A stretch of 64,000 nucleotides of DNA, taken from Candidatus Pantoea bituminis (GTDB lineage: Bacteria > Pseudomonadota > Gammaproteobacteria > Enterobacterales > Enterobacteriaceae). The position numbers and the translations under genes were made by a program. Position 1 is the stretch's first letter. Each line of letters opens with the position of its first letter. Of the stretch, positions 1 to 64,000 are shown piece by piece. Below the pieces are notes generated by a model. The model saw only the letters and a program-made list of their open reading frames with translations, had not been told where the DNA came from and made no database searches. The DNA is taken from contig NZ_JAGTWO010000004.1 in NCBI RefSeq assembly GCF_018842675.1, forward strand, positions 1,302,001 to 1,366,000. Reading direction: 5' to 3'.

Positions 1-21
1 CTTTATGAAGGTCGCCTGTAA
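1..21 (+). CDS. 3' end of an upstream gene (last six codons)
   Basis: The first bases read Leu-Tyr-Glu-Gly-Arg-Leu then TAA, and this stop overlaps the rfbC start as TAATG. The tight overlap suggests the upstream gene is co-transcribed with rfbC and probably belongs to dTDP-rhamnose synthesis. Too little is visible to name it. Confidence 0.4.
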   Translation, partial: LYEGRL

Positions 22-569
22 TGAAAGTTATCGAAACTAAAATTCCTGATGTGAAAATCATTGAGCCTTCGGTATTTGGGGATGAGCGAGGTTTCTTCAT
101 GGAAACCTGGCAGCAGAAGAAGTTTGAAGAACTGGTTTGCCCACGTCAGTTTGTTCAGGATAACCACTCTAAATCCTCGAAAGGTATACTTAGAGGGCTG
201 CATTATCAAACCGAAAATACGCAGGGAAAATTAGTACGCGTAGTTTCAGGTGAAGTATTTGATGTAGCCGTTGATATGCGTAAATCGTCTCCCACATTTG
301 GTCAATGGATCGGCGTGTATCTGTCAGCGGATAACAAGCGTCAACTCTGGGTCCCTGAAGGTTTTGCACATGGATTCCTCGTCACTTCCGACAGTGCAGA
401 ATTCGTATATAAATGTACAAATTACTATAATCCAAATGCCGAACATTCATTATTGTGGAATGATGAAACTGTCGGAATAGAATGGCCTATCGCTGGCGGC
501 CTGCAGCCTCAGTTATCTGGTAAAGACAAAGAAGGCCTGAGTTTCGAGAAAGCAGCCTATTTTGAATAA
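21..569 (+). CDS. rfbC: dTDP-4-dehydrorhamnose 3,5-epimerase (RmlC/RfbC)
   Basis: The 182-residue protein matches the length and cupin layout of RmlC, which epimerises dTDP-4-keto-6-deoxyglucose at C3 and C5 during dTDP-L-rhamnose synthesis in the cytoplasm. Visible family marks are the N-terminal GDERGFFMETW segment, the HSKSSKGILRGLHYQ segment with the catalytic-site His, and VPEGFAHGFLV. The ATG overlaps the preceding stop. Its place upstream of a rhamnan-type protein and an ABC exporter suggests that rhamnose is a component of the O antigen. Confidence 0.95.
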   Translation: MKVIETKIPDVKIIEPSVFGDERGFFMETWQQKKFEELVCPRQFVQDNHSKSSKGILRGLHYQTENTQGKLVRVVSGEVFDVAVDMRKSSPTFGQWIGVYLSADNKRQLWVPEGFAHGFLVTSDSAEFVYKCTNYYNPNAEHSLLWNDETVGIEWPIAGGLQPQLSGKDKEGLSFEKAAYFE

Positions 570-648
570 CACATTAAGCCAGAAATTAATCCTGGCTTTC
601 AAATTTTGATCTTCGGAAGTTGAAATTAATCTAAATTGACGCAAAAAA

Positions 649-1582
649 ATGAATGAATGTGGTCAGATAAGTATTTTAATGGCGTCATATAACGGCGAAG
701 AATTCATTGAGAAACAATTAGATTCGATACTCAAGCAAAGCTACCAAAATTGGGTTTTATATATTTCAGATGATGGTTCGACAGATACTACTCTATCTAT
801 CATTGAAAACTTTTCAACTAAACTACCTTCTGGAAAAGTAATTTTACTGAGAGGCCCTGGAAAGGGTTTTGCAGAAAATTTCCTGAGTATGTTGAGAAAC
901 AAAAATATAAAATCTTCTTATTATGCGTTTGCGGATCAAGATGACATATGGCTTGAAGATAAATTAATGACTGCTGTAAATACATTAGCCAATGTATCGG
1001 AATCTTATACCTATTTATTGTATGGGAGTCGTACAACATTAGTTGACGCTGATGAACAGGTTATAGGATTGTCGCCTCTGTTTAAAAAAGCATAGGGTTC
1101 AGAAACGCGCTTTTACAGAGTTATGCTGGTGGCAATACGATGGTCTTTAATCATCACCTTAAAAGTATATTTGAAAATATGCCAGATGATCTGAAAATAG
1201 TGTCACATGATTGGATTCTCTATATTTTATGCTCTGCATTGAATGGGCATGTCGTTTATGATGAAGTTCCAAAGATACTTTATCGCCAGCATCACAATAA
1301 TTTGGTTGGAAGTAATCAAGGGGTGATGTCTAAGTTAAACCGCCTGAAAAAACTTTTTCAGGGGAATTCAAAGTATGGGCCTTGGTTAATGAAAAGGCAT
1401 TGAATTCAATCTTCGAAAGTATGTCATCTGAAAATAAAAAAATCCTTGTTAACTTTTATAAGGATGGCAGGCGTGGGTTAGTTTATCGTCTGTCTGGTTT
1501 TTTAAATGCAAAGGTATATCGCCAAAGTAGTTTGGAAACGGCCGTTTTCATGATAATGACAATATTCAAAAAATTAGTTTAA
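649..1582 (+). pseudogene. Family 2 glycosyltransferase, interrupted by two frameshifts
   Basis: The N-terminal part (649-1095) carries GT2 marks: ILMASYNGEEF, a DDGSTD nucleotide-sugar motif and FADQDDIW. The frame ends at a TAG just after a run of six A (1084-1089). Reading one base back continues the protein as SIGFRNALLQSYAGGN and on to 1403. A second one-base shift near 1370-1372 continues as VWALVNEKALNSIFES to 1582. Joined, the pieces give a roughly 310-residue rhamnosyltransferase-like enzyme, probably acting on the O-antigen chain. Both lesions look like single missing A residues, so the gene may be intact in the living cell. Confidence 0.75.
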
Positions 1583-1594
1583 ACAGGTATTCTA

Positions 1595-2890
1595 ATGAAA
1601 AGAATTTTTATGGTTCTTGCCCGTTTGGTGTTAAAAATAATTATATATACATATTATGGGTTATTATCACTGCGTGATAGCATAAAGACAAAAAAATATA
1701 ATAATATTAAAATACAGAAAGAGTATAATGGTGGGAAAGTAATGCTTCTCGCTTTATATGAAAAGAAGCAATTGAGAAACGATACGCTCGAGCTTCTAAA
1801 AGCGGCAAGAAAAGAAAATGTTTTTGTAATTGCAGTGAATACATTGAAGTTAGAGCAGGTTAATTACCCAAGTGATCTTGTGGATGTCTATATTGAAAGA
1901 GATAACTACGGTAGAGACTTTGGAAGTTATAAGTCGGGAATGAGTTACTTCATTGATAAAAAAATGGATGCAACTTGTGAAAGATTATTAATTATCAATG
2001 ATAGTGTATTCTTTTCTAAACTTGGGTTAGATGAATTCATTCATTCACTGTTTAATTCTGAAATTGAAGTGTTAGGTTCAACTGAAAATAGCCAACACTC
2101 ACACCATTTAGGTTCATTTTGCATTTCTGTTGCCGGGAAAATAACTCGAGAAGATAAGTTTAAAGCTTTCTGGCAAGATTACAAACTCTCAAACGTTCGC
2201 CCTTTAGTCATTAAGCGTGGGGAGTTCGGGTTGAGTAAAGTTTTAAAGTCACTGACAAGTTCAGAACAGCACTTTAAATCATTATATAACGTTTCTTTTA
2301 TGGAAAAGAAACTGAGTACCGATCATGATTTCCTTGCTGATTACTACTATTACCGACGCGAAGGCGAAAGCTCATGGCATAATAAATCAGTGACTTCAAT
2401 TGTTGAGAAGGATGAGGTTTTATTATCCTATTACAACGCTTATGTTACCGAAAAAGAGATGGAGCCGCGAGCGCTGTTGGCCAGCTCCGTTGAAACAAAT
2501 ACATTCTTGCGTAACGACGGTTCAAAGAAAAAGGAAGTTGATACATTAGATTATTTGACGGTGGTTGAATTTTTAAAATCCAATAATGATACTAGTTCTC
2601 GATATGCCCTGCAGTTTCGTCAACGTTTAATAGGTATTTATTTAAACGAGTTTACGCTTGGCTCTCAAATTCATATCAATTGCCTTGCCTTACATCATTG
2701 CGGATTACCCATCATCAAATTAGATCTTATTTTTCGATGTGTCTGTAATATAAATGACATCATAAAATTGCGTGACCAATTGGACGAGTCGCAGCAAGAA
2801 GAATTTATGACGCTGATGTTATCAAGGTTGTGTGGGGATAAATTCCTTGTGGGTATTAATCGCCTTGCTTATCAATTTGGAATTTTATAA
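1595..2890 (+). CDS. RgpF-like rhamnan synthesis F family protein
   Basis: This 431-residue protein has the RgpF core: VMLLALYEKKQL, then YIERDNYGRDFGSYKSG, then RLLIINDSVFF, and HHLGSFCISV. The family takes part in rhamnose-rich polysaccharide assembly and is common in ABC-transporter O-antigen clusters. An N-terminal hydrophobic stretch (about residues 5-25) could attach it to the membrane. Its TAA overlaps the next start (TAATG), supporting one operon with the exporter genes. The exact linkage made cannot be told. Confidence 0.8.
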   Translation: MKRIFMVLARLVLKIIIYTYYGLLSLRDSIKTKKYNNIKIQKEYNGGKVMLLALYEKKQLRNDTLELLKAARKENVFVIAVNTLKLEQVNYPSDLVDVYIERDNYGRDFGSYKSGMSYFIDKKMDATCERLLIINDSVFFSKLGLDEFIHSLFNSEIEVLGSTENSQHSHHLGSFCISVAGKITREDKFKAFWQDYKLSNVRPLVIKRGEFGLSKVLKSLTSSEQHFKSLYNVSFMEKKLSTDHDFLADYYYYRREGESSWHNKSVTSIVEKDEVLLSYYNAYVTEKEMEPRALLASSVETNTFLRNDGSKKKEVDTLDYLTVVEFLKSNNDTSSRYALQFRQRLIGIYLNEFTLGSQIHINCLALHHCGLPIIKLDLIFRCVCNINDIIKLRDQLDESQQEEFMTLMLSRLCGDKFLVGINRLAYQFGIL

Positions 2891-3689
2891 TGTCGTTTCT
2901 AAAAAATCCGTAGGACTTGATGACTTCTCATCAGCACTGAAAAACTTCCATGTTGTTCGCGTGATGGGCGGACAAGATATCAGAATGCGCTATAAGCGAT
3001 CTAAGATGGGGCCATTTTGGATTACTATAAGCATGGCCGTAATGATAGCAACCATGGGATTAGTTTTCGGTAACTTATTCAAAACAGATGTTAAAGAGTT
3101 TCTCCCTTATTTAACATTAGGGCTAATTACATGGAGCTTTATTCTAAGTTCAATTTCAGAAGGATGTGATGCTTTAATTTCTTCTGAGGGTATTATCAAG
3201 CAACTCCCCGTTCCATTACATGTGCATGTTATGCGTGTAATTTGGAAAAATTTAATTATTTTCTTGCACAATATTGTAATTCTTCCCTTTGTATTATTAG
3301 CTGTGGGGAAAGGGCTGAGTTGGACTGCTTTATTAGCAGTGCCAGGTTTCCTGCTTTTAATCCTCAATTTAACATGGCTATTAATGATCCTTTCAATGAT
3401 CTGTGCGCGTTTTCGTGATATGACACAGATTGTATTAAGTATTATGCAGGTAATATTCTACCTCACGCCAGTAATTTGGATGCCCAAACTTCTTTCACAT
3501 CGTGCTGGCGAATTATTACTTAATTTGAATCCTCTGTATCATCTTATTGATTTGGTAAGAAGCCCTTTGTTAGGCACTATGCCAATGGTAAGTAGTTACA
3601 TTGTGGCGATTGTAATGGCTGTTGTAGGACTGACCGCATCAATTGCCATGACCAGCAAATATAAATATCGCGTTCCATATTGGGTATAG
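2890..3689 (+). CDS. wzm: O-antigen ABC transporter permease (Wzm)
   Basis: The protein has about six hydrophobic segments and the ABC-2 permease opening FHVVRVMGGQDIRMRYKRSKMGPFW. It would export undecaprenyl-linked O polysaccharide with the ATPase encoded next. The expected start is the ATG at 2890, which overlaps the previous stop. From there the frame hits TAG after eight codons because a run of six A (2901-2906) seems one base short. With seven A the start reads MSFLKKSVGLDDFSSALKNF and is continuous. Without that correction the long frame begins inside the upstream gene, which is unlikely to be real. Confidence 0.88.
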
Positions 3690-3697
3690 GTAAAGAA

Positions 3698-4480
3698 ATG
3701 GCTCTGATAAGATTTGAGAACGTTGGTATTGATTTTCCTATATTTAATGCACAGGCCCGTTCTATAAAAAAGAATTTCATTAATTTTGCTACTGGTGGAA
3801 AAGTTGGCAGTCATAACGGCAAAGTTGTGGTTTCCGCACTGAACAATCTGAATTTTGAAATTCAGGATGGTGAACGTGTAGGTTTGATTGGACATAATGG
3901 TGCGGGTAAAACAACCTTACTCCGTATGTTTAGTAAGGTTTATCATCCCACTACGGGTAAAGCAACGATTGATGGTGATATTGGTTCACTTATTTCTATC
4001 TCTTTAGGTATTAACCCGGAATTTACGGGCAGAGAAAATATTTATATAAGAGGCGCTTTACTTGGTTTGCGCAAAAAGGAGATTGATAGCAAAATTGAAG
4101 AGATTATTTCCTTTACTGACTTAGGCGATTTTATTGATATGCCGGTAAGGACTTATTCTTCAGGCATGCAAATGCGTCTTGGATTTAGCGTTAGTACAAT
4201 TTTTACGCCTGAAATACTGCTAATGGATGAGTGGCTTTCCGTCGGGGATGAAGGCTTCAAAGAGAAAGCAGAGGAAAGACTGACTAACATCATTAATTCT
4301 ACGAAAATTCTTATTCTTGCTAGCCATAGTAACGAATTATTAAGAAAGACGTGCACGCGTATTCTCTGGCTAGAGCATGGCACAGTAAAAATGGATGGCA
4401 CGCCAGAAGAAATTTTGCCGCTTTATTTCAAGTCCAATATGAAGCGTGGTGATTTATTAGTCTCAGAGCCCCCACAATAA
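3698..4480 (+). CDS. wzt: O-antigen ABC transporter ATP-binding protein (Wzt)
   Basis: This 260-residue ATPase has Walker A (GHNGAGKTT), the ABC signature (YSSGMQMRLGFS) and Walker B (ILLMDEW). It powers export of the lipid-linked O antigen with Wzm. I chose the ATG at 3698, nine bases after the wzm stop and just behind a GGTAAAG ribosome site. The protein ends soon after the nucleotide-binding domain, so the C-terminal carbohydrate-binding domain of longer Wzt proteins is absent. This implies chain-length or termination control that does not rely on recognition by Wzt. Confidence 0.92.
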   Translation: MALIRFENVGIDFPIFNAQARSIKKNFINFATGGKVGSHNGKVVVSALNNLNFEIQDGERVGLIGHNGAGKTTLLRMFSKVYHPTTGKATIDGDIGSLISISLGINPEFTGRENIYIRGALLGLRKKEIDSKIEEIISFTDLGDFIDMPVRTYSSGMQMRLGFSVSTIFTPEILLMDEWLSVGDEGFKEKAEERLTNIINSTKILILASHSNELLRKTCTRILWLEHGTVKMDGTPEEILPLYFKSNMKRGDLLVSEPPQ

Positions 4481-4621
4481 ATGTGATTTTAGCTGTAAAT
4501 AATGTATTTAACTATCGCACCAAAAACTACCTTTCCGTTTCAATCATGAGTTAACATGTTTGCCACATTTGTTCGTTGAATCTTGGCGATTTAACGAGTG
4601 ACCTTCAGACAGGAGTAGATA

Positions 4622-6028
4622 ATGTCAAAGCAACAGATCGGCGTTGTAGGTATGGCAGTAATGGGCCGCAACTTGGCTCTTAACATTGAGAGCCGCGGTT
4701 ACACTGTTTCTATCTTCAACCGCTCACGCGAAAAGACTGATGAAGTCATCGCTGAGAACGAAGGCAAAAAACTCTCACCTTACTACTCCATTGAGGAGTT
4801 TGTTGATTCACTGGAGAAACCACGTCGTATCCTGCTGATGGTGCAGGCGGGAGAAGCTACTGACAAAACTATCGCTTCACTGACTCCGCATTTGGATAAA
4901 GGCGACATCCTTATCGATGGCGGCAACACTTTCTACAAAGACACCATCCGTCGTAATAAAGAGCTTTCTGAGCAAGGCTTCAACTTCATCGGAACCGGCG
5001 TTTCCGGTGGTGAAGAGGGTGCCCTGAAAGGTCCATCCATCATGCCTGGCGGTCAGAAAGAAGCTTATGAACTGGTTGCACCCATCCTCGAGAAGATTGC
5101 TGCCCGTGCTGAAGGCGAAGCCTGCGTAACCTATATCGGTCCAGATGGCGCTGGTCACTATGTGAAGATGGTGCACAACGGTATTGAATATGGCGACATG
5201 CAGCTGATTGCTGAAGCTTATTCACTGCTGAAAGGCGCACTGAATCTTAGCAACGAAGAACTGGCTAAAACCTTTAGTGAGTGGAACGACGGCGAGCTAA
5301 GCAGCTACCTGATCGACATCACCAAAGATATCTTCACTAAGAAAGATGAAGACGGAAAATATCTGGTTGATGTAATTCTGGATGAAGCCGCGAACAAAGG
5401 CACTGGTAAATGGACTAGCCAAAGCTCACTGGATCTTGGCGAGCCACTGTCGCTGATCACTGAATCGGTGTTCGCACGTTACTTGTCTTCACTGAAAACT
5501 CAGCGCGTTGCAGCGTCTAAAGTTTTAAGCGGCCCAGAAGCAAAAGCCTTCACCGGTGACAAAGCTGAATTCACCGAGAAAGTGCGTCGTGCTCTGTATT
5601 TGGGTAAAATCGTTTCTTACGCTCAAGGCTTCTCACAGCTGAAAGCAGCGTCAGATCAATATAGCTGGGATCTGCATTACGGTGACATTGCTAAGATCTT
5701 CCGCGCGGGTTGTATCATTCGCGCCCAGTTCCTGCAGAAGATCACCGATGCTTATGCAGACGACGCGAGCATTGCAAATCTGCTGTTAGCACCTTACTTC
5801 AAGAACATCGCTGATGAATACCAGCAGGCGCTGCGTGATGTGGTTGCTTATGCTGTTCAAAATGGTATTCCAACGCCGACCTTCTCAGCTGCGATTGCAT
5901 ACTATGACAGCTATCGCTCAGAAGTTCTGCCGGCTAACCTGATTCAGGCCCAGCGTGATTATTTCGGTGCGCATACTTATAAGCGTACGGATAAAGAAGG
6001 TGTATTCCACACGGAATGGCTGGATTAA
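4622..6028 (+). CDS. gnd: 6-phosphogluconate dehydrogenase (decarboxylating)
   Basis: The 468-residue enzyme converts 6-phosphogluconate to ribulose 5-phosphate with NADP in the pentose phosphate pathway. The NADP-binding start ([13 protein letters not shown]), the catalytic-lysine region ([18 protein letters not shown]) and [12 protein letters not shown] are all present. The ATG follows an AGGAG site. gnd is the classic right border of enterobacterial O-antigen loci, as here. It has its own 140-base upstream region and a strong terminator behind it. Confidence 0.98.
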
Positions 6029-6031
6029 TTT

Positions 6032-6059
6032 AAAAAGGCTTCCTTCGGGAAGCCTTTTT
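6032..6059. terminator. Bidirectional terminator between gnd and the leftward aspartoacylase-like gene
   Basis: A near-perfect hairpin (AAAAAGGCTTCC, loop TTC, GGGAAGCCTTTTT) has A and T tracts on both sides, so it can end transcription from either strand. It lies directly between two convergent genes. Confidence 0.9.
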
Positions 6060-7357
6060 CACCCCACCAATAACTCACCACTCCTAACCTCATTCTCGCC
6101 CGCCAACCTCACTACCAGCATCCCCGCCGTAGCAAAGCGTACCCAATGTCGTGCATACAAAATTCCACCAAACTCTGCCACAAGCGGCGTTACTTGATCA
6201 GTCACCGGATCGATAATCTCCGCGACGACTTCGCCCGATCGGATATGCGCGCCTAATGGTTTACGATGCAGGATTAATCCCGATACAGGTGAATGGATAT
6301 ACTCGCAACCCGACAACGGCGTAGGCGGGTTTTTCAGGGCAGGGGAAGCGATAGCAGTGCCTTCGCTATAGCGCTCTTTGATCATGCTCGACTCATCGGT
6401 CGCTTCAATCACGTTCGGTGCGCTTAAACCAACACCATTTTCAGCGTTAACACTCACATCTTCGCCGCCAGAGCTCACCGACACTAATTCGTCGCCACCA
6501 ATGACAGGCGCGGCGACTTCAACGGAAACCGTAGGTTCGCTACCGCCAATATAGCCACCTTCTTGCAAAGCAGAAATAATCGCATCCGCATCTTTCTCAG
6601 CCTGCTCCGGGCAAACATCACGCACACCACGTAATTCCAGCGTCACCGGTAACAAGCCTCGCGGCATCGGGTATTCTTTACCGAAAATGTCTGCCAGTGT
6701 TAACCAAGGCTCGCAGCAAGCTTCATCAAAGGGTTCACCACCCGAAATCTGTGCCAGCAACTGGACTTCGCTGCCCAGCCAACGCGCCAGCGGCTCAATA
6801 TCTGGCCAGGCATGTGGCGTGGTGTATAAATGCGGCACGGCTTCCCAGTCACAATGCAGATCAATCATTAAATCGGCCTGGCTTGCCATACGCATCAAGG
6901 TAAAGCGCTGCGCATCCAGTTCGGTTTTAGGAATGGTGTCGCGGTAGTGAAGGTCGATGGCGTTACGAATCAGTCTTTTATTATCATACTCACTTTGCGT
7001 AAACGAACCTGAAAGCTTCTCCGCTAGCGCCTCACCTAAAGACGGAAACTTGCGATTAAAGTCCTGACCAGAAAGTGTATGGAATCGGCCTAAATGTGTG
7101 CCATGCCAATGCTGGCTTAACGCCAAAGGGTTCGCGACGGGTACCAGCGTAAAGGCTGCTTTTAACTGGCCAGCACATTCCAGAGCTTGTAAACGCTTCT
7201 TTAAAAACCACGCAACCGCCATGCCGGGCAGTTCATCGCCGTGTAAAGCCGCCTGAATATAGACCTGTCGTTTATTGTCTTCGCCGAAGTGGAAACTAAT
7301 AATTTCGCGTTGAGTGCCTAACGATGCGCTTAGCAGAGGATGATGTTGTTGATGCAT
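6059..7357 (-). CDS. Succinylglutamate desuccinylase/aspartoacylase-like M14 metallohydrolase
   Basis: The 432-residue protein has the zinc-site motif HGDELPG (His39 and Glu42) and a later MIDLHCDWE segment typical of AstE/aspartoacylase-like M14 enzymes, which hydrolyse N-acyl amino acids. The family is normally shorter. Here a low-complexity Ser/Gly/Val-rich insert (about residues 283-350) separates the catalytic part from a C-terminal biotinyl-like barrel (SPVSGLILHRKPLGAHIRSGEVVAEI). It precedes nothing obvious in its pathway but follows an amino-acid binding protein gene, so peptide or acyl-amino-acid scavenging is plausible. An AGGA site precedes the ATG. Confidence 0.8.
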   Translation of the reverse strand: MHQQHHPLLSASLGTQREIISFHFGEDNKRQVYIQAALHGDELPGMAVAWFLKKRLQALECAGQLKAAFTLVPVANPLALSQHWHGTHLGRFHTLSGQDFNRKFPSLGEALAEKLSGSFTQSEYDNKRLIRNAIDLHYRDTIPKTELDAQRFTLMRMASQADLMIDLHCDWEAVPHLYTTPHAWPDIEPLARWLGSEVQLLAQISGGEPFDEACCEPWLTLADIFGKEYPMPRGLLPVTLELRGVRDVCPEQAEKDADAIISALQEGGYIGGSEPTVSVEVAAPVIGGDELVSVSSGGEDVSVNAENGVGLSAPNVIEATDESSMIKERYSEGTAIASPALKNPPTPLSGCEYIHSPVSGLILHRKPLGAHIRSGEVVAEIIDPVTDQVTPLVAEFGGILYARHWVRFATAGMLVVRLAGENEVRSGELLVG

Positions 7358-7467
7358 ATCGGTCCTGTAATCGGCTGCGGGCGAGAAATGTAACGCCCTC
7401 TAAATGAGCATAAAAAGAAAAGTATAGTGCTGAATAACAACAGGCGGCACAAATGCCGCCTGTGATA

Positions 7468-8265
7468 TTACTGCTGAATTGAGATATCAGTCGCGAAATA
7501 GGATTTCTGAATCTTATCGAAGGTGCCGTTTTTCTTGATTTCCGCGAAGGCGTTATCAAGCGCGGTTTTCAGCTCGGCATCGCCTTTACGTAAGCCGATT
7601 GCTGTACCGGGACCAATAATCGGATCTTGCACAATTGGGCCAGCCAGCTCGAAATCTTTACCTTGTGGATGCTTCAGAAAGCCAATAGCGGCCTGAGCAG
7701 CATCGGTGAAGACCGCATCCAATCGACCTGAAATCAAATCGCTTTCCACCTGCGCCTGATCGCCATACGGAACCACGTTTACGCCGTGCGGCTGCCATTT
7801 TGCCAGCGCATAACGCTCCTGCACGGTACCTTGCTCAACGCCAACCGTTTTGCCTTTCAGCGCTTCAGCCGTGGGCAAAATACCCGAACCTTTGCGGGCA
7901 ATCAGCTGGGTGTGGGTGTCATACAGCGGCACGGTAAAGTCAATTTGCTTCATTCGTTCTTCGGTGATGCCCATGTCTGAAAGGATGGCATCAAATTTAC
8001 GCGCCTTAAGCGCAGGGATCATGCCGTCGAACTGGCTTTCTACCCAGACGCATTTAGCCTGCATTTGCTCACACAAGGCATTACCCAAGTCGATATCAAA
8101 ACCAACCAGTTTGCCCTGCGGCGTTTTGGATTCAAAAGGAGGATAGGTGGGATCGACAGCGAAGCGTACCTGTTCAATTTTTGCCTGCGCGCCGAATGCA
8201 CAGCCTGCCATCATCGCCATAACCAGCGTCTGACGCAGACGTGTTTTAGTGAAAAAATTTGCCAT
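7468..8265 (-). CDS. Periplasmic basic/polar amino-acid ABC transporter substrate-binding protein
   Basis: The protein belongs to the HisJ/ArgT-type binding proteins: FAVDPTYPPFESKTPQGKLVGFDIDL, then DAILSDMGITEERMKQIDFTVPLYDT. I placed the start at MANFFTKTRLRQ, which gives a good signal peptide with a hydrophobic core and an AQA cleavage site. It would bind an amino acid such as lysine, arginine or histidine in the periplasm. No permease or ATPase gene lies beside it, so it must share transporter parts encoded elsewhere. It is followed by the aspartoacylase-like gene on the same strand. Confidence 0.87.
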   Translation of the reverse strand: MANFFTKTRLRQTLVMAMMAGCAFGAQAKIEQVRFAVDPTYPPFESKTPQGKLVGFDIDLGNALCEQMQAKCVWVESQFDGMIPALKARKFDAILSDMGITEERMKQIDFTVPLYDTHTQLIARKGSGILPTAEALKGKTVGVEQGTVQERYALAKWQPHGVNVVPYGDQAQVESDLISGRLDAVFTDAAQAAIGFLKHPQGKDFELAGPIVQDPIIGPGTAIGLRKGDAELKTALDNAFAEIKKNGTFDKIQKSYFATDISIQQ

Positions 8266-8330
8266 TGTAAGGTCTTCTTTATTCGTGATGTTGAACAATG
8301 AAGATTACCTTTCACCTCTGGTGATGGCAA

Positions 8331-8807
8331 TTACTGGATTATTTTCACTACGTTAGCATTACTGAATGTGCGGTAATCCTCTGTATTCATTATTACCGAG
8401 TAGTCCAGCAAACCGGCGTTGAAGGCAATCTCGCTATACCGTTCAAACAGCAACGGATCAACAACCAGTTTTAATGCCGGATGAAAACTAAACGGCGGAA
8501 TCGCGCCAAACACGCAGCCCGTCAGCGAATCCACTTCGGCTGGGCTGGCCAGCGATGCACGGCGTCCGCCAACAGCATCCGCCACTTTTGTTAAATCCGC
8601 TTGTTGATCGGCGGGTAACACCGCCAGCACATGCTGTTTAATGCCGTTGCCTTTCACATGACACACCAGCGCTTTGGCGCCTTGTCCCACTTCAGTACCG
8701 CGAACAGCAGCCACCGCTTCGCATTTGCCGGTGGCTTCATGGTTCATCAGCCGATAACGCGCTTGATGCTGATTAAGCAGGGCGATCAGTTTTTCATGTG
8801 TGGTCAT
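8331..8807 (-). CDS. yeaK: Mischarged aminoacyl-tRNA deacylase, YbaK/ProX domain (YeaK)
   Basis: The sequence follows E. coli YeaK closely: HEATGKCEAVAAVRG, QGAKALVCHVKGNG, then GCVFGAIPPFSFHPALKLVVDP. The family removes wrongly attached amino acids from tRNA in trans. I selected the ATG at 8807 because a GGAGAG site stands six bases before it. An ATG 21 bases upstream is in frame but lacks such a site. The gene overlaps the end of the HTH regulator gene, so the two are probably co-transcribed. Confidence 0.9.
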   Translation of the reverse strand: MTTHEKLIALLNQHQARYRLMNHEATGKCEAVAAVRGTEVGQGAKALVCHVKGNGIKQHVLAVLPADQQADLTKVADAVGGRRASLASPAEVDSLTGCVFGAIPPFSFHPALKLVVDPLLFERYSEIAFNAGLLDYSVIMNTEDYRTFSNANVVKIIQ

Positions 8808-9129
8808 TGGACTCTCCATGATCAGCAAGCTGGATTAATAATGTTTTCAGCATATGCGGTTGGCGAGGTAATACGCCTAACTTAAGCCCTAAAGGTTTAC
8901 ATGCTCGATTTAAGGTGCTTAGCGTGGTGTTCTCTTTATCCTGCTCGATATCAGATAACGTTCGACGGCTGATGCCCACCAGCGCGGCATAGCGCTCTTG
9001 CGAGAATCCCAACACCTTTTTACGTAGTTGCATTAATAACTCGCCTTGCGACAGCTTATCCTCAATAACCTGCTGAAGCAGTTCAAGTAACATGGCTTCA
9101 CGCTGAAAAGGCGATATCGTTATCTTCAT
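8794..9129 (-). CDS. HipB-like XRE-family DNA-binding protein
   Basis: This protein of about 111 residues carries a Cro/C1-type helix-turn-helix (GFSQERYAALVGISRRTLSDIEQDK). It starts with MKITISPFQREAM at an ATG that overlaps the TGA of a HipA-N-like frame (ATGA), which argues for this start over an ATG nine bases upstream. The neighbour and the inverted repeats ahead of the pair suggest a HipB-type antitoxin or autorepressor. No HipA kinase domain gene follows; yeaK does. It is therefore probably a solitary remnant of a hip module. Confidence 0.75.
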   Translation of the reverse strand: MKITISPFQREAMLLELLQQVIEDKLSQGELLMQLRKKVLGFSQERYAALVGISRRTLSDIEQDKENTTLSTLNRACKPLGLKLGVLPRQPHMLKTLLIQLADHGESNDHT

Positions 9130-9379
9130 AGTCGCCATCCTTCGATGCGTTGGTCTAAATAATCAAAACCAATAGCCGGCAAATTCAAAATTGAGCACCC
9201 ATTTGCTGCGCATATTTCAGGTTGTAGCTTGCATAATTGTTGCGATCTATAGGGTCAATGACATAGTTGAATTAGAAGGCGAGGGCGGCGGCGCTTTCAC
9301 GGCCTTTGCGTGGCTCTTTGACGTCCAGAAACGCAATATCGTGCCATTGATTATCGACAAACAATTGCAGGGTTAACAT
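9126..9379 (-). pseudogene. HipA N-terminal-domain-like small protein, broken
   Basis: From an ATG behind a GAGG site the frame reads MLTLQLFVDNQWHDIAFLDV, like the N-terminal subdomain 1 of HipA. It hits an in-frame TAA after about 35 codons (TTC TAA TTC, probably once GAA). It also needs one extra T near 9187-9190 to reach LPAIGFDYLDQRIEGWRL and its TGA. Stand-alone HipA-N proteins occur next to HipB in split Hip systems (HipS in HipBST), so this may be the remains of such a module. No kinase gene is visible. Confidence 0.5.
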
Positions 9380-9391
9380 GCCGCGCCTCTG

Positions 9392-9484
9392 TTGAGCAGT
9401 ATATTGCTCAATATTAGTGTTTTTAGGTTTATTTTTTGAGAAAAATACTGCTCAAAATTATCATATGACCACAATTTTGAGCAG
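9392..9484. promoter_or_regulatory. Inverted repeats upstream of the hip-like pair (candidate operators)
   Basis: Two symmetrical sites are visible: TTGAGCA-6 nt-TGCTCAA at 9392-9411, and a perfect 12-bp inverted repeat CTGCTCAAAATT/AATTTTGAGCAG at 9448-9459 and 9473-9484. They share the core TGCTCAA. Position ahead of an XRE gene suggests autoregulatory operators. The second repeat also lies just behind the end of hisI. Confidence 0.6.
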
Positions 9485-9497
9485 CATATTGCACGAT

Positions 9498-10102
9498 TTA
9501 CTTATGACGAGATCGCAGGTTAGCGATGATGGTGCTGAAGTCCAGATCCTGATCCTGCAATAACACCAGCAGGTGATAGATCAAATCCGACGCTTCGTTG
9601 GTCAGCTCATGGCGATCGTTGACGGTGGCCGCCAGCGCGGTTTCAACGCCTTCTTCACCCACTTTTTGCGCGATGCGTTTGGTGCCGCTGGCGTAGAGTT
9701 TTGCGGTGTAGGAGCTTTCTGGATCACCATTTTTACGTGAAGCCAGCAACTGCTCCAGCTGATACAAGAAAGTCCAGTCTGGCGCAGCGGGTGAAAAGCA
9801 GCTTGACGTGCCGAGATGGCAGGTTGGGCCAATGGGATTCGCTAAGACCAGCAGCGTATCGTTATCGCAGTCAGGTGTGATACTCACGGTTTTCAGGAAG
9901 TTGCCGGAGGTTTCGCCTTTGGTCCACAAGCGATTTTTGGTGCGCGAGAAAAAGGTGACGTTGCCTTCTTGCAGCGTTTTTGCCAGCGCTTCTTTATTCA
10001 TATAACCGTGCATCAGCACTTCGCCTGATACGCTGTGCTGTACGATTACCGGCATCATGCCTTGCGTTTTGTCCCAATCAAGTTGGGCCAGTTGTTGAAC
10101 AG

Positions 10103-10109
<7 letters not shown>
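9498..10109 (-). CDS. hisI: Bifunctional phosphoribosyl-AMP cyclohydrolase/phosphoribosyl-ATP pyrophosphatase
   Basis: HisIE catalyses steps 2 and 3 of histidine synthesis. The N-terminal cyclohydrolase half shows [10 protein letters not shown] and the metal-site region [21 protein letters not shown]; the C-terminal pyrophosphatase half shows [13 protein letters not shown] and [14 protein letters not shown]. Its 203 residues match the fused enterobacterial form. It is the last gene of the leftward his operon and overlaps hisF by seven bases. Confidence 0.97.
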
Positions 10110-15629
<5,520 letters not shown>

Positions 15630-15632
15630 GGC

Positions 15633-16532
15633 TTACTCCATCATCTTCTCAATCGGCAGCACTAAAATTGAGCTGGCACCCAACGCTTTCAATTTTTCCA
15701 TGGTTTCCCAGAACAGGGTTTCGCTGCTGACCATGTGCATCGCCACGCGAGATTGATCGCCGGCTAAGGGCAGAACGGTAGGACGCTCGGCACCAGGCAG
15801 CAGTTTGATCACTTCTTCCAGACGATCGCTGGGTGCGTGCATCATGATGTATTTCGACTCACGCGCTTTAATGACGCCCTGAATACGCGTCATCAGCTTG
15901 TCGATCAGTTCCTGTTTCGCACCTGGCATCTCGCCGTCACGCTGAATCAGGACGGCTTTCGAACGATAGATCACTTCGACTTCACGCAGGCCGTTGGCTT
16001 CTAACGTGGCACCGGTTGAAACCAAATCACAAATGGCGTCCGCCAGGCCAGCGCGAGGCGCAACTTCAACGGAACCATTCAGCATGCAGGTCTTAAAACT
16101 CACATTTTTTTGATCGAGGTATTTTTTTAGCAGGTGAGGATAAGAGGTGGCGATACGCGAGTTGTGCAAGCATTGCGGGCCGGTATATTCATCATCTACC
16201 GACATCGCCAGTGACAGGCGACAACCGCCAAAATCCAGGCGACGCAGTGTAAAGTAGCGTGGATCTTCGCCTTGCGCGCGGCGGGTCAGCAGTTCTTCTT
16301 CCAGCACGTTTTCGCCAATAATACCGAGGTCGACCACGCCATCCATCACCAGGCCAGGAATATCGTCATCGCGCACGCGCAGAATGTCGATAGGCATATT
16401 CTCCGCAAACGCAATCAGGCGCTGCTGCTGAAGGTTGATTTTAATGCCACAGCGCGCCAGCAGTTCGCGTGAATCATCACTCAAACGGCCAGATTTCTGC
16501 ATAGCTATGCGTAAACGGGTGTTATCTAACAT
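15633..16532 (-). CDS. hisG: ATP phosphoribosyltransferase
   Basis: HisG joins ATP and PRPP, the first and feedback-inhibited step of histidine synthesis. The 299-residue protein is the long form with a C-terminal regulatory domain. It begins [19 protein letters not shown] and has the PRPP loop-like [14 protein letters not shown]. It is the first structural gene after the attenuator. Confidence 0.98.
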
Positions 16533-16582
16533 GGTTCCTGTCCTCTTAATCCTGTCCTGAATGTTTCGGTTGCGTCAGCCCA

Positions 16583-16616
16583 TAAAAAACCCCCGGAAGA
16601 CGATCTTCCGGGGTTC
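16583..16616 (-). terminator. his attenuator terminator
   Basis: On the minus strand a GC-rich hairpin (CCCCGGAAGA, loop, TCTTCCGGGG) runs into a T tract, between the his leader peptide and hisG. This is the classic position and form of the his attenuator. Confidence 0.92.
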
Positions 16617-16675
16617 TCTTGCGTTCACACCACTGGAAGATCTTAACAGTCTCCCAGCACACATCGCCTGAAAGA

Positions 16676-16723
16676 CTAGTCAGGATGATGGTGATGATGG
16701 TGGTTAAACTGAACGCGTGTCAT
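16676..16723 (-). CDS. hisL: his operon leader peptide (15 aa, six consecutive His)
   Basis: The minus-strand frame reads MTRVQFNHHHHHHPD then TAG. The uninterrupted run of six histidine codons lets the ribosome sense charged tRNA-His and choose between terminator and antiterminator. The E. coli leader has seven His, so this one is one codon shorter. It is followed by the attenuator hairpin and hisG. Confidence 0.95.
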   Translation of the reverse strand: MTRVQFNHHHHHHPD

Positions 16724-16916
16724 ATAAATTCCGTTGATGAATGAGTATTCATTTATGTGCTAATTAACCTAACCAGGATGAACTCGATTGGCAACCCTTT
16801 TTTAGCGTTACCTTCAGATTCATTTCAGAAAGCACCGAAACTCATTTGGGCTGGTTTGCAATGCGCCTCAGCACTAGTATGAATAACATCTTGATGCGCA
16901 AAGCCAGGAGTCAGAT

Positions 16917-17744
16917 ATGAAGAAGGTCGCAATAATAGGTTTGGGATGGCTAGGCATGCCGCTGGCGATGGCGTTAACGGCACGCGGCTGGCAAGTGACT
17001 GGCAGCAAAACCACACCGGATGGCATCGACGCGGCACGGCGCTGCGGCATTGAAGCTTTTCAACTTGAGCTCACGCCAGAAATGATCTGTGAGGCTGAAG
17101 ATCTTGAGCCGCTGTTAAATGTGGATGCGCTGGTGGTGACTTTGCCCGCCAGCCGAACTGCCGAAGGTGGCGAGAAATATCTGCAGGCGGTACAAAACGT
17201 GGTGGACAGCGCACTGGTGTATAACGTCCCACGCATTATCTTCACCAGCTCTACATCGGTCTATGGCAATGCTTCCGGCGTGATGCGCGAAAACAGCCCA
17301 CTTCAGCCAGAAACGGTGGCAGGAAAAACGCTGGTGGAATTGGAAAACTGGCTGCATAACTTGCCGGGCACCAGCGTGGACATCTTACGGTTGTCAGGAC
17401 TAGTTGGACCTAAACGCCATCCTGGCCGTTTCCTGGCCGGTAAAAAAGATGTCCCAAATGGTTCACAAGGCGTGAATTTGGTCCATCTGGACGATGTAGT
17501 AGAGGCCATTATGCTGCTGTTGCAAACCCCAAAAGGTGGCCGAGTGTTTAACCTTTCCGCGCCAAAACATCCTACCCGCGCAGAATTTTACCCCAGCGTT
17601 TCAAAGCAGCTAGGACTTGAGCCACCCCAGTTCTTGCCGACTGAAGGCCAAGACAGCGGCAAACTCATTGATGGCACGCGCATCTGTAGCGAGCTGGGTT
17701 TTGAATATATTTATGATGATCCGGTTAAAATGCCTTTGGAGTGA
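16917..17744 (+). CDS. yeeZ: SDR-like NAD(P)-binding protein YeeZ
   Basis: The 275-residue Rossmann protein starts VAIIGLGWLGMPLA and contains the epimerase-like SSTSVYG segment, like E. coli YeeZ, whose substrate is not firmly known. It diverges from the his operon as in E. coli, and an AGGAG site precedes the ATG. In E. coli yeeZ stands near sbcB; here sbcB is 25 kb away, so this interval was enlarged by other DNA. Confidence 0.92.
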   Translation: MKKVAIIGLGWLGMPLAMALTARGWQVTGSKTTPDGIDAARRCGIEAFQLELTPEMICEAEDLEPLLNVDALVVTLPASRTAEGGEKYLQAVQNVVDSALVYNVPRIIFTSSTSVYGNASGVMRENSPLQPETVAGKTLVELENWLHNLPGTSVDILRLSGLVGPKRHPGRFLAGKKDVPNGSQGVNLVHLDDVVEAIMLLLQTPKGGRVFNLSAPKHPTRAEFYPSVSKQLGLEPPQFLPTEGQDSGKLIDGTRICSELGFEYIYDDPVKMPLE

Positions 17745-17767
17745 TAGACGATAATTAAAATTTAGCT

Positions 17768-17789
17768 TTAGCCCTCAGGCGAGGGCTAA
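17768..17789. terminator. Terminator between yeeZ and the convergent glycosyltransferase gene
   Basis: A perfect hairpin TTAGCCCTC-AGGC-GAGGGCTAA has T-rich DNA on one side and A-rich DNA on the other. It sits between convergent genes and can serve both. Confidence 0.85.
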
Positions 17790-17829
17790 TTTACAAACAA
17801 AATGACATTTATCTACTATATAGGCTTAT

Positions 17830-18611
17830 TTAAAAGTCTGTATCCAGCTTTAACCAAGGGTGACGCATTATCATTTCTATCATAAGCCTTTTAGTCGCTG
17901 GTGCGGTATCTTGTCTAAGCATAGAGATACCATGAACCCTATAGCGACATAATATTTCTGGAACATAAGCCGCAGTCATACCAGCGTCAACGAACTTGCA
18001 CCAGAAATCATAATCTTCCCATCCCCCTCCATATGAGTATATCCCTGAACCTGCGCCCAGGAACGTTTGGATATGAGTGCCATGGCATCAACATAGTTAC
18101 CATGTACAAAATGTCTTTTATTCCATACTTCAGAGTGACCTAATCTAGTAACATCCCCGAAGTGTTCATGCTGAGTGTAAGCCGCATCAAATTCTCTATT
18201 TCTCATGACGTCATAAAGCCGCCCGAGTGCGCGAGGATAGATCATATTATCTGCATCTATCACGAAAACAAGATCTGTGCGAGAGTAATCAAACGCTGTA
18301 TTTCTTGCTTCAGCCAACCCTTGGTTTCTTGAATGCTTAATTAGTGATGCGCGAGCAAATCTGTTGTTATGTATTTCCATCCATTTTTTGACGGCACCAA
18401 CAGAGTCATCTTTAGTTGAACAATCGTCAATAACAATAATTTCAATATACTTATGAATTTGTGCATGTATTGAATCTAAACATTCAGCAACAAACTTTTC
18501 ATAATTAAATAAGCTTACAGCCACAGTAATGCCTTCAACGTGAGCATGCTTTCTATTGATTTTTTCATATATAACATCGAAGTTTACAAGCCGAGAATTG
18601 ATTTTATTCAT
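17830..18611 (-). pseudogene. Family 2 glycosyltransferase with one frameshift near its C-terminus
   Basis: The protein shows the GT2 fold: GITVAVSLFNYEKFVAECLDSI, VIDDCSTKDDS, NQGLAEARN and FVIDADNMIYP. At GYTHMEG the raw frame leaves the family and stops at 17976. With one more G in the run complementary to C18023-18027 it continues as GWEDYDFWCKFVDAGMTAAYVPEILCRYRVHG to a TAA at 17830. That extension is typical GT2 sequence, so the break is probably a sequence error. It is the last gene of a leftward three-gene group and its start overlaps the upstream gene. Confidence 0.8.
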
Positions 18612-19943
18612 GATAATCTCCGCTTTCTACCGTTGTTATGAATTTTACAATTTGTGCTGTTCTGTAGGAATCACTGCTTGGATTGGTCAGCATATCTGTA
18701 GCTTGGCCAATTACTTTTTTGCCATTTCTTTGCCATCTTCTGCTTTCAATAACCAATCTATCAGATTAGGAAGATGCTTTAGTTCATCATGGAAAAAATG
18801 CACATTTGGCTTTAAGTGCGGGTGAGGTAGGCAGTGATCTGATACAACTAGAGCTCCAGAACTCATTCCCTGTCTAACCATCCTGTGCCACTCAAAATAA
18901 GAAAACTCGTCCCTGTGCACATTAAGCGATATTTTGGAAACCCCTGAGAGATGGCCGGCAATACGTGTCAAAGATTGATCGTCGAATCGCGCCCGGATCG
19001 GCCCATAGCGACCTCTGCGGTAATAGATGAAAGAAGGGTATTGGGCAAAAAATGATGCATTTTTGCTAAAGAAAGTTTCTCTTCTTGGGCTCTCGCTGCC
19101 AAAGAAAGAAATATCAATAGGCCTATTATCCCAGCTATCAACCTGAAAATTAAGTGATTTAGCTTCAGGGGGAAGAATTCTAACAAGAGGGTGAAAAATA
19201 TCTTTCTCAATCAACCAGTTATTTCTGATTTCCGCGCCTGGCTCAAGATGCATGCTTGGTATTTCAGCGTTATTAAAAAGTTGTGCAGCTTGAGGGGAAA
19301 TATCAAAAACACCTTTAGCGGAAAGAATAGATGATATGCTTTTAGCAAACCATTGAGTTTGCATTTGTTCAGTATTCCAAACGTAAGATGTCCTTAAAAC
19401 ATCTTCAGTCATCCATATCACACCGCGACCTAAAGCAAAAAATTCATGGGGAGCAACAAATATAGAAAGTTGACTTCTAAGCTGGACTTCATAATTTTCG
19501 TCCCTTACTTGAACATCTACCCCAGCTCTTTTGAGAACAACTGCTAAATCTAGAGCAAGTTCCTGCATAAAAATGTTGCCTAACGAGCTAACAAATATGT
19601 CAGCCTTAGGGTATTTTTTTGAAAAATCTGTAAAAGCTTGGGCATGCTCGCTTGAGTTTAAAACAAGCTCGGGATGATCGAGTGCTTTTTCATCAAGGTT
19701 AGAAAGGATTCCCAGTACGCGTGCTATCTGCTCTCTTTTAAATAAAGTCCGGCCCTCAATAGCACCAAAATTTACTGCATGCCAGCTCGGGCTGATGTTA
19801 GCTGCAGCAACATCAGGGTGCATATTTTTATATAGCTGCTCAGAAAAAATTCTTAATTTGGATATTCTCTTAACCGCTATCGACTCTTCATCATTAGAAG
19901 AATTGTTGCTTGACGTTGAATTTAATGTGATTTTCTGATTCAT
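18604..19943 (-). CDS. CgeB-like (GT1-type) glycosyltransferase
   Basis: The sequence has an N-terminal non-catalytic part with YKNMHPDVAAANISPSWHAVNFGAIEGR, a repeat-like motif seen in some large glycosyltransferases, and a C-terminal nucleotide-sugar-binding half (ISFFGSESPRRETFFS, ISLNVHRDEFSYFEWHRMVRQGMSSGALVVSD). I prefer the start MNQKITLNSTSS over one 24 codons upstream, which reads into the neighbour. The raw frame stops at 18711 after a run of T (18715-18720 on the plus strand). One more base there gives VIGQATDMLTNPSSDSYRTA and a TAA overlapping the next gene by eight bases. Acceptor and sugar are unknown. Confidence 0.72.
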
Positions 19944-19959
19944 ATAAGTTATACCTAAG

Positions 19960-21240
19960 TTATTTAAAGGTTTTGCGAAATGTTTTCCGAACAAACTTAG
20001 GCAATTTGGACGCAATAATATTAATTTTTGTCATTAACTTCCATGTTGTTGAACCGAATATTTCGGACAGTCTTCCGTTTGATATTTCAAGCTCTTTTCT
20101 CAAGTTGTTTATTTCAAGTTCATTCGGGGTGTTTTGTAAAATTTGTCCTAGGTTTGTTTTGTGAACGAGTTGACCGCCTAACTCTGCTCTGATTCTTGCT
20201 TCATTGGCTGAGTGATTTATCTCAGCTGCTTCGAACTGTTCTTCCCAGTCATTAAGTTTTATTTGAAGCTTGCGTTCAGAGTTTTCACGCAGTGCCATTT
20301 GCTCAGCCAAGCTAGCTTGCGAGTCTTTCAGAACTTCAGTTAGGCGATCAATCTCTTCTTGCTGATTTTTTATTGTCTGAGAATCTTCGCCACACTCTTT
20401 CAAAGAGTGCTTAAAGGAATTAGTATCATTTGCTAAGCTTGATGAAGAGTTAATGAACTTCAAATTTAAAAATCTAGCTTTCATTGAATGTTCATATATT
20501 GCCTGGTTTTTATAATAGTCATTTGGCATCATTATGACATTCTTTTTAAGAAAAGCGGAAAGAATAGATATATGGAGCCTGTCAGTTAAAACACTTTCAT
20601 ATGACTGTATATAAGATGCCATGCTAAGAGTAGCATAATAACAGAATTTAGGGTTCTTCCAGTAATCTCCGTTCCAGGACAAAGATAAGTCAATATTTTC
20701 ATCGCTAATTGCAATATTTTTAGATGATTCACCATCGGTTCTTAACGCAAAGAGAACGCCTTCGCCTTTCTCGAAAAGCTCAGAAAAATGTTCATCATCG
20801 AGGTAAAATGTTACATCATGCGATAAATGAGTTTTATTTTCGTTAGCTCCGTTTAGTAAAATCAATTCATAGGAAACAGGCTCACGGCAGAAAATTTCTA
20901 GATTATTATGCGTTTCTGCAATTATTTCTTTGTAACCAACTACTGTGTGTGGAAGCAAAATTATTCTTTCGTTTTTTCTGTGCCGCCAAATGATTTTTGC
21001 AACGTCTTCATATTTACCTTCAATGAGATTTCCACCTCCACCAATGATAACAATTTTATCATCAACCTTTTCATCCTGAGAGTATGATGTGTATGAGATG
21101 TTATATTTTTCGAATAAGGTGTAAGTTGCATATGCTATAAATCCATCGCCAGCATTACCTGATTTTGGAAAAAAAGCCACATGTTTACCCTCAAGGGTTT
21201 TTAAAGTTTCAATAAAACGGTCGTGTTCGAGACTTTGCAT
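19960..21240 (-). CDS. Polysaccharide pyruvyltransferase-like protein with C-terminal coiled coil
   Basis: The first 270 residues resemble the ExoV-type pyruvyltransferase family: FFPKSGNAGDGFIAYATYTLFEKYNI, VIIGGGGNLIEG, ILLPHTVVGY and YESVLTDRLHISILSAFLKK. These enzymes add ketal pyruvate to sugars. Residues about 285-400 form a charged heptad-like coiled coil (QEEIDRLTEVLKDSQASLAEQ), followed by the short GSTTWKLM motif common at the ends of surface-glycan glycosyltransferases. It is the first gene of the leftward three-gene group and could recruit the two glycosyltransferases through the coil. Confidence 0.72.
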   Translation of the reverse strand: MQSLEHDRFIETLKTLEGKHVAFFPKSGNAGDGFIAYATYTLFEKYNISYTSYSQDEKVDDKIVIIGGGGNLIEGKYEDVAKIIWRHRKNERIILLPHTVVGYKEIIAETHNNLEIFCREPVSYELILLNGANENKTHLSHDVTFYLDDEHFSELFEKGEGVLFALRTDGESSKNIAISDENIDLSLSWNGDYWKNPKFCYYATLSMASYIQSYESVLTDRLHISILSAFLKKNVIMMPNDYYKNQAIYEHSMKARFLNLKFINSSSSLANDTNSFKHSLKECGEDSQTIKNQQEEIDRLTEVLKDSQASLAEQMALRENSERKLQIKLNDWEEQFEAAEINHSANEARIRAELGGQLVHKTNLGQILQNTPNELEINNLRKELEISNGRLSEIFGSTTWKLMTKINIIASKLPKFVRKTFRKTFK

Positions 21241-21302
21241 TGCAAATCCTGTGGGAAAGTGAAATTATGTAACTGAATTGTAGTTTATTGACATGGTGTC
21301 AA

Positions 21303-21362
21303 ACAAGAACTATCAAATTTTTTTGATGGTTCTTGTATTAGACGAGCCCGCATAGAGCGGGC
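21303..21362. terminator. Two tandem hairpins between leftward glycan gene groups
   Basis: ACAAGAACTATCAAA (21303-21317) pairs with TTTGATGGTTCTTGT (21322-21336), and GCCCGC (21346-21351) pairs with GCGGGC (21357-21362). They lie between the end of the DUF6056-like gene and the start of the pyruvyltransferase gene and probably separate the two transcripts. Confidence 0.7.
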
Positions 21363-21367
21363 TAGAT

Positions 21368-22605
21368 TTAATATTTCAAGGTTAAAGAGTTTCTTAGCAT
21401 GCTGCATGTGAATGCTACAAGACTTATATCAAAAAGAAATAATATTCTTTGTTCTGAAGCATAGACTGTCGGAGAAACCCCTACAGCTACTGTTACTAAT
21501 AAAGATAACGATAAAAAAACAAAGCCAATGTAGCTCTCAATGTTTTTCTCTAAACAAAACCAAAGCATGGAGGCAATAGATGCTAATGAGAAAAAATAAG
21601 ATGTATATATTGAAATTTCATTCCAGTTATTAGGTTCTATAGTGAATATAGCAGAAAAGTATTTATGGAATACGTCGCTTGGGTTATTCGTCACTAAAAA
21701 GAATGCGTTAAAAAGGCAAAGTGTGCTAAAAGCTATAATGTCTTGAAAGCCAAATGGTTTTTTGTGCATAATTGCTTTAAATAAACACGTAAATGATGCA
21801 GAAAACAATAAGAAGTTCGTTCTATCTTTGATGTGAGCCTGCACTCTATCCATGCCTAAGCTAACCTTTTGAAAAAAACTATAACCTTGAATTTCAGGCA
21901 TGTAGTGATACGCTTCAATAATGTAACGGATATGGTTGCCAGGGCTTAGAAATAAGATGGCAGAAAAAAATAGCGAGAAAGAAAAAAGATAAAGCTGAAA
22001 GTTGTATAAGTTCTAGTAGAGATTATGAATAGAATTGAAGCTATAACAATACATAATGCAGGTTGTTCAGTGCTGCAAGCTATAAATAATGCTATTAAAG
22101 ATAAAGTCTTTTGGTAAAGTCCTGTTTGTTTTTGTCTGAGTAGTATGTCAACTGCGTATAATCCCATTGATACGGGTAGTAGATAGTTATATGCTCCAGT
22201 AATCCACCACATAGAGTCATTGGCTACTGATGGTGACATGATCATGATGAGACCTAAGGCTAATGAAATGCCTTTAATAGAGCTAATGCTTTTTCTAAGC
22301 GTAAGTGACCATATTGAATAAGCGCATAATAATATGCACATAGGGATCATTAATTTCCAGAACCAATCGTAATTTATTGTTAATAATAGCAATGCTTCAA
22401 TAGCATATCTACCAGACCATTTTAGGTATCTAAAGCTGAAAAATTCAAAAAATGATTTATTATCCAAGGCATGTTTAAAGTATTGATCATCTTGATCTGG
22501 TCTCATAGTTAACCCTAGAGAAACTAAGATTAATAATGAAATAATAAATGCTATTAGATACATATCTGTCGATATGTTTTTATTTTTAGTGGCAAACATA
22601 TTCAT
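21368..22605 (-). pseudogene. DUF6056-like multi-spanning membrane protein (serotype-type GtrC), one frameshift
   Basis: The gene encodes a hydrophobic protein of about 410 residues with ten or more membrane segments. It opens MNMFATKNKNISTDMYLIAFIISLLI and has the family pattern MRPDQDDQYFKHAL, FRYLKWSGRYAIEALLL and SMWWITGAYNYLLPVSM. The raw frame stops near 21946. One more base in either of two A tracts (21982-21987 or 21964-21970) gives SAILFLSPGNHIRYIIEAYHYMPEIQGY and on to 21368. In its position after gtrB it is likely the specificity glycosyltransferase that transfers sugar from bactoprenol phosphate to the O antigen in the periplasm. Confidence 0.7.
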
Positions 22606-22900
22606 CCTTCGAAATAACATCTTTGTTTATGATATTTAGCGTTATAGTGGGTTTTTTTATGCTAGTGTCTGATAAAGATAAGGCGCCATAAAAACCATAT
22701 CTTGCGCGTTCATTGTTTAACTTGAAAGCAGTACTTACATCCGGACGAGTGGTTGTCTTCGAAGGGATGACATACTCTTTATTATTTATTTTTACATTTA
22801 TAATTAGATGTCCTTTTACAGGGTATGTATTGTTAAATACCCATCCACGAACAAAAATCTTGTTGTCATTAAAGGTACATTCATCGATGAAAAATTTCAT
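22586..22900 (-). CDS. 104-aa beta-rich protein of unknown function in a gtr cassette
   Basis: The protein reads MKFFIDECTFNDNKIFVRGWVFNNTYPVKGHLIINVKIN in overlapping pieces and looks like a small beta-sandwich with no signal peptide or membrane segment. I do not recognise a family with certainty. Its end overlaps the start of the DUF6056-like gene, so the two are probably translated together. It may be a carbohydrate-binding accessory or a broken-off domain of the membrane glycosyltransferase. Confidence 0.55.
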   Translation of the reverse strand: MKFFIDECTFNDNKIFVRGWVFNNTYPVKGHLIINVKINNKEYVIPSKTTTRPDVSTAFKLNNERARYGFYGALSLSDTSIKKPTITLNIINKDVISKDEYVCH

Positions 22901-22914
22901 AGTCGAGTCATTCT

Positions 22915-23037
22915 TTATATCGTATTTTTTTCATTAAAAGCATTTAAATGATTCCATGAGGCATGCATTAAGTACGAAACCATGAGGCTTCCCAAAAGCA
23001 TAATCATCAATGCTCGCCTTTTTAAGATTTCAAACAT
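22915..23037 (-). CDS. Small 40-aa single-span membrane protein
   Basis: The frame [16 protein letters not shown] continues to a TAA after 40 residues. It has a basic start, one hydrophobic helix (about residues 9-24) and a polar tail. Its ATG overlaps the gtrB stop by eight bases (ATGTTTGA), a coupling arrangement that favours real expression. The function is unknown. Confidence 0.45.
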
Positions 23038-23953
23038 TTTTGTTCCTATTATTTTTCAAAATATAGCGAGGCCTTTTTTTAGTTTCTAAGTAAATTCTGC
23101 CAATATACTCACCCAATACTCCTATGCCAATTAATTGCACTCCACCTAAAAAAAGAATCGAAGCAAGTATGGATGAATAACCAGCAACAGAATTGCCAAA
23201 AATTATTTTATTAATAATCATCCATGAGCCATATAAGAAGGATGATGCAGCTGTAAAGAATCCAATATATGTCCAAACACGAAGAGGAAACGTAGAAAAG
23301 GATGTGATGCCTTCAAGCGCAAGATTCCATAGCTTCCATCCATTAAATTTCGTATGACCTGCTACTCTTTGCGCGCGCGTATATTCAACGACATCTATCT
23401 TCCCTCCAACCCAAGACAATATGCCTTTCATGAAAAGATTTTTCTCGGGCATTAGCTTAATTTTTTCAACTATATTGCGAGACATTAGCCTAAAATCACC
23501 AACATTCTCTTCAATTTTCGGTGAGCTAATTTTATTATGCAACCTGTAAAACCACTCCGCCGATTTACGCTTCAAATGACCATCAGTTCCTCGGTCAATT
23601 CTTTTAGCTAGGACTACATCCGCCCCTTTCTGCCATCGGTCGATAAGTTTGGAAATAACTTCAATTGGGTCTTGAAGGTCAACATCAATCGGGATGATGG
23701 CCTCACCAGAAGCGTGTTCAAGACCAGCAAAAAGGGCCGGCTCCTTGCCAAAGTTACGCGTGAATGATAGTTGTTTTACGAGTGGATCATTTAATGATAG
23801 AGCGTTAATGATTGCTTCTGTCGCGTCTTTGCTACCATCATTAATAAATAATATTTCGACTTCGTATTCGGCCAGCTCATGCCGTACCGTTTGATAAAAA
23901 ATGGGCACCGTGTCTTCCTCATTGAAGACAGGGACAATCAAAGATATCTTCAT
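23030..23953 (-). CDS. gtrB: Bactoprenol glucosyltransferase-like GtrB (first cassette)
   Basis: GtrB loads a sugar from a nucleotide donor onto undecaprenyl phosphate on the cytoplasmic face. The 307-residue protein has the GT2 domain ([35 protein letters not shown]), the [24 protein letters not shown] core (here [12 protein letters not shown]) and two C-terminal membrane helices ending [22 protein letters not shown]. It is about 70 percent similar by eye to the second copy at 28834-29769. The gtrA-like frame upstream is interrupted by a stop codon. Confidence 0.93.
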
Positions 23954-24310
23954 TTTTCTTACACTTAAAATTATATACTTAGAATAAAGGAAGCCGCAAA
24001 CCAGACCGCTTGTTGAAAAGACAACAAGAGTTACAGGTTAAAATTTAAGACAGTCAGCGTAGGAGCCAGGCATGACAGCAACTGTACCTATGAAGCATAC
24101 ATACATCATATATAAAATGGTTATTACTTGACTACTGAATGTCCAGTGTGCATTTGCAAAAAAAGAGAACATTACAGCTACATATAGAGCCATGGAGTTT
24201 GAAAGCGGCTGAGATTGTCTGTTTTCAACAAGGTTTGGATAAATAATCAAATTAATCAATTGGTTAACCATTCCAGTGCTAACGTGCCTTGTAAAAAGCT
24301 TAACCATATT
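23954..24310 (-). pseudogene. gtrA: GtrA-like flippase gene with an in-frame stop codon
   Basis: The frame MVKLFTRHVSTGMVNQLINL aligns along its whole length without gaps to the intact GtrA at 29766-30125, including the FSFFANAHWTF core and the end [13 protein letters not shown]. It is interrupted by a single TAA (24038-24040) in the middle of the alignment. It also lacks its own stop at the gtrB border and runs into gtrB in frame. Loss of flippase function is likely, though the intact copy could replace it. This is real decay by substitution rather than a homopolymer gap. Confidence 0.75.
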
Positions 24311-24631
24311 TTTTACCGATAAGTGAGGTGAGATAATTCTGACATCTAGTTGGAAGCCGATCAAGATAGTGCAGGAAAATTGATAAGACATCATTTTGGA
24401 ATGGAAAAAAGCGCCGGCGAAGGGGAAAGTAGTGTTCCACTTCTGTCTCAGCAGACTTACGGGGTGAGTGATTAAAACGTAGATACTCGCTGCGGCTTCA
24501 TTCAGATAAATTTCCTTCCACATCAACCGCTTCACTTAAATCCTTCCCGTTACGCAACATGTACTATGTGAGGTAGATATGGGATTTGTATCACCTGCAC
24601 AGGACTAAAATGAGTCTTGGCTCGACCTTAA
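24311..24631. other. Intergenic stretch upstream of the decayed gtrA
   Basis: An open minus-strand frame covers most of it but has no family resemblance, poor composition and only leads into the gtrA-like sequence. I see no RNA gene or clear promoter here. It is probably the worn border between two gtr cassettes. Confidence 0.4.
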
Positions 24632-24853
24632 CCAGCTGTTAGTGATTATCCGACGGCTACGTTGCTGATCGAAAGCGATGAAGGCTTCGTGCTCGTTTAT
24701 CGGGCGCTATCGGTCAAAGTAGGTGATAAGGTCGCGTATAACTTTTTGGGTGAAGCGGGGATCGGCAGATTTATGAATCAGGCCATCATCATTGAAGAGG
24801 GTGAGGCAACAGAGGGAGACTCTCTGGAATATGTCACCATAGTTGGCAAATGA
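24632..24853 (+). CDS. Small hypothetical protein fragment, rightward
   Basis: The frame reads PAVSDYPTATLLIESDEGFVLVYRAL and ends EYVTIVGK. It has no ATG at its beginning; a TTG at 24662 could start a 63-residue protein. The composition (acidic, well-structured, no repeats) looks more like real coding DNA than the surroundings and it runs against all neighbours. I do not recognise it. It may be a fragment of a larger protein left by recombination. Confidence 0.35.
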   Translation, partial: PAVSDYPTATLLIESDEGFVLVYRALSVKVGDKVAYNFLGEAGIGRFMNQAIIIEEGEATEGDSLEYVTIVGK

Positions 24854-24910
24854 CATATGAGCAATAAAAAATCGTGTATTTATAATAAACAAGTGCTAGC
24901 AGATTTAATG

Positions 24911-25168
24911 CTATTCCAGTGGAGAGTATTGTTTTTTACTGCTGCTTATTTTTCTATAGGGTGAAGCAAAATTACCAAGCATGAAATTTATTATTATGGA
25001 GAAGATAAGGAGCGGTAAATATGAAATATCCCAGTAGCCATAGAAAAAACTTGCAATACAGAGCCACAACTTTCCGACTCTATAAAAATTAAACTGATTG
25101 AGCGAAAAATAAATTATTAGTGAGCGTGGAAGGAATGCAAAAATGAAAGGTGTTGAGTTAAATAGCAT
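24911..25168 (-). pseudogene. N-terminal remnant of an MBOAT-family O-acyltransferase
   Basis: The 85-residue frame begins MLFNSTPFIFAFLPRSLIIYFSLNQ and includes FFYGYWDISYLPLLIFSI, the typical beginning of membrane-bound O-acyltransferases that acetylate surface sugars. The full family has over 450 residues, so more than four fifths is missing. Its place behind a gtr cassette suggests a former O-antigen acetylation gene. Confidence 0.6.
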
Positions 25169-25269
25169 TTAATCACTCACCAAAATTATATATAAAAATA
25201 TTAGTTGTTATAACTAATCCAAGCGTATTGAATAATAGAACAGTACTTAATCCACTCTAGGTGGCTTAA

Positions 25270-26103
25270 TTACTCTTTCTTTTGAAGCGTCATAGTCCAG
25301 CCAAGAGGTAATATTTTAATGTCCATCTTTTGTCCTATGGCAACCTTCTCAAATCTTTGTATATCATTTATATACCCTACTTCTGGAAGGTTAGGAAGGC
25401 GAAAATATTTTGGTGTTAGCAACAAGAAAATAATAAAACCAGCCTAAAGAGTAAAATTTTTATATTTTGGTAAAACAGAAATCAAAGAAATAGCTAAACA
25501 TGCTAAAGCAATATTTGTGACATGGAAATACTTTCCTCCACTCTCTGTATTGAATATAAGAGGCCATTGAGGTTGATCCATTACATTTACTGGACGAGCA
25601 AGAGCAAAGCCGATCATTAAAACTGGAAATAAGACTAGCGTTTTTATCCTACAGCCGTACTTAAAAAAATCAAAATAATGCAAACAATTATAAAAAATAA
25701 CAACGTTAATATTTCCGTGAGATGCCATAATTCTTGCCATTTCAAATGGCATAAAAGAACCATGAATAATACGACAGGATATTATGTCCGCTAATTAACC
25801 AAAGTGATATCCCAAAGATGAATTAGGACTTGTGGCTTCTGAGGTTGTAAGAATAGCAACTACCTGAAAAATGCAATATACAGCCATTGTCAAGTCAAAT
25901 AAATTAATTTGGCGAATCGCGTCAACAATACCGCCTCGATTAGAAATTCTTTTTATAAGCAAGCATGGTGCGATAAAAACAACAAATGGGCCACTTAAAC
26001 CGCTTACTATCAGAAGAATGAAATCATGTATCTTTTGTGAGGTTGTTTCCGCTTCCTTTGCAATAACAATAGTCAATAAATACATTGAAAGATACCAATG
26101 TGA
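25270..26103 (-). pseudogene. C-terminal half of a split gtrC-type membrane glycosyltransferase
   Basis: A single frame aligns with residues about 145-419 of the intact paralogue at 26882-28141: MYLLTIVIAKEAETTSQKIHDF, SGLSGPFVVFIAPCLL, ARPVNVMDQPQWPLIF and the end ILPLGWTMTLQKKE. It is interrupted by a TAA (25795-25797) and a TAG (25444-25446). It begins exactly where the N-terminal half at 28319-28776 stops, at the codons for His-Trp. The two halves were once one gene, the third gene of the cassette with gtrA and gtrB at 28834-30125. Confidence 0.82.
26095..26103. repeat. 9-bp direct repeat CCAATGTGA, left copy
   Basis: This copy joins the C-terminal half of the split gtrC to the inserted 2.2-kb segment. 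The right copy is at 28319-28327. In both, the 9 bp encode Ser-His-Trp of gtrC on the minus strand. They could be a target-site duplication or a short homology used in illegitimate recombination. Confidence 0.75.
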
Positions 26104-26849
26104 TTATCGCTTGTACAGCGGCGGCCAACCTTGCTGCTGGCTTGCTAGCAACTATCACAAATAGTGTTATTGATATTATTCTTGGGACAGGAGTAGCTAT
26201 CACAGCCGTAATTGATAACCTTGTGTTGTCAAACAACTGGTTAAGCGTGGCCGGGAATGCATTAACAGTCACAGGTGACAACCCTCAGATTAATGGCAAC
26301 TCATTTTACGGTAACATGCTTAGTACTGGAATAAGCACAAAGGCATGCATTATCGTGACTTCAGGAATTGAGGGGATGGTGATAGGAAATAACGCGAGCG
26401 GATTTGGCTCATTTATCTAGGGGTCAGGAACTACAATTTCTTACTGGGTGTTCACTGGCAATACTTTGAGAGATATGACTACCAGATTTAGTGATTTAAG
26501 CTATTTCCCATTATCGCAATATCAAGGCAACATTCATCGAGGAGCTGCAACCGACTCTTCCTACACCACCCCATCAGGTGCGTTCGTAAAGCAGGGAAGA
26601 TTCAGAACAGCAGTGACGGTGTCGACGGTGGCGGAACCGAATGGATCTTTTACTGTTACAATTCCCGCCGATGTCTTTGCGGAAGCGCCAGCATGGGGAA
26701 GAGCTACACCGATAAATGTCAGCGCGGACTATTTACTTTCATATGCCTCTAGTGGAAGCACTGCAACATCCGCTAAGTTTTATATCAGGAATGTTTCTGG
26801 ACCTAACATAAATGTCTTCTCCTGCCAGTTTGAGTTGTCTGGCGAATAG
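26104..26849 (+). pseudogene. Phage tailspike/beta-helix protein remnant
   Basis: The frame carries beta-helix-like repeats (DNLVLSNNWLSVAGNALTV, NPQINGNSFYGNML, TNGIEGMVIGNN-like turns) and a C-terminal trimerisation-like part (YFPLSQYQGNIHRGAATDSS). One in-frame TAG (26418-26420) interrupts it and the N-terminal head-binding part is missing. In P22-like phages the tailspike gene lies next to gtr genes and points towards them, exactly as this remnant points to gtrC. This supports a prophage origin of the insertion. Confidence 0.65.
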
Positions 26850-26881
26850 AGAATATAGGCCATCAAGTGATGGCCAATTCT

Positions 26882-28141
26882 TTATTTCTTAATCAACATC
26901 ATCGTCCAGCCAGGCGGGTTAATTCTAAGGGTGACGTGATCGCCCACCTCAGCTGATTGCAACTTCTTCAAATCGTCCTGATATCCTACATCTGGTAGTT
27001 TATTCATCCTGAAATCCTGTGAAGAACCTATCAAAGCTATTGCTAACAATGCACTAAAAACAATGTCTTGTCCCTTCGTTATTTTGCTAACAATGAATAG
27101 AATGAAGCAGAAGAAAGCGAAGTTAGTCACGAAAAAATACCTTTCCCCATTCCCTGGGCCGAAGAACACAGGCCACTGCGGGTCGGTTATACTCATCATT
27201 GGCTTTGCTAATGCGAACCCAAACATCATAACAGGAAATATTGCAGCCGCCCTGAAGCGCCAACCTCCTCTAATTAGGAAATAGAGAAAAGGAATGGAAA
27301 AAATAACGAATAGTAAAGCGCAAAGATGTTTATCTTCTGGCATGAAAGACACTATGTCGTTTTTTGTAAAGGTTCCGCCAATTATTCTATAAGAAATAAT
27401 TTTAATCAACACGCCTAAAGATGCACCAAGTGGCGCGGATGATCGCGCTGTATCTGGAGCTCCAAGTATAGCTACTACCTGAATAATGCAGCATGTCGCC
27501 ATTATTGCATCAAAAAAATTTATTTTTTTTACGGCTTCAAAGACATTTCCACGCTCATGCAACCTCTTAAGTAGAAGACAAGGAGCAATAAACACAACGA
27601 AAGGTCCACTCAAGCCGCTTATAATTAAAATAACGAAATCATGAATTTTTGAAGAGGTGTTATTTGGGTTGTTTGCCAAAACTATAGTCATTAAATACAT
27701 TGACAGATACCAGTGAATGTTTGTTATGTTAACAAACCCCTCTGATATATTAGGCATCAATATAAGATAAAGTGCAGCAGCAATGCGAAACTTTATATCA
27801 ATGAAAGACATTCTTTTTGAAATTAAGAAGCAGATGAGAAAGCAGCGGATTGATATTGCAATGATGTTGGAAACTAATGCAGCGTTGCTAACACCAAACA
27901 GTATGGATACTCCATAAGTCAGGCGAGATATTGTTTGATAATACCCATTCTGTGGAAGTATCAAAGATGACCAGAAGCCATTATTATAAATTCCAGCAAG
28001 CCAAATTTTACCATCCTCAGCCCAAGGCTGGGCATGATTGATTATGTCTGGTCTGCGCAATACCATGATAATTAAGGAAATTATGAATACTGCCACTGTA
28101 GTATAAAGTTCCCTCGAACTCTTTGCACTAGAATCAATCAT
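26882..28141 (-). CDS. GtrC-type multi-spanning membrane glycosyltransferase (intact)
   Basis: The 419-residue protein has about ten membrane segments and a periplasmic loop rich in conserved residues: RRPDIINHAQPWAEDGKIWLAGIYNNG, LPQNGYYQTISRLTYG and ITDPQWPVFFGPGNGERYFFVTN. It would transfer the lipid-linked sugar to the O antigen in the periplasm. It has no gtrA or gtrB of its own directly upstream; the complete pair at 28834-30125 could serve it. It lies inside the segment that splits another gtrC. Confidence 0.78.
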   Translation of the reverse strand: MIDSSAKSSRELYTTVAVFIISLIIMVLRRPDIINHAQPWAEDGKIWLAGIYNNGFWSSLILPQNGYYQTISRLTYGVSILFGVSNAALVSNIIAISIRCFLICFLISKRMSFIDIKFRIAAALYLILMPNISEGFVNITNIHWYLSMYLMTIVLANNPNNTSSKIHDFVILIISGLSGPFVVFIAPCLLLKRLHERGNVFEAVKKINFFDAIMATCCIIQVVAILGAPDTARSSAPLGASLGVLIKIISYRIIGGTFTKNDIVSFMPEDKHLCALLFVIFSIPFLYFLIRGGWRFRAAAIFPVMMFGFALAKPMMSITDPQWPVFFGPGNGERYFFVTNFAFFCFILFIVSKITKGQDIVFSALLAIALIGSSQDFRMNKLPDVGYQDDLKKLQSAEVGDHVTLRINPPGWTMMLIKK

Positions 28142-28188
28142 GTGTCTTCCTGGGTTGTAACATCCGAAAATTTAAAGAATTAAACTGT

Positions 28189-28327
28189 ATGGGGCATGCG
28201 TGGGGCAAAAAAAATTGCCGCAATATCTCCCGCTCTTAGCTAACTGGACGGATCACATTGCGGCAATGCTCTGCCTGTTACCTGAAATTGCGCACAATAA
28301 CTCGCTCTTAAAGTTACTCCAATGTGA
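28189..28327 (+). other. Possible 5' part of a truncated rightward gene, with an 11-bp inverted repeat
   Basis: From the ATG at 28189 the frame reads MGHAWGKK. If the run of eight A (28207-28214) lacks one base it continues LPQYLPLLANWTDHIAAMLCLLPEIAHNNSLLKLLQ to the 9-bp junction repeat, where it is cut. I do not recognise the protein. The same DNA holds a perfect inverted repeat ATTGCCGCAAT (28214-28224) and ATTGCGGCAAT (28257-28267). Confidence in coding is low. Confidence 0.25.
28319..28327. repeat. 9-bp direct repeat CCAATGTGA, right copy
   Basis: This copy joins the inserted segment to the N-terminal half of the split gtrC. Removing 26104-28327 restores an unbroken gtrC reading across the junction (Ser-Ser-His-Trp-Tyr-Leu-Ser). 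Confidence 0.75.
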
Positions 28328-28776
28328 ACTAATAATGTTTACAAACCCCTCCGCAACGTTAGGCATCAAGATAATATAAAATGCTAATGCTAATGCTAAT
28401 GCGAATCGATATTTTATCTCAATGAAATTCATTCTCTTTGAAAGAATGAATCCTATTAAAAAGCATCGAAGGAGTACAGCAATTACATTTGCAGACAAGG
28501 CTGCATAAGAAAGCCAAAAAAAATTGAAATTCCATACGTTAAGCGTGAGATAGTCTGATAATAGCCATTTTGGGGCAGTATAAGAAATGCCCAAAACCCA
28601 TTATTATAGATCCCAGCCATCCATACCCTACCATCTTCAGCCCATGGCTGAGCATGCATAATAATATCTGGCCTGCGTAATGCAAACAGAATAAATGCTA
28701 TTAACATGAAACCAAATAATAGAGGTAAGCTAAGATATTTACTATTTTCTTCCTTATCATCTCTTATTAAATTCAT
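28319..28776 (-). pseudogene. N-terminal half of the split gtrC-type gene
   Basis: The frame starts MNLIRDDKEENSKYLSLPLL and follows the intact paralogue: RRPDIIMHAQPWAEDGRVWMAG, LPQNGYYQTISRLTYGIS. At a run of eight A (28516-28523, T on the coding strand) one missing base shifts the frame; the continuation is LSYAALSANVIAVLLRCFLIGFILSKRMNF. It ends at the 9-bp repeat with Ser-His-Trp. Together with 25270-26103 it made a protein of about 420 residues. Confidence 0.8.
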
Positions 28777-28833
28777 CTCAATATCCTAAATGTCAGCTTT
28801 GGGGGTTATAGTATTAAAATTGATTTTTTATGC

Positions 28834-29769
28834 TTAAGTTAGTTTGGCATTATCACTTTTTTTAGAAATTATATAACGTGGCCTGCCTTTTGCTTCAATA
28901 TAAATCCTACCAATATATTCACCTAATACACCAATCCCAATGAGTTGAATCCCGCCAAGGAATAACATAGAAACCATTATTGAAGGATATCCCTTAACTG
29001 GATTACCCCAAACGATAGTATCAATAACCATCCAGACGCCATAAATAAAAGAAAGCATGGCCACAAGTAGACCAATATATGTCCACATACGCAGAGGGAA
29101 TGTTGAAAAAGAGGTGATTCCTTCTAGCGCTAAATTCCAAAGTTTCCAGCCATTGAATTTCGTTGTTCCGGCAACTCGGTCGGCTCTAATATATTCAACC
29201 ACTTCGGTTTTACCACCAACCCAACTAAGAATGCCTTTCATAAAGAGATTCCTTTCCCGCAACAACTTTATATTTTCAACAATGTCGCGGGACATAAGAC
29301 GAAAGTCGCCTACGTTTTCTTCAATTTTTGGCGAGCTAATTCTATTATGAAGTTTATAGAACCATTCTGCTGTTTTACGTTTTAAGTGGGAATCTGTACT
29401 GCGATCAATACGTTTAGCCAAAACAACATCAGCACCCTTTAACCACTTATTAATCATTTCAGGAATGACATTAATGGGATCTTGTAAATCAACATCAATT
29501 GGAATGATTGCTTCGCCGGTGGCGGCTTCAAGCCCCGCAAATAATGCAGGCTCTTTACCAAAGTTTCGGGTAAATGAGATATGTTTTACGAGAGGATCGC
29601 TAGATTCTATCTGGCTTAATACTGATTCAGTGCGATCAGTGCTGCCGTCATTAATGAATACAATCTCAATCTTATACTCTTTGAAAGGCTCGAATTCTCG
29701 AACGGCATCATAAAAAAGCGGAATGGCTTCTTCTTCGTTAAGAACCGGCACAATTAGAGATATCTTCAT
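28834..29769 (-). CDS. gtrB: Bactoprenol glucosyltransferase-like GtrB (second cassette)
   Basis: The 311-residue protein has the GT2 start [30 protein letters not shown] and DVDLQDP, then [17 protein letters not shown], and two C-terminal helices ending [21 protein letters not shown]. It charges undecaprenyl phosphate with a sugar for flipping by GtrA. It overlaps gtrA by the usual short ATGA-type junction and is followed by the gtrC remnant. Confidence 0.94.
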
Positions 29770-30125
29770 TTACTCTCCCTGAAGATGAAAAACTTTGAGT
29801 AGACGAAACCACATACCAAGCTGATCCCTGAAAACAGCACCAGCGTCACGATAGGGTGTACATGTAAGCGATCTGCAATCCATCCAACGGCAGCGGCCAT
29901 TGCTCCCATAAACGCGAGATACAGGAAATACCGCGAGGTAGTGGCTTCAGCGTTGAAGGTCCACTTAGCGTTTGCGAAAAAAGAAAAGGTGACTGCTATG
30001 CAAAAAGCGACAAGGTTGGAGATGGACTGCTGATAACCGAGGGCATACATACCCGCGAAAACAGCCCAATGCAGCAGAGTATTGATCACCCCCACTGAGG
30101 CGTACTTAGCGAACAACCTGATCAT
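29766..30125 (-). CDS. gtrA: GtrA bactoprenol-linked glucose flippase
   Basis: The 119-residue, four-helix protein begins [20 protein letters not shown] and ends [17 protein letters not shown], matching the GtrA family that translocates bactoprenol-linked sugar across the inner membrane. I chose the internal ATG at 30125, because the longer frame adds 36 residues absent from the family. It is the first gene of the second, better preserved cassette. Confidence 0.93.
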
Positions 30126-30324
30126 TTTTACTATCCAAAATCGAAAAGAGGCCGATCTTGTCATCACGCCCGCAGGATAGCAAGTTTTGGTAAAGAGAAC
30201 GTTAGCAACTGTAAAGTTAAAGCTTAGATTCAAAGCGGTGGTGTTGAAAATTCGCTAATAAACCTGAACTTTTTCTTAGTATGAGTGAATTTTGAATCTT
30301 ATTGGATTGTAAGGAAAATCTCAT

Positions 30325-30555
30325 TTGAGGGCATTTATCTTGAAAGGAAAACAGCAGGAATTACCCGTACTGATTGAAAGCTTTATTGAAGCTACGCCGG
30401 CTGATTTTTTTAAAGCAACTCAGCAGCCTGAAAATATTGCTGTGCTGAGAAGCTCACATAATCCTTCCTTGGATCATCTATGTGAAGGCGCAAAGGGAGC
30501 TTTTGCTTCTGCATTAAAGCGCAAGGATGAAACGCCCGCTGAATTACACCCCTAA
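30325..30555 (+). CDS. Small hypothetical protein (76 aa)
   Basis: The frame begins at a TTG preceded by an AAGGA site at nine bases, or alternatively at a later TTG. It contains LPVLIESFIEATPADFFKATQQPEN and ends AELHP, overlapping the tail of puuB. It has no signal peptide or membrane helix. I do not recognise a family. Its location at the border of the gtr region and the puu cluster leaves its role open. Confidence 0.4.
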   Translation: MRAFILKGKQQELPVLIESFIEATPADFFKATQQPENIAVLRSSHNPSLDHLCEGAKGAFASALKRKDETPAELHP

Positions 30556-31842
30556 TCGATCCCGTATCGCATACCACACCGCGCCCATCGCGGTTAACGG
30601 TACTTTAAATCGTCGTCCGCCGGGGAAGGGTAGGTGAGGTAAATTGGCAAAGGCATCAAAGCGCTCTGCATCGCCGCGCAGGACTTCGCTGATTAACTTG
30701 CCAGAGAGATGCGTGCAGGTGACGCCGTGTCCACTGTCGCCCTGCATAAAATAGACGTTATTCTCCAGGCGGCCAAACTGCGGCATGCGCGACAAGGTCA
30801 ATAGGAAATTCCCGCTCCAGCCAAACGCCAGTTTCACATTCTGCAACTGAGGAAAGGTACGAAGAAGTTTTGGACGAATAAGTGCTTCAATATCTCGTGG
30901 ATCGCGCGCACCGTAAACCACGCCGCCGCCGTATAACAAGCGGTTATCGGCGGTAAGGCGGAAGTAATCCAGTAGGTAGTTACAATCTTCCACGCAGTAA
31001 TTGTTGGGTAACAGCGACAGCGCCTGATCGCGACTCAACGGCTCGGTTGCGACAATTTGTGAGCCGCACGGCATGCTTTTGCTGCTAAGGCGTGGTTCGA
31101 CTTTGGTCGGCAGGTAAGCGTTACCGGCAAAAATCACAAATTTTGCTGTGACTTCTCCCTGCGCTGTTTTCACTCGATTCGGCGAGCCATAAACCACGTT
31201 CAACGCGGCAGATTGCTCATAGATGCGGCCGCCGTGGCGGCGAATGGCTTCTGCTTCGCCCAGAGCCAAATTGAGCGGATGTAAATGCCCGCCACGCTTA
31301 TCCAGCAGGCCACCAATATAGCGCTCGGTCGCGACTTCCCGGCGAATGCCGCGTTCATCTAAAAGTTCAAGATCGTGATTACCATATTGCGCCCACAACT
31401 TTTTCTGATTACGCAGGTGGCCCATTTGACGCGCATTTAATGCCGCAAAAATGCCGCCGGGGCGATAATCACAGGCGATCGCATAACGATCAATACGATC
31501 GCGGATGATCTCGGCACCTTCAAACATCATGCTGCCGAGCATGCGCGCGCTCTCTTTCCCGTAACGCTGTTCAATCACATCGACGTCACGGCTGTAAGAG
31601 TTCACCACCTGGCCGCCGTTGCGACCGCTGGCGCCATATCCGACGCGGGCCGCCTCCAGCACTACCACGTCATAACCCGCTTCGGTCAGGTAGAGGGCAG
31701 CGGATAAACCGGTAAAACCGCCGCCGATAATGCAAACGTCACACTGAATACTCTCTTGCAATAGCGGCCACGGTTCATGAGGATTGGCTGTTGCAGCGTA
31801 ATAACTCTCCACGTAATTCATCACAACCTCCTCAAAACGCAA
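30544..31842 (-). CDS. puuB: Gamma-glutamylputrescine oxidoreductase
   Basis: PuuB oxidises gamma-glutamylputrescine to gamma-glutamyl-aminobutyraldehyde with FAD. The 432-residue DadA-type oxidase starts with MNYVESYYAATANPH after a short leader and has the FAD motif IIGGGFTGLSAALYL, then GYGASGRNGGQVVNSYSRD. It ends the leftward puuD-puuR-puuB group. No puuC (aldehyde dehydrogenase) or puuE (transaminase) is near, so those steps must be encoded elsewhere. The first in-frame ATG gives MRFEEVV; the family start is a few codons later (about 31821). Confidence 0.93.
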   Translation of the reverse strand: MRFEEVVMNYVESYYAATANPHEPWPLLQESIQCDVCIIGGGFTGLSAALYLTEAGYDVVVLEAARVGYGASGRNGGQVVNSYSRDVDVIEQRYGKESARMLGSMMFEGAEIIRDRIDRYAIACDYRPGGIFAALNARQMGHLRNQKKLWAQYGNHDLELLDERGIRREVATERYIGGLLDKRGGHLHPLNLALGEAEAIRRHGGRIYEQSAALNVVYGSPNRVKTAQGEVTAKFVIFAGNAYLPTKVEPRLSSKSMPCGSQIVATEPLSRDQALSLLPNNYCVEDCNYLLDYFRLTADNRLLYGGGVVYGARDPRDIEALIRPKLLRTFPQLQNVKLAFGWSGNFLLTLSRMPQFGRLENNVYFMQGDSGHGVTCTHLSGKLISEVLRGDAERFDAFANLPHLPFPGGRRFKVPLTAMGAVWYAIRDRLGV

Positions 31843-31848
31843 TTTTTA

Positions 31849-32406
31849 TTAAAAATTGGCGGGCGTATGGGCACTGATAATGCGACATATGTGATCGGTG
31901 GTATTGGTAAAGCTGTGCGGCAAACCGGTGTCAATAACGTAACTTTCACCCGCATATAAATGAAAACTTTGCCCGTTCACCACTAAGGTGATTTCACCTT
32001 CCAGCAGCGTGCCGGTCTCTTCGCCGGGATGACGCAATTTCTCACCCGTGCTGGCACCGGGCTGATAGGTTTCCAGCAGCATGCCCAGTGTGCGGCGGCT
32101 CTGCCCGTTATGAATGAGCTTGAGCGACACGCCCTGGCTGCCTATCTCCAGTAAATCGTCCGGGCGAACGATGATTTTTGGCGTTGAATCCGCTTTGGCT
32201 TCAGAGAAGAACTCCGACAGCGATAAGCCATATACTTTTAATAATTTCTGTAAGGTGCTTACCGCCGGGCTGACTTTATCCTGCTCTATGGTGCTAATTG
32301 CGCTGTGTGTTAAACCTGCAAGTTCAGCGACGCGGCGCTGAGACAATCCCAACTCTTGCCGGATTTGCGATAAACGCCTTCCGGGGGCCAGAGTGGCATC
32401 ATTCAT
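31849..32406 (-). CDS. puuR: HTH-cupin repressor of putrescine utilisation
   Basis: PuuR represses puu genes and is relieved by putrescine. The 185-residue protein starts MNDATLAPGRRLSQIRQELGLSQRRVAEL, with a Cro-type HTH, and has a C-terminal cupin (HPGEETGTLLEGEITLVVNG). I chose the ATG at 32406 because it follows AAGGA and overlaps the puuD stop as ATGA. It matches E. coli PuuR in length and ending (RIISAHTPANF). Confidence 0.95.
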   Translation of the reverse strand: MNDATLAPGRRLSQIRQELGLSQRRVAELAGLTHSAISTIEQDKVSPAVSTLQKLLKVYGLSLSEFFSEAKADSTPKIIVRPDDLLEIGSQGVSLKLIHNGQSRRTLGMLLETYQPGASTGEKLRHPGEETGTLLEGEITLVVNGQSFHLYAGESYVIDTGLPHSFTNTTDHICRIISAHTPANF

Positions 32407-33164
32407 GTTCTCTTTTCCTTGTGGTAACGGATTGCGGCCTGAATAAATCCATCGAACAACTGACGTGACGTTGCCGAGCTTTCCGCTTGCCATTCAGGGT
32501 GCCACTGCACCGCCAGGGCAAAGGGATGATGATGCAGGCTGACCGCTTCAATCAGCCCGTCGGGCGCGCGCGCTTCGATGCGTAATTGTGGACCCAGCTC
32601 GCGGATCCCTTGTTGATGCAGTGAGTTTACTGTCAGCGTGGTGCTATCGAGCAGGTTGCTGAGCAAGCCATCCGGCTCAACCGTGACGGCATGCGCTGAC
32701 GCATATTGCTGATCAAGCGGCTGAGAATCATCTTCATGATGACGCTGAAACTGGCGATGCTGGCTAATCTGGCGATACAGTGCGCCACCATTGGCAACCA
32801 CAAGTTCTTGCATGCCGCGACAAATGCCGAACAGCGGCATCTTTTTACCCATGGCATGCGTGATCAAACTAAAAGCCAGCCGATCGCGGCCAGGATCGCT
32901 ATGCAACTCTTTGCCTTCTTCACCATATTGCCAGGGTTCGATATTGCTGGGGCTACCGGTGAGCAATACGCCATCCAAAATCGTCATAGCGTTTTCTAAT
33001 AGATGAGGGGCGTGCATTAAATGATGAGGCAGGGCAAGCGGGACACCGCCCGAGGCCAACACGGCGTCAAGATATTTGTTATGCACCGTTTGCGTGGGAT
33101 GACCGCCTTTATCGATCTGGCACATCGTTACGCCAATCAAGGGTTTGTCAAAAATAATGCCCAT
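32403..33164 (-). CDS. puuD: Gamma-glutamyl-gamma-aminobutyrate hydrolase
   Basis: PuuD frees GABA from gamma-glutamyl-GABA. It is a class I glutamine-amidotransferase-like hydrolase with the nucleophile in FGICRGMQELVV and the His-Glu pair in VQWHPEWQ. I start it at MGIIFDKPLIGVTM (about 253 residues). It heads the leftward group and is transcribed away from puuA. Confidence 0.95.
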   Translation of the reverse strand: MGIIFDKPLIGVTMCQIDKGGHPTQTVHNKYLDAVLASGGVPLALPHHLMHAPHLLENAMTILDGVLLTGSPSNIEPWQYGEEGKELHSDPGRDRLAFSLITHAMGKKMPLFGICRGMQELVVANGGALYRQISQHRQFQRHHEDDSQPLDQQYASAHAVTVEPDGLLSNLLDSTTLTVNSLHQQGIRELGPQLRIEARAPDGLIEAVSLHHHPFALAVQWHPEWQAESSATSRQLFDGFIQAAIRYHKEKRT

Positions 33165-33367
33165 TTTTCCCCTCACTTGCTGTTCGAAATATCAACCGAA
33201 AAAGCGCGATTGGTGCTTAAGTGTGCAATATTTTGTCAATCTAGCAATCTGTTGCGGGTTCTTCAAACAGATTTGTTACATTTGCACACTTTTTGTGTTG
33301 GCGCTATGTTAGAAGGGTGGCTGTTATTTTGAGCATTGCGCAAACCATTTACGGGGCGGGTGAGATC
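33165..33367. promoter_or_regulatory. Divergent puuD/puuA control region with a candidate PuuR site
   Basis: This 203-bp region must hold promoters for both puu directions. The stretch at 33221-33240 (GTGTGCAATATTTTGTCAAT) resembles the PuuR operator I remember from E. coli (core ACAATATATTGACC). The match is partial and not tested here. Confidence 0.35.
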
Positions 33368-34783
33368 ATGACAAACCTGGTAGAAGTAGAAGACTTTACG
33401 CGTCATAGCGAAGAGAGACGAACCAGCGCGTTCCAGCTTGAGGTGAAAGCCTGGCTGGAGCGCCATCCTGAAACGCAGTATGTCGACATCTTATTAAACG
33501 ATTTAAATGGAGTCTTTCGCGGTAAACGCATTCCGGTTTCCGCGCTGCTTAAACTTGAAAAAGGCTGTTACTTTCCGGCATCGGTGTTTGCCATGGATAT
33601 TCTCGGCAACACAGTAGAAGAGGCCGGTCTCGGACAATCCCTCGGTGAACCTGATAATCTGTGCCTTCCTGTTCTCAATACGTTAGTTCCTTCCGCTTCC
33701 GATCCTGAACACATTGCGCAACTGCTGTTAACCATGCGCAACCAAGATGGCACTCCCTTTGACGTTGAACCCCGAAATGTCCTCAATCAACTGTGGCAGC
33801 AGCTACGCAATCGAGGCTTGTTTCCGGTGGTAGCGGTAGAGTTGGAGTTCTATCTGGTGGACAAAAAGCGTGATGCGGAAGGCTTTATTCAGCCGCCTTG
33901 CTCGCCCGGCAGCGATGAGCGCAACATGCAGAGCCAGGTTTACTCAGTAGATAATCTCGACCACTTTGCCGATGTCCTGCGTGACATTGATGAGATAGCC
34001 AAACTGCAGGGCATTCCTGCCGATGGCGCGCTGGCAGAAGCGTCGCCAGGCCAGTTCGAAATCAACCTGCATCACACTCGCGATGTGCTGCAAGCCTGCG
34101 ATCACGCTATACAGCTAAAACGCCTGATACGTCAGGTGGCCGAAAACCACGGTATGACCGCAACCTTTATGGCTAAACCTTATGAAGAGTATGCGGGCAG
34201 CGGTATGCACGTACATATCAGCATGCTGGACGCCGCCAATCACAACGCTTTTGCCTGTGATGACGGCAGCGATTCGCCGCTGCTCAAACGCGCGCTGGCG
34301 GGAATGATTGATCTCATGCCCGCATCAATGGCGCTGCTGGCACCTAACGTTAACGCTTTTCGGCGGTTTGTACCGGAAGCCTATGTGCCGTTGCAGGCAT
34401 CGTGGGGCCATAACAATCGTACCGTGGCGCTGCGCATTCCCTGTGGCGATGTCGAGAATCATCGCATCGAATACCGGGTTGCTGGCGCGGATGCCAATCC
34501 CTATTTAGTGGTTTCGGCGATTTTAGCCGGCATGCTGCATGGATTGGATACGCAACTGCCGCTACCGCATCCGGTGACTGGCAACGGTCATGAAGCAGAA
34601 GGTTTGGCGATTCCTATACGTCAAAGCGATGCTTTATATGAGTTCGAGCAGAGCTATCCGCTGCAAAAATTATTAGGCGAGCGCTTTGCCAAAGTATGGT
34701 ACAGCTGCAAGAATTATGAGCTGATGCAGTTCGAGCGGTTGATCACTGCCACCGAAATTGACTGGATGCTTAAAAATGCCTGA
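33368..34783 (+). CDS. puuA: Glutamate-putrescine ligase
   Basis: PuuA joins glutamate to putrescine with ATP, the first step of the Puu pathway. The 472-residue glutamine-synthetase-like protein has KGCYFPASVFAMDILGN, GSGMHVHISM, QASWGHNNRTVALRIP and EYRVAGADANPYL. I chose MTNLVEVEDFTRHSEERR as the start; upstream codons extend into the regulatory region. It ends LKNA exactly as in E. coli. Confidence 0.96.
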   Translation: MTNLVEVEDFTRHSEERRTSAFQLEVKAWLERHPETQYVDILLNDLNGVFRGKRIPVSALLKLEKGCYFPASVFAMDILGNTVEEAGLGQSLGEPDNLCLPVLNTLVPSASDPEHIAQLLLTMRNQDGTPFDVEPRNVLNQLWQQLRNRGLFPVVAVELEFYLVDKKRDAEGFIQPPCSPGSDERNMQSQVYSVDNLDHFADVLRDIDEIAKLQGIPADGALAEASPGQFEINLHHTRDVLQACDHAIQLKRLIRQVAENHGMTATFMAKPYEEYAGSGMHVHISMLDAANHNAFACDDGSDSPLLKRALAGMIDLMPASMALLAPNVNAFRRFVPEAYVPLQASWGHNNRTVALRIPCGDVENHRIEYRVAGADANPYLVVSAILAGMLHGLDTQLPLPHPVTGNGHEAEGLAIPIRQSDALYEFEQSYPLQKLLGERFAKVWYSCKNYELMQFERLITATEIDWMLKNA

Positions 34784-34865
34784 GTAATATTTTGCATTTG
34801 GTGCCGCAACATCTTGTGCTGAGCCAATTGTTTGAGGCAGAATATGCGCGCTGCAAAAATGACAT

Positions 34866-34898
34866 ATAACCGACGCTTACCGCGCCGGTTATTTTTTT
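34866..34898 (+). terminator. Terminator behind puuA
   Basis: ATAACCG (34866-34872) pairs with CGGTTAT (34886-34892) and seven T follow. This should end the puuA transcript, so puuP needs its own promoter in the next 250 bases. Confidence 0.75.
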
Positions 34899-35006
34899 GC
34901 ACATTGTTTTTACTGACAGGTTTTCGCTGACTTAACCGAGGCCGGGCACGCACCCGGATAGATAAACACTGAAAACACGCTTAAGCGTGAGATTGAGGAT
35001 TCAAAG

Positions 35007-35171
35007 ATGGGGATGTTTTCCACACTGCCAGCCTATGCTGGTACGCGTTTTCGTGATGACTACGGCGCCACGCGTTCTACACACCTTACTCCCTGTCGCA
35101 TCTTGCGCAGTTGCCCCGTGACTCAACCTGGCCAGGTTGTCGCACAGGAGGCAATGAAGCATGTCGCTTAA
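35007..35171 (+). CDS. Candidate 54-aa leader peptide ahead of puuP
   Basis: An ATG behind a good GAGGA site (seven bases apart) opens a frame [20 protein letters not shown] that ends [13 protein letters not shown] then TAA. The stop lies 11 bases inside puuP, so translation may be coupled. I know no matching family. The frame contains a small hairpin (CCAGC-CTAT-GCTGG) and the palindrome described at 35124. It could be a control peptide for the putrescine importer or a chance frame. Confidence 0.35.
35124..35139. promoter_or_regulatory. 16-bp perfect palindrome just before the puuP ribosome site
   Basis: CAACCTGGCCAGGTTG is a perfect palindrome ending six bases before the AGGAGG (35146-35151) of puuP. 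As RNA it can form a hairpin near the ribosome site; as DNA it could bind a dimeric regulator. Confidence 0.5.
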
Positions 35172-36519
35172 TACCTCTGCAGCACCTCAGCGTGCGCATC
35201 TGAAAAAATCGCTGACCTTACTTCCGGTCGTCATGATGGGCCTAGCCTACATGCAGCCTATGACCCTTTTTGATACGTTTGGTATCGTCTCTGGGTTGAC
35301 CGATGGTCACGTTGCCACCGCTTATGCGTTTGCACTGATTGCGATTCTGTTTACCGCCGTGAGCTACGGTAAGCTGGTACGCCGCTTCCCCTCTGCGGGC
35401 TCCGCTTATACTTACGCGCAAAAGGCTATCAGTCCGCACGTCGGGTTTATGGTGGGCTGGTCATCTTTGCTGGACTATTTGTTCATGCCGATGATCAACA
35501 TCCTGCTGGCAAAAAACTATTTTGAAACACTGGTGCCCGGCATTCCTTCGTGGATTTTTGTCGTGATGCTGGTGGGCTTCATGACGCTCTCGAATCTCAA
35601 AGGCATCAAAACCGTTGCCAACTTCAACAGCATTATTGTGGTGCTGCAGGTTGTGGTTATGGTCGGTATCACTGTGATGGTGATTTACGGCGTAGCAAAC
35701 GGCGAAGGCGCGGGCACCTTGACCAGCAGCAAACCTTTCTGGTCAGAAAATGCCCATGTCGTGCCCATGATTACCGGCGCGACGATACTCTGCTTCTCCT
35801 TCCTTGGCTTTGATGGAATCAGTTCCCTGTCGGAAGAGACCAAAGATGCAGAACGCACCATTCCACGCGCGATCTTCCTGACGGCGTTGATTGGTGGCGT
35901 AATCTTTATCATTGCCTCGTACTTTTTGCAGCTTTATTTCCCGGACATTACCCGCTTCCAGGACCCGGATTCGTCACAGCCAGAAATTATGCTGTTCGTT
36001 GCCGGTAAAGCGTTGCAGGTCGGTATCCTGATCTTCTCGGTGGTCACGGTGCTGGCTTCAGGTATGGCGGCACATGCAGGCGTTTCACGTCTGATGTATG
36101 TCATGGGTCGTGATGGTGTGTTCCCAGAGCGCTTCTTTGGTTACATCCATCCGAAGTGGCGTACACCGTCTCTGAATGTGCTGCTGGTGGGTGCGGTTGC
36201 CTTGATGGCGATTAATTTCGACCTGGTCACGGCAACAGCGCTGATTAACTTCGGCGCGTTAGTAGCGTTTACCTTTGTGAACCTATCGGTGATTGCGCAG
36301 TTCTGGATCCGTGAGAAGCGTAACCGCACGCTGAAAGATCACTTCCAGTTCCTGGTACTGCCGCTGCTCGGTGCAATGACAGTCGGTGCACTGTGGATCA
36401 ACCTGGAAGAGAGTTCGATGGTGCTGGGCCTGATTTGGGCGACTATCGGTATTCTGTATCTGGCGTTTGTGACTCGCAGCTTCCGTAATCCGGTGCCGCA
36501 GTTCAGCGAAGAGATTTAA
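35161..36519 (+). CDS. puuP: Putrescine importer (APC family)
   Basis: PuuP brings putrescine into the cell with protons. The 452-residue protein has about twelve membrane segments and follows E. coli Puu[33 protein letters not shown], then [26 protein letters not shown] strong AGGAGG precedes the ATG by nine bases. A terminator behind puuA suggests separate transcription. Confidence 0.93.
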
Positions 36520-36548
36520 GTAAACCGCTCTATTCTTTTAAGTGCGAG

Positions 36549-36737
36549 GTCGTTTGTCCCCCACCTCGGTCCTCCCCCATACATGGGGGAGGAAGACCTG
36601 CACTATGCGAGTATTGAAGCTGCATCCGGCAGCGTCTCCTTCCCCGCTTAGCAGGGGAAGGGCGGGATGGGGGACAGCGCGCAGATGACGTCGTTTGCCC
36701 CCACCTCAATCCTCCCCCATACATGGGGGAGGAAGAT
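36549..36737. repeat. Cluster of palindromic intergenic repeats
   Basis: Two nearly identical 49-bp units (36549-36597 and 36689-36737) each start GTCGTTTG and contain a 22-bp perfect palindrome built on CCTCCCCCAT (36571-36592 and 36711-36732). Between them lies a second palindromic element (36638-36661, CCTTCCCCGC...GGGGAAGG). The second type recurs at 42917. They look like dispersed REP/MITE-type elements and may also act as terminators between puuP and the convergent regulator gene. Confidence 0.8.
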
Positions 36738-36780
36738 GCTGCAAAATGCCCACTCTGTACCTGCATGTTGCAGCGTCTCC

Positions 36781-37542
36781 TTACCCCGCAATCATCAGTT
36801 CCCATTCTCCTTTATTTAGCGATTCCCGCGCCGCACCACTTAGCTGTTTATCCGTAATAATGGTGTCGAACTGCGCCAGCGGCAGAGCTAAAAACGTTGC
36901 GATTTTGTTGTACTTCGAGCTGTCGCTCAGTAACACGCGCTTGCTGCTCACTTCACTGACAGTCTGCTTCACCGTCACTTTGTCTTCATCTGGCGTGAAC
37001 AACCCGCGTGGTCCCCAGGATGACGAGGAAATAAACGCGATATCGATCGCCAAATGACGCAAACTGCGCGCGGCCGCTTCTCCCACGCAAGAACGATTTT
37101 CCCGGCAAACTGTGCCGCCTGTGTGAATTACCCGACAGCTACTGGCCTCCATCAACAAATTCGCCACCATGAAATCATTGGTTACCACCAGCAAGTCATC
37201 ACGATCCACCACCTCACGTGCCAGCGCCAACGTGGTGGTGCCAGCATCCAGATAGATACAGCTGTTACGCGGAATATGTTGCGCGGCTAATCGACCAATC
37301 GCATTTTTTTCATCGTTAAACAGGGCCGTTTTCGTTAGATGCGAAGGTTCCGCCGCCAGCCGATCGGCTGAACGTACGCCGCCCGACACCGACAGCACTG
37401 CACCTTGCTCTTCCAACTTTTGCACATCACGACGAATTGTCATATGTGAAACACCGAGTCGATCGGTCAGTTCGGCAATACTCACCACGCCACGCTCGCC
37501 AACCAGCGCCAAAATTTGTTGATGTCGTTCGACGGGAATCAC
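36781..37542 (-). CDS. ygbI: DeoR-family regulator of the four-carbon sugar acid operon (YgbI-like)
   Basis: The 253-residue protein begins MIPVERHQQILALVGERGVVSIAEL with a DeoR HTH (LGVSHMTIRRDVQKLEEQG) and has a C-terminal sugar-phosphate sensor domain (YLDAGTTTLALA). It diverges from ltnD and probably represses the operon until a pathway intermediate binds. Confidence 0.9.
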   Translation of the reverse strand: MIPVERHQQILALVGERGVVSIAELTDRLGVSHMTIRRDVQKLEEQGAVLSVSGGVRSADRLAAEPSHLTKTALFNDEKNAIGRLAAQHIPRNSCIYLDAGTTTLALAREVVDRDDLLVVTNDFMVANLLMEASSCRVIHTGGTVCRENRSCVGEAAARSLRHLAIDIAFISSSSWGPRGLFTPDEDKVTVKQTVSEVSSKRVLLSDSSKYNKIATFLALPLAQFDTIITDKQLSGAARESLNKGEWELMIAG

Positions 37543-37811
37543 ATCGGCTCCTTGAAAGTTATCATTTTTTCACATTGTAAGGGTTTTACTCTTTAACGCG
37601 AATAGAAATTTCTTAGCCTGACAGGGGCGGTAATGGCTATATATCCGCTTGCAGCAAGGCTTGAGTGAGAATGTTCTGCTTTGTGAATATTTGTTGTTTT
37701 CGCGGTATGAAGTTATTTTTTGTGAGTTGGCGCGCATTTTTTCGCCCGACAACCTGTCAGGATTAACATCAACAAACAAATAATCACTTAATTTAACAGC
37801 GGAGGCCTACG
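37543..37811. promoter_or_regulatory. Divergent ygbI/ltnD control region
   Basis: The 269-bp gap is AT-rich and must hold the promoters for both directions. I see no strong repeat. The GGAGG at 37801 serves the GTG start of ltnD. Confidence 0.5.
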
Positions 37812-38717
37812 GTGCCAGTCTCAAATATCTGTGTTATCGGTTTAGGTTCAATGGGGATGGGTGCAGCGCAATCGTGTATCCGTGCAGGTTTAAACACATG
37901 GGGCGTGGATCTCAATCCCGCTGCACTGGAAACACTGCGTCAGGCTGGCGCACGTGACGCACAAACCTCCGCTGACAGCTTTGTTGATCAGCTCGACGCA
38001 GTGTTGCTGCTGGTGGTCAATGCCAAACAAGTCAACGCTATTCTGTTTGGTGAAAACGGTCTGGCAGCAAAGTTAAAGCCCGGCACGCTGGTAATGATCT
38101 CTTCTACTATCTCGGCACAAGACGCGCAGCAGTTTGAGCAAAAACTGGCGGAACACCAGTTACTGATGCTGGACGCGCCGGTATCCGGTGGCGCAGCCAA
38201 AGCTGCCACCGGCGACATGACGGTAATGGCATCGGGCAGCGAAGCGGTGTTTGCACAACTGCAGCCCGTGCTGGATGCAGTCGCGGCGAAAGTCTATCGC
38301 GTGGGCAATGAAATCGGCCTTGGCTCCACCGTTAAAATTATTCACCAGCTGCTGGCTGGCGTGCACATTGCGGTGGGCGCAGAAGCGATGGCGCTGGCCG
38401 CGCGCGCGGGCATTCCACTCGATACCATGTATGACGTGGTGACTAACGCCGCCGGAAACTCCTGGATGTTTGAGAACCGTATGCGTCACGTCGTGGATGG
38501 CGATTACAGCCCTAAATCGGCTGTCGATATCTTTGTAAAAGATCTCAACCTGGTCGCTGATACCGCCAAATCATTGCATTTTCCGCTGCCTTTAGCCTCA
38601 ACCGCACTGAATATGTTTACCGAAGCCAGCAACGCAGGCTATGGCCGTGAAGATGACAGTGCGGTGATCAAGATTTTCAGCGGCATTACGCTGCCACAGG
38701 CGCAGGAGAAAGCATGA
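37812..38717 (+). CDS. ltnD: L-threonate dehydrogenase
   Basis: This 301-residue 3-hydroxyacid dehydrogenase (YgbJ type) oxidises L-threonate (or D-erythronate) to the 2-keto acid with NAD. It shows the Rossmann motif VIGLGSMGMGAA, the substrate loop DAPVSGGAAKA and the catalytic Lys in GSTVKIIHQ. It uses a GTG start behind GGAGG. It overlaps otnK by four bases and opens the operon. Confidence 0.93.
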   Translation: MPVSNICVIGLGSMGMGAAQSCIRAGLNTWGVDLNPAALETLRQAGARDAQTSADSFVDQLDAVLLLVVNAKQVNAILFGENGLAAKLKPGTLVMISSTISAQDAQQFEQKLAEHQLLMLDAPVSGGAAKAATGDMTVMASGSEAVFAQLQPVLDAVAAKVYRVGNEIGLGSTVKIIHQLLAGVHIAVGAEAMALAARAGIPLDTMYDVVTNAAGNSWMFENRMRHVVDGDYSPKSAVDIFVKDLNLVADTAKSLHFPLPLASTALNMFTEASNAGYGREDDSAVIKIFSGITLPQAQEKA

Positions 38718-39982
38718 TGCGTTTGGGTGTGATAGCTGACGACTTCACCGGTGCGACCGATATCGCCAGCTTTCTGGTGCAAAACGGTCTTGCTACTATT
38801 CAGTTTAACGGCGTGCCGGATAACAGCGATGCGCTGGACGCGCAGGCAATTGTGATTAGCCTGAAGTCACGTTCTTGCCCGGTTGAGCAAGCCATTGATC
38901 AGTCGCTGGCTGCTTTGAAATGGCTGCAACAGCAAGGCTGCGAACGTTTCTACTTTAAATATTGCTCCACGTTCGACAGCACAGCACAGGGCAATATCGG
39001 CCCGGTGACCGATGCACTGTTAGCGGCGTTGGATGAAACGCAAACGGTGATCTGCCCGGCGCTGCCGATTAATGGCCGCACGGTTTATCAAGGGCATCTG
39101 TTCGTTGGCGAGCAATTGTTGTCCGAATCGGGTATGCGTCACCATCCGGTCACACCGATGACCGACAGCAATTTGTTGCGATTAATGGCGCGTCAGGCAA
39201 AAGGCAAAGCAGGGCTGATTGCCGCACCCATCCTCGACCAAGGCGCAGCGGCGGTGCGCAGCAAGCTTGATGAACTGCGTCAGCAAGGCATTAACTATGT
39301 GGTGATCGATACCTTAAATGAGCAGCATCTGCTCACCCAAGGTGAAGCGCTGCGCGATATGCGTTTGGTTACCGGTGGTTCAGGTTTAGCGATCGGCCTG
39401 GCGCGTCAATGGGCGCAAGCAGGCAGCGATCGCCGCGAAGCAGAAGAGGCGGGGCGTCCGCAAGGCAGCCGTGCCGTGGTGATTTCCGGTTCCTGTTCGC
39501 AGATGACCAACTGGCAGGTCGCGACTTATCGCCAACAAGCGCCAGCCCAGGAAGTGTTAGTTGAACGCTGTCTTGACGATGCAGAAAGCTACGCGCAACA
39601 GCTGTGTGACTGGGTTGATGCAAACAGCCATCAATCGTTAGCGCCGCTGTTATTCGCCACCGCAGATGCGCAACAGCTGCAAGCTATTCAGCAGCAATAC
39701 GGAGCACAACGCAGCAGTGAAGCGGTGGAATCACTGTTTGCCGCGGTAACGCGAGAATTAAAAGCACGTGGCTGGCAGCGTTTTATTGTTGCGGGTGGTG
39801 AAACATCTGGCGTGGTAGCGCAAAGCCTGGGCGTGACCGCTTTTCACATCGGCCCAACTATTTCGCCTGGCGTGCCATGGGTACGCGACATCCAGCAGCC
39901 GCTTTCACTGGCGCTGAAGTCCGGTAATTTTGGTGATGAGCAGTTCTTCCGCCGCGCACAAACGGAGTTTTCCCATGTCTGA
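38714..39982 (+). CDS. otnK: 3-oxo-tetronate kinase
   Basis: The 422-residue four-carbon acid sugar kinase (YgbK, DUF1537) phosphorylates the 3-oxo-tetronate made in the previous steps. Its start (MRLGVIADDFTGATDIASFL) and the ATP-site sequence VAGGETSGVVAQSLG are characteristic. It overlaps otnC by eight bases. Confidence 0.95.
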   Translation: MMRLGVIADDFTGATDIASFLVQNGLATIQFNGVPDNSDALDAQAIVISLKSRSCPVEQAIDQSLAALKWLQQQGCERFYFKYCSTFDSTAQGNIGPVTDALLAALDETQTVICPALPINGRTVYQGHLFVGEQLLSESGMRHHPVTPMTDSNLLRLMARQAKGKAGLIAAPILDQGAAAVRSKLDELRQQGINYVVIDTLNEQHLLTQGEALRDMRLVTGGSGLAIGLARQWAQAGSDRREAEEAGRPQGSRAVVISGSCSQMTNWQVATYRQQAPAQEVLVERCLDDAESYAQQLCDWVDANSHQSLAPLLFATADAQQLQAIQQQYGAQRSSEAVESLFAAVTRELKARGWQRFIVAGGETSGVVAQSLGVTAFHIGPTISPGVPWVRDIQQPLSLALKSGNFGDEQFFRRAQTEFSHV

Positions 39983-40618
39983 GCAATTTTCTTCGAGCGA
40001 ACAGCAAGCCCGTCTTGAGATGGTGAAGTTGGGTGCCTCCTTTTTCAGCGCGGTTACGCGACAGGATCTGCCGGTAATCTGTCGCTGTTGCTGGAGGATG
40101 GCAATCTGCTCGCTACACCGACCGGTTCTTGCTTAGGTGAACTGGATGGTGAACGCTTATCAAAAGTGACGCTGGAAGGCGAATGGATTTCGGGCGACAA
40201 GCCTTCAAAAGAGATCGCGTTTCACCGCGCGCTCTATCTGAATAATCCCGACTGCAAAGCGGTGGTGCATCTGCACAGCCATTACCTGACGGCGCTCTCC
40301 TGTCTGCAAGGATTGGATAGCGAAAACTGTATTCGACCGTTCACGCCTTATGTGGTGATGCGGGTTGGCGATGTGCCGGTAGTGCCCTATTACAAGCCGG
40401 GCGATCAGCGTCTGGCGGACGATTTGGCGCAACTGGCGGGAAAATATCGCGCCTTCCTGCTGGCAAATCACGGGCCGGTGGTGGTCGGTAAATCGCTGCG
40501 TGAAGCAGCAGACAACACCGAAGAACTGGAAGAGACCGCACGGCTGATGTTCACGCTGGGTGACCGTGCCATACGTTATCTGACAGATAGCGAAGTGGCG
40601 GAATTAAGGAGCCGATAA
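39975..40618 (+). pseudogene. otnC: 3-oxo-tetronate 4-phosphate decarboxylase (class II aldolase), one frameshift
   Basis: The gene starts MSEQFSSSEQQARLEMVKLGASFF and its main part is a class II aldolase (PSKEIAFHRALY, VHLHSHYLTALS, NHGPVVVGKSL). After ASFF the raw frame leaves the family at T40041-40045. With one more T it reads QRGYATGSAGNLSLLLEDGNLLATPTGS, the conserved phosphate-binding region. It removes CO2 from 3-oxo-tetronate 4-phosphate to give dihydroxyacetone phosphate. The break is probably a sequence error, since the rest of the operon is well kept. Confidence 0.88.
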
Positions 40619-41403
40619 TGCCAAAGTTTGCTGCTAATTTATCTACTCAATTTAACGAAGTCCCGTTTTTAGCGCGCTTTGCTGCCGCCGCCGAAGCCGG
40701 ATTTGAGGCGGTGGAATTTCTGTTTCCCTACGATTATCCCGCTGCGCAGTTGAAACAGCTGTTGGATGAGAACCAGCTCAAATTGGTGCTGTTTAACACC
40801 GCTGCCGGTAACGTAGCGGCGAGTGAATGGGGTGTTTCTGGCATTCCTGGCCGCGAAGTTGAGGCCAAGGCGGACATCGACCGTGCGCTGGAGTACGCGC
40901 TGGCGCTGGCGTGCCCACAGGTGCACATCATGTCTGCGACCGTGCCAGAAGGCGCAGATCGTCAGGCATATGTTGATACCTTTATCAGCAATATGCGTTA
41001 CGCCTCCGAACAGTTTGCACCGCACAACATCACTTTGCTGATTGAAGCGCTGAACCCGAAAACCAAACCGAATTATCTCTATTCCAGCCAGTATCAAACG
41101 CTGGAAATGGTTAAGCTGATTGATCGGCCTAATGTCTTCACCCAGCTCGACCTGTTCCATGCTCAGCTGGTGGACGGCAATCTCAGCCACTTAATTCGCC
41201 ACCACGCAGGCCGTTATCGCCACGTGCAGATCGCCTCGGCACCCGATCGTCACGAGCCGGATGAAGGTGAAATCAATTATCCCTATCTGTATGCATTGCT
41301 GGATGAGGTCGGTTACGACGGCTGGATCGGCTGCGAATATATTCCGCGCGGCAATACGCAAGAAGGCTTGGGTTGGTTTAAAGACTGGCGTACCCGCCGC
41401 TAA
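40618..41403 (+). CDS. otnI: 2-oxo-tetronate isomerase (hydroxypyruvate isomerase family)
   Basis: The 261-residue AP-endonuclease-2-like barrel (YgbM) interconverts 2-oxo- and 3-oxo-tetronate. It begins [21 protein letters not shown] and has [14 protein letters not shown] and the metal-site GEINYPYLY. It starts at the last base of otnC (TAATG). Confidence 0.94.
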
Positions 41404-41531
41404 ACCCTTTTAAAAAGACCACATCGGTTAATTTGCAATCGATGTGCGTCGCTTTGTACCTAAAATCCACCAGTTAGAAATTTTCAAAATACTTAACTTG
41501 ATGAAAAATATAAATAATTAGAGGTCTGCCG

Positions 41532-42890
41532 ATGTCCACTACCTTCTTGTTGTCCATCGCGCTAGTCAGCGTGATATTGCTGTTACTTCTGGTGATTAAA
41601 GCCAAAGTTCACCCCTTTATTGCTTTATTGATCGCAAGCTTATTTGTGGCGATCACCACGGGCATCCCTGCTGAAAACATCATGAAAGTGATACTCGGCG
41701 GCATGGGGAGTTTGCTGGGAAGCATTGCGGTAATCATCGTTTTAGGGGCGATTCTGGGGGCGATTATCGAAGCTTCAGGCGGCGCTGATGCACTGGCAAA
41801 CCGTTTCGCCAGGCTATGTGGGCCGCAACGTATGGTGGCAGCATTAACCATTGTCGCCTTCATTCTGGGCTTACCCGTATTTTTCGATGTCGGTTTTATC
41901 ATTGTCGTGCCACTGATTTATGGTTTTACCAAAGTGATGCGCGTTTCACCGCTGAAGTTTGGTTTACCGATGGCGGGAATGATGTTGATGGTCCATGTTA
42001 CGGTGCCAACACATCCAGGCCCGGCGGCGGCGGCGGGATTACTGAATGCTGATTTGGGCTGGTTGATGATGTTGGGTATCGCGATTTCAGTGCCGGTGGG
42101 CGTCGTCGGTTATTTCGCGGCAAAAGCGTTAAACCGCAAAAAATATCATCTTTCAGTACAGGTTCTTGAACAGCTGCAACTGACGGAATCGGCCGATCAC
42201 GCTTCATCGACACGTGATAAAAACGTGCCGGGCGCCATGTTGATCGCCAGTTTAATTGTTCTGCCCATTTTGTTGATCATGTTGGGAACATTACTGCCTC
42301 CACACCTGACACCAGGCAGTTTGCCGTTAAAAGTCCTGACCTTAATAGGGTCGCCAGGTATAGCGTTGCTGATTACGTTGTTGCTGGCATCCTGGCTGCT
42401 CGGCTTGCGTCGTGGCTGGACCACAGAAAAGCTAGAAACACTGTCGAACAAGGCGATTTCAACTGCAGCCGGTGTCATTTTAGTGTCGGGCGCGGGAGGT
42501 GCGTTTGGTAAAGTGCTGGTGGAATCTGGGGTAGGTAAGGCGCTGGCCGGTTCACTGCAAACCATTCATCTTCCCTTGATCCCTGCTGCCTTTATTTTGT
42601 CGTTGGCACTGCGTGCTTCACAGGGATCAGCCACAGTAGCAATCGTAACCACGTGTGGATTATTAAGCACTGCCGTGACGGGGTTAGGCGATATGCAGCT
42701 GGTGCTGGTGGCGCTGTCAGCCTGCTTCGGCGCCTTAGGTTTATCTCACGTCAACGACTCTGGATTCTGGGTGGTGACGCGTTATTTAGGTTTGTCGGTA
42801 GCGGACGGTTTGAGGACCTGGACAGTGCTAACCACGTTGATGGGATTATGTGGTTTTGCCCTGACCTGGTTAGTGTGGGCATTTATCTAG
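41532..42890 (+). CDS. ygbN: GntP-family permease (YgbN)
   Basis: The 452-residue protein has about twelve to fourteen membrane segments and GntP marks such as LPVFFDVGFIIVVPLIYG, HVTVPTHPGPAAAAG and GSATVAIVTTCG. It is the likely importer of the sugar acids used by this operon, as for the E. coli neighbour. A 128-base gap separates it from otnI. Confidence 0.92.
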   Translation: MSTTFLLSIALVSVILLLLLVIKAKVHPFIALLIASLFVAITTGIPAENIMKVILGGMGSLLGSIAVIIVLGAILGAIIEASGGADALANRFARLCGPQRMVAALTIVAFILGLPVFFDVGFIIVVPLIYGFTKVMRVSPLKFGLPMAGMMLMVHVTVPTHPGPAAAAGLLNADLGWLMMLGIAISVPVGVVGYFAAKALNRKKYHLSVQVLEQLQLTESADHASSTRDKNVPGAMLIASLIVLPILLIMLGTLLPPHLTPGSLPLKVLTLIGSPGIALLITLLLASWLLGLRRGWTTEKLETLSNKAISTAAGVILVSGAGGAFGKVLVESGVGKALAGSLQTIHLPLIPAAFILSLALRASQGSATVAIVTTCGLLSTAVTGLGDMQLVLVALSACFGALGLSHVNDSGFWVVTRYLGLSVADGLRTWTVLTTLMGLCGFALTWLVWAFI

Positions 42891-42916
42891 ATTAGTCGCT
42901 GTATATCAAAGCGTCT

Positions 42917-42939
42917 CCTTCCCCGCTTTGCGGGGAAGG
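42917..42939. repeat. Palindromic intergenic repeat, third copy
   Basis: CCTTCCCCGCTTTGCGGGG followed by AAGG is the same element type as at 36638-36661, with the same GCGTCT in front. It lies between the convergent ygbN and sbcB genes. Confidence 0.75.
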
Positions 42940-43003
42940 TTGGAATGAGGACTGCGCGCCTCGCACTCAATCAGCACTCAACTCAACATCAGTCGCACTG
43001 ACT

Positions 43004-44431
43004 TTAAGAAACCAGTTCTTGCGCATATAAATAGAGCGCTTTCAATTGCCCCATTTTTTCCTGATCCGCCTCATGCAAACTCGCCAGCGACTCCAGCTCC
43101 AGTAAAAACGCCTGCACTTTCTCAGGATTCAGCACTTCACGACGATGCTGTAACCAGCGCTGTTGCTCGGCATCATCCAGCGTGCCGGGAAAGTTGCGGG
43201 CACGATAGCGGAACAGTAATTTCAATACGCGCGCGCTTTCAAAGGTCAGATCCATTGCCGGCAAGTTCTGCGGTGTAGTCTGGCGAATAATATTCATACC
43301 CGCTCGATCCGCGTCGCTAAAGAAACCGTCATAGAGCTGCGCGTCGACATCCTCTGAGGGCGTAAACGGCTCCGCTTCGGCAAACAAAGTGACTGCTTTC
43401 TCTCGCACATCAGGTTGCTGGCGCAGCAGCGCAAGATTAGCCAGACAGCGATCGCGATCAATCCCCAAACGGTCTGCATCTTCAGGACGCAAGGTATTCG
43501 CCGGGGCCAGCACCGGGCATTTATTAATATGCACCAGCTTAATGGGCACCGAGGCTAACTCACCCAAGTCGCTTTTACGCATATACAAACGCTCGCGTAG
43601 CGTGTCGGCATCCAACTCAAGCAGCGGCGTCATGTCACCCGCCAGATCAACCACGATCAGGGCATTACGATTATCGGGATGCCAGGCGAGCGGCACAATC
43701 CAGCTGGTATTGCCGCGTGCAGCACCGAACATGCCGGAAACGTGCACCAGTGGTTTCATTTGCGGGATGTCAATTAATGTCATGAGTTTGTTTTTGTTGC
43801 GATGCGTAAACAAAAATTCAAACAGTTTGGGCTGCTTCTCTTTTACCAGCTTCGCCATCGCCAGCGTGGCGTAGACGTCAGACATCGCATCGTGGGCATT
43901 TTCATGCGCGACGTCGTTGGCCTTCGTCAGGTGTTCCAGGCGGAAACTGGGAAAGCCATCTTCATTTTCTGGCCAATTGATGCCGTCAGGGCGCAGCGCA
44001 TAGCAGGCGCGCATGACATCAAGCAGATCCCAGCGCGAATTGCCGTTTTGCCAACTCCAGCCGTAGGGATCAAAGAAATTGCGGTAAAAAATATTGCGCG
44101 TCACTTCGTCGTCAAAGCGCACGTTGTTATAGCCCACCACACAGGTTTGCGGCTCGGTAAACAGCGTATGAATACGTTCGGCAAACTCAACTTCGCTTAC
44201 ACCACGCGCCATGGCGATTTGCGGTGTGATACCGGTGATCATGACCGCTTCCGGCTGAGGCAGATAATCATCCGGCGGGCGGCAATAGAATACCTGCGGT
44301 TCGCCAATCGGGTTGAATTCACTGTCGGTGCGCAAGCCAGCGAACTGGGCCGGGCGATCCAGCGAAGGACTGGTGCCAAAGGTCTCATAATCGTGAAAGA
44401 GGAATGTGTGCTGTATTGGCTTGTCTTGCAC
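43004..44431 (-). CDS. sbcB: Exodeoxyribonuclease I
   Basis: ExoI degrades single-stranded DNA 3' to 5' and acts in mismatch repair and recombination. The 475-residue protein has the DnaQ-type site FLFHDYETFG, then VGYNNVRFDDEV and HDAMSDVYATLAMAK, and the C-terminal ExoI domains. It is the left chromosomal neighbour of the prophage. Confidence 0.97.
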   Translation of the reverse strand: MQDKPIQHTFLFHDYETFGTSPSLDRPAQFAGLRTDSEFNPIGEPQVFYCRPPDDYLPQPEAVMITGITPQIAMARGVSEVEFAERIHTLFTEPQTCVVGYNNVRFDDEVTRNIFYRNFFDPYGWSWQNGNSRWDLLDVMRACYALRPDGINWPENEDGFPSFRLEHLTKANDVAHENAHDAMSDVYATLAMAKLVKEKQPKLFEFLFTHRNKNKLMTLIDIPQMKPLVHVSGMFGAARGNTSWIVPLAWHPDNRNALIVVDLAGDMTPLLELDADTLRERLYMRKSDLGELASVPIKLVHINKCPVLAPANTLRPEDADRLGIDRDRCLANLALLRQQPDVREKAVTLFAEAEPFTPSEDVDAQLYDGFFSDADRAGMNIIRQTTPQNLPAMDLTFESARVLKLLFRYRARNFPGTLDDAEQQRWLQHRREVLNPEKVQAFLLELESLASLHEADQEKMGQLKALYLYAQELVS

Positions 44432-44559
44432 TGGATGCCTTTGCTCAATATTGATGACTTAAATACATGAAAAATATGCTTTAAATCAGTTGAAAAGGTG
44501 CTTTGTGCTACTGTTTGTCCATTTCTGATTATTGATGTTTATGTTCGTCCATGACACAT

Positions 44560-44602
44560 TGAGTACAGGATGAGTACATAAACCGAAAATCAGTGAGTAC
44601 AA
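44560..44602. promoter_or_regulatory. Three GAGTACA repeats between sbcB and the integrase gene
   Basis: GAGTACA occurs at 44561, 44572 and 44595 in the same direction. Such repeats close to int resemble arm-type integrase binding sites, so the left attachment site probably lies in 44440-44610. The core cannot be fixed because the right end is outside the window. Confidence 0.45.
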
Positions 44603-44611
44603 AAAACTATA

Positions 44612-45792
44612 ATGGCTATCAGCGACACTAAACTTCGTTCTATCTATGGTAAACCATATGACGGCCCATCTGAAATAACTGATTCTGACGGCCTTGGAAT
44701 ACGCGTTACTCCACGAGGCATCATCAACTTTCAGTATAGGTATCGTTTCAATGGTAAGCAGCACCGGTTGGGGATAGGGAAGTATCCGGCAGTAACGTTG
44801 AAGGACGCAAGAATCAAAGTCGGTGACCTCAAAGAAGTTTTAGATCGTGGGATTGACCCTCGCCATTCCGATGTTTTTCACCGCACAACCTCTAAACCAA
44901 CCGTTAAGGATTGCCTTACTTACTGGCAGGAAACTTACGTTGACGTAAACCTCCGTGAAAAGACAAAGGCTTTATACAATTCGACAATCATTAAGCACAT
45001 GACAGATGCTTTCTCAGGCATCCCCATCGAGGATATTCCTGTCCGGGCATGGGTTGAACGATTTACGGATGAAGAAAAGATTAACCCACGGCGTGCGCGA
45101 GAGTTGCTTGTTCAGATGAGGTCAGCAATAGGCTGGTGCATCAGAAGGCAGTTCATCAACGATTGTAGTCTGATGAAGATCAACCCAAAGGATGTAGGCT
45201 CCAAAGCTGCTGTTGGTGAAGTAACCCTTTCATATAACCAGCTGGCTAAGATATGGCTGGCTATAGAACGCAGCAGGGCATCAACGTCTAACAAGCTTCT
45301 GCATCAAATGCTGATGCTGTACGGCGCGCGTAACAGCGAGCTGAGGTTATCCGTTAAAAAGAATTTGATCGCGAAGAGGGGCTTTGGACGGTACCGGCAG
45401 AAAAAAGCAAAATGAAAAAGGTCATTCGTCGGCCTATCTTCAGCCAGATAGAACCCTTCCTGGATAAAGCCACGATGACTTATGGTGATGTTTTATTTCC
45501 CGGACCTGACCTGAAAACGTCTATGTCTATCTCTGGCGCAAATCGTTATCTGGGAAGAATTGAGAAGTCTGTTGGAATAGGTGAATTTACTGCACATGAT
45601 TTCCGCAGGACGTTAGCCACCAGATTGTCAGAAGAAGGAGTTGCCCCGCATGTTGTTGAGAAAATGCTGGGGCATGATTTAGGCGGTGTGCTGGCGGTAT
45701 ATAACAAGCATGACTGGATAGCTGAACAACGTGCTGCATATGAGCTATACGCAGAAAAGATATTCTGGCACGTCAAGAAACTCTCTGATTGA
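44612..45792 (+). pseudogene. int: Tyrosine integrase of the P4/DUF4102 type, one frameshift
   Basis: The N-terminal DUF4102 domain (LGIRVTPRGIINFQYRYRFNGKQHRLGIG) is followed by an SAM-like domain and the catalytic domain: Arg in YGARNSELRL, HDFRRTLATRL, and Tyr in VYNKHDW. The raw frame stops at 45415 because the run A45356-45360 seems one base short. With the extra A it reads VKKEFDREEGLWTVPAEKSKMKKVIRRPIF without a break. The gene inserts and excises the prophage at a site next to sbcB. Confidence 0.9.
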
Positions 45793-45964
45793 TCCCGCCG
45801 TTTAAAATCCAGTTATTCACTTCTTCTTCCAGGTACTGCTTAGGGTGGGTTCTTATCGGTTTAGGGAACCCAAACTTTTTTATGTAGTTATAGATAGTCA
45901 TTCTGGATGAAACCTTGAGTTTATCCATCGCTTCTTTTTCTGAAATCATTTCGGTGTTAGCCAT
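45773..45964 (-). CDS. AlpA-family excisionase/regulator
   Basis: The 63-residue protein MANTEMISEKEAMDKLKVSS has a winged-helix DNA-binding pattern (SRMTIYNYIKKFGFPKPIRT) of AlpA/MerR-type excisionases. It probably directs prophage excision with Int. The start follows the repeated phage motif TGTGTGGAGA. It overlaps the end of int tail to tail by 20 bases. Confidence 0.75.
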   Translation of the reverse strand: MANTEMISEKEAMDKLKVSSRMTIYNYIKKFGFPKPIRTHPKQYLEEEVNNWILNGGINQRVS

Positions 45965-46016
45965 AAATTCTCTCCACACATTCCTGCTGCATCAGGGTTG
46001 CTATAGCCGTGACATG

Positions 46017-46364
46017 TCACGGCGTATCGATAGTTAATTTCACTTTGTGCCAGCCGCTGGTGGTCCAGCATTTTGCATCGCCCTTACATGGGCAATCATT
46101 AACCGGCAAGCTTTCATGACATTTCTCACACTGGCTTTCAGCCAACGCTTCTAATTGCTTCTTCAGCTCGCCATGATATTTGCGAATCATCAGTGCTATC
46201 AGTTCTGAACGGTCATATGGATCACGACCCGGACGACGAGCGGCGCAATCATGGTCGAGCATTACCAGCTCCTGATCATCCAGTATCAGTTCAATCTTGT
46301 GATTACCGGCAGCGGCCTGACGTTTCCGCTGCTCGGCTTTGCGTTCTGCTGCGGACTTACCCAA
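46017..46364 (-). CDS. Phage early protein of unknown function (115 aa)
   Basis: The protein has a basic N-terminus (GKSAAERKAEQRKRQAA), a middle resembling a ribbon-helix-helix (HKIELILDDQELVML, RSELIALMIRKYH) and a Cys-rich end with CEKCHESLPVNDCPCKG. It may bind DNA. It overlaps its upstream neighbour by eight bases. Confidence 0.6.
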   Translation of the reverse strand: MGKSAAERKAEQRKRQAAAGNHKIELILDDQELVMLDHDCAARRPGRDPYDRSELIALMIRKYHGELKKQLEALAESQCEKCHESLPVNDCPCKGDAKCWTTSGWHKVKLTIDTP

Positions 46365-46626
46365 TGCCTTTCTCCTCCATCATAAGGAAAACAATCATTG
46401 CTGCCCGAAGCGGGTTAAGGTGTGACACGAATTTATTGCTCATCAAACCTTCAGCTGTAGGAAAGGCATCGGCCAAAGAATCTTTGAAGCAACAGACAGC
46501 AATCGAAGCCTGCTGGATAACAGGGCCAGCATCGGCCCATGAATTACAATAGTCAGCGGTCTTGCCCGTCACTTCTGATACCCAGAAGTTGATTTCAAAG
46601 TCGAGCATCTCGCTGTAGTTTTGCAT
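46357..46626 (-). CDS. DUF2591/NinX-like phage protein
   Basis: The protein MQNYSEMLDFEINFWVSEVT has the DUF2591 signature, including the end NPLRAAMIVFLMMEEKG. I start it at the second of two ATG codons after a GGAGG site. The family is frequent in lambdoid early regions; its role is not established. Confidence 0.7.
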   Translation of the reverse strand: MQNYSEMLDFEINFWVSEVTGKTADYCNSWADAGPVIQQASIAVCCFKDSLADAFPTAEGLMSNKFVSHLNPLRAAMIVFLMMEEKGIG

Positions 46627-47165
46627 CATTTCACCTCCGGCGCTGCTGCCAGCATGGCTGCCCAGCAAAGCCGCGTCTTATGCGCTGCCTGCCCACAACC
46701 GCTCATAGCCTGGTATGATTCCCATTCCTCCGGGGTGTTCCAGAACTCAGAAGGCTCGGATTCGAACCCATCAATGATCATGCGTTTAGTCGGCTCAATC
46801 GGCACCAGCTTCCAGCCATCCGGCACTAAATCCGCAAGGTTAACGGCTGGCACGGGGCGGGCATATAACAGATTTACGCCATCTGGGAGTCCAGTGAAAT
46901 CACTGTCGTCAACTGGCCCAGCATTTAGCCAGTGATTACCAGACACCTCCACTTGGAAAATTGCTTCCTGCTTATCCAGCTCGGCCAGCTTCGCCTCTGA
47001 TGCTTCTGCGCGCTGCTCCAGTTCCCGCACGTGCTCGGCAATATCGATGATATGTTCTGGTTCAATTTGGGTAATAAAATTAGCGTAAGCAGCGTCAGTG
47101 TTAACATCAACCTTCATCGATGTGCATTGTTTAGCCAAAGCTTCTAGTTCATTCAGCTTTTCCAT
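46626..47165 (-). CDS. Ea22-like early protein (179 aa)
   Basis: The protein starts MEKLNELEALAKQCTSMKVDV and has a coiled middle (VRELEQRAEASEAKLAELDKQ) and the Ea22-type C-terminus (LVPDGWKLVPIEPTKRMIIDGFES, RLCWAAMLAAAPEV). Such proteins are variable and their function is unknown. It starts at the last base of the gene upstream. Confidence 0.65.
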   Translation of the reverse strand: MEKLNELEALAKQCTSMKVDVNTDAAYANFITQIEPEHIIDIAEHVRELEQRAEASEAKLAELDKQEAIFQVEVSGNHWLNAGPVDDSDFTGLPDGVNLLYARPVPAVNLADLVPDGWKLVPIEPTKRMIIDGFESEPSEFWNTPEEWESYQAMSGCGQAAHKTRLCWAAMLAAAPEVK

Positions 47166-47368
47166 TAGCGATTCCTTAGCGAAAGCCGGTCAGTTTTGCT
47201 GAGCTTCATAAGAACTTTGCGTTCAGTAACATCAAGGCTGCGAATGTCGGAGCAATCAAGATTGGCTTCGCGGATTACATCAGCTGCGATAACCGGCTGA
47301 TCGTGTAGTTCGCAGATGAGGTATGCCGCATAGAAAACGCCTCTTTCAAATTCATTCAGTTTTTCCAT
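47165..47368 (-). CDS. Small phage early protein (67 aa)
   Basis: The frame MEKLNEFERGVFYAAYLICE has the same first six residues as the next gene, probably a shared start region. It is mostly helical with no known motif. Packed spacing supports a real gene. Confidence 0.55.
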   Translation of the reverse strand: MEKLNEFERGVFYAAYLICELHDQPVIAADVIREANLDCSDIRSLDVTERKVLMKLSKTDRLSLRNR

Positions 47369-47373
47369 TCTCC

Positions 47374-47676
47374 TTAACCCTCAATCTGGAGACCGGCGCG
47401 GAGTTTGGTGGCGTTGATTGCATCGCGAACTACCTGCCTGTAGTAGTGGTGAAAAGCCATGGTCAGACCCAACTTAGTTGCAGCCTGATTCTTTTCGCTG
47501 AGCAGACCTAACCGCATACAGATGGATGTTGCTGTCCAACCCGCGTGATACCCAGCAGCACGCTTCATCACCGTTTCTGCCAGGATGGTGCGGAAGTCAT
47601 CGCGCCCAAAATTGGTGTTCTCAAACGCCTTTGCAATGACATCATCGGTCAGGTGCTTATCGCAAACGATAGCCAT
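47374..47676 (-). CDS. Phage early protein of unknown function (100 aa)
   Basis: The protein MAIVCDKHLTDDVIAKAFEN looks helical, with YHAGWTATSICMRLGLLSEKN. It overlaps the upstream stop as ATGA. I do not recognise more than a general prophage type. Confidence 0.6.
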   Translation of the reverse strand: MAIVCDKHLTDDVIAKAFENTNFGRDDFRTILAETVMKRAAGYHAGWTATSICMRLGLLSEKNQAATKLGLTMAFHHYYRQVVRDAINATKLRAGLQIEG

Positions 47677-48482
47677 CACTCACCATCCTTACCGGCGCGG
47701 AGTTGGTTGGCGAAATCCTCAACGCGCTCTTTGATTTCATCATGAACAATACCTGCCGCCTCTGATGCATCCTGATATGCGCCAATTTCCTCCAACACAT
47801 GGCCAACATCACTCAGTGAATCATTCCAAAGCGACTGGACTGCCTCAGCCCGCACAGAGTTGAGATAGGAGTCAGTAGCTGGGGTTTCTGGCATATCCTT
47901 AATAAACTTGCGCACCGCCTGGTATTCATTATTGCGATAGCTACCAAATGCATAGATAAAAGGCTTGTTGAGGTTATGTGAGTTTCTTCTGATGTAGTCT
48001 TTGCATCCCTTTTCGGTAAAGCATCCTGTAACGAACACGTCAATTTCCTTCATCGCATAACGGTCCCAGCCCTCTCTTACTTCATACTTCCCTTGATAAA
48101 TAGCCTCCAGCCTACGGTGTTGTGTTTCAGTGGCCTCAACATAATCACCGCTCTGATTTTCTACCCAGCAAATGCGGTCATAATCATGGTCTTCCGAGCC
48201 AACTATTTCCCGCTTTGTCATCACCGCAAAGAATGGTTGATCTGTAATGCGGTTGTCTTGGGTGCGGATAAGCTCGCCAATCTCAACCACCTGTGCGCGC
48301 TCTGACTTCAGCGCCACATTCTCAGCCGCCAGCGCATCACCACGGGCGATCGCACAGTCCAAACGAGTAGATAAATCGCTTACCAGTTTTGCCATATTTA
48401 ATAGAGGGCTTGCTGAACCAAGTGCTTTTGCAAGTTCGTGTCCTGCGGCCACCAGTTCTTTATTAGTAGTTTCGTTTTTCAT
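47676..48482 (-). CDS. Large Ead/Ea22-like early protein (268 aa)
   Basis: An N-terminal helical part (LVAAGHELAKALGSASPLL, CAIARGDALAAENVALKSE) resembles Ea22 proteins, while the middle (YEVREGWDRYAMKEIDVFVTGCFTEKGCKDYI) looks like a separate mobile domain. Such mosaics are common in this position. The function is unknown. Confidence 0.6.
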   Translation of the reverse strand: MKNETTNKELVAAGHELAKALGSASPLLNMAKLVSDLSTRLDCAIARGDALAAENVALKSERAQVVEIGELIRTQDNRITDQPFFAVMTKREIVGSEDHDYDRICWVENQSGDYVEATETQHRRLEAIYQGKYEVREGWDRYAMKEIDVFVTGCFTEKGCKDYIRRNSHNLNKPFIYAFGSYRNNEYQAVRKFIKDMPETPATDSYLNSVRAEAVQSLWNDSLSDVGHVLEEIGAYQDASEAAGIVHDEIKERVEDFANQLRAGKDGE

Positions 48483-48493
48483 GCTGGTGGCCT

Positions 48494-48658
48494 TCAGTGA
48501 ACAGTGATGTTGATGGTTTTATTAAGGCGCTCTGCTTCGTTCTGCGCCTTGATAGGGTTACTGATTACCGAGCCATCAGGCATGATCCAGCCGCTGAGGA
48601 TGTGGCTATAGGGCAGGGTGATGATTCCTACCGTTATGTTGTCGTTCGGCTTTTGCAT
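48494..48658 (-). CDS. Small phage early protein (54 aa)
   Basis: The protein MQKPNDNITVGIITLPYSHI starts eight bases after the GGAG of a TGTGTGGAGA motif, which decides the start over an in-frame ATG ten codons upstream. It contains SGWIMPDGSVISNPIKAQ. The function is unknown. Confidence 0.55.
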   Translation of the reverse strand: MQKPNDNITVGIITLPYSHILSGWIMPDGSVISNPIKAQNEAERLNKTINITVH

Positions 48659-48769
48659 AAATTCTCCACACACGATTTTTATTTGCATGAATCCCTTGCC
48701 ATTGACGGCAATAAAAACTTATTGGATTCGTTTAAGTTGGCTGGTGGGCTACTGCAATAACCCACAGCC

Positions 48770-49026
48770 TGATTACTCCACACATGAAAGGTTGCTGCGG
48801 TGCCGGGTGCCTCCCGGTGCTCTGGTCAGACTGACAAACTCCAGAGCGGAAACTCTTAGACTTTTAGCATGCGCTGTTTGACAGTCTTCCGCGTGCGCTA
48901 GCCGCATTCACCACAACGAGAAGGACACTTACTCCACGTCTCTAAAGCGTTCGAAAACACCCGCTTTGCAAATGTCCTTATCGTTGTGAAAAAGGGCGGT
49001 TAAACCAAACTCCCGGAGTAACCGCC
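48770..49026 (-). ncRNA. Structured RNA leader in the left early operon (C4-like candidate) with terminator
   Basis: No gene fits this 390-base gap, but strong structures do. CACAACGA-G-AAGGACA (48912-48927) pairs with TGTCCTT-A-TCGTTGTG (48973-48988) and encloses a second hairpin AAAGCG/CGCTTT. Two more hairpins are CCGGG/CCCGG (48803-48817) and GCTCTGG/CCAGAGC (48819-48847). Upstream, GGCGGTTA/TAACCGCC (48995-49026) with a T run on the minus strand looks like a terminator. The place and layered stems recall the C4 antisense RNA of P1/P22-type immunity regions, which blocks antirepressor synthesis. Identity is inferred only. Confidence 0.5.
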
Positions 49027-49046
49027 AACACAGCAATCTCTCTACC

Positions 49047-49202
49047 CTAAAACACAGGTCCGTAAGCCAGACCTTCACCGCTGCACTGCATACTCACAAC
49101 ACCGATATCACCATCACAAACCAACTCGGCATCTGGGAAGAGATAAAGGAACGTGAGCAAATCCCAGAAGTTCGTGTTGGACATGTTTTTAATTATTTTC
49201 AT
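49047..49202 (-). CDS. Small first gene of the left early operon (51 aa)
   Basis: The frame MKIIKNMSNTNFWDLLTFLY ends GEGLAYGPVF then TAG and follows a TTGAGG site. It is the first frame after the left promoter, upstream of the structured RNA. Its composition looks genuine. I know no function. Confidence 0.55.
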   Translation of the reverse strand: MKIIKNMSNTNFWDLLTFLYLFPDAELVCDGDIGVVSMQCSGEGLAYGPVF

Positions 49203-49272
49203 TGCGCCTCAAATGTATTTGAGTAACCCCGCTTAAGAGGCGATGAAAACCGACAACCTCTTTGTTGGGTTT

Positions 49273-49325
49273 AATGTAGGATAACCAACAATGGGGTGTC
49301 AAGTGACTTTGTAGGAAACCCTACA
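49273..49325 (-). promoter_or_regulatory. Left early promoter with two repressor operators
   Basis: On the minus strand TTGACA (49297-49302) and TACATT (49273-49278) are 18 bases apart. Operators TGTAGGATAACCAACA (49275-49290) and TGTAGGAAACCCTACA (49310-49325) overlap or flank them. Both fit TGTAGG-4 nt-CCTACA, shared with the right operators. Confidence 0.78.
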
Positions 49326-49376
49326 TAAAGGGCGAAAAAAACCGGACATGATATCCGGCTTGATTGGAAAGGGAGA

Positions 49377-50030
49377 TTAAAACTCCATTATTACTTGTTT
49401 AACAACCCCAACGATGCGGCAGTTTCCATCACACGCAATCGATTTGTAATTGGGATTGAGGGGCACAAGGTATCTGTTCGGCCAATCTTCCACAAACTTT
49501 TTCAAAGTTGCCTCTGATCCGCCATCGATATGAGCGACAACTATTTTGTTATTTATTGAAGCGATGTCATGGATTACCGGATCAACAATTACGATTGAAT
49601 CTTCCGGTATGGTCGGATTCCCATGAGGATTAGTCATTGAGTCCCCGCGAACGCGAAGGGCAAAAGCCTTATCCGATACAGAAGCAGTGGTATATAGCCA
49701 TGTTATGGCTTCATCACGTGTTAGCCCCGGATCGGTAGCTGTCCAAGTTCCAGCCTGTACCCATGAAATAAGAGGTACTTCTTTAACACTCACTAAAACG
49801 GGTTGGATGACAGGGCTTGCTACTGAATCTCCTTTCCCACTAACCAACCAGTTTGGGTCACATTTAAGTGCATCCGCTAATGCCTGAAGGTTAGCCCCGT
49901 TAGGCTGGTAATCATCCTTCTCCCAGCCAGTGACAGTCACGCGATTTACACCGGCCTTTTCTGCCAGTGCTTGTTGCGTGAGATTTAATTCTTTCCGCTT
50001 TTGGCGGATGCGTTCACCCATATTCATCAT
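49377..50030 (-). CDS. cI: CI-type prophage repressor with LexA/S24 peptidase domain
   Basis: The protein has an N-terminal HTH (LTQQALAEKAGVNRVTVTGWEKD) and a C-terminal S24 domain with the self-cleavage Ala-Gly in SWVQAGTW, Ser in RGDSM and Lys near EATLKKF. It keeps the lytic genes off and is inactivated by RecA after DNA damage. Start ATG codons at 50030 and 50027 lie inside or beside an operator, pointing to autoregulation. Confidence 0.93.
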   Translation of the reverse strand: MMNMGERIRQKRKELNLTQQALAEKAGVNRVTVTGWEKDDYQPNGANLQALADALKCDPNWLVSGKGDSVASPVIQPVLVSVKEVPLISWVQAGTWTATDPGLTRDEAITWLYTTASVSDKAFALRVRGDSMTNPHGNPTIPEDSIVIVDPVIHDIASINNKIVVAHIDGGSEATLKKFVEDWPNRYLVPLNPNYKSIACDGNCRIVGVVKQVIMEF

Positions 50031-50094
50031 GTAGGCAATCCTACCAAAATCGTAGGTAAGAATCTTGACATTCATATGTTTGATATCCTACATT
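50030..50094 (+). promoter_or_regulatory. Right early promoter and operators between cI and cro
   Basis: TTGACA (50065-50070) and TACATT (50089-50094), 18 bases apart, form the rightward promoter. Operators are TGTAGGCAATCCTACC (50030-50045) and TGTTTGATATCCTACA (50077-50092). A weaker middle site may lie at 50053-50068. The layout mirrors the left promoter exactly. Confidence 0.78.
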
Positions 50095-50129
50095 GTGCAT
50101 CACGCCAACCCATTAAAGGAATTGCTCTC

Positions 50130-50327
50130 ATGAGGAAGCAGGACGTAATTAAATTCTTTGGAGGGGTATGTAAAACCGCAGCATTTTTAGGAATTAAACA
50201 TCCGTCAGTTTCTGAGTGGCCGGAAGTAATTCCAGAGGGTCGTGCATACCAGATCGAAAAACTCACCAAAGGAAAACTTCGCTTTGATGCGTCGTTGTAC
50301 CAGAAAGATACAGGCTCACGGGCCTAA
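50130..50327 (+). CDS. cro: Cro-like repressor (65 aa)
   Basis: The protein MRKQDVIKFFGGVCKTAAFLGIKHPSVSEW is a YdaS/Cro-type HTH divergent from cI. It is expected to shut down cI and early transcription in lytic growth. The start follows the right promoter by about 35 bases. Confidence 0.88.
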   Translation: MRKQDVIKFFGGVCKTAAFLGIKHPSVSEWPEVIPEGRAYQIEKLTKGKLRFDASLYQKDTGSRA

Positions 50328-50351
50328 TAGTAACTACCAACGGAGATTCAA

Positions 50352-50888
50352 ATGGTAGACACAATTAACACAGCAATTCGACTGATGTGCAAAGCACATA
50401 AAGCTGGGCGTTTAGGTATGGCCGACGATTTAGGTATGACCATCGATCAGTTTCACAACCACATGTACCGCAAGTGTGGCAGTCGTTTCTTCACCCTGGA
50501 TGAACTTCAGAAAATGGAAGATTTATCCGGTACCGCATGCCTGGCAGAGTATTTCGCGACACGTCACGGAAAGCTTCTGGTGGATGTTTCTGCTGTTAAG
50601 GAGGTGGATAAGGTCGATTTGTACGACATCGAATTAAAAGCAAGCGCAGCAGCTGGTGAGTTAGCTATCGCCAAAATTGCCGCCGCCTCAGACGGTGTCA
50701 TTGACTGCCATGAGCGTAAAACTCTGTCCGCTTTATTCAATAAGAAAATGCGTCATCAAATACATGGGTTTCTTGGCTTCATGGCGCTGTATGGCGTAGG
50801 TGTTGCTGAACACTCAGTAGATATGTTCGTGACGAACGCCAGAAAGATTGATGCATCAGGCGTGCAGATCGAAGCGCAGGATATTTGA
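50352..50888 (+). CDS. CII/YmfL-type phage regulatory protein
   Basis: The 178-residue protein has an N-terminal DNA-binding part (MADDLGMTIDQFHNHMYRKCGSRFFTLDELQKME) of the CP76/CII family, and a C-terminal extension (DGVIDCHERKTLSALF). It probably activates lysogeny promoters. It follows cro by 24 bases. Confidence 0.82.
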   Translation: MVDTINTAIRLMCKAHKAGRLGMADDLGMTIDQFHNHMYRKCGSRFFTLDELQKMEDLSGTACLAEYFATRHGKLLVDVSAVKEVDKVDLYDIELKASAAAGELAIAKIAAASDGVIDCHERKTLSALFNKKMRHQIHGFLGFMALYGVGVAEHSVDMFVTNARKIDASGVQIEAQDI

Positions 50889-50918
50889 AATGAAAAGTGT
50901 TTTAAGCCCCAAAAAAGT

Positions 50919-50947
50919 GACGCCCAGGGATTGCAGCCCTGAGCGTC
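50919..50947 (+). terminator. Hairpin after the CII-like gene
   Basis: GACGC-C-CAGGG pairs with CCCTG-A-GCGTC. There is no long T run, so it may be a weak terminator (tR1-like), a pause site or an antitermination target. Confidence 0.45.
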
Positions 50948-50985
50948 GGTCGCGACTAAATCAACGTGTGTGGAGAATCAATCGC

Positions 50986-51174
50986 ATGTCCATTGTAAGC
51001 GAAATAAAACCAGTTGGGCAATTCCGTTGCCGTCTTATCTCTGGCGTCCCTGTCTATGAGCAAATCATACCCACGGCTGGTGGACCGAACAACTACCAGT
51101 CAGCGAGCCGAATGGTAGTAGAAGCCGCTTGGAAAGCTTTCTATAGCCGCCCGGCTGACTCAGGGGTGCTCTGA
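50986..51174 (+). CDS. Small phage protein (62 aa)
   Basis: The start MSIVSEIKPVGQFRCRLISG is set by the GTGTGTGGAGA motif (50966-50976) ten bases upstream. Earlier in-frame ATG codons would read through the hairpin at 50919. It overlaps the next gene by one base. The function is unknown. Confidence 0.6.
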   Translation: MSIVSEIKPVGQFRCRLISGVPVYEQIIPTAGGPNNYQSASRMVVEAAWKAFYSRPADSGVL

Positions 51175-51356
51175 TGGAAAACGAAATCATTAAACCATGG
51201 GTGGAGCGCTATACCGATCCTCGTGGCGTGATGGTTGAGACAGTTGGTGTTGATGTCGTTAACCACCGGGTCATCTATATGCGCCCGAACTATCCCCATC
51301 AGTGCATGCAGCCTCGTGCTTTGTTTAATCAGAAGTTCAGGAAGGTGGCGTCATGA
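51174..51356 (+). CDS. DUF4222-family phage protein
   Basis: The 60-residue protein has the family layout: VERYTDPRGVMVETVGVDVV, then VIYMRPNYPHQCMQPRALF. It is a common small early protein of unknown role. It overlaps the replication gene by four bases. Confidence 0.72.
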   Translation: MENEIIKPWVERYTDPRGVMVETVGVDVVNHRVIYMRPNYPHQCMQPRALFNQKFRKVAS

Positions 51357-52234
51357 GCCTGTTACTCAAGGTTAAGCCTCTGGTTATAAGCCCAATGCTG
51401 GCGGAGCGAATTGGCCTGAATGAGGCCATTGTCCTACAGCAGATTTGCTACTGGCTGGAAGACACCAATTCCGGTGTTGATCATGAAGGTAAGCGGTGGG
51501 TTTACAACACTATCGACGAGTGGACTGAGCAGTTTCCCTTCTGGTCTACAGACACGGTTAAGCGCTCTCTGACTTCACTGAAAAAGCGCGGACTTATTGA
51601 TGTGAAACAGCTCAATAAAAAGCAGCATGACCGCACTAATTTTTACTCAATTAACCACGCAAACCCTTTGTTATCCGATGAGGGCAATTTGCCCTCATCG
51701 AAGGGTGCAACTTGCACCAATCGAGAAGAGCAACCTGCACCCATCGAAAAGGGCAGTCTGCACCCATCCATGAGGGCAAGTTGCCCTGTTCTTACAGAGA
51801 ATACAACAGAGAGTACTACAGAGATTACATCAACCCCTTCTTGTCAGGTTGCGTCGCAACCCGACCGGGAAGTTGTGATCAATGACTCTGCTAAAAAGGT
51901 TCTAACCCACCTGAACCAAACAACCGGGATTAAATTCCAATTTAGCCGTTCATCACTGGAAAATATTCGGGGCCGACTGGCGGAAGGCTACAAACCTGCC
52001 GAGCTGATGCTGGTGGTTGATTACAAGCATGAGCACTGGCGCAACACAGAGCAGGCTCAATACCTTCGCCCGGCAACATTGTTCATTCCCAAAAACTTCC
52101 CTGGCTATCTCCTGTCAGCGACCAAATGGGATAAGTCAGGCCGACCACCATGCGTGAACGGCAAATGGCAGCGCGATGTAATGGCTGTATCCGAAGTCGA
52201 TAAAGAAACGCCTCATGGTTTTCGTGGAGCATAA
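51353..52234 (+). CDS. Phage replication initiator (O-like) with conserved phage C-terminal domain
   Basis: The 293-residue protein has an N-terminal winged-helix domain (ISPMLAERIGLNEAIVLQQICYWLED) and the C-terminal Phg_2220_C domain (YLRPATLFIPKNFPGYLLSA). It should bind the origin and recruit the host helicase loader. The linker (residues about 108-160) is coded by the iteron block at 51680-51787. No phage helicase or loader gene of its own follows. Confidence 0.85.
   Translation: MSLLLKVKPLVISPMLAERIGLNEAIVLQQICYWLEDTNSGVDHEGKRWVYNTIDEWTEQFPFWSTDTVKRSLTSLKKRGLIDVKQLNKKQHDRTNFYSINHANPLLSDEGNLPSSKGATCTNREEQPAPIEKGSLHPSMRASCPVLTENTTESTTEITSTPSCQVASQPDREVVINDSAKKVLTHLNQTTGIKFQFSRSSLENIRGRLAEGYKPAELMLVVDYKHEHWRNTEQAQYLRPATLFIPKNFPGYLLSATKWDKSGRPPCVNGKWQRDVMAVSEVDKETPHGFRGA
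51680..51787. repeat. Five iterons inside the replication gene: candidate origin
   Basis: Short dyads recur every 22-24 bp: GAGGGCAATTTGCCCTC (51680-51696), GGTGCAACTTGCACC (51704-51718), GCAACCTGCACCC (about 51729-51742), GGGCAGTCTGCACCC (51751-51765) and AGGGCAAGTTGCCCT (51773-51787). Lambda also has iterons inside gene O, so this is the likely phage origin. Confidence 0.75.
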
Positions 52235-52245
52235 CAGGAGTAAAC

Positions 52246-52677
52246 ATGATGAATATTGAAGCAATGATTGTGACGCACCTGTTAGCCAACCCGGGGCAGA
52301 CAACGGCGCAGCTGGCTAAGTCTACCGATGTCCGTCGTATTCAGGTGAGCAAGTCTATTGGCATCCTGACACTTATCGGCGATGTCTTCCGCGATAACCA
52401 GTGCCGTTACTTTGTGTCTGAGCCAGCCAGTGAAGGTGATGACAGCTTTTCATTACTGAGCAATAAGGCTTATCGCCTTGAAGAAAAGAAGCTCTGGCGT
52501 CGTGCTGCGGAAGTCTGGCTGCGTGCAATGGATTCAACCCGCAAAGAGGGGCTGCGTCAAAAGGCCGTTCTGCGCCGTACGCACTGCATCGTGATGGGTT
52601 CGGTACGCTGCGAACGCTACGCCGGAATAAACAGCGGACGGGTCAGTGAGAGCAATCTTCGCGAGGTTATCAGATGA
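52246..52677 (+). CDS. PerC-family transcriptional regulator
   Basis: The 143-residue protein has a helix-turn-helix start (QTTAQLAKSTDVRRIQVSKSIGIL) and the PerC-type part (LEEKKLWRRAAEVWLRAMDST, LRRTHCIVMGS). Some prophage PerC relatives influence host virulence genes. It overlaps the next small gene (ATGA). Confidence 0.75.
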   Translation: MMNIEAMIVTHLLANPGQTTAQLAKSTDVRRIQVSKSIGILTLIGDVFRDNQCRYFVSEPASEGDDSFSLLSNKAYRLEEKKLWRRAAEVWLRAMDSTRKEGLRQKAVLRRTHCIVMGSVRCERYAGINSGRVSESNLREVIR

Positions 52678-52796
52678 ATAACCGGTTGATGCACCACTAC
52701 GAACTGAACGTTGTTTTTTACCAAAGCATTCGCACTGCGGCACTAATGATTACCGCGCTGATTATTGTCCTGGCATGGGAGCTGAAAACAGCATGA
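52674..52796 (+). CDS. Small 40-aa membrane protein
   Basis: MNNRLMHHYELNVVFYQSIR is followed by one hydrophobic helix (TAALMITALIIVLAW) and a TGA. ATGA overlaps on both sides (perC stop and parB-like start) favour real translation. The function is unknown. Confidence 0.6.
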   Translation: MNNRLMHHYELNVVFYQSIRTAALMITALIIVLAWELKTA

Positions 52797-54106
52797 GCAC
52801 ACTGGCAAAGATTTACGACGACAAGAAGAATACTGATACCAACATCACTACCCGCAAAACTTATTTGCTGGGCGTTGATGAACTTTACGTCGAAAATAAT
52901 TACAACATCCGGGAGATTGACCAGACCCACGTCGAGGAATTCCGCGACGCTTTTATCGCTGGTGAGCACGTGCCTCCGCTGGCTGTTAAGGTCACGGAGA
53001 AGGGCATCAAGATTATCGACGGCCATCACCGCTACTACGGCGCGAAGCTGGCTCAGGCAGCAGGGTATGAACTGCGCCTTGAGTGCAAGGACTTCGTGGG
53101 TAGTGAAGCTGACAGCGTGGCGTTCATGGTCACCAGTAGTCAGGGTCGCGCTTTGTTGCCGCTTGAACGTGCAGCCGCATATCAGCGCCTGATTAATCAG
53201 GGGTTAGAGCCATCCGAAATCGCCACTAAGGTTAAGCGTTCGATCACCGACGTTGAGCAACACCTGCAACTACTGACCGTTGGCGAACCGCTGATTGAAA
53301 TGGTGAAGGCTGGAGAAGTGGCCGCAACCACAGCTATTGCCATGCAGCGTGAACACGGCGTGAAAGCATCAACTGTTGCCCAGGAGCAGATGCAGAAGGC
53401 CAAAGCCGCAGGCAAGAAGAAGCTGACTAAAGCAGACGCTATGCCACAGTTCAGCGCAGCCAAAGCACGCCGCCTGTTAGAACTGCTCAGTGTGTCCGAT
53501 ATGGATAACGTAGAGGATGGTGCGTTTGCTCTCTATGTCGGAAAAGATCGCCGCGAAGAAGTTTTGGCAATCATCAATGAGTACCGCGAAGGGATGCCGC
53601 AGGCGTTCAAAGAAGCAGAGCAGCCGCAGCAGGATTGCGGCGATGAACTACCGCTGACCCGTCAGGACATCCTTGAGCAGAGTGGCGTTGAAACATGGGC
53701 CTGTGCCATTGCCTGCTTCGGACTCAAACCCGAATACAGTTTCACAGAGTCGAAATACGCGCACGCATGGGCCTCAGATTCAGTCGAAGCGCCAGAGATG
53801 ATGGTTGTACCAGCCGATACCATTACAAAGGCTCTACGCCTCATTAAAGAGCATGAGGATAACCTTGAGCTGAAGCTCTGGATTGCTGACCAGTTTGAAG
53901 AGCCAGACAGTGAGGGTACCCATTTTCAACGTTTCTCATCGGTACTGATTGAAACCCGCCTGGATAAGCCGTGCACGGTTCAGGAATTCACCGCGCTGGT
54001 GAAGCAAACGGATCGTGAATGCTGGTCAAACATTCGCATGCTGCGTCAGGCAGTTCGTGAGGTAGCCGGGCAGATGACCATTCCAGATGAAGGGGAGGCT
54101 GCATGA
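52793..54106 (+). CDS. ParB/KorB-domain phage protein
   Basis: The 437-residue protein starts MSTLAKIYDDKKNTD and has a ParB N-terminal fold (VPPLAVKVTEKGIKIIDGHHRYYGAKLAQ) and a KorB-like HTH (LEPSEIATKVKRSITDVEQHLQLL). Without a ParA partner it is unlikely to be a partition system; it may regulate or aid replication. Confidence 0.8.
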   Translation: MSTLAKIYDDKKNTDTNITTRKTYLLGVDELYVENNYNIREIDQTHVEEFRDAFIAGEHVPPLAVKVTEKGIKIIDGHHRYYGAKLAQAAGYELRLECKDFVGSEADSVAFMVTSSQGRALLPLERAAAYQRLINQGLEPSEIATKVKRSITDVEQHLQLLTVGEPLIEMVKAGEVAATTAIAMQREHGVKASTVAQEQMQKAKAAGKKKLTKADAMPQFSAAKARRLLELLSVSDMDNVEDGAFALYVGKDRREEVLAIINEYREGMPQAFKEAEQPQQDCGDELPLTRQDILEQSGVETWACAIACFGLKPEYSFTESKYAHAWASDSVEAPEMMVVPADTITKALRLIKEHEDNLELKLWIADQFEEPDSEGTHFQRFSSVLIETRLDKPCTVQEFTALVKQTDRECWSNIRMLRQAVREVAGQMTIPDEGEAA

Positions 54107-54468
54107 AGTTAACCCTGCCGTTCCCTCCAAGCGTAAACGGCTACTGGCGGGCAACGAGTACAGGTATGAAAATTAGCGCCTCCGGGCGCTCTTTTCGCAT
54201 CAATGCCTTTGCCGCCGTTATGGAACAGTTAAAGCGCCTACCTCAGCCCATTACAGTGAACGTTGAAGTTAACGTGCTGCTGTTCCCACCTGACAAGCGT
54301 CCTCGTGACCTTGATAACTACCTCAAAGCCCTGTTCGACAGCCTGACGCATGCTCGTGTATGGGGTGATGACCGGCAGATAAAGCGATTCACTGTAGAGT
54401 GGGGCGAGCAGACCAAAAAGGGCAAGGCTGAGGTAACCATCAAGCCATTTGTAGCAGTGGCGGCATGA
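54103..54468 (+). CDS. rusA: RusA-family Holliday junction resolvase
   Basis: The 121-residue protein starts MKLTLPFPPSVNGYWRAT and contains RPRDLDNYLKALFDSLTHARVWGDDRQI with the acidic metal-binding residues. It resolves branched DNA made during phage replication. It overlaps the previous gene by four bases. Confidence 0.92.
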   Translation: MKLTLPFPPSVNGYWRATSTGMKISASGRSFRINAFAAVMEQLKRLPQPITVNVEVNVLLFPPDKRPRDLDNYLKALFDSLTHARVWGDDRQIKRFTVEWGEQTKKGKAEVTIKPFVAVAA

Positions 54469-54552
54469 GGGCCGCACCTGGTTACATGAACAGTAAAAGT
54501 GGTTATAGTAAAAGGGCTTACTGGCGAATTGCAGTCGCCACAGGCAAAGGTT

Positions 54553-54586
54553 GGTCCCGTTCATTTGCAGATGATGGGGCGGGACC
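54553..54586 (+). promoter_or_regulatory. Hairpin in the antirepressor leader
   Basis: GGTCCCG pairs with CGGGACC 20 bases apart, ending 12 bases before the GTGTGTGGAGA motif of the antirepressor gene. Such a stem can control translation or end transcription. It is a possible target for the left-operon RNA. Confidence 0.45.
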
Positions 54587-54615
54587 GGTTAAAAACAGTG
54601 TGTGGAGAAGAGAAC

Positions 54616-55500
54616 ATGCCAAATCAGGTAATGGGCGTAGCTACGCCTGCATCAAACTCAGTAATCCTTTCATCAAGCACCTCATTAAGCGTGCCTGTCA
54701 TCATGTACCGAGAGCAGCGGGTGATCACAACTGACCTTCTCGCTAAAGGTTATGGTGCCGATTCAAAAAGTATTCACATGAACCTCATGAGAAATGGCAC
54801 TCGCTTCGAAGAGGGGCGTCACTATTTCATGCTTAAGGGCGACCAGCTCCGTGACTTTAAGAACCTACCCACTGTTAGTGGTGTGGTTGATAAACGCACA
54901 AGCCAGCTGATTCTCTGGACCGAGAAGGGCGCAGCCCGAATGTCAAAGATCGTCGATACGGACGAAGCATGGTCATTCTACGAAAAGCTTGAGGAAAGCT
55001 ACTTCAGCCTGCGTGAAGTCCATGGCGTGATGCTGCCTGATATCTCTGACCCGATTAAGCTGGCTCGTGCATGGGCTGATGCAATGGAAGCCAAACAACA
55101 GGCTGAAGTGCTGACTCACCGACAGGCACAGTATATCGATCACCTTGAGAACCTGTTCAGTGATGGCCTGTCACCCGTTCAGTTCTGCAAACGCCTGAAC
55201 GGTGTCAATACCAGCAAGATAAGCGCCTGGCTTCAGGATGCAAACTGGCTCTATGACGATAACCCTAATGGCAACCATGCGCAGTGGCGTGTTCGTTCTC
55301 AGGCCCGTGATAAATATCTGACCGAGAAAAGCAGCAAGATTAACCCAACGTCAGCGGCAAGCTTCACTACTCACCAGCCGGTACTGCTTCGTGATGGTGC
55401 TGTCTGGCTTTACCGGAAGTACCTCAAAGGCCAGATGCCAATGAAAAAGTCATGGAATGGGGAGTATACCCACGACAAAGAGCTGGCAGGTAACGCATGA
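54616..55500 (+). CDS. Phage antirepressor-like protein with ORF6N domain
   Basis: The protein starts MPNQVMGVATPASNS, fixed by the GTGTGTGGAGA motif at 54598. Residues about 27-110 form an ORF6N domain (VIMYREQRVITTDLLAKGYG, GTRFEEGRHYFML); the C-terminus resembles KilAC-type DNA-binding regions (LSPVQFCKRLNGVNTSKISAWLQDANWLY). It may counter the repressor during induction or superinfection. Confidence 0.82.
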   Translation: MPNQVMGVATPASNSVILSSSTSLSVPVIMYREQRVITTDLLAKGYGADSKSIHMNLMRNGTRFEEGRHYFMLKGDQLRDFKNLPTVSGVVDKRTSQLILWTEKGAARMSKIVDTDEAWSFYEKLEESYFSLREVHGVMLPDISDPIKLARAWADAMEAKQQAEVLTHRQAQYIDHLENLFSDGLSPVQFCKRLNGVNTSKISAWLQDANWLYDDNPNGNHAQWRVRSQARDKYLTEKSSKINPTSAASFTTHQPVLLRDGAVWLYRKYLKGQMPMKKSWNGEYTHDKELAGNA

Positions 55501-56513
55501 GGGCACTACTTACACCTGAAATCGCACCGCGCACAGGGATTGTGCTGCTTAAGCCTGGCTCAGACTTGCTTCACCTGTTCCGTAACCGCGTTCTGGTCTG
55601 CACACCGACACCGGACATGGAAGACCTGCCATCTGGCCGCATCAATGACGGCACACAGCCATTACTGGACGAAACATCGTTAGAGCCATTCTTTAGCCAT
55701 GAACGCGTAATCAAAGCTGCTGGTGGGATGAATGCACTGGCGGCTTTCGTCCGTACCTTTGAGTGTTGCCAGCTGCATGATGCGAAAACGTGGCATCACC
55801 ACGAATATACGCTGCTTGAGACCGAAATCGGCCTGGTGTCATTGTGTTATAGCCATGATAATGAACTCCGGGAAAACGGCATTCCGCTGTCAGTTGAAAA
55901 CATAGCTAAAAGCAATATGGCGCTATGGATCATCAGAACTGCCAGTTATGAACTGGGCCTGACGGGTGAGCATCATTTAACGCTGCCTGAACTGTGCTGG
56001 TGGGCATCCCTGAATGACGTAATTGACCTGATATCGGAGGCACCGGCAAGGCGCGTTCTCCGCATGCCAAAGGACAAAGCAGGCACAGGCACGCTAAAAG
56101 AGTCTTTCATCGCACCAGAGCGACTTGCAACCGAAGTAATTCAGGATGCCGCGCTGGTGGTCAAAAAGATTATCAGCCTTCACGCCGATCCTGAGTCGCC
56201 GGAATCATTCATGAAACGCCCCAAGCGTAAGCGCTGGGAAAGTACGACGTATACGCGGTGGGTTAAGTCACAGAAGTGTGCATGCTGCGGCACGCAGGCA
56301 GACGACCCGCATCACATCATCGGACACGGGCAGGGAGGAATGGGCACCAAGGCGCATGATTTATTTGTGATACCGCTATGCAGAGCGCATCACGATGAAC
56401 TGCACCGGGATATGAAAGCGTTTGAAGAAAAATTTGGCAGTCAGATTGAACTGCTGTTCAGGTTCCTCGATCACGCGATTGCAGTCGGTGTGATTGGGAC
56501 AGACAAAAAATAA
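55497..56513 (+). CDS. DUF968 phage protein with HNH-like zinc motif
   Basis: The 338-residue protein has a C-terminal part CACCGTQADDPHHIIGHGQGGMGTKAHDLFVIPLCRAHHDELH (given in parts: CACCGTQ, DPHHIIGHGQGG, PLCRAHHDELH), typical of DUF968 and HNH nucleases. It probably acts on branched or recombining DNA. It overlaps the previous gene by four bases. Confidence 0.85.
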   Translation: MRALLTPEIAPRTGIVLLKPGSDLLHLFRNRVLVCTPTPDMEDLPSGRINDGTQPLLDETSLEPFFSHERVIKAAGGMNALAAFVRTFECCQLHDAKTWHHHEYTLLETEIGLVSLCYSHDNELRENGIPLSVENIAKSNMALWIIRTASYELGLTGEHHLTLPELCWWASLNDVIDLISEAPARRVLRMPKDKAGTGTLKESFIAPERLATEVIQDAALVVKKIISLHADPESPESFMKRPKRKRWESTTYTRWVKSQKCACCGTQADDPHHIIGHGQGGMGTKAHDLFVIPLCRAHHDELHRDMKAFEEKFGSQIELLFRFLDHAIAVGVIGTDKK

Positions 56514-56534
56514 AGTGTGTGGAGAGGATTAACT

Positions 56535-56951
56535 ATGCGTGACATGTCACAGGTATTAGAGCGTTGGGGTGTATGGGCAGCAAGCGGCAAGACGAATGTC
56601 GGCTATCCACGTATTGCAGCAGGGCTTTCACGGTTACTTCCAGCCAGCCGGGCCGGTAAGCCTTCCTGCTGCGATGATGACGGTATGTTCATCAACGAGG
56701 CCATGATACGGCTATTTAAGAGTGATGAGCACCTTTGTGCACTGGTTGAGTGGTACTACATCGACAGACTGCCGTTACGGGCGCTGGAAAAGAAATGCGG
56801 GGTCTCTTACAACACGGTTTCCCTGCGTATTCAGAAAGCAGAAAGCTTTATTGATGGTTGTCTCAGTGCGCTGAATATCACCCTTGAAATGGATCGTGAG
56901 TGCAAAAAAGAAAATATCGTCACACCAGTGATGAAAAGGGTTGTGTCATGA
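56535..56951 (+). CDS. Antitermination protein Q
   Basis: The protein MRDMSQVLERWGVWAASG matches PF06530 Q proteins, with PSCCDDDGMFINEAM and a C-terminal HTH (LRALEKKCGVSYNTVSLRIQKAESF). It lets RNA polymerase read past the terminator at 57011 into lysis and head genes. The start follows the GTGTGTGGAGA motif at 56515. Confidence 0.9.
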   Translation: MRDMSQVLERWGVWAASGKTNVGYPRIAAGLSRLLPASRAGKPSCCDDDGMFINEAMIRLFKSDEHLCALVEWYYIDRLPLRALEKKCGVSYNTVSLRIQKAESFIDGCLSALNITLEMDRECKKENIVTPVMKRVVS

Positions 56952-57010
56952 CAAAACCAGCTTTAATCTGCTATGAGTTGTCACTACGCACTGACACATA
57001 ACATTCTAAA

Positions 57011-57035
57011 CCTCGCCAACCGGCGGGGTTTTTTT
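57011..57035 (+). terminator. Late leader terminator (tR'-like)
   Basis: CCTCGCC-AACC-GGCGGGG followed by seven T lies 60 bases behind Q. This is the expected place for the terminator that Q overrides. Confidence 0.85.
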
Positions 57036-57524
57036 ATGCGCCATTAGCAGAATCAGGATTATCAGATTAAGGCCTGTCACATAAATGTTACTGTTGTTTA
57101 GTTGCTGCTAATCCTCCTAAGCGGTGGGGCGCAAACGGTCTTCATGGCTAAAGCTGTGGGTAATCGAGCGCAAGTCGGTTTGACCGTTCAATGGCTTACT
57201 GGGAGGCACCCGGAGCAGTAGCTTTAACTCAGCCACACCCTCTACATTCTCTGCTTTATAGCGAATTTACGGTGTGGCTGCTTTAAAAGCTATTCAGTCT
57301 CAACTGGGAACAGAAACACCTGAGATAGCAAATCAACCCTGTTGCCGACGGGCAAGGTAGTTACCGCTATAGCGTCAGGGTCCAATACAAAGAGGTCGCC
57401 ATCAGAGCGGCCTTTTTTCGTTTTTGCGCACGCCAAACAGTCTCCACACACACTTTTGACGCCGTGGCGTTGCGCATCTTTTCTAAGACTACAAACAGCA
57501 CCGACCGTTATCACGGAGGTGTAT
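57036..57524 (+). promoter_or_regulatory. Late leader region without a gene
   Basis: No convincing gene fits. It contains the 13-bp element GGGAGGCACCCGG (57201-57213), identical to one on the minus strand at 48803-48815, and a second terminator-like hairpin (GGTCGC/GCGGCC plus T run, about 57391-57418). An antisense TGTGTGGAGA lies at 57441-57450. The region probably carries the late promoter and Q-responsive signals. Confidence 0.5.
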
Positions 57525-57767
57525 ATGAGTATCGATATGAGCAAACTGGCATCAGGCGCGGCTTACGGCGCATCAGCCGGGACGATTGCCAACGGTCTTT
57601 TGACCAGGCTGAGCCCCGATGAATGGAGTGCTGTTGGCGTTCTGGCCGGTATTCTGGTCGCGCTACTGACGCTCGGTATCAACTGGTATTACAAACGCAA
57701 AGCAACACTCGCGCAGATTCAGGCGCTTCAACGCTGGCCTACCGCACCAGACCTGACTGAGGAATAA
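57525..57767 (+). CDS. Holin (class II type)
   Basis: The 80-residue protein MSIDMSKLASGAAYGASAGT has two hydrophobic segments (about 6-27 and 38-55, VGVLAGILVALLTLGI) and a basic tail. It forms lesions in the inner membrane for lysis. A GGAGG precedes the ATG. Its place just ahead of the SAR endolysin fits a pinholin-type holin. Confidence 0.85.
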   Translation: MSIDMSKLASGAAYGASAGTIANGLLTRLSPDEWSAVGVLAGILVALLTLGINWYYKRKATLAQIQALQRWPTAPDLTEE

Positions 57768-57770
57768 ACT

Positions 57771-58280
57771 ATGGGGATGTCAAACAGCCTGCGCAACACG
57801 CTAATAGCTGCTGCGGGCGGCGGCTCCATGCTTATCGCCACAGTATTTCTTGGTGGTAAAGATGGAGTAGAGGGTCGGGTTTATGAGCCTTACAAAGATA
57901 TAGTTGGTGTCTGGACAGTCTGTGATGGTCATACCGGAACCGACATCATCAAGGGCAAGAAGTACACCGACCGAGAATGTGATCGACTGTTATGGAATGA
58001 CCTTCAGCCGGTTAAGAAGTCTGTAGACAGCATGGTCAGGATTCCTTTGGGCGAGTATCAACGGGCAGCACTCTATAGCTTCACTTACAACGTTGGTTCA
58101 AGTGCTTTCTCAAAATCAACGCTCCTGAAAAAGCTTAACGCTGGTGATGTTGATGGTGCGTGTGAAGAGCTTCGCCGCTGGATTTACGCTGGCGGACAGA
58201 AATGGCGCGGCCTGATGAACCGTCGCGACATGGAGCGTTCAATGTGTCTGGCGGAAAGCAAAGATGACCTTAAAGGCTAA
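57771..58280 (+). CDS. SAR endolysin (phage lysozyme, GH24)
   Basis: The 169-residue protein has an N-terminal weakly hydrophobic signal-anchor ([18 protein letters not shown]) and the GH24 active-site run [23 protein letters not shown] with Glu, Asp/Cys and Thr. It is released from the membrane to cut peptidoglycan. It overlaps Rz by 17 bases. Confidence 0.93.
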
Positions 58281-58734
58281 GACTTCAATATTTCCCGCTC
58301 TGGTGGCTGTTATAGCAATCGTGACAGCCACGTCAGTAGCTCTTTATTACCGTGGCAACGCCATTGATTACAAAGCTCAGCGAGATAAATCCAAAGACGC
58401 GCTGGAGCTGGCGAACGCCACTATCAGTGACATGCAGACACGCCAGCGAAATGTTGCTGCGTTAGATGCGAAATACACACAGGAACTAGCGGATGCTAAA
58501 GCGACTATCGATCTGCTTCATGACGACGTTATTGCTGGCAAGCGTCGGTTGCAGCTCAACGCAACCTGCCCGGAACAATCCTCCACCGGCTCCGCCAGCC
58601 TGGATGATGCAGCCAGCCCCCGACTTACTGACTCCGCTCAACGGGATTATTTCACCCTTAGAGAGCGTATCGAAACAGCCGGAAAGCAGATAGCCGGGTT
58701 GCAAGAATATATCAATGAGCAATGTCTAAATTAA
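58264..58734 (+). CDS. Rz-type spanin, inner membrane subunit
   Basis: The 156-residue protein has one N-terminal membrane helix ([18 protein letters not shown]) and a long helical periplasmic part. With Rz1 it fuses the inner and outer membranes in the last lysis step. It lies directly after the endolysin gene. Confidence 0.88.
58493..58693 (+). CDS. Rz1-type outer-membrane spanin lipoprotein (nested in Rz)
   Basis: In the +1 frame inside Rz, [22 protein letters not shown] has a lipobox (ASVGC) and a Pro-rich part ([10 protein letters not shown]). This nested layout is typical for Rz1. The mature lipoprotein is about 45 residues. Confidence 0.85.
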
Positions 58735-58746
58735 GCAGAGGAAGGT

Positions 58747-58983
58747 ATGAGCGAAGCAAAGCCGCAGGATGGCAGTACCGTAAAGGGTTATCGAACATTA
58801 ACGCCTGGCGATATTGAAGTGATGAACCGACTGAAAGATGTGAGCCGCCACTTTCTGAATCTGCTGGACACATCAAAAGAAACTGGTGCAGACCCGCGCT
58901 GGATTGCCATGGCTAAAACGGAGATGCAGAGAGCTTGCATGTTCGCCTGTCGAGCAGTGGCTCAGCCAGATGACGATTGCTAA
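58747..58983 (+). CDS. Acb2-like (DUF7681) small phage protein, candidate anti-CBASS sponge
   Basis: The 78-residue protein contains VKGYRTLTPGDIEVMNRLKDV, then DPRWIAMAKTEMQ and RAVAQP. These match my memory of the Acb2 family: GYR-x-L, MN-xx-K, D-x-RW and a terminal RAVAQP. Acb2 forms hexamers that bind cyclic oligonucleotides and so block CBASS and related host defences. It has no signal peptide and follows Rz by 12 bases, with a GAGGAAGG site. The family match is by pattern only. Confidence 0.65.
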   Translation: MSEAKPQDGSTVKGYRTLTPGDIEVMNRLKDVSRHFLNLLDTSKETGADPRWIAMAKTEMQRACMFACRAVAQPDDDC

Positions 58984-59235
58984 TCATCCCAAGGCGCATT
59001 TACGAGTGTGCCTGATGATGAAAAAAGTGGCCCATCCCTGGACCAAGACATGGTAGGAGTTCATTCTGTTTTTAGGTTTTACATAAAATAAATTAGCTAA
59101 CGCTCAGGCGACAACAAGCGTAAGCGGTTGCTTTTTTATGCGATTAAGAATGCTCCGACAAGGGATAACGGTTAGCCACGCTTTGAAGCGTCGCGAAGCT
59201 GGTATAATCGCACCTCAATAAAAAAGAGGTGGTTT
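58984..59235. other. Intergenic stretch, 252 bp
   Basis: I see no gene. It has an AT-rich centre and a short GC stem with a T run near 59110-59140 that may be a weak terminator. Confidence 0.4.
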
Positions 59236-59469
59236 ATGTTAGATCCTAAGCCGTGCTTTATGGTGCTTGCCTATGATTCAAATGATATGCCAGGAAATTG
59301 CAAAGATATTATGGGCTACGCCCGTAACACAGAAGAAGTCGAAAGGCTTATACATACAGCTAAAAATAACGCGCTTTATTCGTATGACCACATTGAAACT
59401 GTCGATGCTCATTTAGACAAAGTTTTAATAACCATTCGTCGGAACAAAGATCAAGAATGGCATTCATAA
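59236..59469 (+). CDS. Hypothetical phage protein (77 aa)
   Basis: The protein MLDPKPCFMVLAYDSNDMPG contains GYARNTEEVERLIHTAKNNA and follows an AGAGGTGG site. It is small, mixed alpha/beta and acidic. I do not recognise a family. Position in the cargo slot between lysis and packaging genes suggests an accessory role. Confidence 0.6.
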   Translation: MLDPKPCFMVLAYDSNDMPGNCKDIMGYARNTEEVERLIHTAKNNALYSYDHIETVDAHLDKVLITIRRNKDQEWHS

Positions 59470-59532
59470 AGTTCACAAAATGAATGTGATGTCAGACTAA
59501 CCGCCTCCGGGCGGTTTTTTATTGGAGTGAAT

Positions 59533-59763
59533 ATGACATATCAAACCGAACAGCAACGTAAGCGCCAGCGTGAGGAAGAAGAACGCCGTCGCCGTCATCA
59601 AAGCAACACTGGCTCAAGCAGCGACCTTATGAACCCGCTAAACCCAATCAGCCCTATTTACGTCGGTAACGACTACAGCAGCTCAGGCAGCTCCGATTCA
59701 TGCAGTGGCAGCTATGACTCAGGCAGTTCGTCCGACAGTGGCGGCAGTTGCAGTAGCGATTAA
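59533..59763 (+). CDS. Low-complexity Arg/Glu- then Ser/Asp/Gly-rich phage protein
   Basis: The protein MTYQTEQQRKRQREEEERRR starts with a strongly charged helix and ends in a Ser/Asp/Gly/Cys-rich tail of about 30 residues (SSSGSSDSCSGSYDSGSS). GGAG stands five bases before the ATG. The function is unknown; the acidic, disordered tail could bind basic partners or metals. Confidence 0.6.
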   Translation: MTYQTEQQRKRQREEEERRRRHQSNTGSSSDLMNPLNPISPIYVGNDYSSSGSSDSCSGSYDSGSSSDSGGSCSSD

Positions 59764-59908
59764 CACAGGCCGCCTTTCGAGGTGGTTTTATTTTGTTCTG
59801 AAAACTGCATTCACTGAGTTCACTTTTCAGCATAAACACAATGAATCATCGGCTGGTGGTCTCACCATTGCCGAGGATGAAATTCATCTGACCAGCAGGA
59901 AATGCTGA

Positions 59909-60199
59909 ATGGCTAGCAATTCACCCTGGCACAACCTCTATAACACGAAGCGCTGGTATCGCCTGCGCTATCACCAGCTTCAGAAGCAGCCACTATGCGA
60001 GTTTCACCTCAGACGTAATCAGGTGATATCCGCATCCATCGTTGACCACGTCAAACCTCACAAGGGTGATGACGCACTGTTTCATGATCCCGACAACCTC
60101 CAGAGCTTATGCAAGCGCTGCCACGACTCAGTGAAGCAACGCATGGAGAAGGGTGGAACAGTGACGGAGTTCGACGATGAAGGCCGTGTTATCTGGTAA
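59909..60199 (+). CDS. HNH endonuclease next to terminase
   Basis: The 96-residue protein has WYRLRYHQLQKQPLCEFHLR, VDHVKPHKGDDALFHDPDNLQSLCKRCHD, the usual HNH core. HNH proteins beside TerS help cut DNA at cos in HK97-like phages. Confidence 0.92.
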   Translation: MASNSPWHNLYNTKRWYRLRYHQLQKQPLCEFHLRRNQVISASIVDHVKPHKGDDALFHDPDNLQSLCKRCHDSVKQRMEKGGTVTEFDDEGRVIW

Positions 60200-60211
60200 C
60201 AGGAGCATCGA

Positions 60212-60421
60212 ATGAAAAACCTTAAGATTGAATACCGCGACGGTAAGCTGATTGAGTTCAGCATTGATGGCATACAGTTCAATTCAGTAACAGCAATCGG
60301 GTTCAGCCATGAAGTTGGCGAGTCACTGCCATCAGTCAGCATGTCACTCCCGCTTGGGGTCGGGAAAACGCTGGTCCCTGCCAGCCTGTCTCGTGAAAAC
60401 CTGCAATTCATCGAGAAATGA
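60212..60421 (+). CDS. Hypothetical phage protein (69 aa)
   Basis: The protein MKNLKIEYRDGKLIEFSIDG looks beta-rich and contains SLPLGVGKTLVPASLSREN. It follows an AGGAG site. I do not recognise a family. Confidence 0.55.
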   Translation: MKNLKIEYRDGKLIEFSIDGIQFNSVTAIGFSHEVGESLPSVSMSLPLGVGKTLVPASLSRENLQFIEK

Positions 60422-60503
60422 GATTGGTTAGCATTTGCGTTGGGGTTGGCTCACCATTTTGGTGCATCTTGATGTAAATGAGAAATATTATCATTTAAAA
60501 TTT

Positions 60504-60557
60504 GCGCGGTATGGGGGGAGGGCAAAAACTTCAGGCCCAAAACCACCAAGACCGCGC
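60504..60557. other. Candidate cos region ahead of terS
   Basis: GCGCGGT (60504-60510) and ACCGCGC (60551-60557) form an inverted repeat around a G-rich core (GGGGGGAGGGCAAAA). Packaging sites of cos phages often lie between the HNH gene and terS. The exact cut cannot be seen. Confidence 0.4.
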
Positions 60558-60601
60558 CCTCAGTCTTTTTTTAAAAACGTCCAGAAAAAAAGGAAAAAGT
60601 A

Positions 60602-61036
60602 ATGGCACAGCGAGGCAGAAAGTCTCTGGCTGCGACCTCTGCTGTCTCGCTACCGGCACTGGCTGAAAGCAGGTTGCAGCCGTCCGTTCATCTCAGCGAC
60701 CCGGAAATAAATGTCTGGGTCCGGCTCGTTAATGACAACCCGGCAAACTCATTCACTGAAACGCATCGCGACATGATGGAGATGTACTGTCGCCATGTGG
60801 TGCAGTCCCGTTTGCTCACCACTCAAATCGAAGATTTTGAAATGGAGTGGCTGTCACGGGAAGACGGACTTAAGCGCTATGACAAATTGCTGACGATGCG
60901 TGAGCGGGAAGTGCGTTCGGCATCTTCTCTGGCAACGCGTCTGAGAATTACCCGGCAGGCAACCGCCGATCCTAAAACGGTGGGCCGTGCAAACAACAAT
61001 CTTGCGCGAGATAAAAAGCCCTGGGAGATTGATTGA
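60602..61036 (+). CDS. Terminase small subunit (P27 family)
   Basis: The 144-residue protein starts MAQRGRKSLAATSAVSLPAL and has RETHRDMMEMYC-type helices (FTETHRDMMEMYCRHVVQSR) with a C-terminal RLRITRQATADPKTVGRA. It recognises phage DNA for packaging. It precedes terL by 12 bases. Confidence 0.88.
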   Translation: MAQRGRKSLAATSAVSLPALAESRLQPSVHLSDPEINVWVRLVNDNPANSFTETHRDMMEMYCRHVVQSRLLTTQIEDFEMEWLSREDGLKRYDKLLTMREREVRSASSLATRLRITRQATADPKTVGRANNNLARDKKPWEID

Positions 61037-61048
61037 GGCTTTTAGCTG

Positions 61049-62581
61049 ATGGTTAAAAAAATTCTGACAAGAGCCGAAAGAAATATTGCCTGGTGTGAAA
61101 AGCACATCCTGATCCCGGAAGGAAAGTTTGTCGGTCAGCCGCTGAAGATGGCGCCCTTTATGAAGGATGACTTCAGGGCAATCTTTGACAACGTGCACGG
61201 CACGCGTCGCGGGATCATAACGCGGGGGCGCAAGAACGCCAAAACGGTTGAAACCGCCATGCTGATGCTGCTCTATCTAGTAGGGCCGGAGGCCGCGCAC
61301 AACTCCCAGCTTTATTCCGCAGCTCGCTCCCGCGATCAGGCCGCAATCCTGTTTAATCTGGCTTCGAAAATGTGCCGCATGAACCCAACGCTCATGCAGT
61401 ACGTGGCTATCAAGGATTCGGCAAAAGAGATTCACTGCCCTGATCTGGGGTCTTACTACCGCGCACTGAGTGCTGAAGCCACCACGGCCTACGGTTTTTC
61501 TCCCCGGTTTGTTGCTCATGATGAGCTGGGTCAGGTACGTGGCCCACGCGATCCTCTTTATGAGGCACTGGAAACGGCTACCGCCGCGCAGGAAAACCCG
61601 ATTTCCATCATCATCAGTACGCAGGCACCTGATGCAAGCGACCTGCTCAGCCTGCTGATTGATGACGGTCTGACCGGCGCTGACCCGCGAACGGTGGTCA
61701 GGATAGATACCGCGCCGGAAGATATTGATCCGTTTTCGGTTGAGGCCATCCGCTTAGCCAACCCGGCGTTTGACGTGTTCATGAATCAGCAGGAAGTGCT
61801 GGACATGGCTGCGAGCGCCAAACGCCTGCCATCACGTCAGGCAGAGTTTGAAAACCTCGTCCTTAACCGCCGCGTTGAAGCAAAAAGCCCGTTTGTCAGC
61901 CAGACGGTCTGGCACATGAACAAGGAAGAGCCGGACGATCTGACCGGTAAAACCGTATGGGGAGGTCTTGACCTGTCAAGCGTGTCTGACCTTACGGCTC
62001 TGATTCTGACGTCAGCTAAAGGCGATGTGCACAGTAAGTTCTGGTTGCCTGCTGAAGGGCTGGCTGACAAGGCCCGTAATGACCGCGTGCCTTATGATAT
62101 CTGGGCAAAACAGGGCTATCTAAACACCACGCCGGGTAAAGCTATTGAGTATGCCTTTATCGCAAAAGAGCTGAGAAAACTTTTTGATAACTGCAACGTC
62201 AGGGCAATCGCCTTTGACAGATACAACATGCGTTTCCTTCGTCCGCACCTGATTGATGCCGGGTTTACCGAAGCAGAGCTGGAACGCTTCGTGGAGTTCG
62301 GGCAGGGCTTTGTTTCTATGTCCCCGGCACTCCGCGAGCTGGAAACAAAACTTCTTGGCGCTCAGTTGAAGCACGGTAATCATCCGATTCTGGAAATGTG
62401 CGCCAAAAACGCAACGGTCATTACCGATCCCGCAGGCAACCGCAAGTTTGTGAAGGGTAAATCCAGCGGCAGGATCGACGGCATGGTTGCGCTGGCGATG
62501 TCCATTGGCGCGCAGAACAGTGACGAGGTGGAAGAGCAGGGCGACGTTGACGACTTCATTTACAACTTTTTGAGCGTTTAA
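61049..62581 (+). CDS. Terminase large subunit
   Basis: The 510-residue packaging ATPase/nuclease has the Walker A-like TRGRKNAKTVETA, the Walker B-like FVAHDELGQV and the nuclease Asp in WGGLDLSSVSDLTAL. It is of the YmfN/HK97 type. It is followed after one base by the portal gene. Confidence 0.94.
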   Translation: MVKKILTRAERNIAWCEKHILIPEGKFVGQPLKMAPFMKDDFRAIFDNVHGTRRGIITRGRKNAKTVETAMLMLLYLVGPEAAHNSQLYSAARSRDQAAILFNLASKMCRMNPTLMQYVAIKDSAKEIHCPDLGSYYRALSAEATTAYGFSPRFVAHDELGQVRGPRDPLYEALETATAAQENPISIIISTQAPDASDLLSLLIDDGLTGADPRTVVRIDTAPEDIDPFSVEAIRLANPAFDVFMNQQEVLDMAASAKRLPSRQAEFENLVLNRRVEAKSPFVSQTVWHMNKEEPDDLTGKTVWGGLDLSSVSDLTALILTSAKGDVHSKFWLPAEGLADKARNDRVPYDIWAKQGYLNTTPGKAIEYAFIAKELRKLFDNCNVRAIAFDRYNMRFLRPHLIDAGFTEAELERFVEFGQGFVSMSPALRELETKLLGAQLKHGNHPILEMCAKNATVITDPAGNRKFVKGKSSGRIDGMVALAMSIGAQNSDEVEEQGDVDDFIYNFLSV

Positions 62582-62582
62582 A

Positions 62583-63859
62583 ATGGCAGATACCGATTAC
62601 AGCATTGACCTGCGAACGCGGTCGCCTTTCTGGGCGCGTATGGCTTCCATCCTGACCGGTGGCCGACTGGTCTCCCTGACAGTGGTTCACAGATGGCAGG
62701 CACATCGGCTCACGGCACCGTGGGCGAGTCCGTTGTTACTGATGAGCGCAACATGCAAATCAGTACGGTCTGGGCCTGCATCCGGCTTATCTCGACCGTG
62801 ACAGCTTCGCTGCCGCTTGACGTATACGAAACCGTTAACGACCAGCGCAAGAAGGTAGACAAGAGTAACCCGCTGGCAAAACTTCTTCGGTTCCGGCCCA
62901 ACAACTTTATGACCGCGCTTGAGTTCCGCGAAGCCATGACGATGCAGCTTTGCGCCTACGGCAACGCTTACGCTCACGTTGAACGTAACAGTGTGGGAGA
63001 TGTTATCAGCATAGTGCCGCTGATGAGCGCCAACATGGATGTCCGGCTCAGCGATAACGGTAAAGAGGTTATTTACCGCTACAAGCGCGACACGGAATAC
63101 GCAGATTTCAAACCAAAAGAAATCTTCCACCTCAAAGGATTCGGCTTTAGCGGGCTGGTCGGGCTTTCTCCGTTAGCCTTCAGCGCGAAGTCAGCAGGCG
63201 TTGCTATTGCAATGGAAGACAATCAGCGGGAATTTTTTGCTAACGGCGCTAAATCACCTCAGATACTCATGACTGACGGAAGGGTGCTGACTAAAGAGCA
63301 GCGCGGTCAGCTTGAAGAAAACTTCAAAGAGATTGCGGGTGGGCCCGTCAAAAAACGCCTCTGGATTCTGGAAAGCGGTTTTACCACACAGTCCATCGGT
63401 ATTTCCCCGCAGGATGCGCAGATGCTGGAGGCGAGAAAGTTTCAGGTTGCTGAGCTGGCGCGGTTCTATGGTGTTCCACCACATCTGGTAGGTGATGTCG
63501 AGAAAACCACATCATGGGGTAGCGGCATTGAGCAGCAGAACCTCGGATTCCTTCAGTACACCCTGAAGCCTTATCTGGATCGCTGGGAATACAGCATTGA
63601 GCGCTGGCTGGTGAAGGATTCGGATCAGGGCAGGATTCACGCTGAGCACAACCTTGACGGTCTGCTGCGGGGTGATTCTGCAAGCCGTGCCGCGTTTATG
63701 CAGGTCATGGTCAATACAGGCATTCGCACCATCAACGAAGTGCGCAGGCTCGACAATCTGCCACCGCTACCCGGTGGTGATGTCGCTACCCGGCAGTCCC
63801 AGAACATACCTATTACCGAACTCGGCACCAACAAAGAGCCCCGCACTGACGGGGCTTAA
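62583..63859 (+). CDS. HK97-type portal protein, with one frameshift near the start
   Basis: The portal forms the DNA entry ring of the capsid. The main part (from 62693) has NMQISTVWACIRLISTVTASLPL, FHLKGFGFSGLVGLSPL and VPPHLVGDVEKTTSWGSGIEQQ. The true start MADTDYSIDLRTRSPFWARMAS at 62583 is in another frame. One more C at 62674-62676 joins them as LVSPDSGSQMAGTSAHGT. Probably the gene is intact. Confidence 0.9.
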
Positions 63860-63876
63860 TTTTTATGGGGGCTTCA

Positions 63877-64000
63877 ATGCCGGACATTCAGAAAACACTG
63901 TCCTTTAACCAGGCAGAAATTAAGTTTGCAGGGGATGGCAGTCAGGGAATTTTTGAAGGCTATGCCTCCGTGTTCAACAACACCGATTCTGACGGCGACA
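63877..64000 (+). CDS. HK97-type prohead protease, N-terminal part (cut by window end)
   Basis: The frame MPDIQKTLSFNQAEIKFAGD continues GIFEGYASVFNNTDSDGD, the typical S78 prohead protease beginning. It overlaps nothing and follows the portal by 17 bases. An in-frame ATG at 63865 is an alternative start. Confidence 0.85.
   Translation, partial: MPDIQKTLSFNQAEIKFAGDGSQGIFEGYASVFNNTDSDGD

Follow-up and report, generated by a model that had tools for sequence, protein, structure and literature searches.

The one-base losses that split conserved genes in the genome of Pantoea sp. EnvD (P. bituminis), the strain described in PMC9022320, are almost certainly consensus errors of its Oxford Nanopore R9 assembly. 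We read them as sequencing errors because the same losses recur far off in the genome, even in essential genes. The sequence analysed, referred to here as the window, is a stretch of 64,000 nucleotides (contig C4, positions 1,302,001–1,366,000) from an assembly of 5.22 Mb in 5 contigs, with a completeness of 95.96% and, across two sampled 400-kb blocks, a GC content of 51.5%. According to the available text of PMC9022320, EnvD was sequenced on an ONT MinION (SQK-LSK109, R9 flow cell, Guppy 4.4.2) and assembled with Flye at 155x, and its public reads (SRP316834) are likewise ONT. In a word search of that text, polish, medaka, racon and illumina were absent, a silence which suggests that the EnvD assembly rests on R9 nanopore reads and received no short-read polishing. 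EnvD is the nomenclatural type of P. bituminis and the sole strain of the species in GTDB release 207 (PMC10665919).

An earlier note on this DNA had claimed that at least ten genes in the window each lack exactly one base, usually in a homopolymer, and that all of these changes are losses. The eight homopolymer runs for which it gave coordinates are all present, with positions and lengths as claimed (Table 1). Using the ORFs of relatives as references and comparing only the frames of local matches, we found the pieces of one family in order, in two frames and with a net shift of −1, at 10 of 11 sites; the claim was not borne out at the remaining one, wzm. The true run is probably longer at each single window site. 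The excess of breaks over chance rests on the two-block test described below, for which the window alone is insufficient.

Table 1. Genes in the window claimed to be split, with the homopolymer run claimed at each site (each found) and what the sequence holds. Coordinates are those of the window.
Feature	Coordinates	Strand	Run	Observation
Family 2 glycosyltransferase (at 649)	649..1403	+		Three frame pieces, two breaks, each −1
wzm, polysaccharide export ABC permease	2832..3689	+	A2901–2906	NF050109 positions 10–272 of 272
Family 2 glycosyltransferase (GT2)	17800..18611, low end approximate	−	C18023–18027	Break of −1 near 18.0 kb
CgeB-like glycosyltransferase	18600..20015, low end approximate	−	T18715–18720	Break of −1 close to C-terminus
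DUF6056-like protein	21368..22620	−	A21982–21987	Break near 22.0 kb; first piece matches phrog_26225
Truncated gtrC duplicate (gtrC half)	28253..28776	−	A28516–28523	Two frames; phrog_19534 positions 16–82 and 84–148 of 425, in two ORFs
otnC, 3-oxo-tetronate 4-phosphate decarboxylase	39979..40618, low end approximate	+	T40041–40045	NF043034 positions 33–205 of 205; break of −1 near start
Tyrosine integrase (int) of prophage	44612..45792	+	A45356–45360	Two frames; phrog_1 positions 91–315 and 336–457; PF13356, PF00589
HK97-type portal protein	62580..63859, low end approximate	+	C62674–62676	N-terminal part in different frame (−1)

The portal protein showed a shift of −1 in 120/120 references (the best 120 of 2,882), the best of which matched with residues 1–31 in one frame and 32–425 in the next. 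At the GT2 gene near 18 kb, 119 references gave 117 frame changes, 116 of them equivalent to −1. For the glycosyltransferase at 649, whose first ORF carries PF00535 across residues 8–114, one of five reference ORFs (258 aa) spans both breaks with −1 at each, and the remaining four (28–29% identity) match the first piece only. The CgeB-like gene, with homologues of 445 aa that are 72% identical, gave −1 at the claimed site in 9/69 references; 58 were single-piece, and two had other offsets elsewhere. Frame changes at otnC appeared in 30 of the 81 reference ORFs, all 30 being −1; the other 51 were single-piece and nearly all began at residue 12 or later, and since these matches lack the first residues, the break lies near the start of the gene. 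Several of the reference loci for otnC come from one genome that was entered twice. For int and the gtrC half, the step of −1 was derived from ORF coordinates. The integrase gene stands near one end of a prophage (window 44612–63859), which carries its terminase and HK97-type portal genes toward the end of the window.

The claimed break near the start of wzm was not supported by comparison. All five true references (34–38% identity) are single-piece, and one of them already matches the body frame at 2844, upstream of the claimed site. The ten reference ORFs first assigned to wzm proved on recount to be five wzm and five wzt-like neighbours, and only the five wzm were counted. The one point in favour of a break is that the sole ATG start, which overlaps the preceding stop, lies in a different frame. 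A search of 295 genomes gave no close wzm reference (41 with a match, EnvD included; best other match 38% identity). Two further candidates were rejected: the +1 suggested near 32.4 kb is a start extension of the puuR ORF and no gain, and a frame change near 31.85 kb is also an ORF start extension. The puuR and puuD ORFs overlap in this region (window 31849–33176), and puuR is called longer in four reference ORFs, so that it looks like a frame gain.

The gtrC half is a truncated duplicate and no normal gene, whatever its frame. It corresponds to the N-terminal part of gtrC and lies between the full-length copy (419 aa, 26882–28141) and gtrB, within a gtrA-gtrB-gtrC O-antigen glucosylation cluster (window 26882–30233). 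For the DUF6056-like gene, the three reference ORFs comprise two true references and a gtrB-like neighbour; both true references (24–32% identity) match in the same two frames, and a shift of −1 was computed for one. A second gtrB-like gene (23045–23953) adjoins the DUF6056-like gene and is 74% identical to a relative's protein, which also matches the window's gtrB at 28.9–29.8 kb (76%). A second gtr-type cluster (window 21368–23953) may have the DUF6056-like protein as its specific transferase, a role we propose because the same gtrB-like/DUF6056-like pair occurs in the relative's locus L216.

To place the window sites against the rest of the genome, we compared two 400-kb blocks of contig C4, one around the window and one at 3.232–3.632 Mb, 2 Mb away, with the corresponding syntenic blocks from the relatives G042 and G032. 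Each reference was an ORF of one relative, free of overlap with the other references and intact in another relative; in the EnvD tests, 17 and 15 genes without a match and 6 and 8 partial ones were dropped. An excess of one-base losses, which the earlier note had suggested looking for beyond the window, was found in both blocks. EnvD had 47/252 and 38/223 genes broken, or 85/475 (17.9%) with 95 events. With the relatives as targets, 1/258, 3/259, 2/214 and 0/210 genes were broken (6 of 941 gene tests), in control sets that were required to be intact in EnvD and so tilt to shorter genes, and in relatives of unspecified platform. These counts supersede a first pass (55/389 in EnvD; controls 6/338 and 3/367), which contained overlapping shadow ORFs, hence the use of non-overlapping references. 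Among the 95 events, 88 equal one lost base (81 exactly −1) and seven equal one gained. The claim that all changes are losses thus holds at the listed window sites and fails in the genome blocks, where gains also occur, fewer than losses. The event density in the tested genes was 0.18/kb (95 events in 514 kb of reference genes), against 0.17/kb in the window (about 11 claimed sites in 64 kb, a denominator that includes non-coding DNA). The window is an ordinary stretch for the EnvD genome.

The pattern tracks the sequencing platform. EnvH (JAGTWN, P. haifensis), the second genome of PMC9022320, shares with EnvD the study, flow cell type and assembler but belongs to a different species (ANI 83%), and its break rate is similar: along one 80-kb stretch, 16/64 genes were broken and 16 of the 21 events were exactly −1, with 14/62 broken among the matching EnvD genes. 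M. mediterraneensis, a close relative whose SPAdes-style record title suggests a short-read origin, had only 2/61 genes broken in one 80-kb stretch, whereas 12/59 of the matching EnvD genes were broken.

The losses concentrate in homopolymers, as the earlier note had proposed, for the most part: 54 of 81 isolated one-base losses in EnvD touch a target run of at least four bases, compared with about 5% under a random-base null, while 27 do not, and in the window the portal run is only three bases long. The effect rises with run length. Reference A/T runs of 6, 7 and 8 bases were shortened by one in 7/53, 4/9 and 1/1 cases in EnvD and in 0/56, 0/6 and 0/1 cases in the control G032; at lengths 4 and 5, A/T runs showed no clear excess (3/711 and 1/212 in EnvD versus 0/835 and 2/248 in the control). 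Few G/C reference runs were available, with 2/12 shortened in EnvD versus 0/19 in the control at length 5, and 0/2 versus 1/3 at length 6. Long runs are also missing from the assembly. Per 800 kb, EnvD has 7 A/T runs of at least 8 bases versus 41 and 44 in relatives, despite its higher A+T content, and 13 G/C runs of at least 6 bases versus 38 and 59. At target runs of at least four bases, losses outnumber gains by 75 to 6. Overall, EnvD shows 149 losses and 51 gains and the control 30 losses and 19 gains; one-base gains are thus raised in EnvD as well, mostly outside runs.

A seeming excess of purine words such as AAGAA at gaps outside reference runs raised a strand-linked process as a candidate, which was rejected since losses per run are alike by gene-strand base: 39 losses fell at A runs (729 A runs of at least five) versus 19 at T runs (440), giving no gene-strand bias. 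The AAGAA-type words are probably lysine codons that form longer A runs in EnvD. At the same gaps, neither CCWGG (2/128 versus 2.6 expected) nor GATC (7/128 versus 6.9 expected) was enriched.

Breaks in EnvD are not confined to surface and phage genes and include genes of core metabolism and information processing. A family search with 30 of the 85 broken genes, each of the 30 lying in the core block, assigned 25 to a family at the thresholds applied. By HMM search, rpoB is a full-length single piece in 56/61 genomes of the genus, GroEL in 59/61 and GlmM in 57/61; each is in two pieces in EnvD, where the frame-split rpoB lies at C4:3614571–3618565. Also broken, and among the 25 assigned to a family, are plsB, nusA, murB and panK (pantothenate kinase). 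In E. coli, rpoB, groEL, glmM, plsB, nusA, murB and pantothenate kinase are all essential. Elsewhere in the genus, a housekeeping gene is in two or three pieces in G001 and G033 (rpoB), G034 (groEL), and G035 and G004, the last being EnvH (glmM). Similar sequence errors may be present in further public genomes.

Homopolymer under-calling in a long-read assembly, the cause put forward in the earlier note, is therefore supported by the excess in both blocks, the rise with run length, the breaks in essential genes, the shared pattern in EnvH, its near absence in M. mediterraneensis, and the ONT R9 and Flye platform. EnvD shows a bias toward one-base losses, dependence on run length, missing long runs, spread across the genome in the C4 blocks and breaks in essential genes, as expected of an artefact. 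In the proposed mechanism, R9 signal would be read as 5- or 6-mer events, such that a run longer than about five bases would give a flat signal and its length would be underestimated in most reads. The consensus would then keep the short run whatever the depth, and 155x would probably be no remedy for a systematic error of this kind; each shortened run inside a gene would shift the frame by −1. Under-calling in homopolymers alone leaves uncovered the losses that touch no run of at least four and the portal run of three. Losses outside runs are, as a minority at least, known for the platform from the Kastor paper (PMC12007338). In the account given there, base calling resolves R9.4 signal into 5- or 6-mer events, and false deletions arise where the length of a homopolymer is uncertain; in MinION assemblies, they are most frequent after four to five equal bases and at A/T above G/C, and a few occur at bases that are not repeated. 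EnvD resembles the assemblies of that source in its preponderance of apparent deletions, the errors there being mostly false deletions that affect homopolymers of two to eight bases and favour A/T over G/C, and in scale, one example there having 23.3% pseudogenes before correction against the share of broken genes in EnvD (85/475); it differs in that raw reads and further strains were used there, whereas EnvD is judged from the assembly alone, uncorrected. The Homopolish paper (PMC8011154) likewise describes systematic nanopore consensus errors that are usually left uncorrected, but it presents a correction tool, whereas the EnvD sequence was used here as deposited.

Real mutation offers other ways to lose single bases. 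A mismatch-repair mutator would lose bases in homopolymers, and the concentration of losses in runs fits such a strain. In EnvD, however, mutS is uninterrupted, its single 872-aa open frame spanning the full family model, and the C-terminal domain of mutL, the only part compared, falls within an open frame of 564 aa. Moreover, selection in a living mutator should spare essential genes, whereas rpoB, groEL and glmM are split; to judge by their essentiality in E. coli, a cell could not bear breaks in rpoB, groEL, glmM, murB, plsB and nusA together. The ratio of losses to gains at runs of at least four also speaks against a mutator, as does the similar rate in EnvH, a different species sequenced in the same way, and we hold this explanation to be highly improbable. 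Broken essential genes would be accounted for if real breaks were compensated at the runs by slippage of RNA polymerase or the ribosome, which is known from AT-rich insect symbionts. But with 5.2 Mb and a balanced base composition in the sampled blocks (51.5% GC), EnvD is no reduced symbiont, a third of the isolated one-base losses (27/81) touch no run of at least four, and the contrast between the close relative (2/61) and the same-platform relative (16/64) follows the sequencing; rescue by slippage has a negligible probability.

The window sites might also be real pseudogenes or phase-variable tracts, set apart from a background of errors. In nature, decay and switching are commoner in O-antigen and phage genes than in core genes. 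Glycosyltransferase and phage genes account for several of the sites, and the gtrC half would be a truncated duplicate even with its frame restored. Yet the window's rate of 0.17/kb is close to the 0.18/kb of the tested genes, and therefore no extra cause is needed for its sites. The affected genes include otnC, a metabolic gene that is open in relatives at the loci examined, and the breaks extend to core metabolism and information genes, which phase-variable loci would not explain. Decay or switching particular to the window is accordingly very unlikely, and there is a similarly slight chance that one O-antigen glycosyltransferase or gtr-cluster tract is truly switchable, a real phase-variable gene hidden among artefacts.

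Consensus error in the R9 assembly thus remains our reading of the one-base losses. Our literature searches turned up no paper pointing out that EnvD has such frame breaks. Its multilocus typing used five genes, according to the available text of PMC9022320, and one of them, rpoB, is frame-split in the sequence examined here. Findings on EnvD that rest on a broken frame are to be discounted. The apparent gene breaks of EnvD are most likely sequencing mistakes rather than biology, and counts of pseudogenes, core genes or lost pathways taken from this genome would mislead, with 85 of 475 conserved genes reading as broken.
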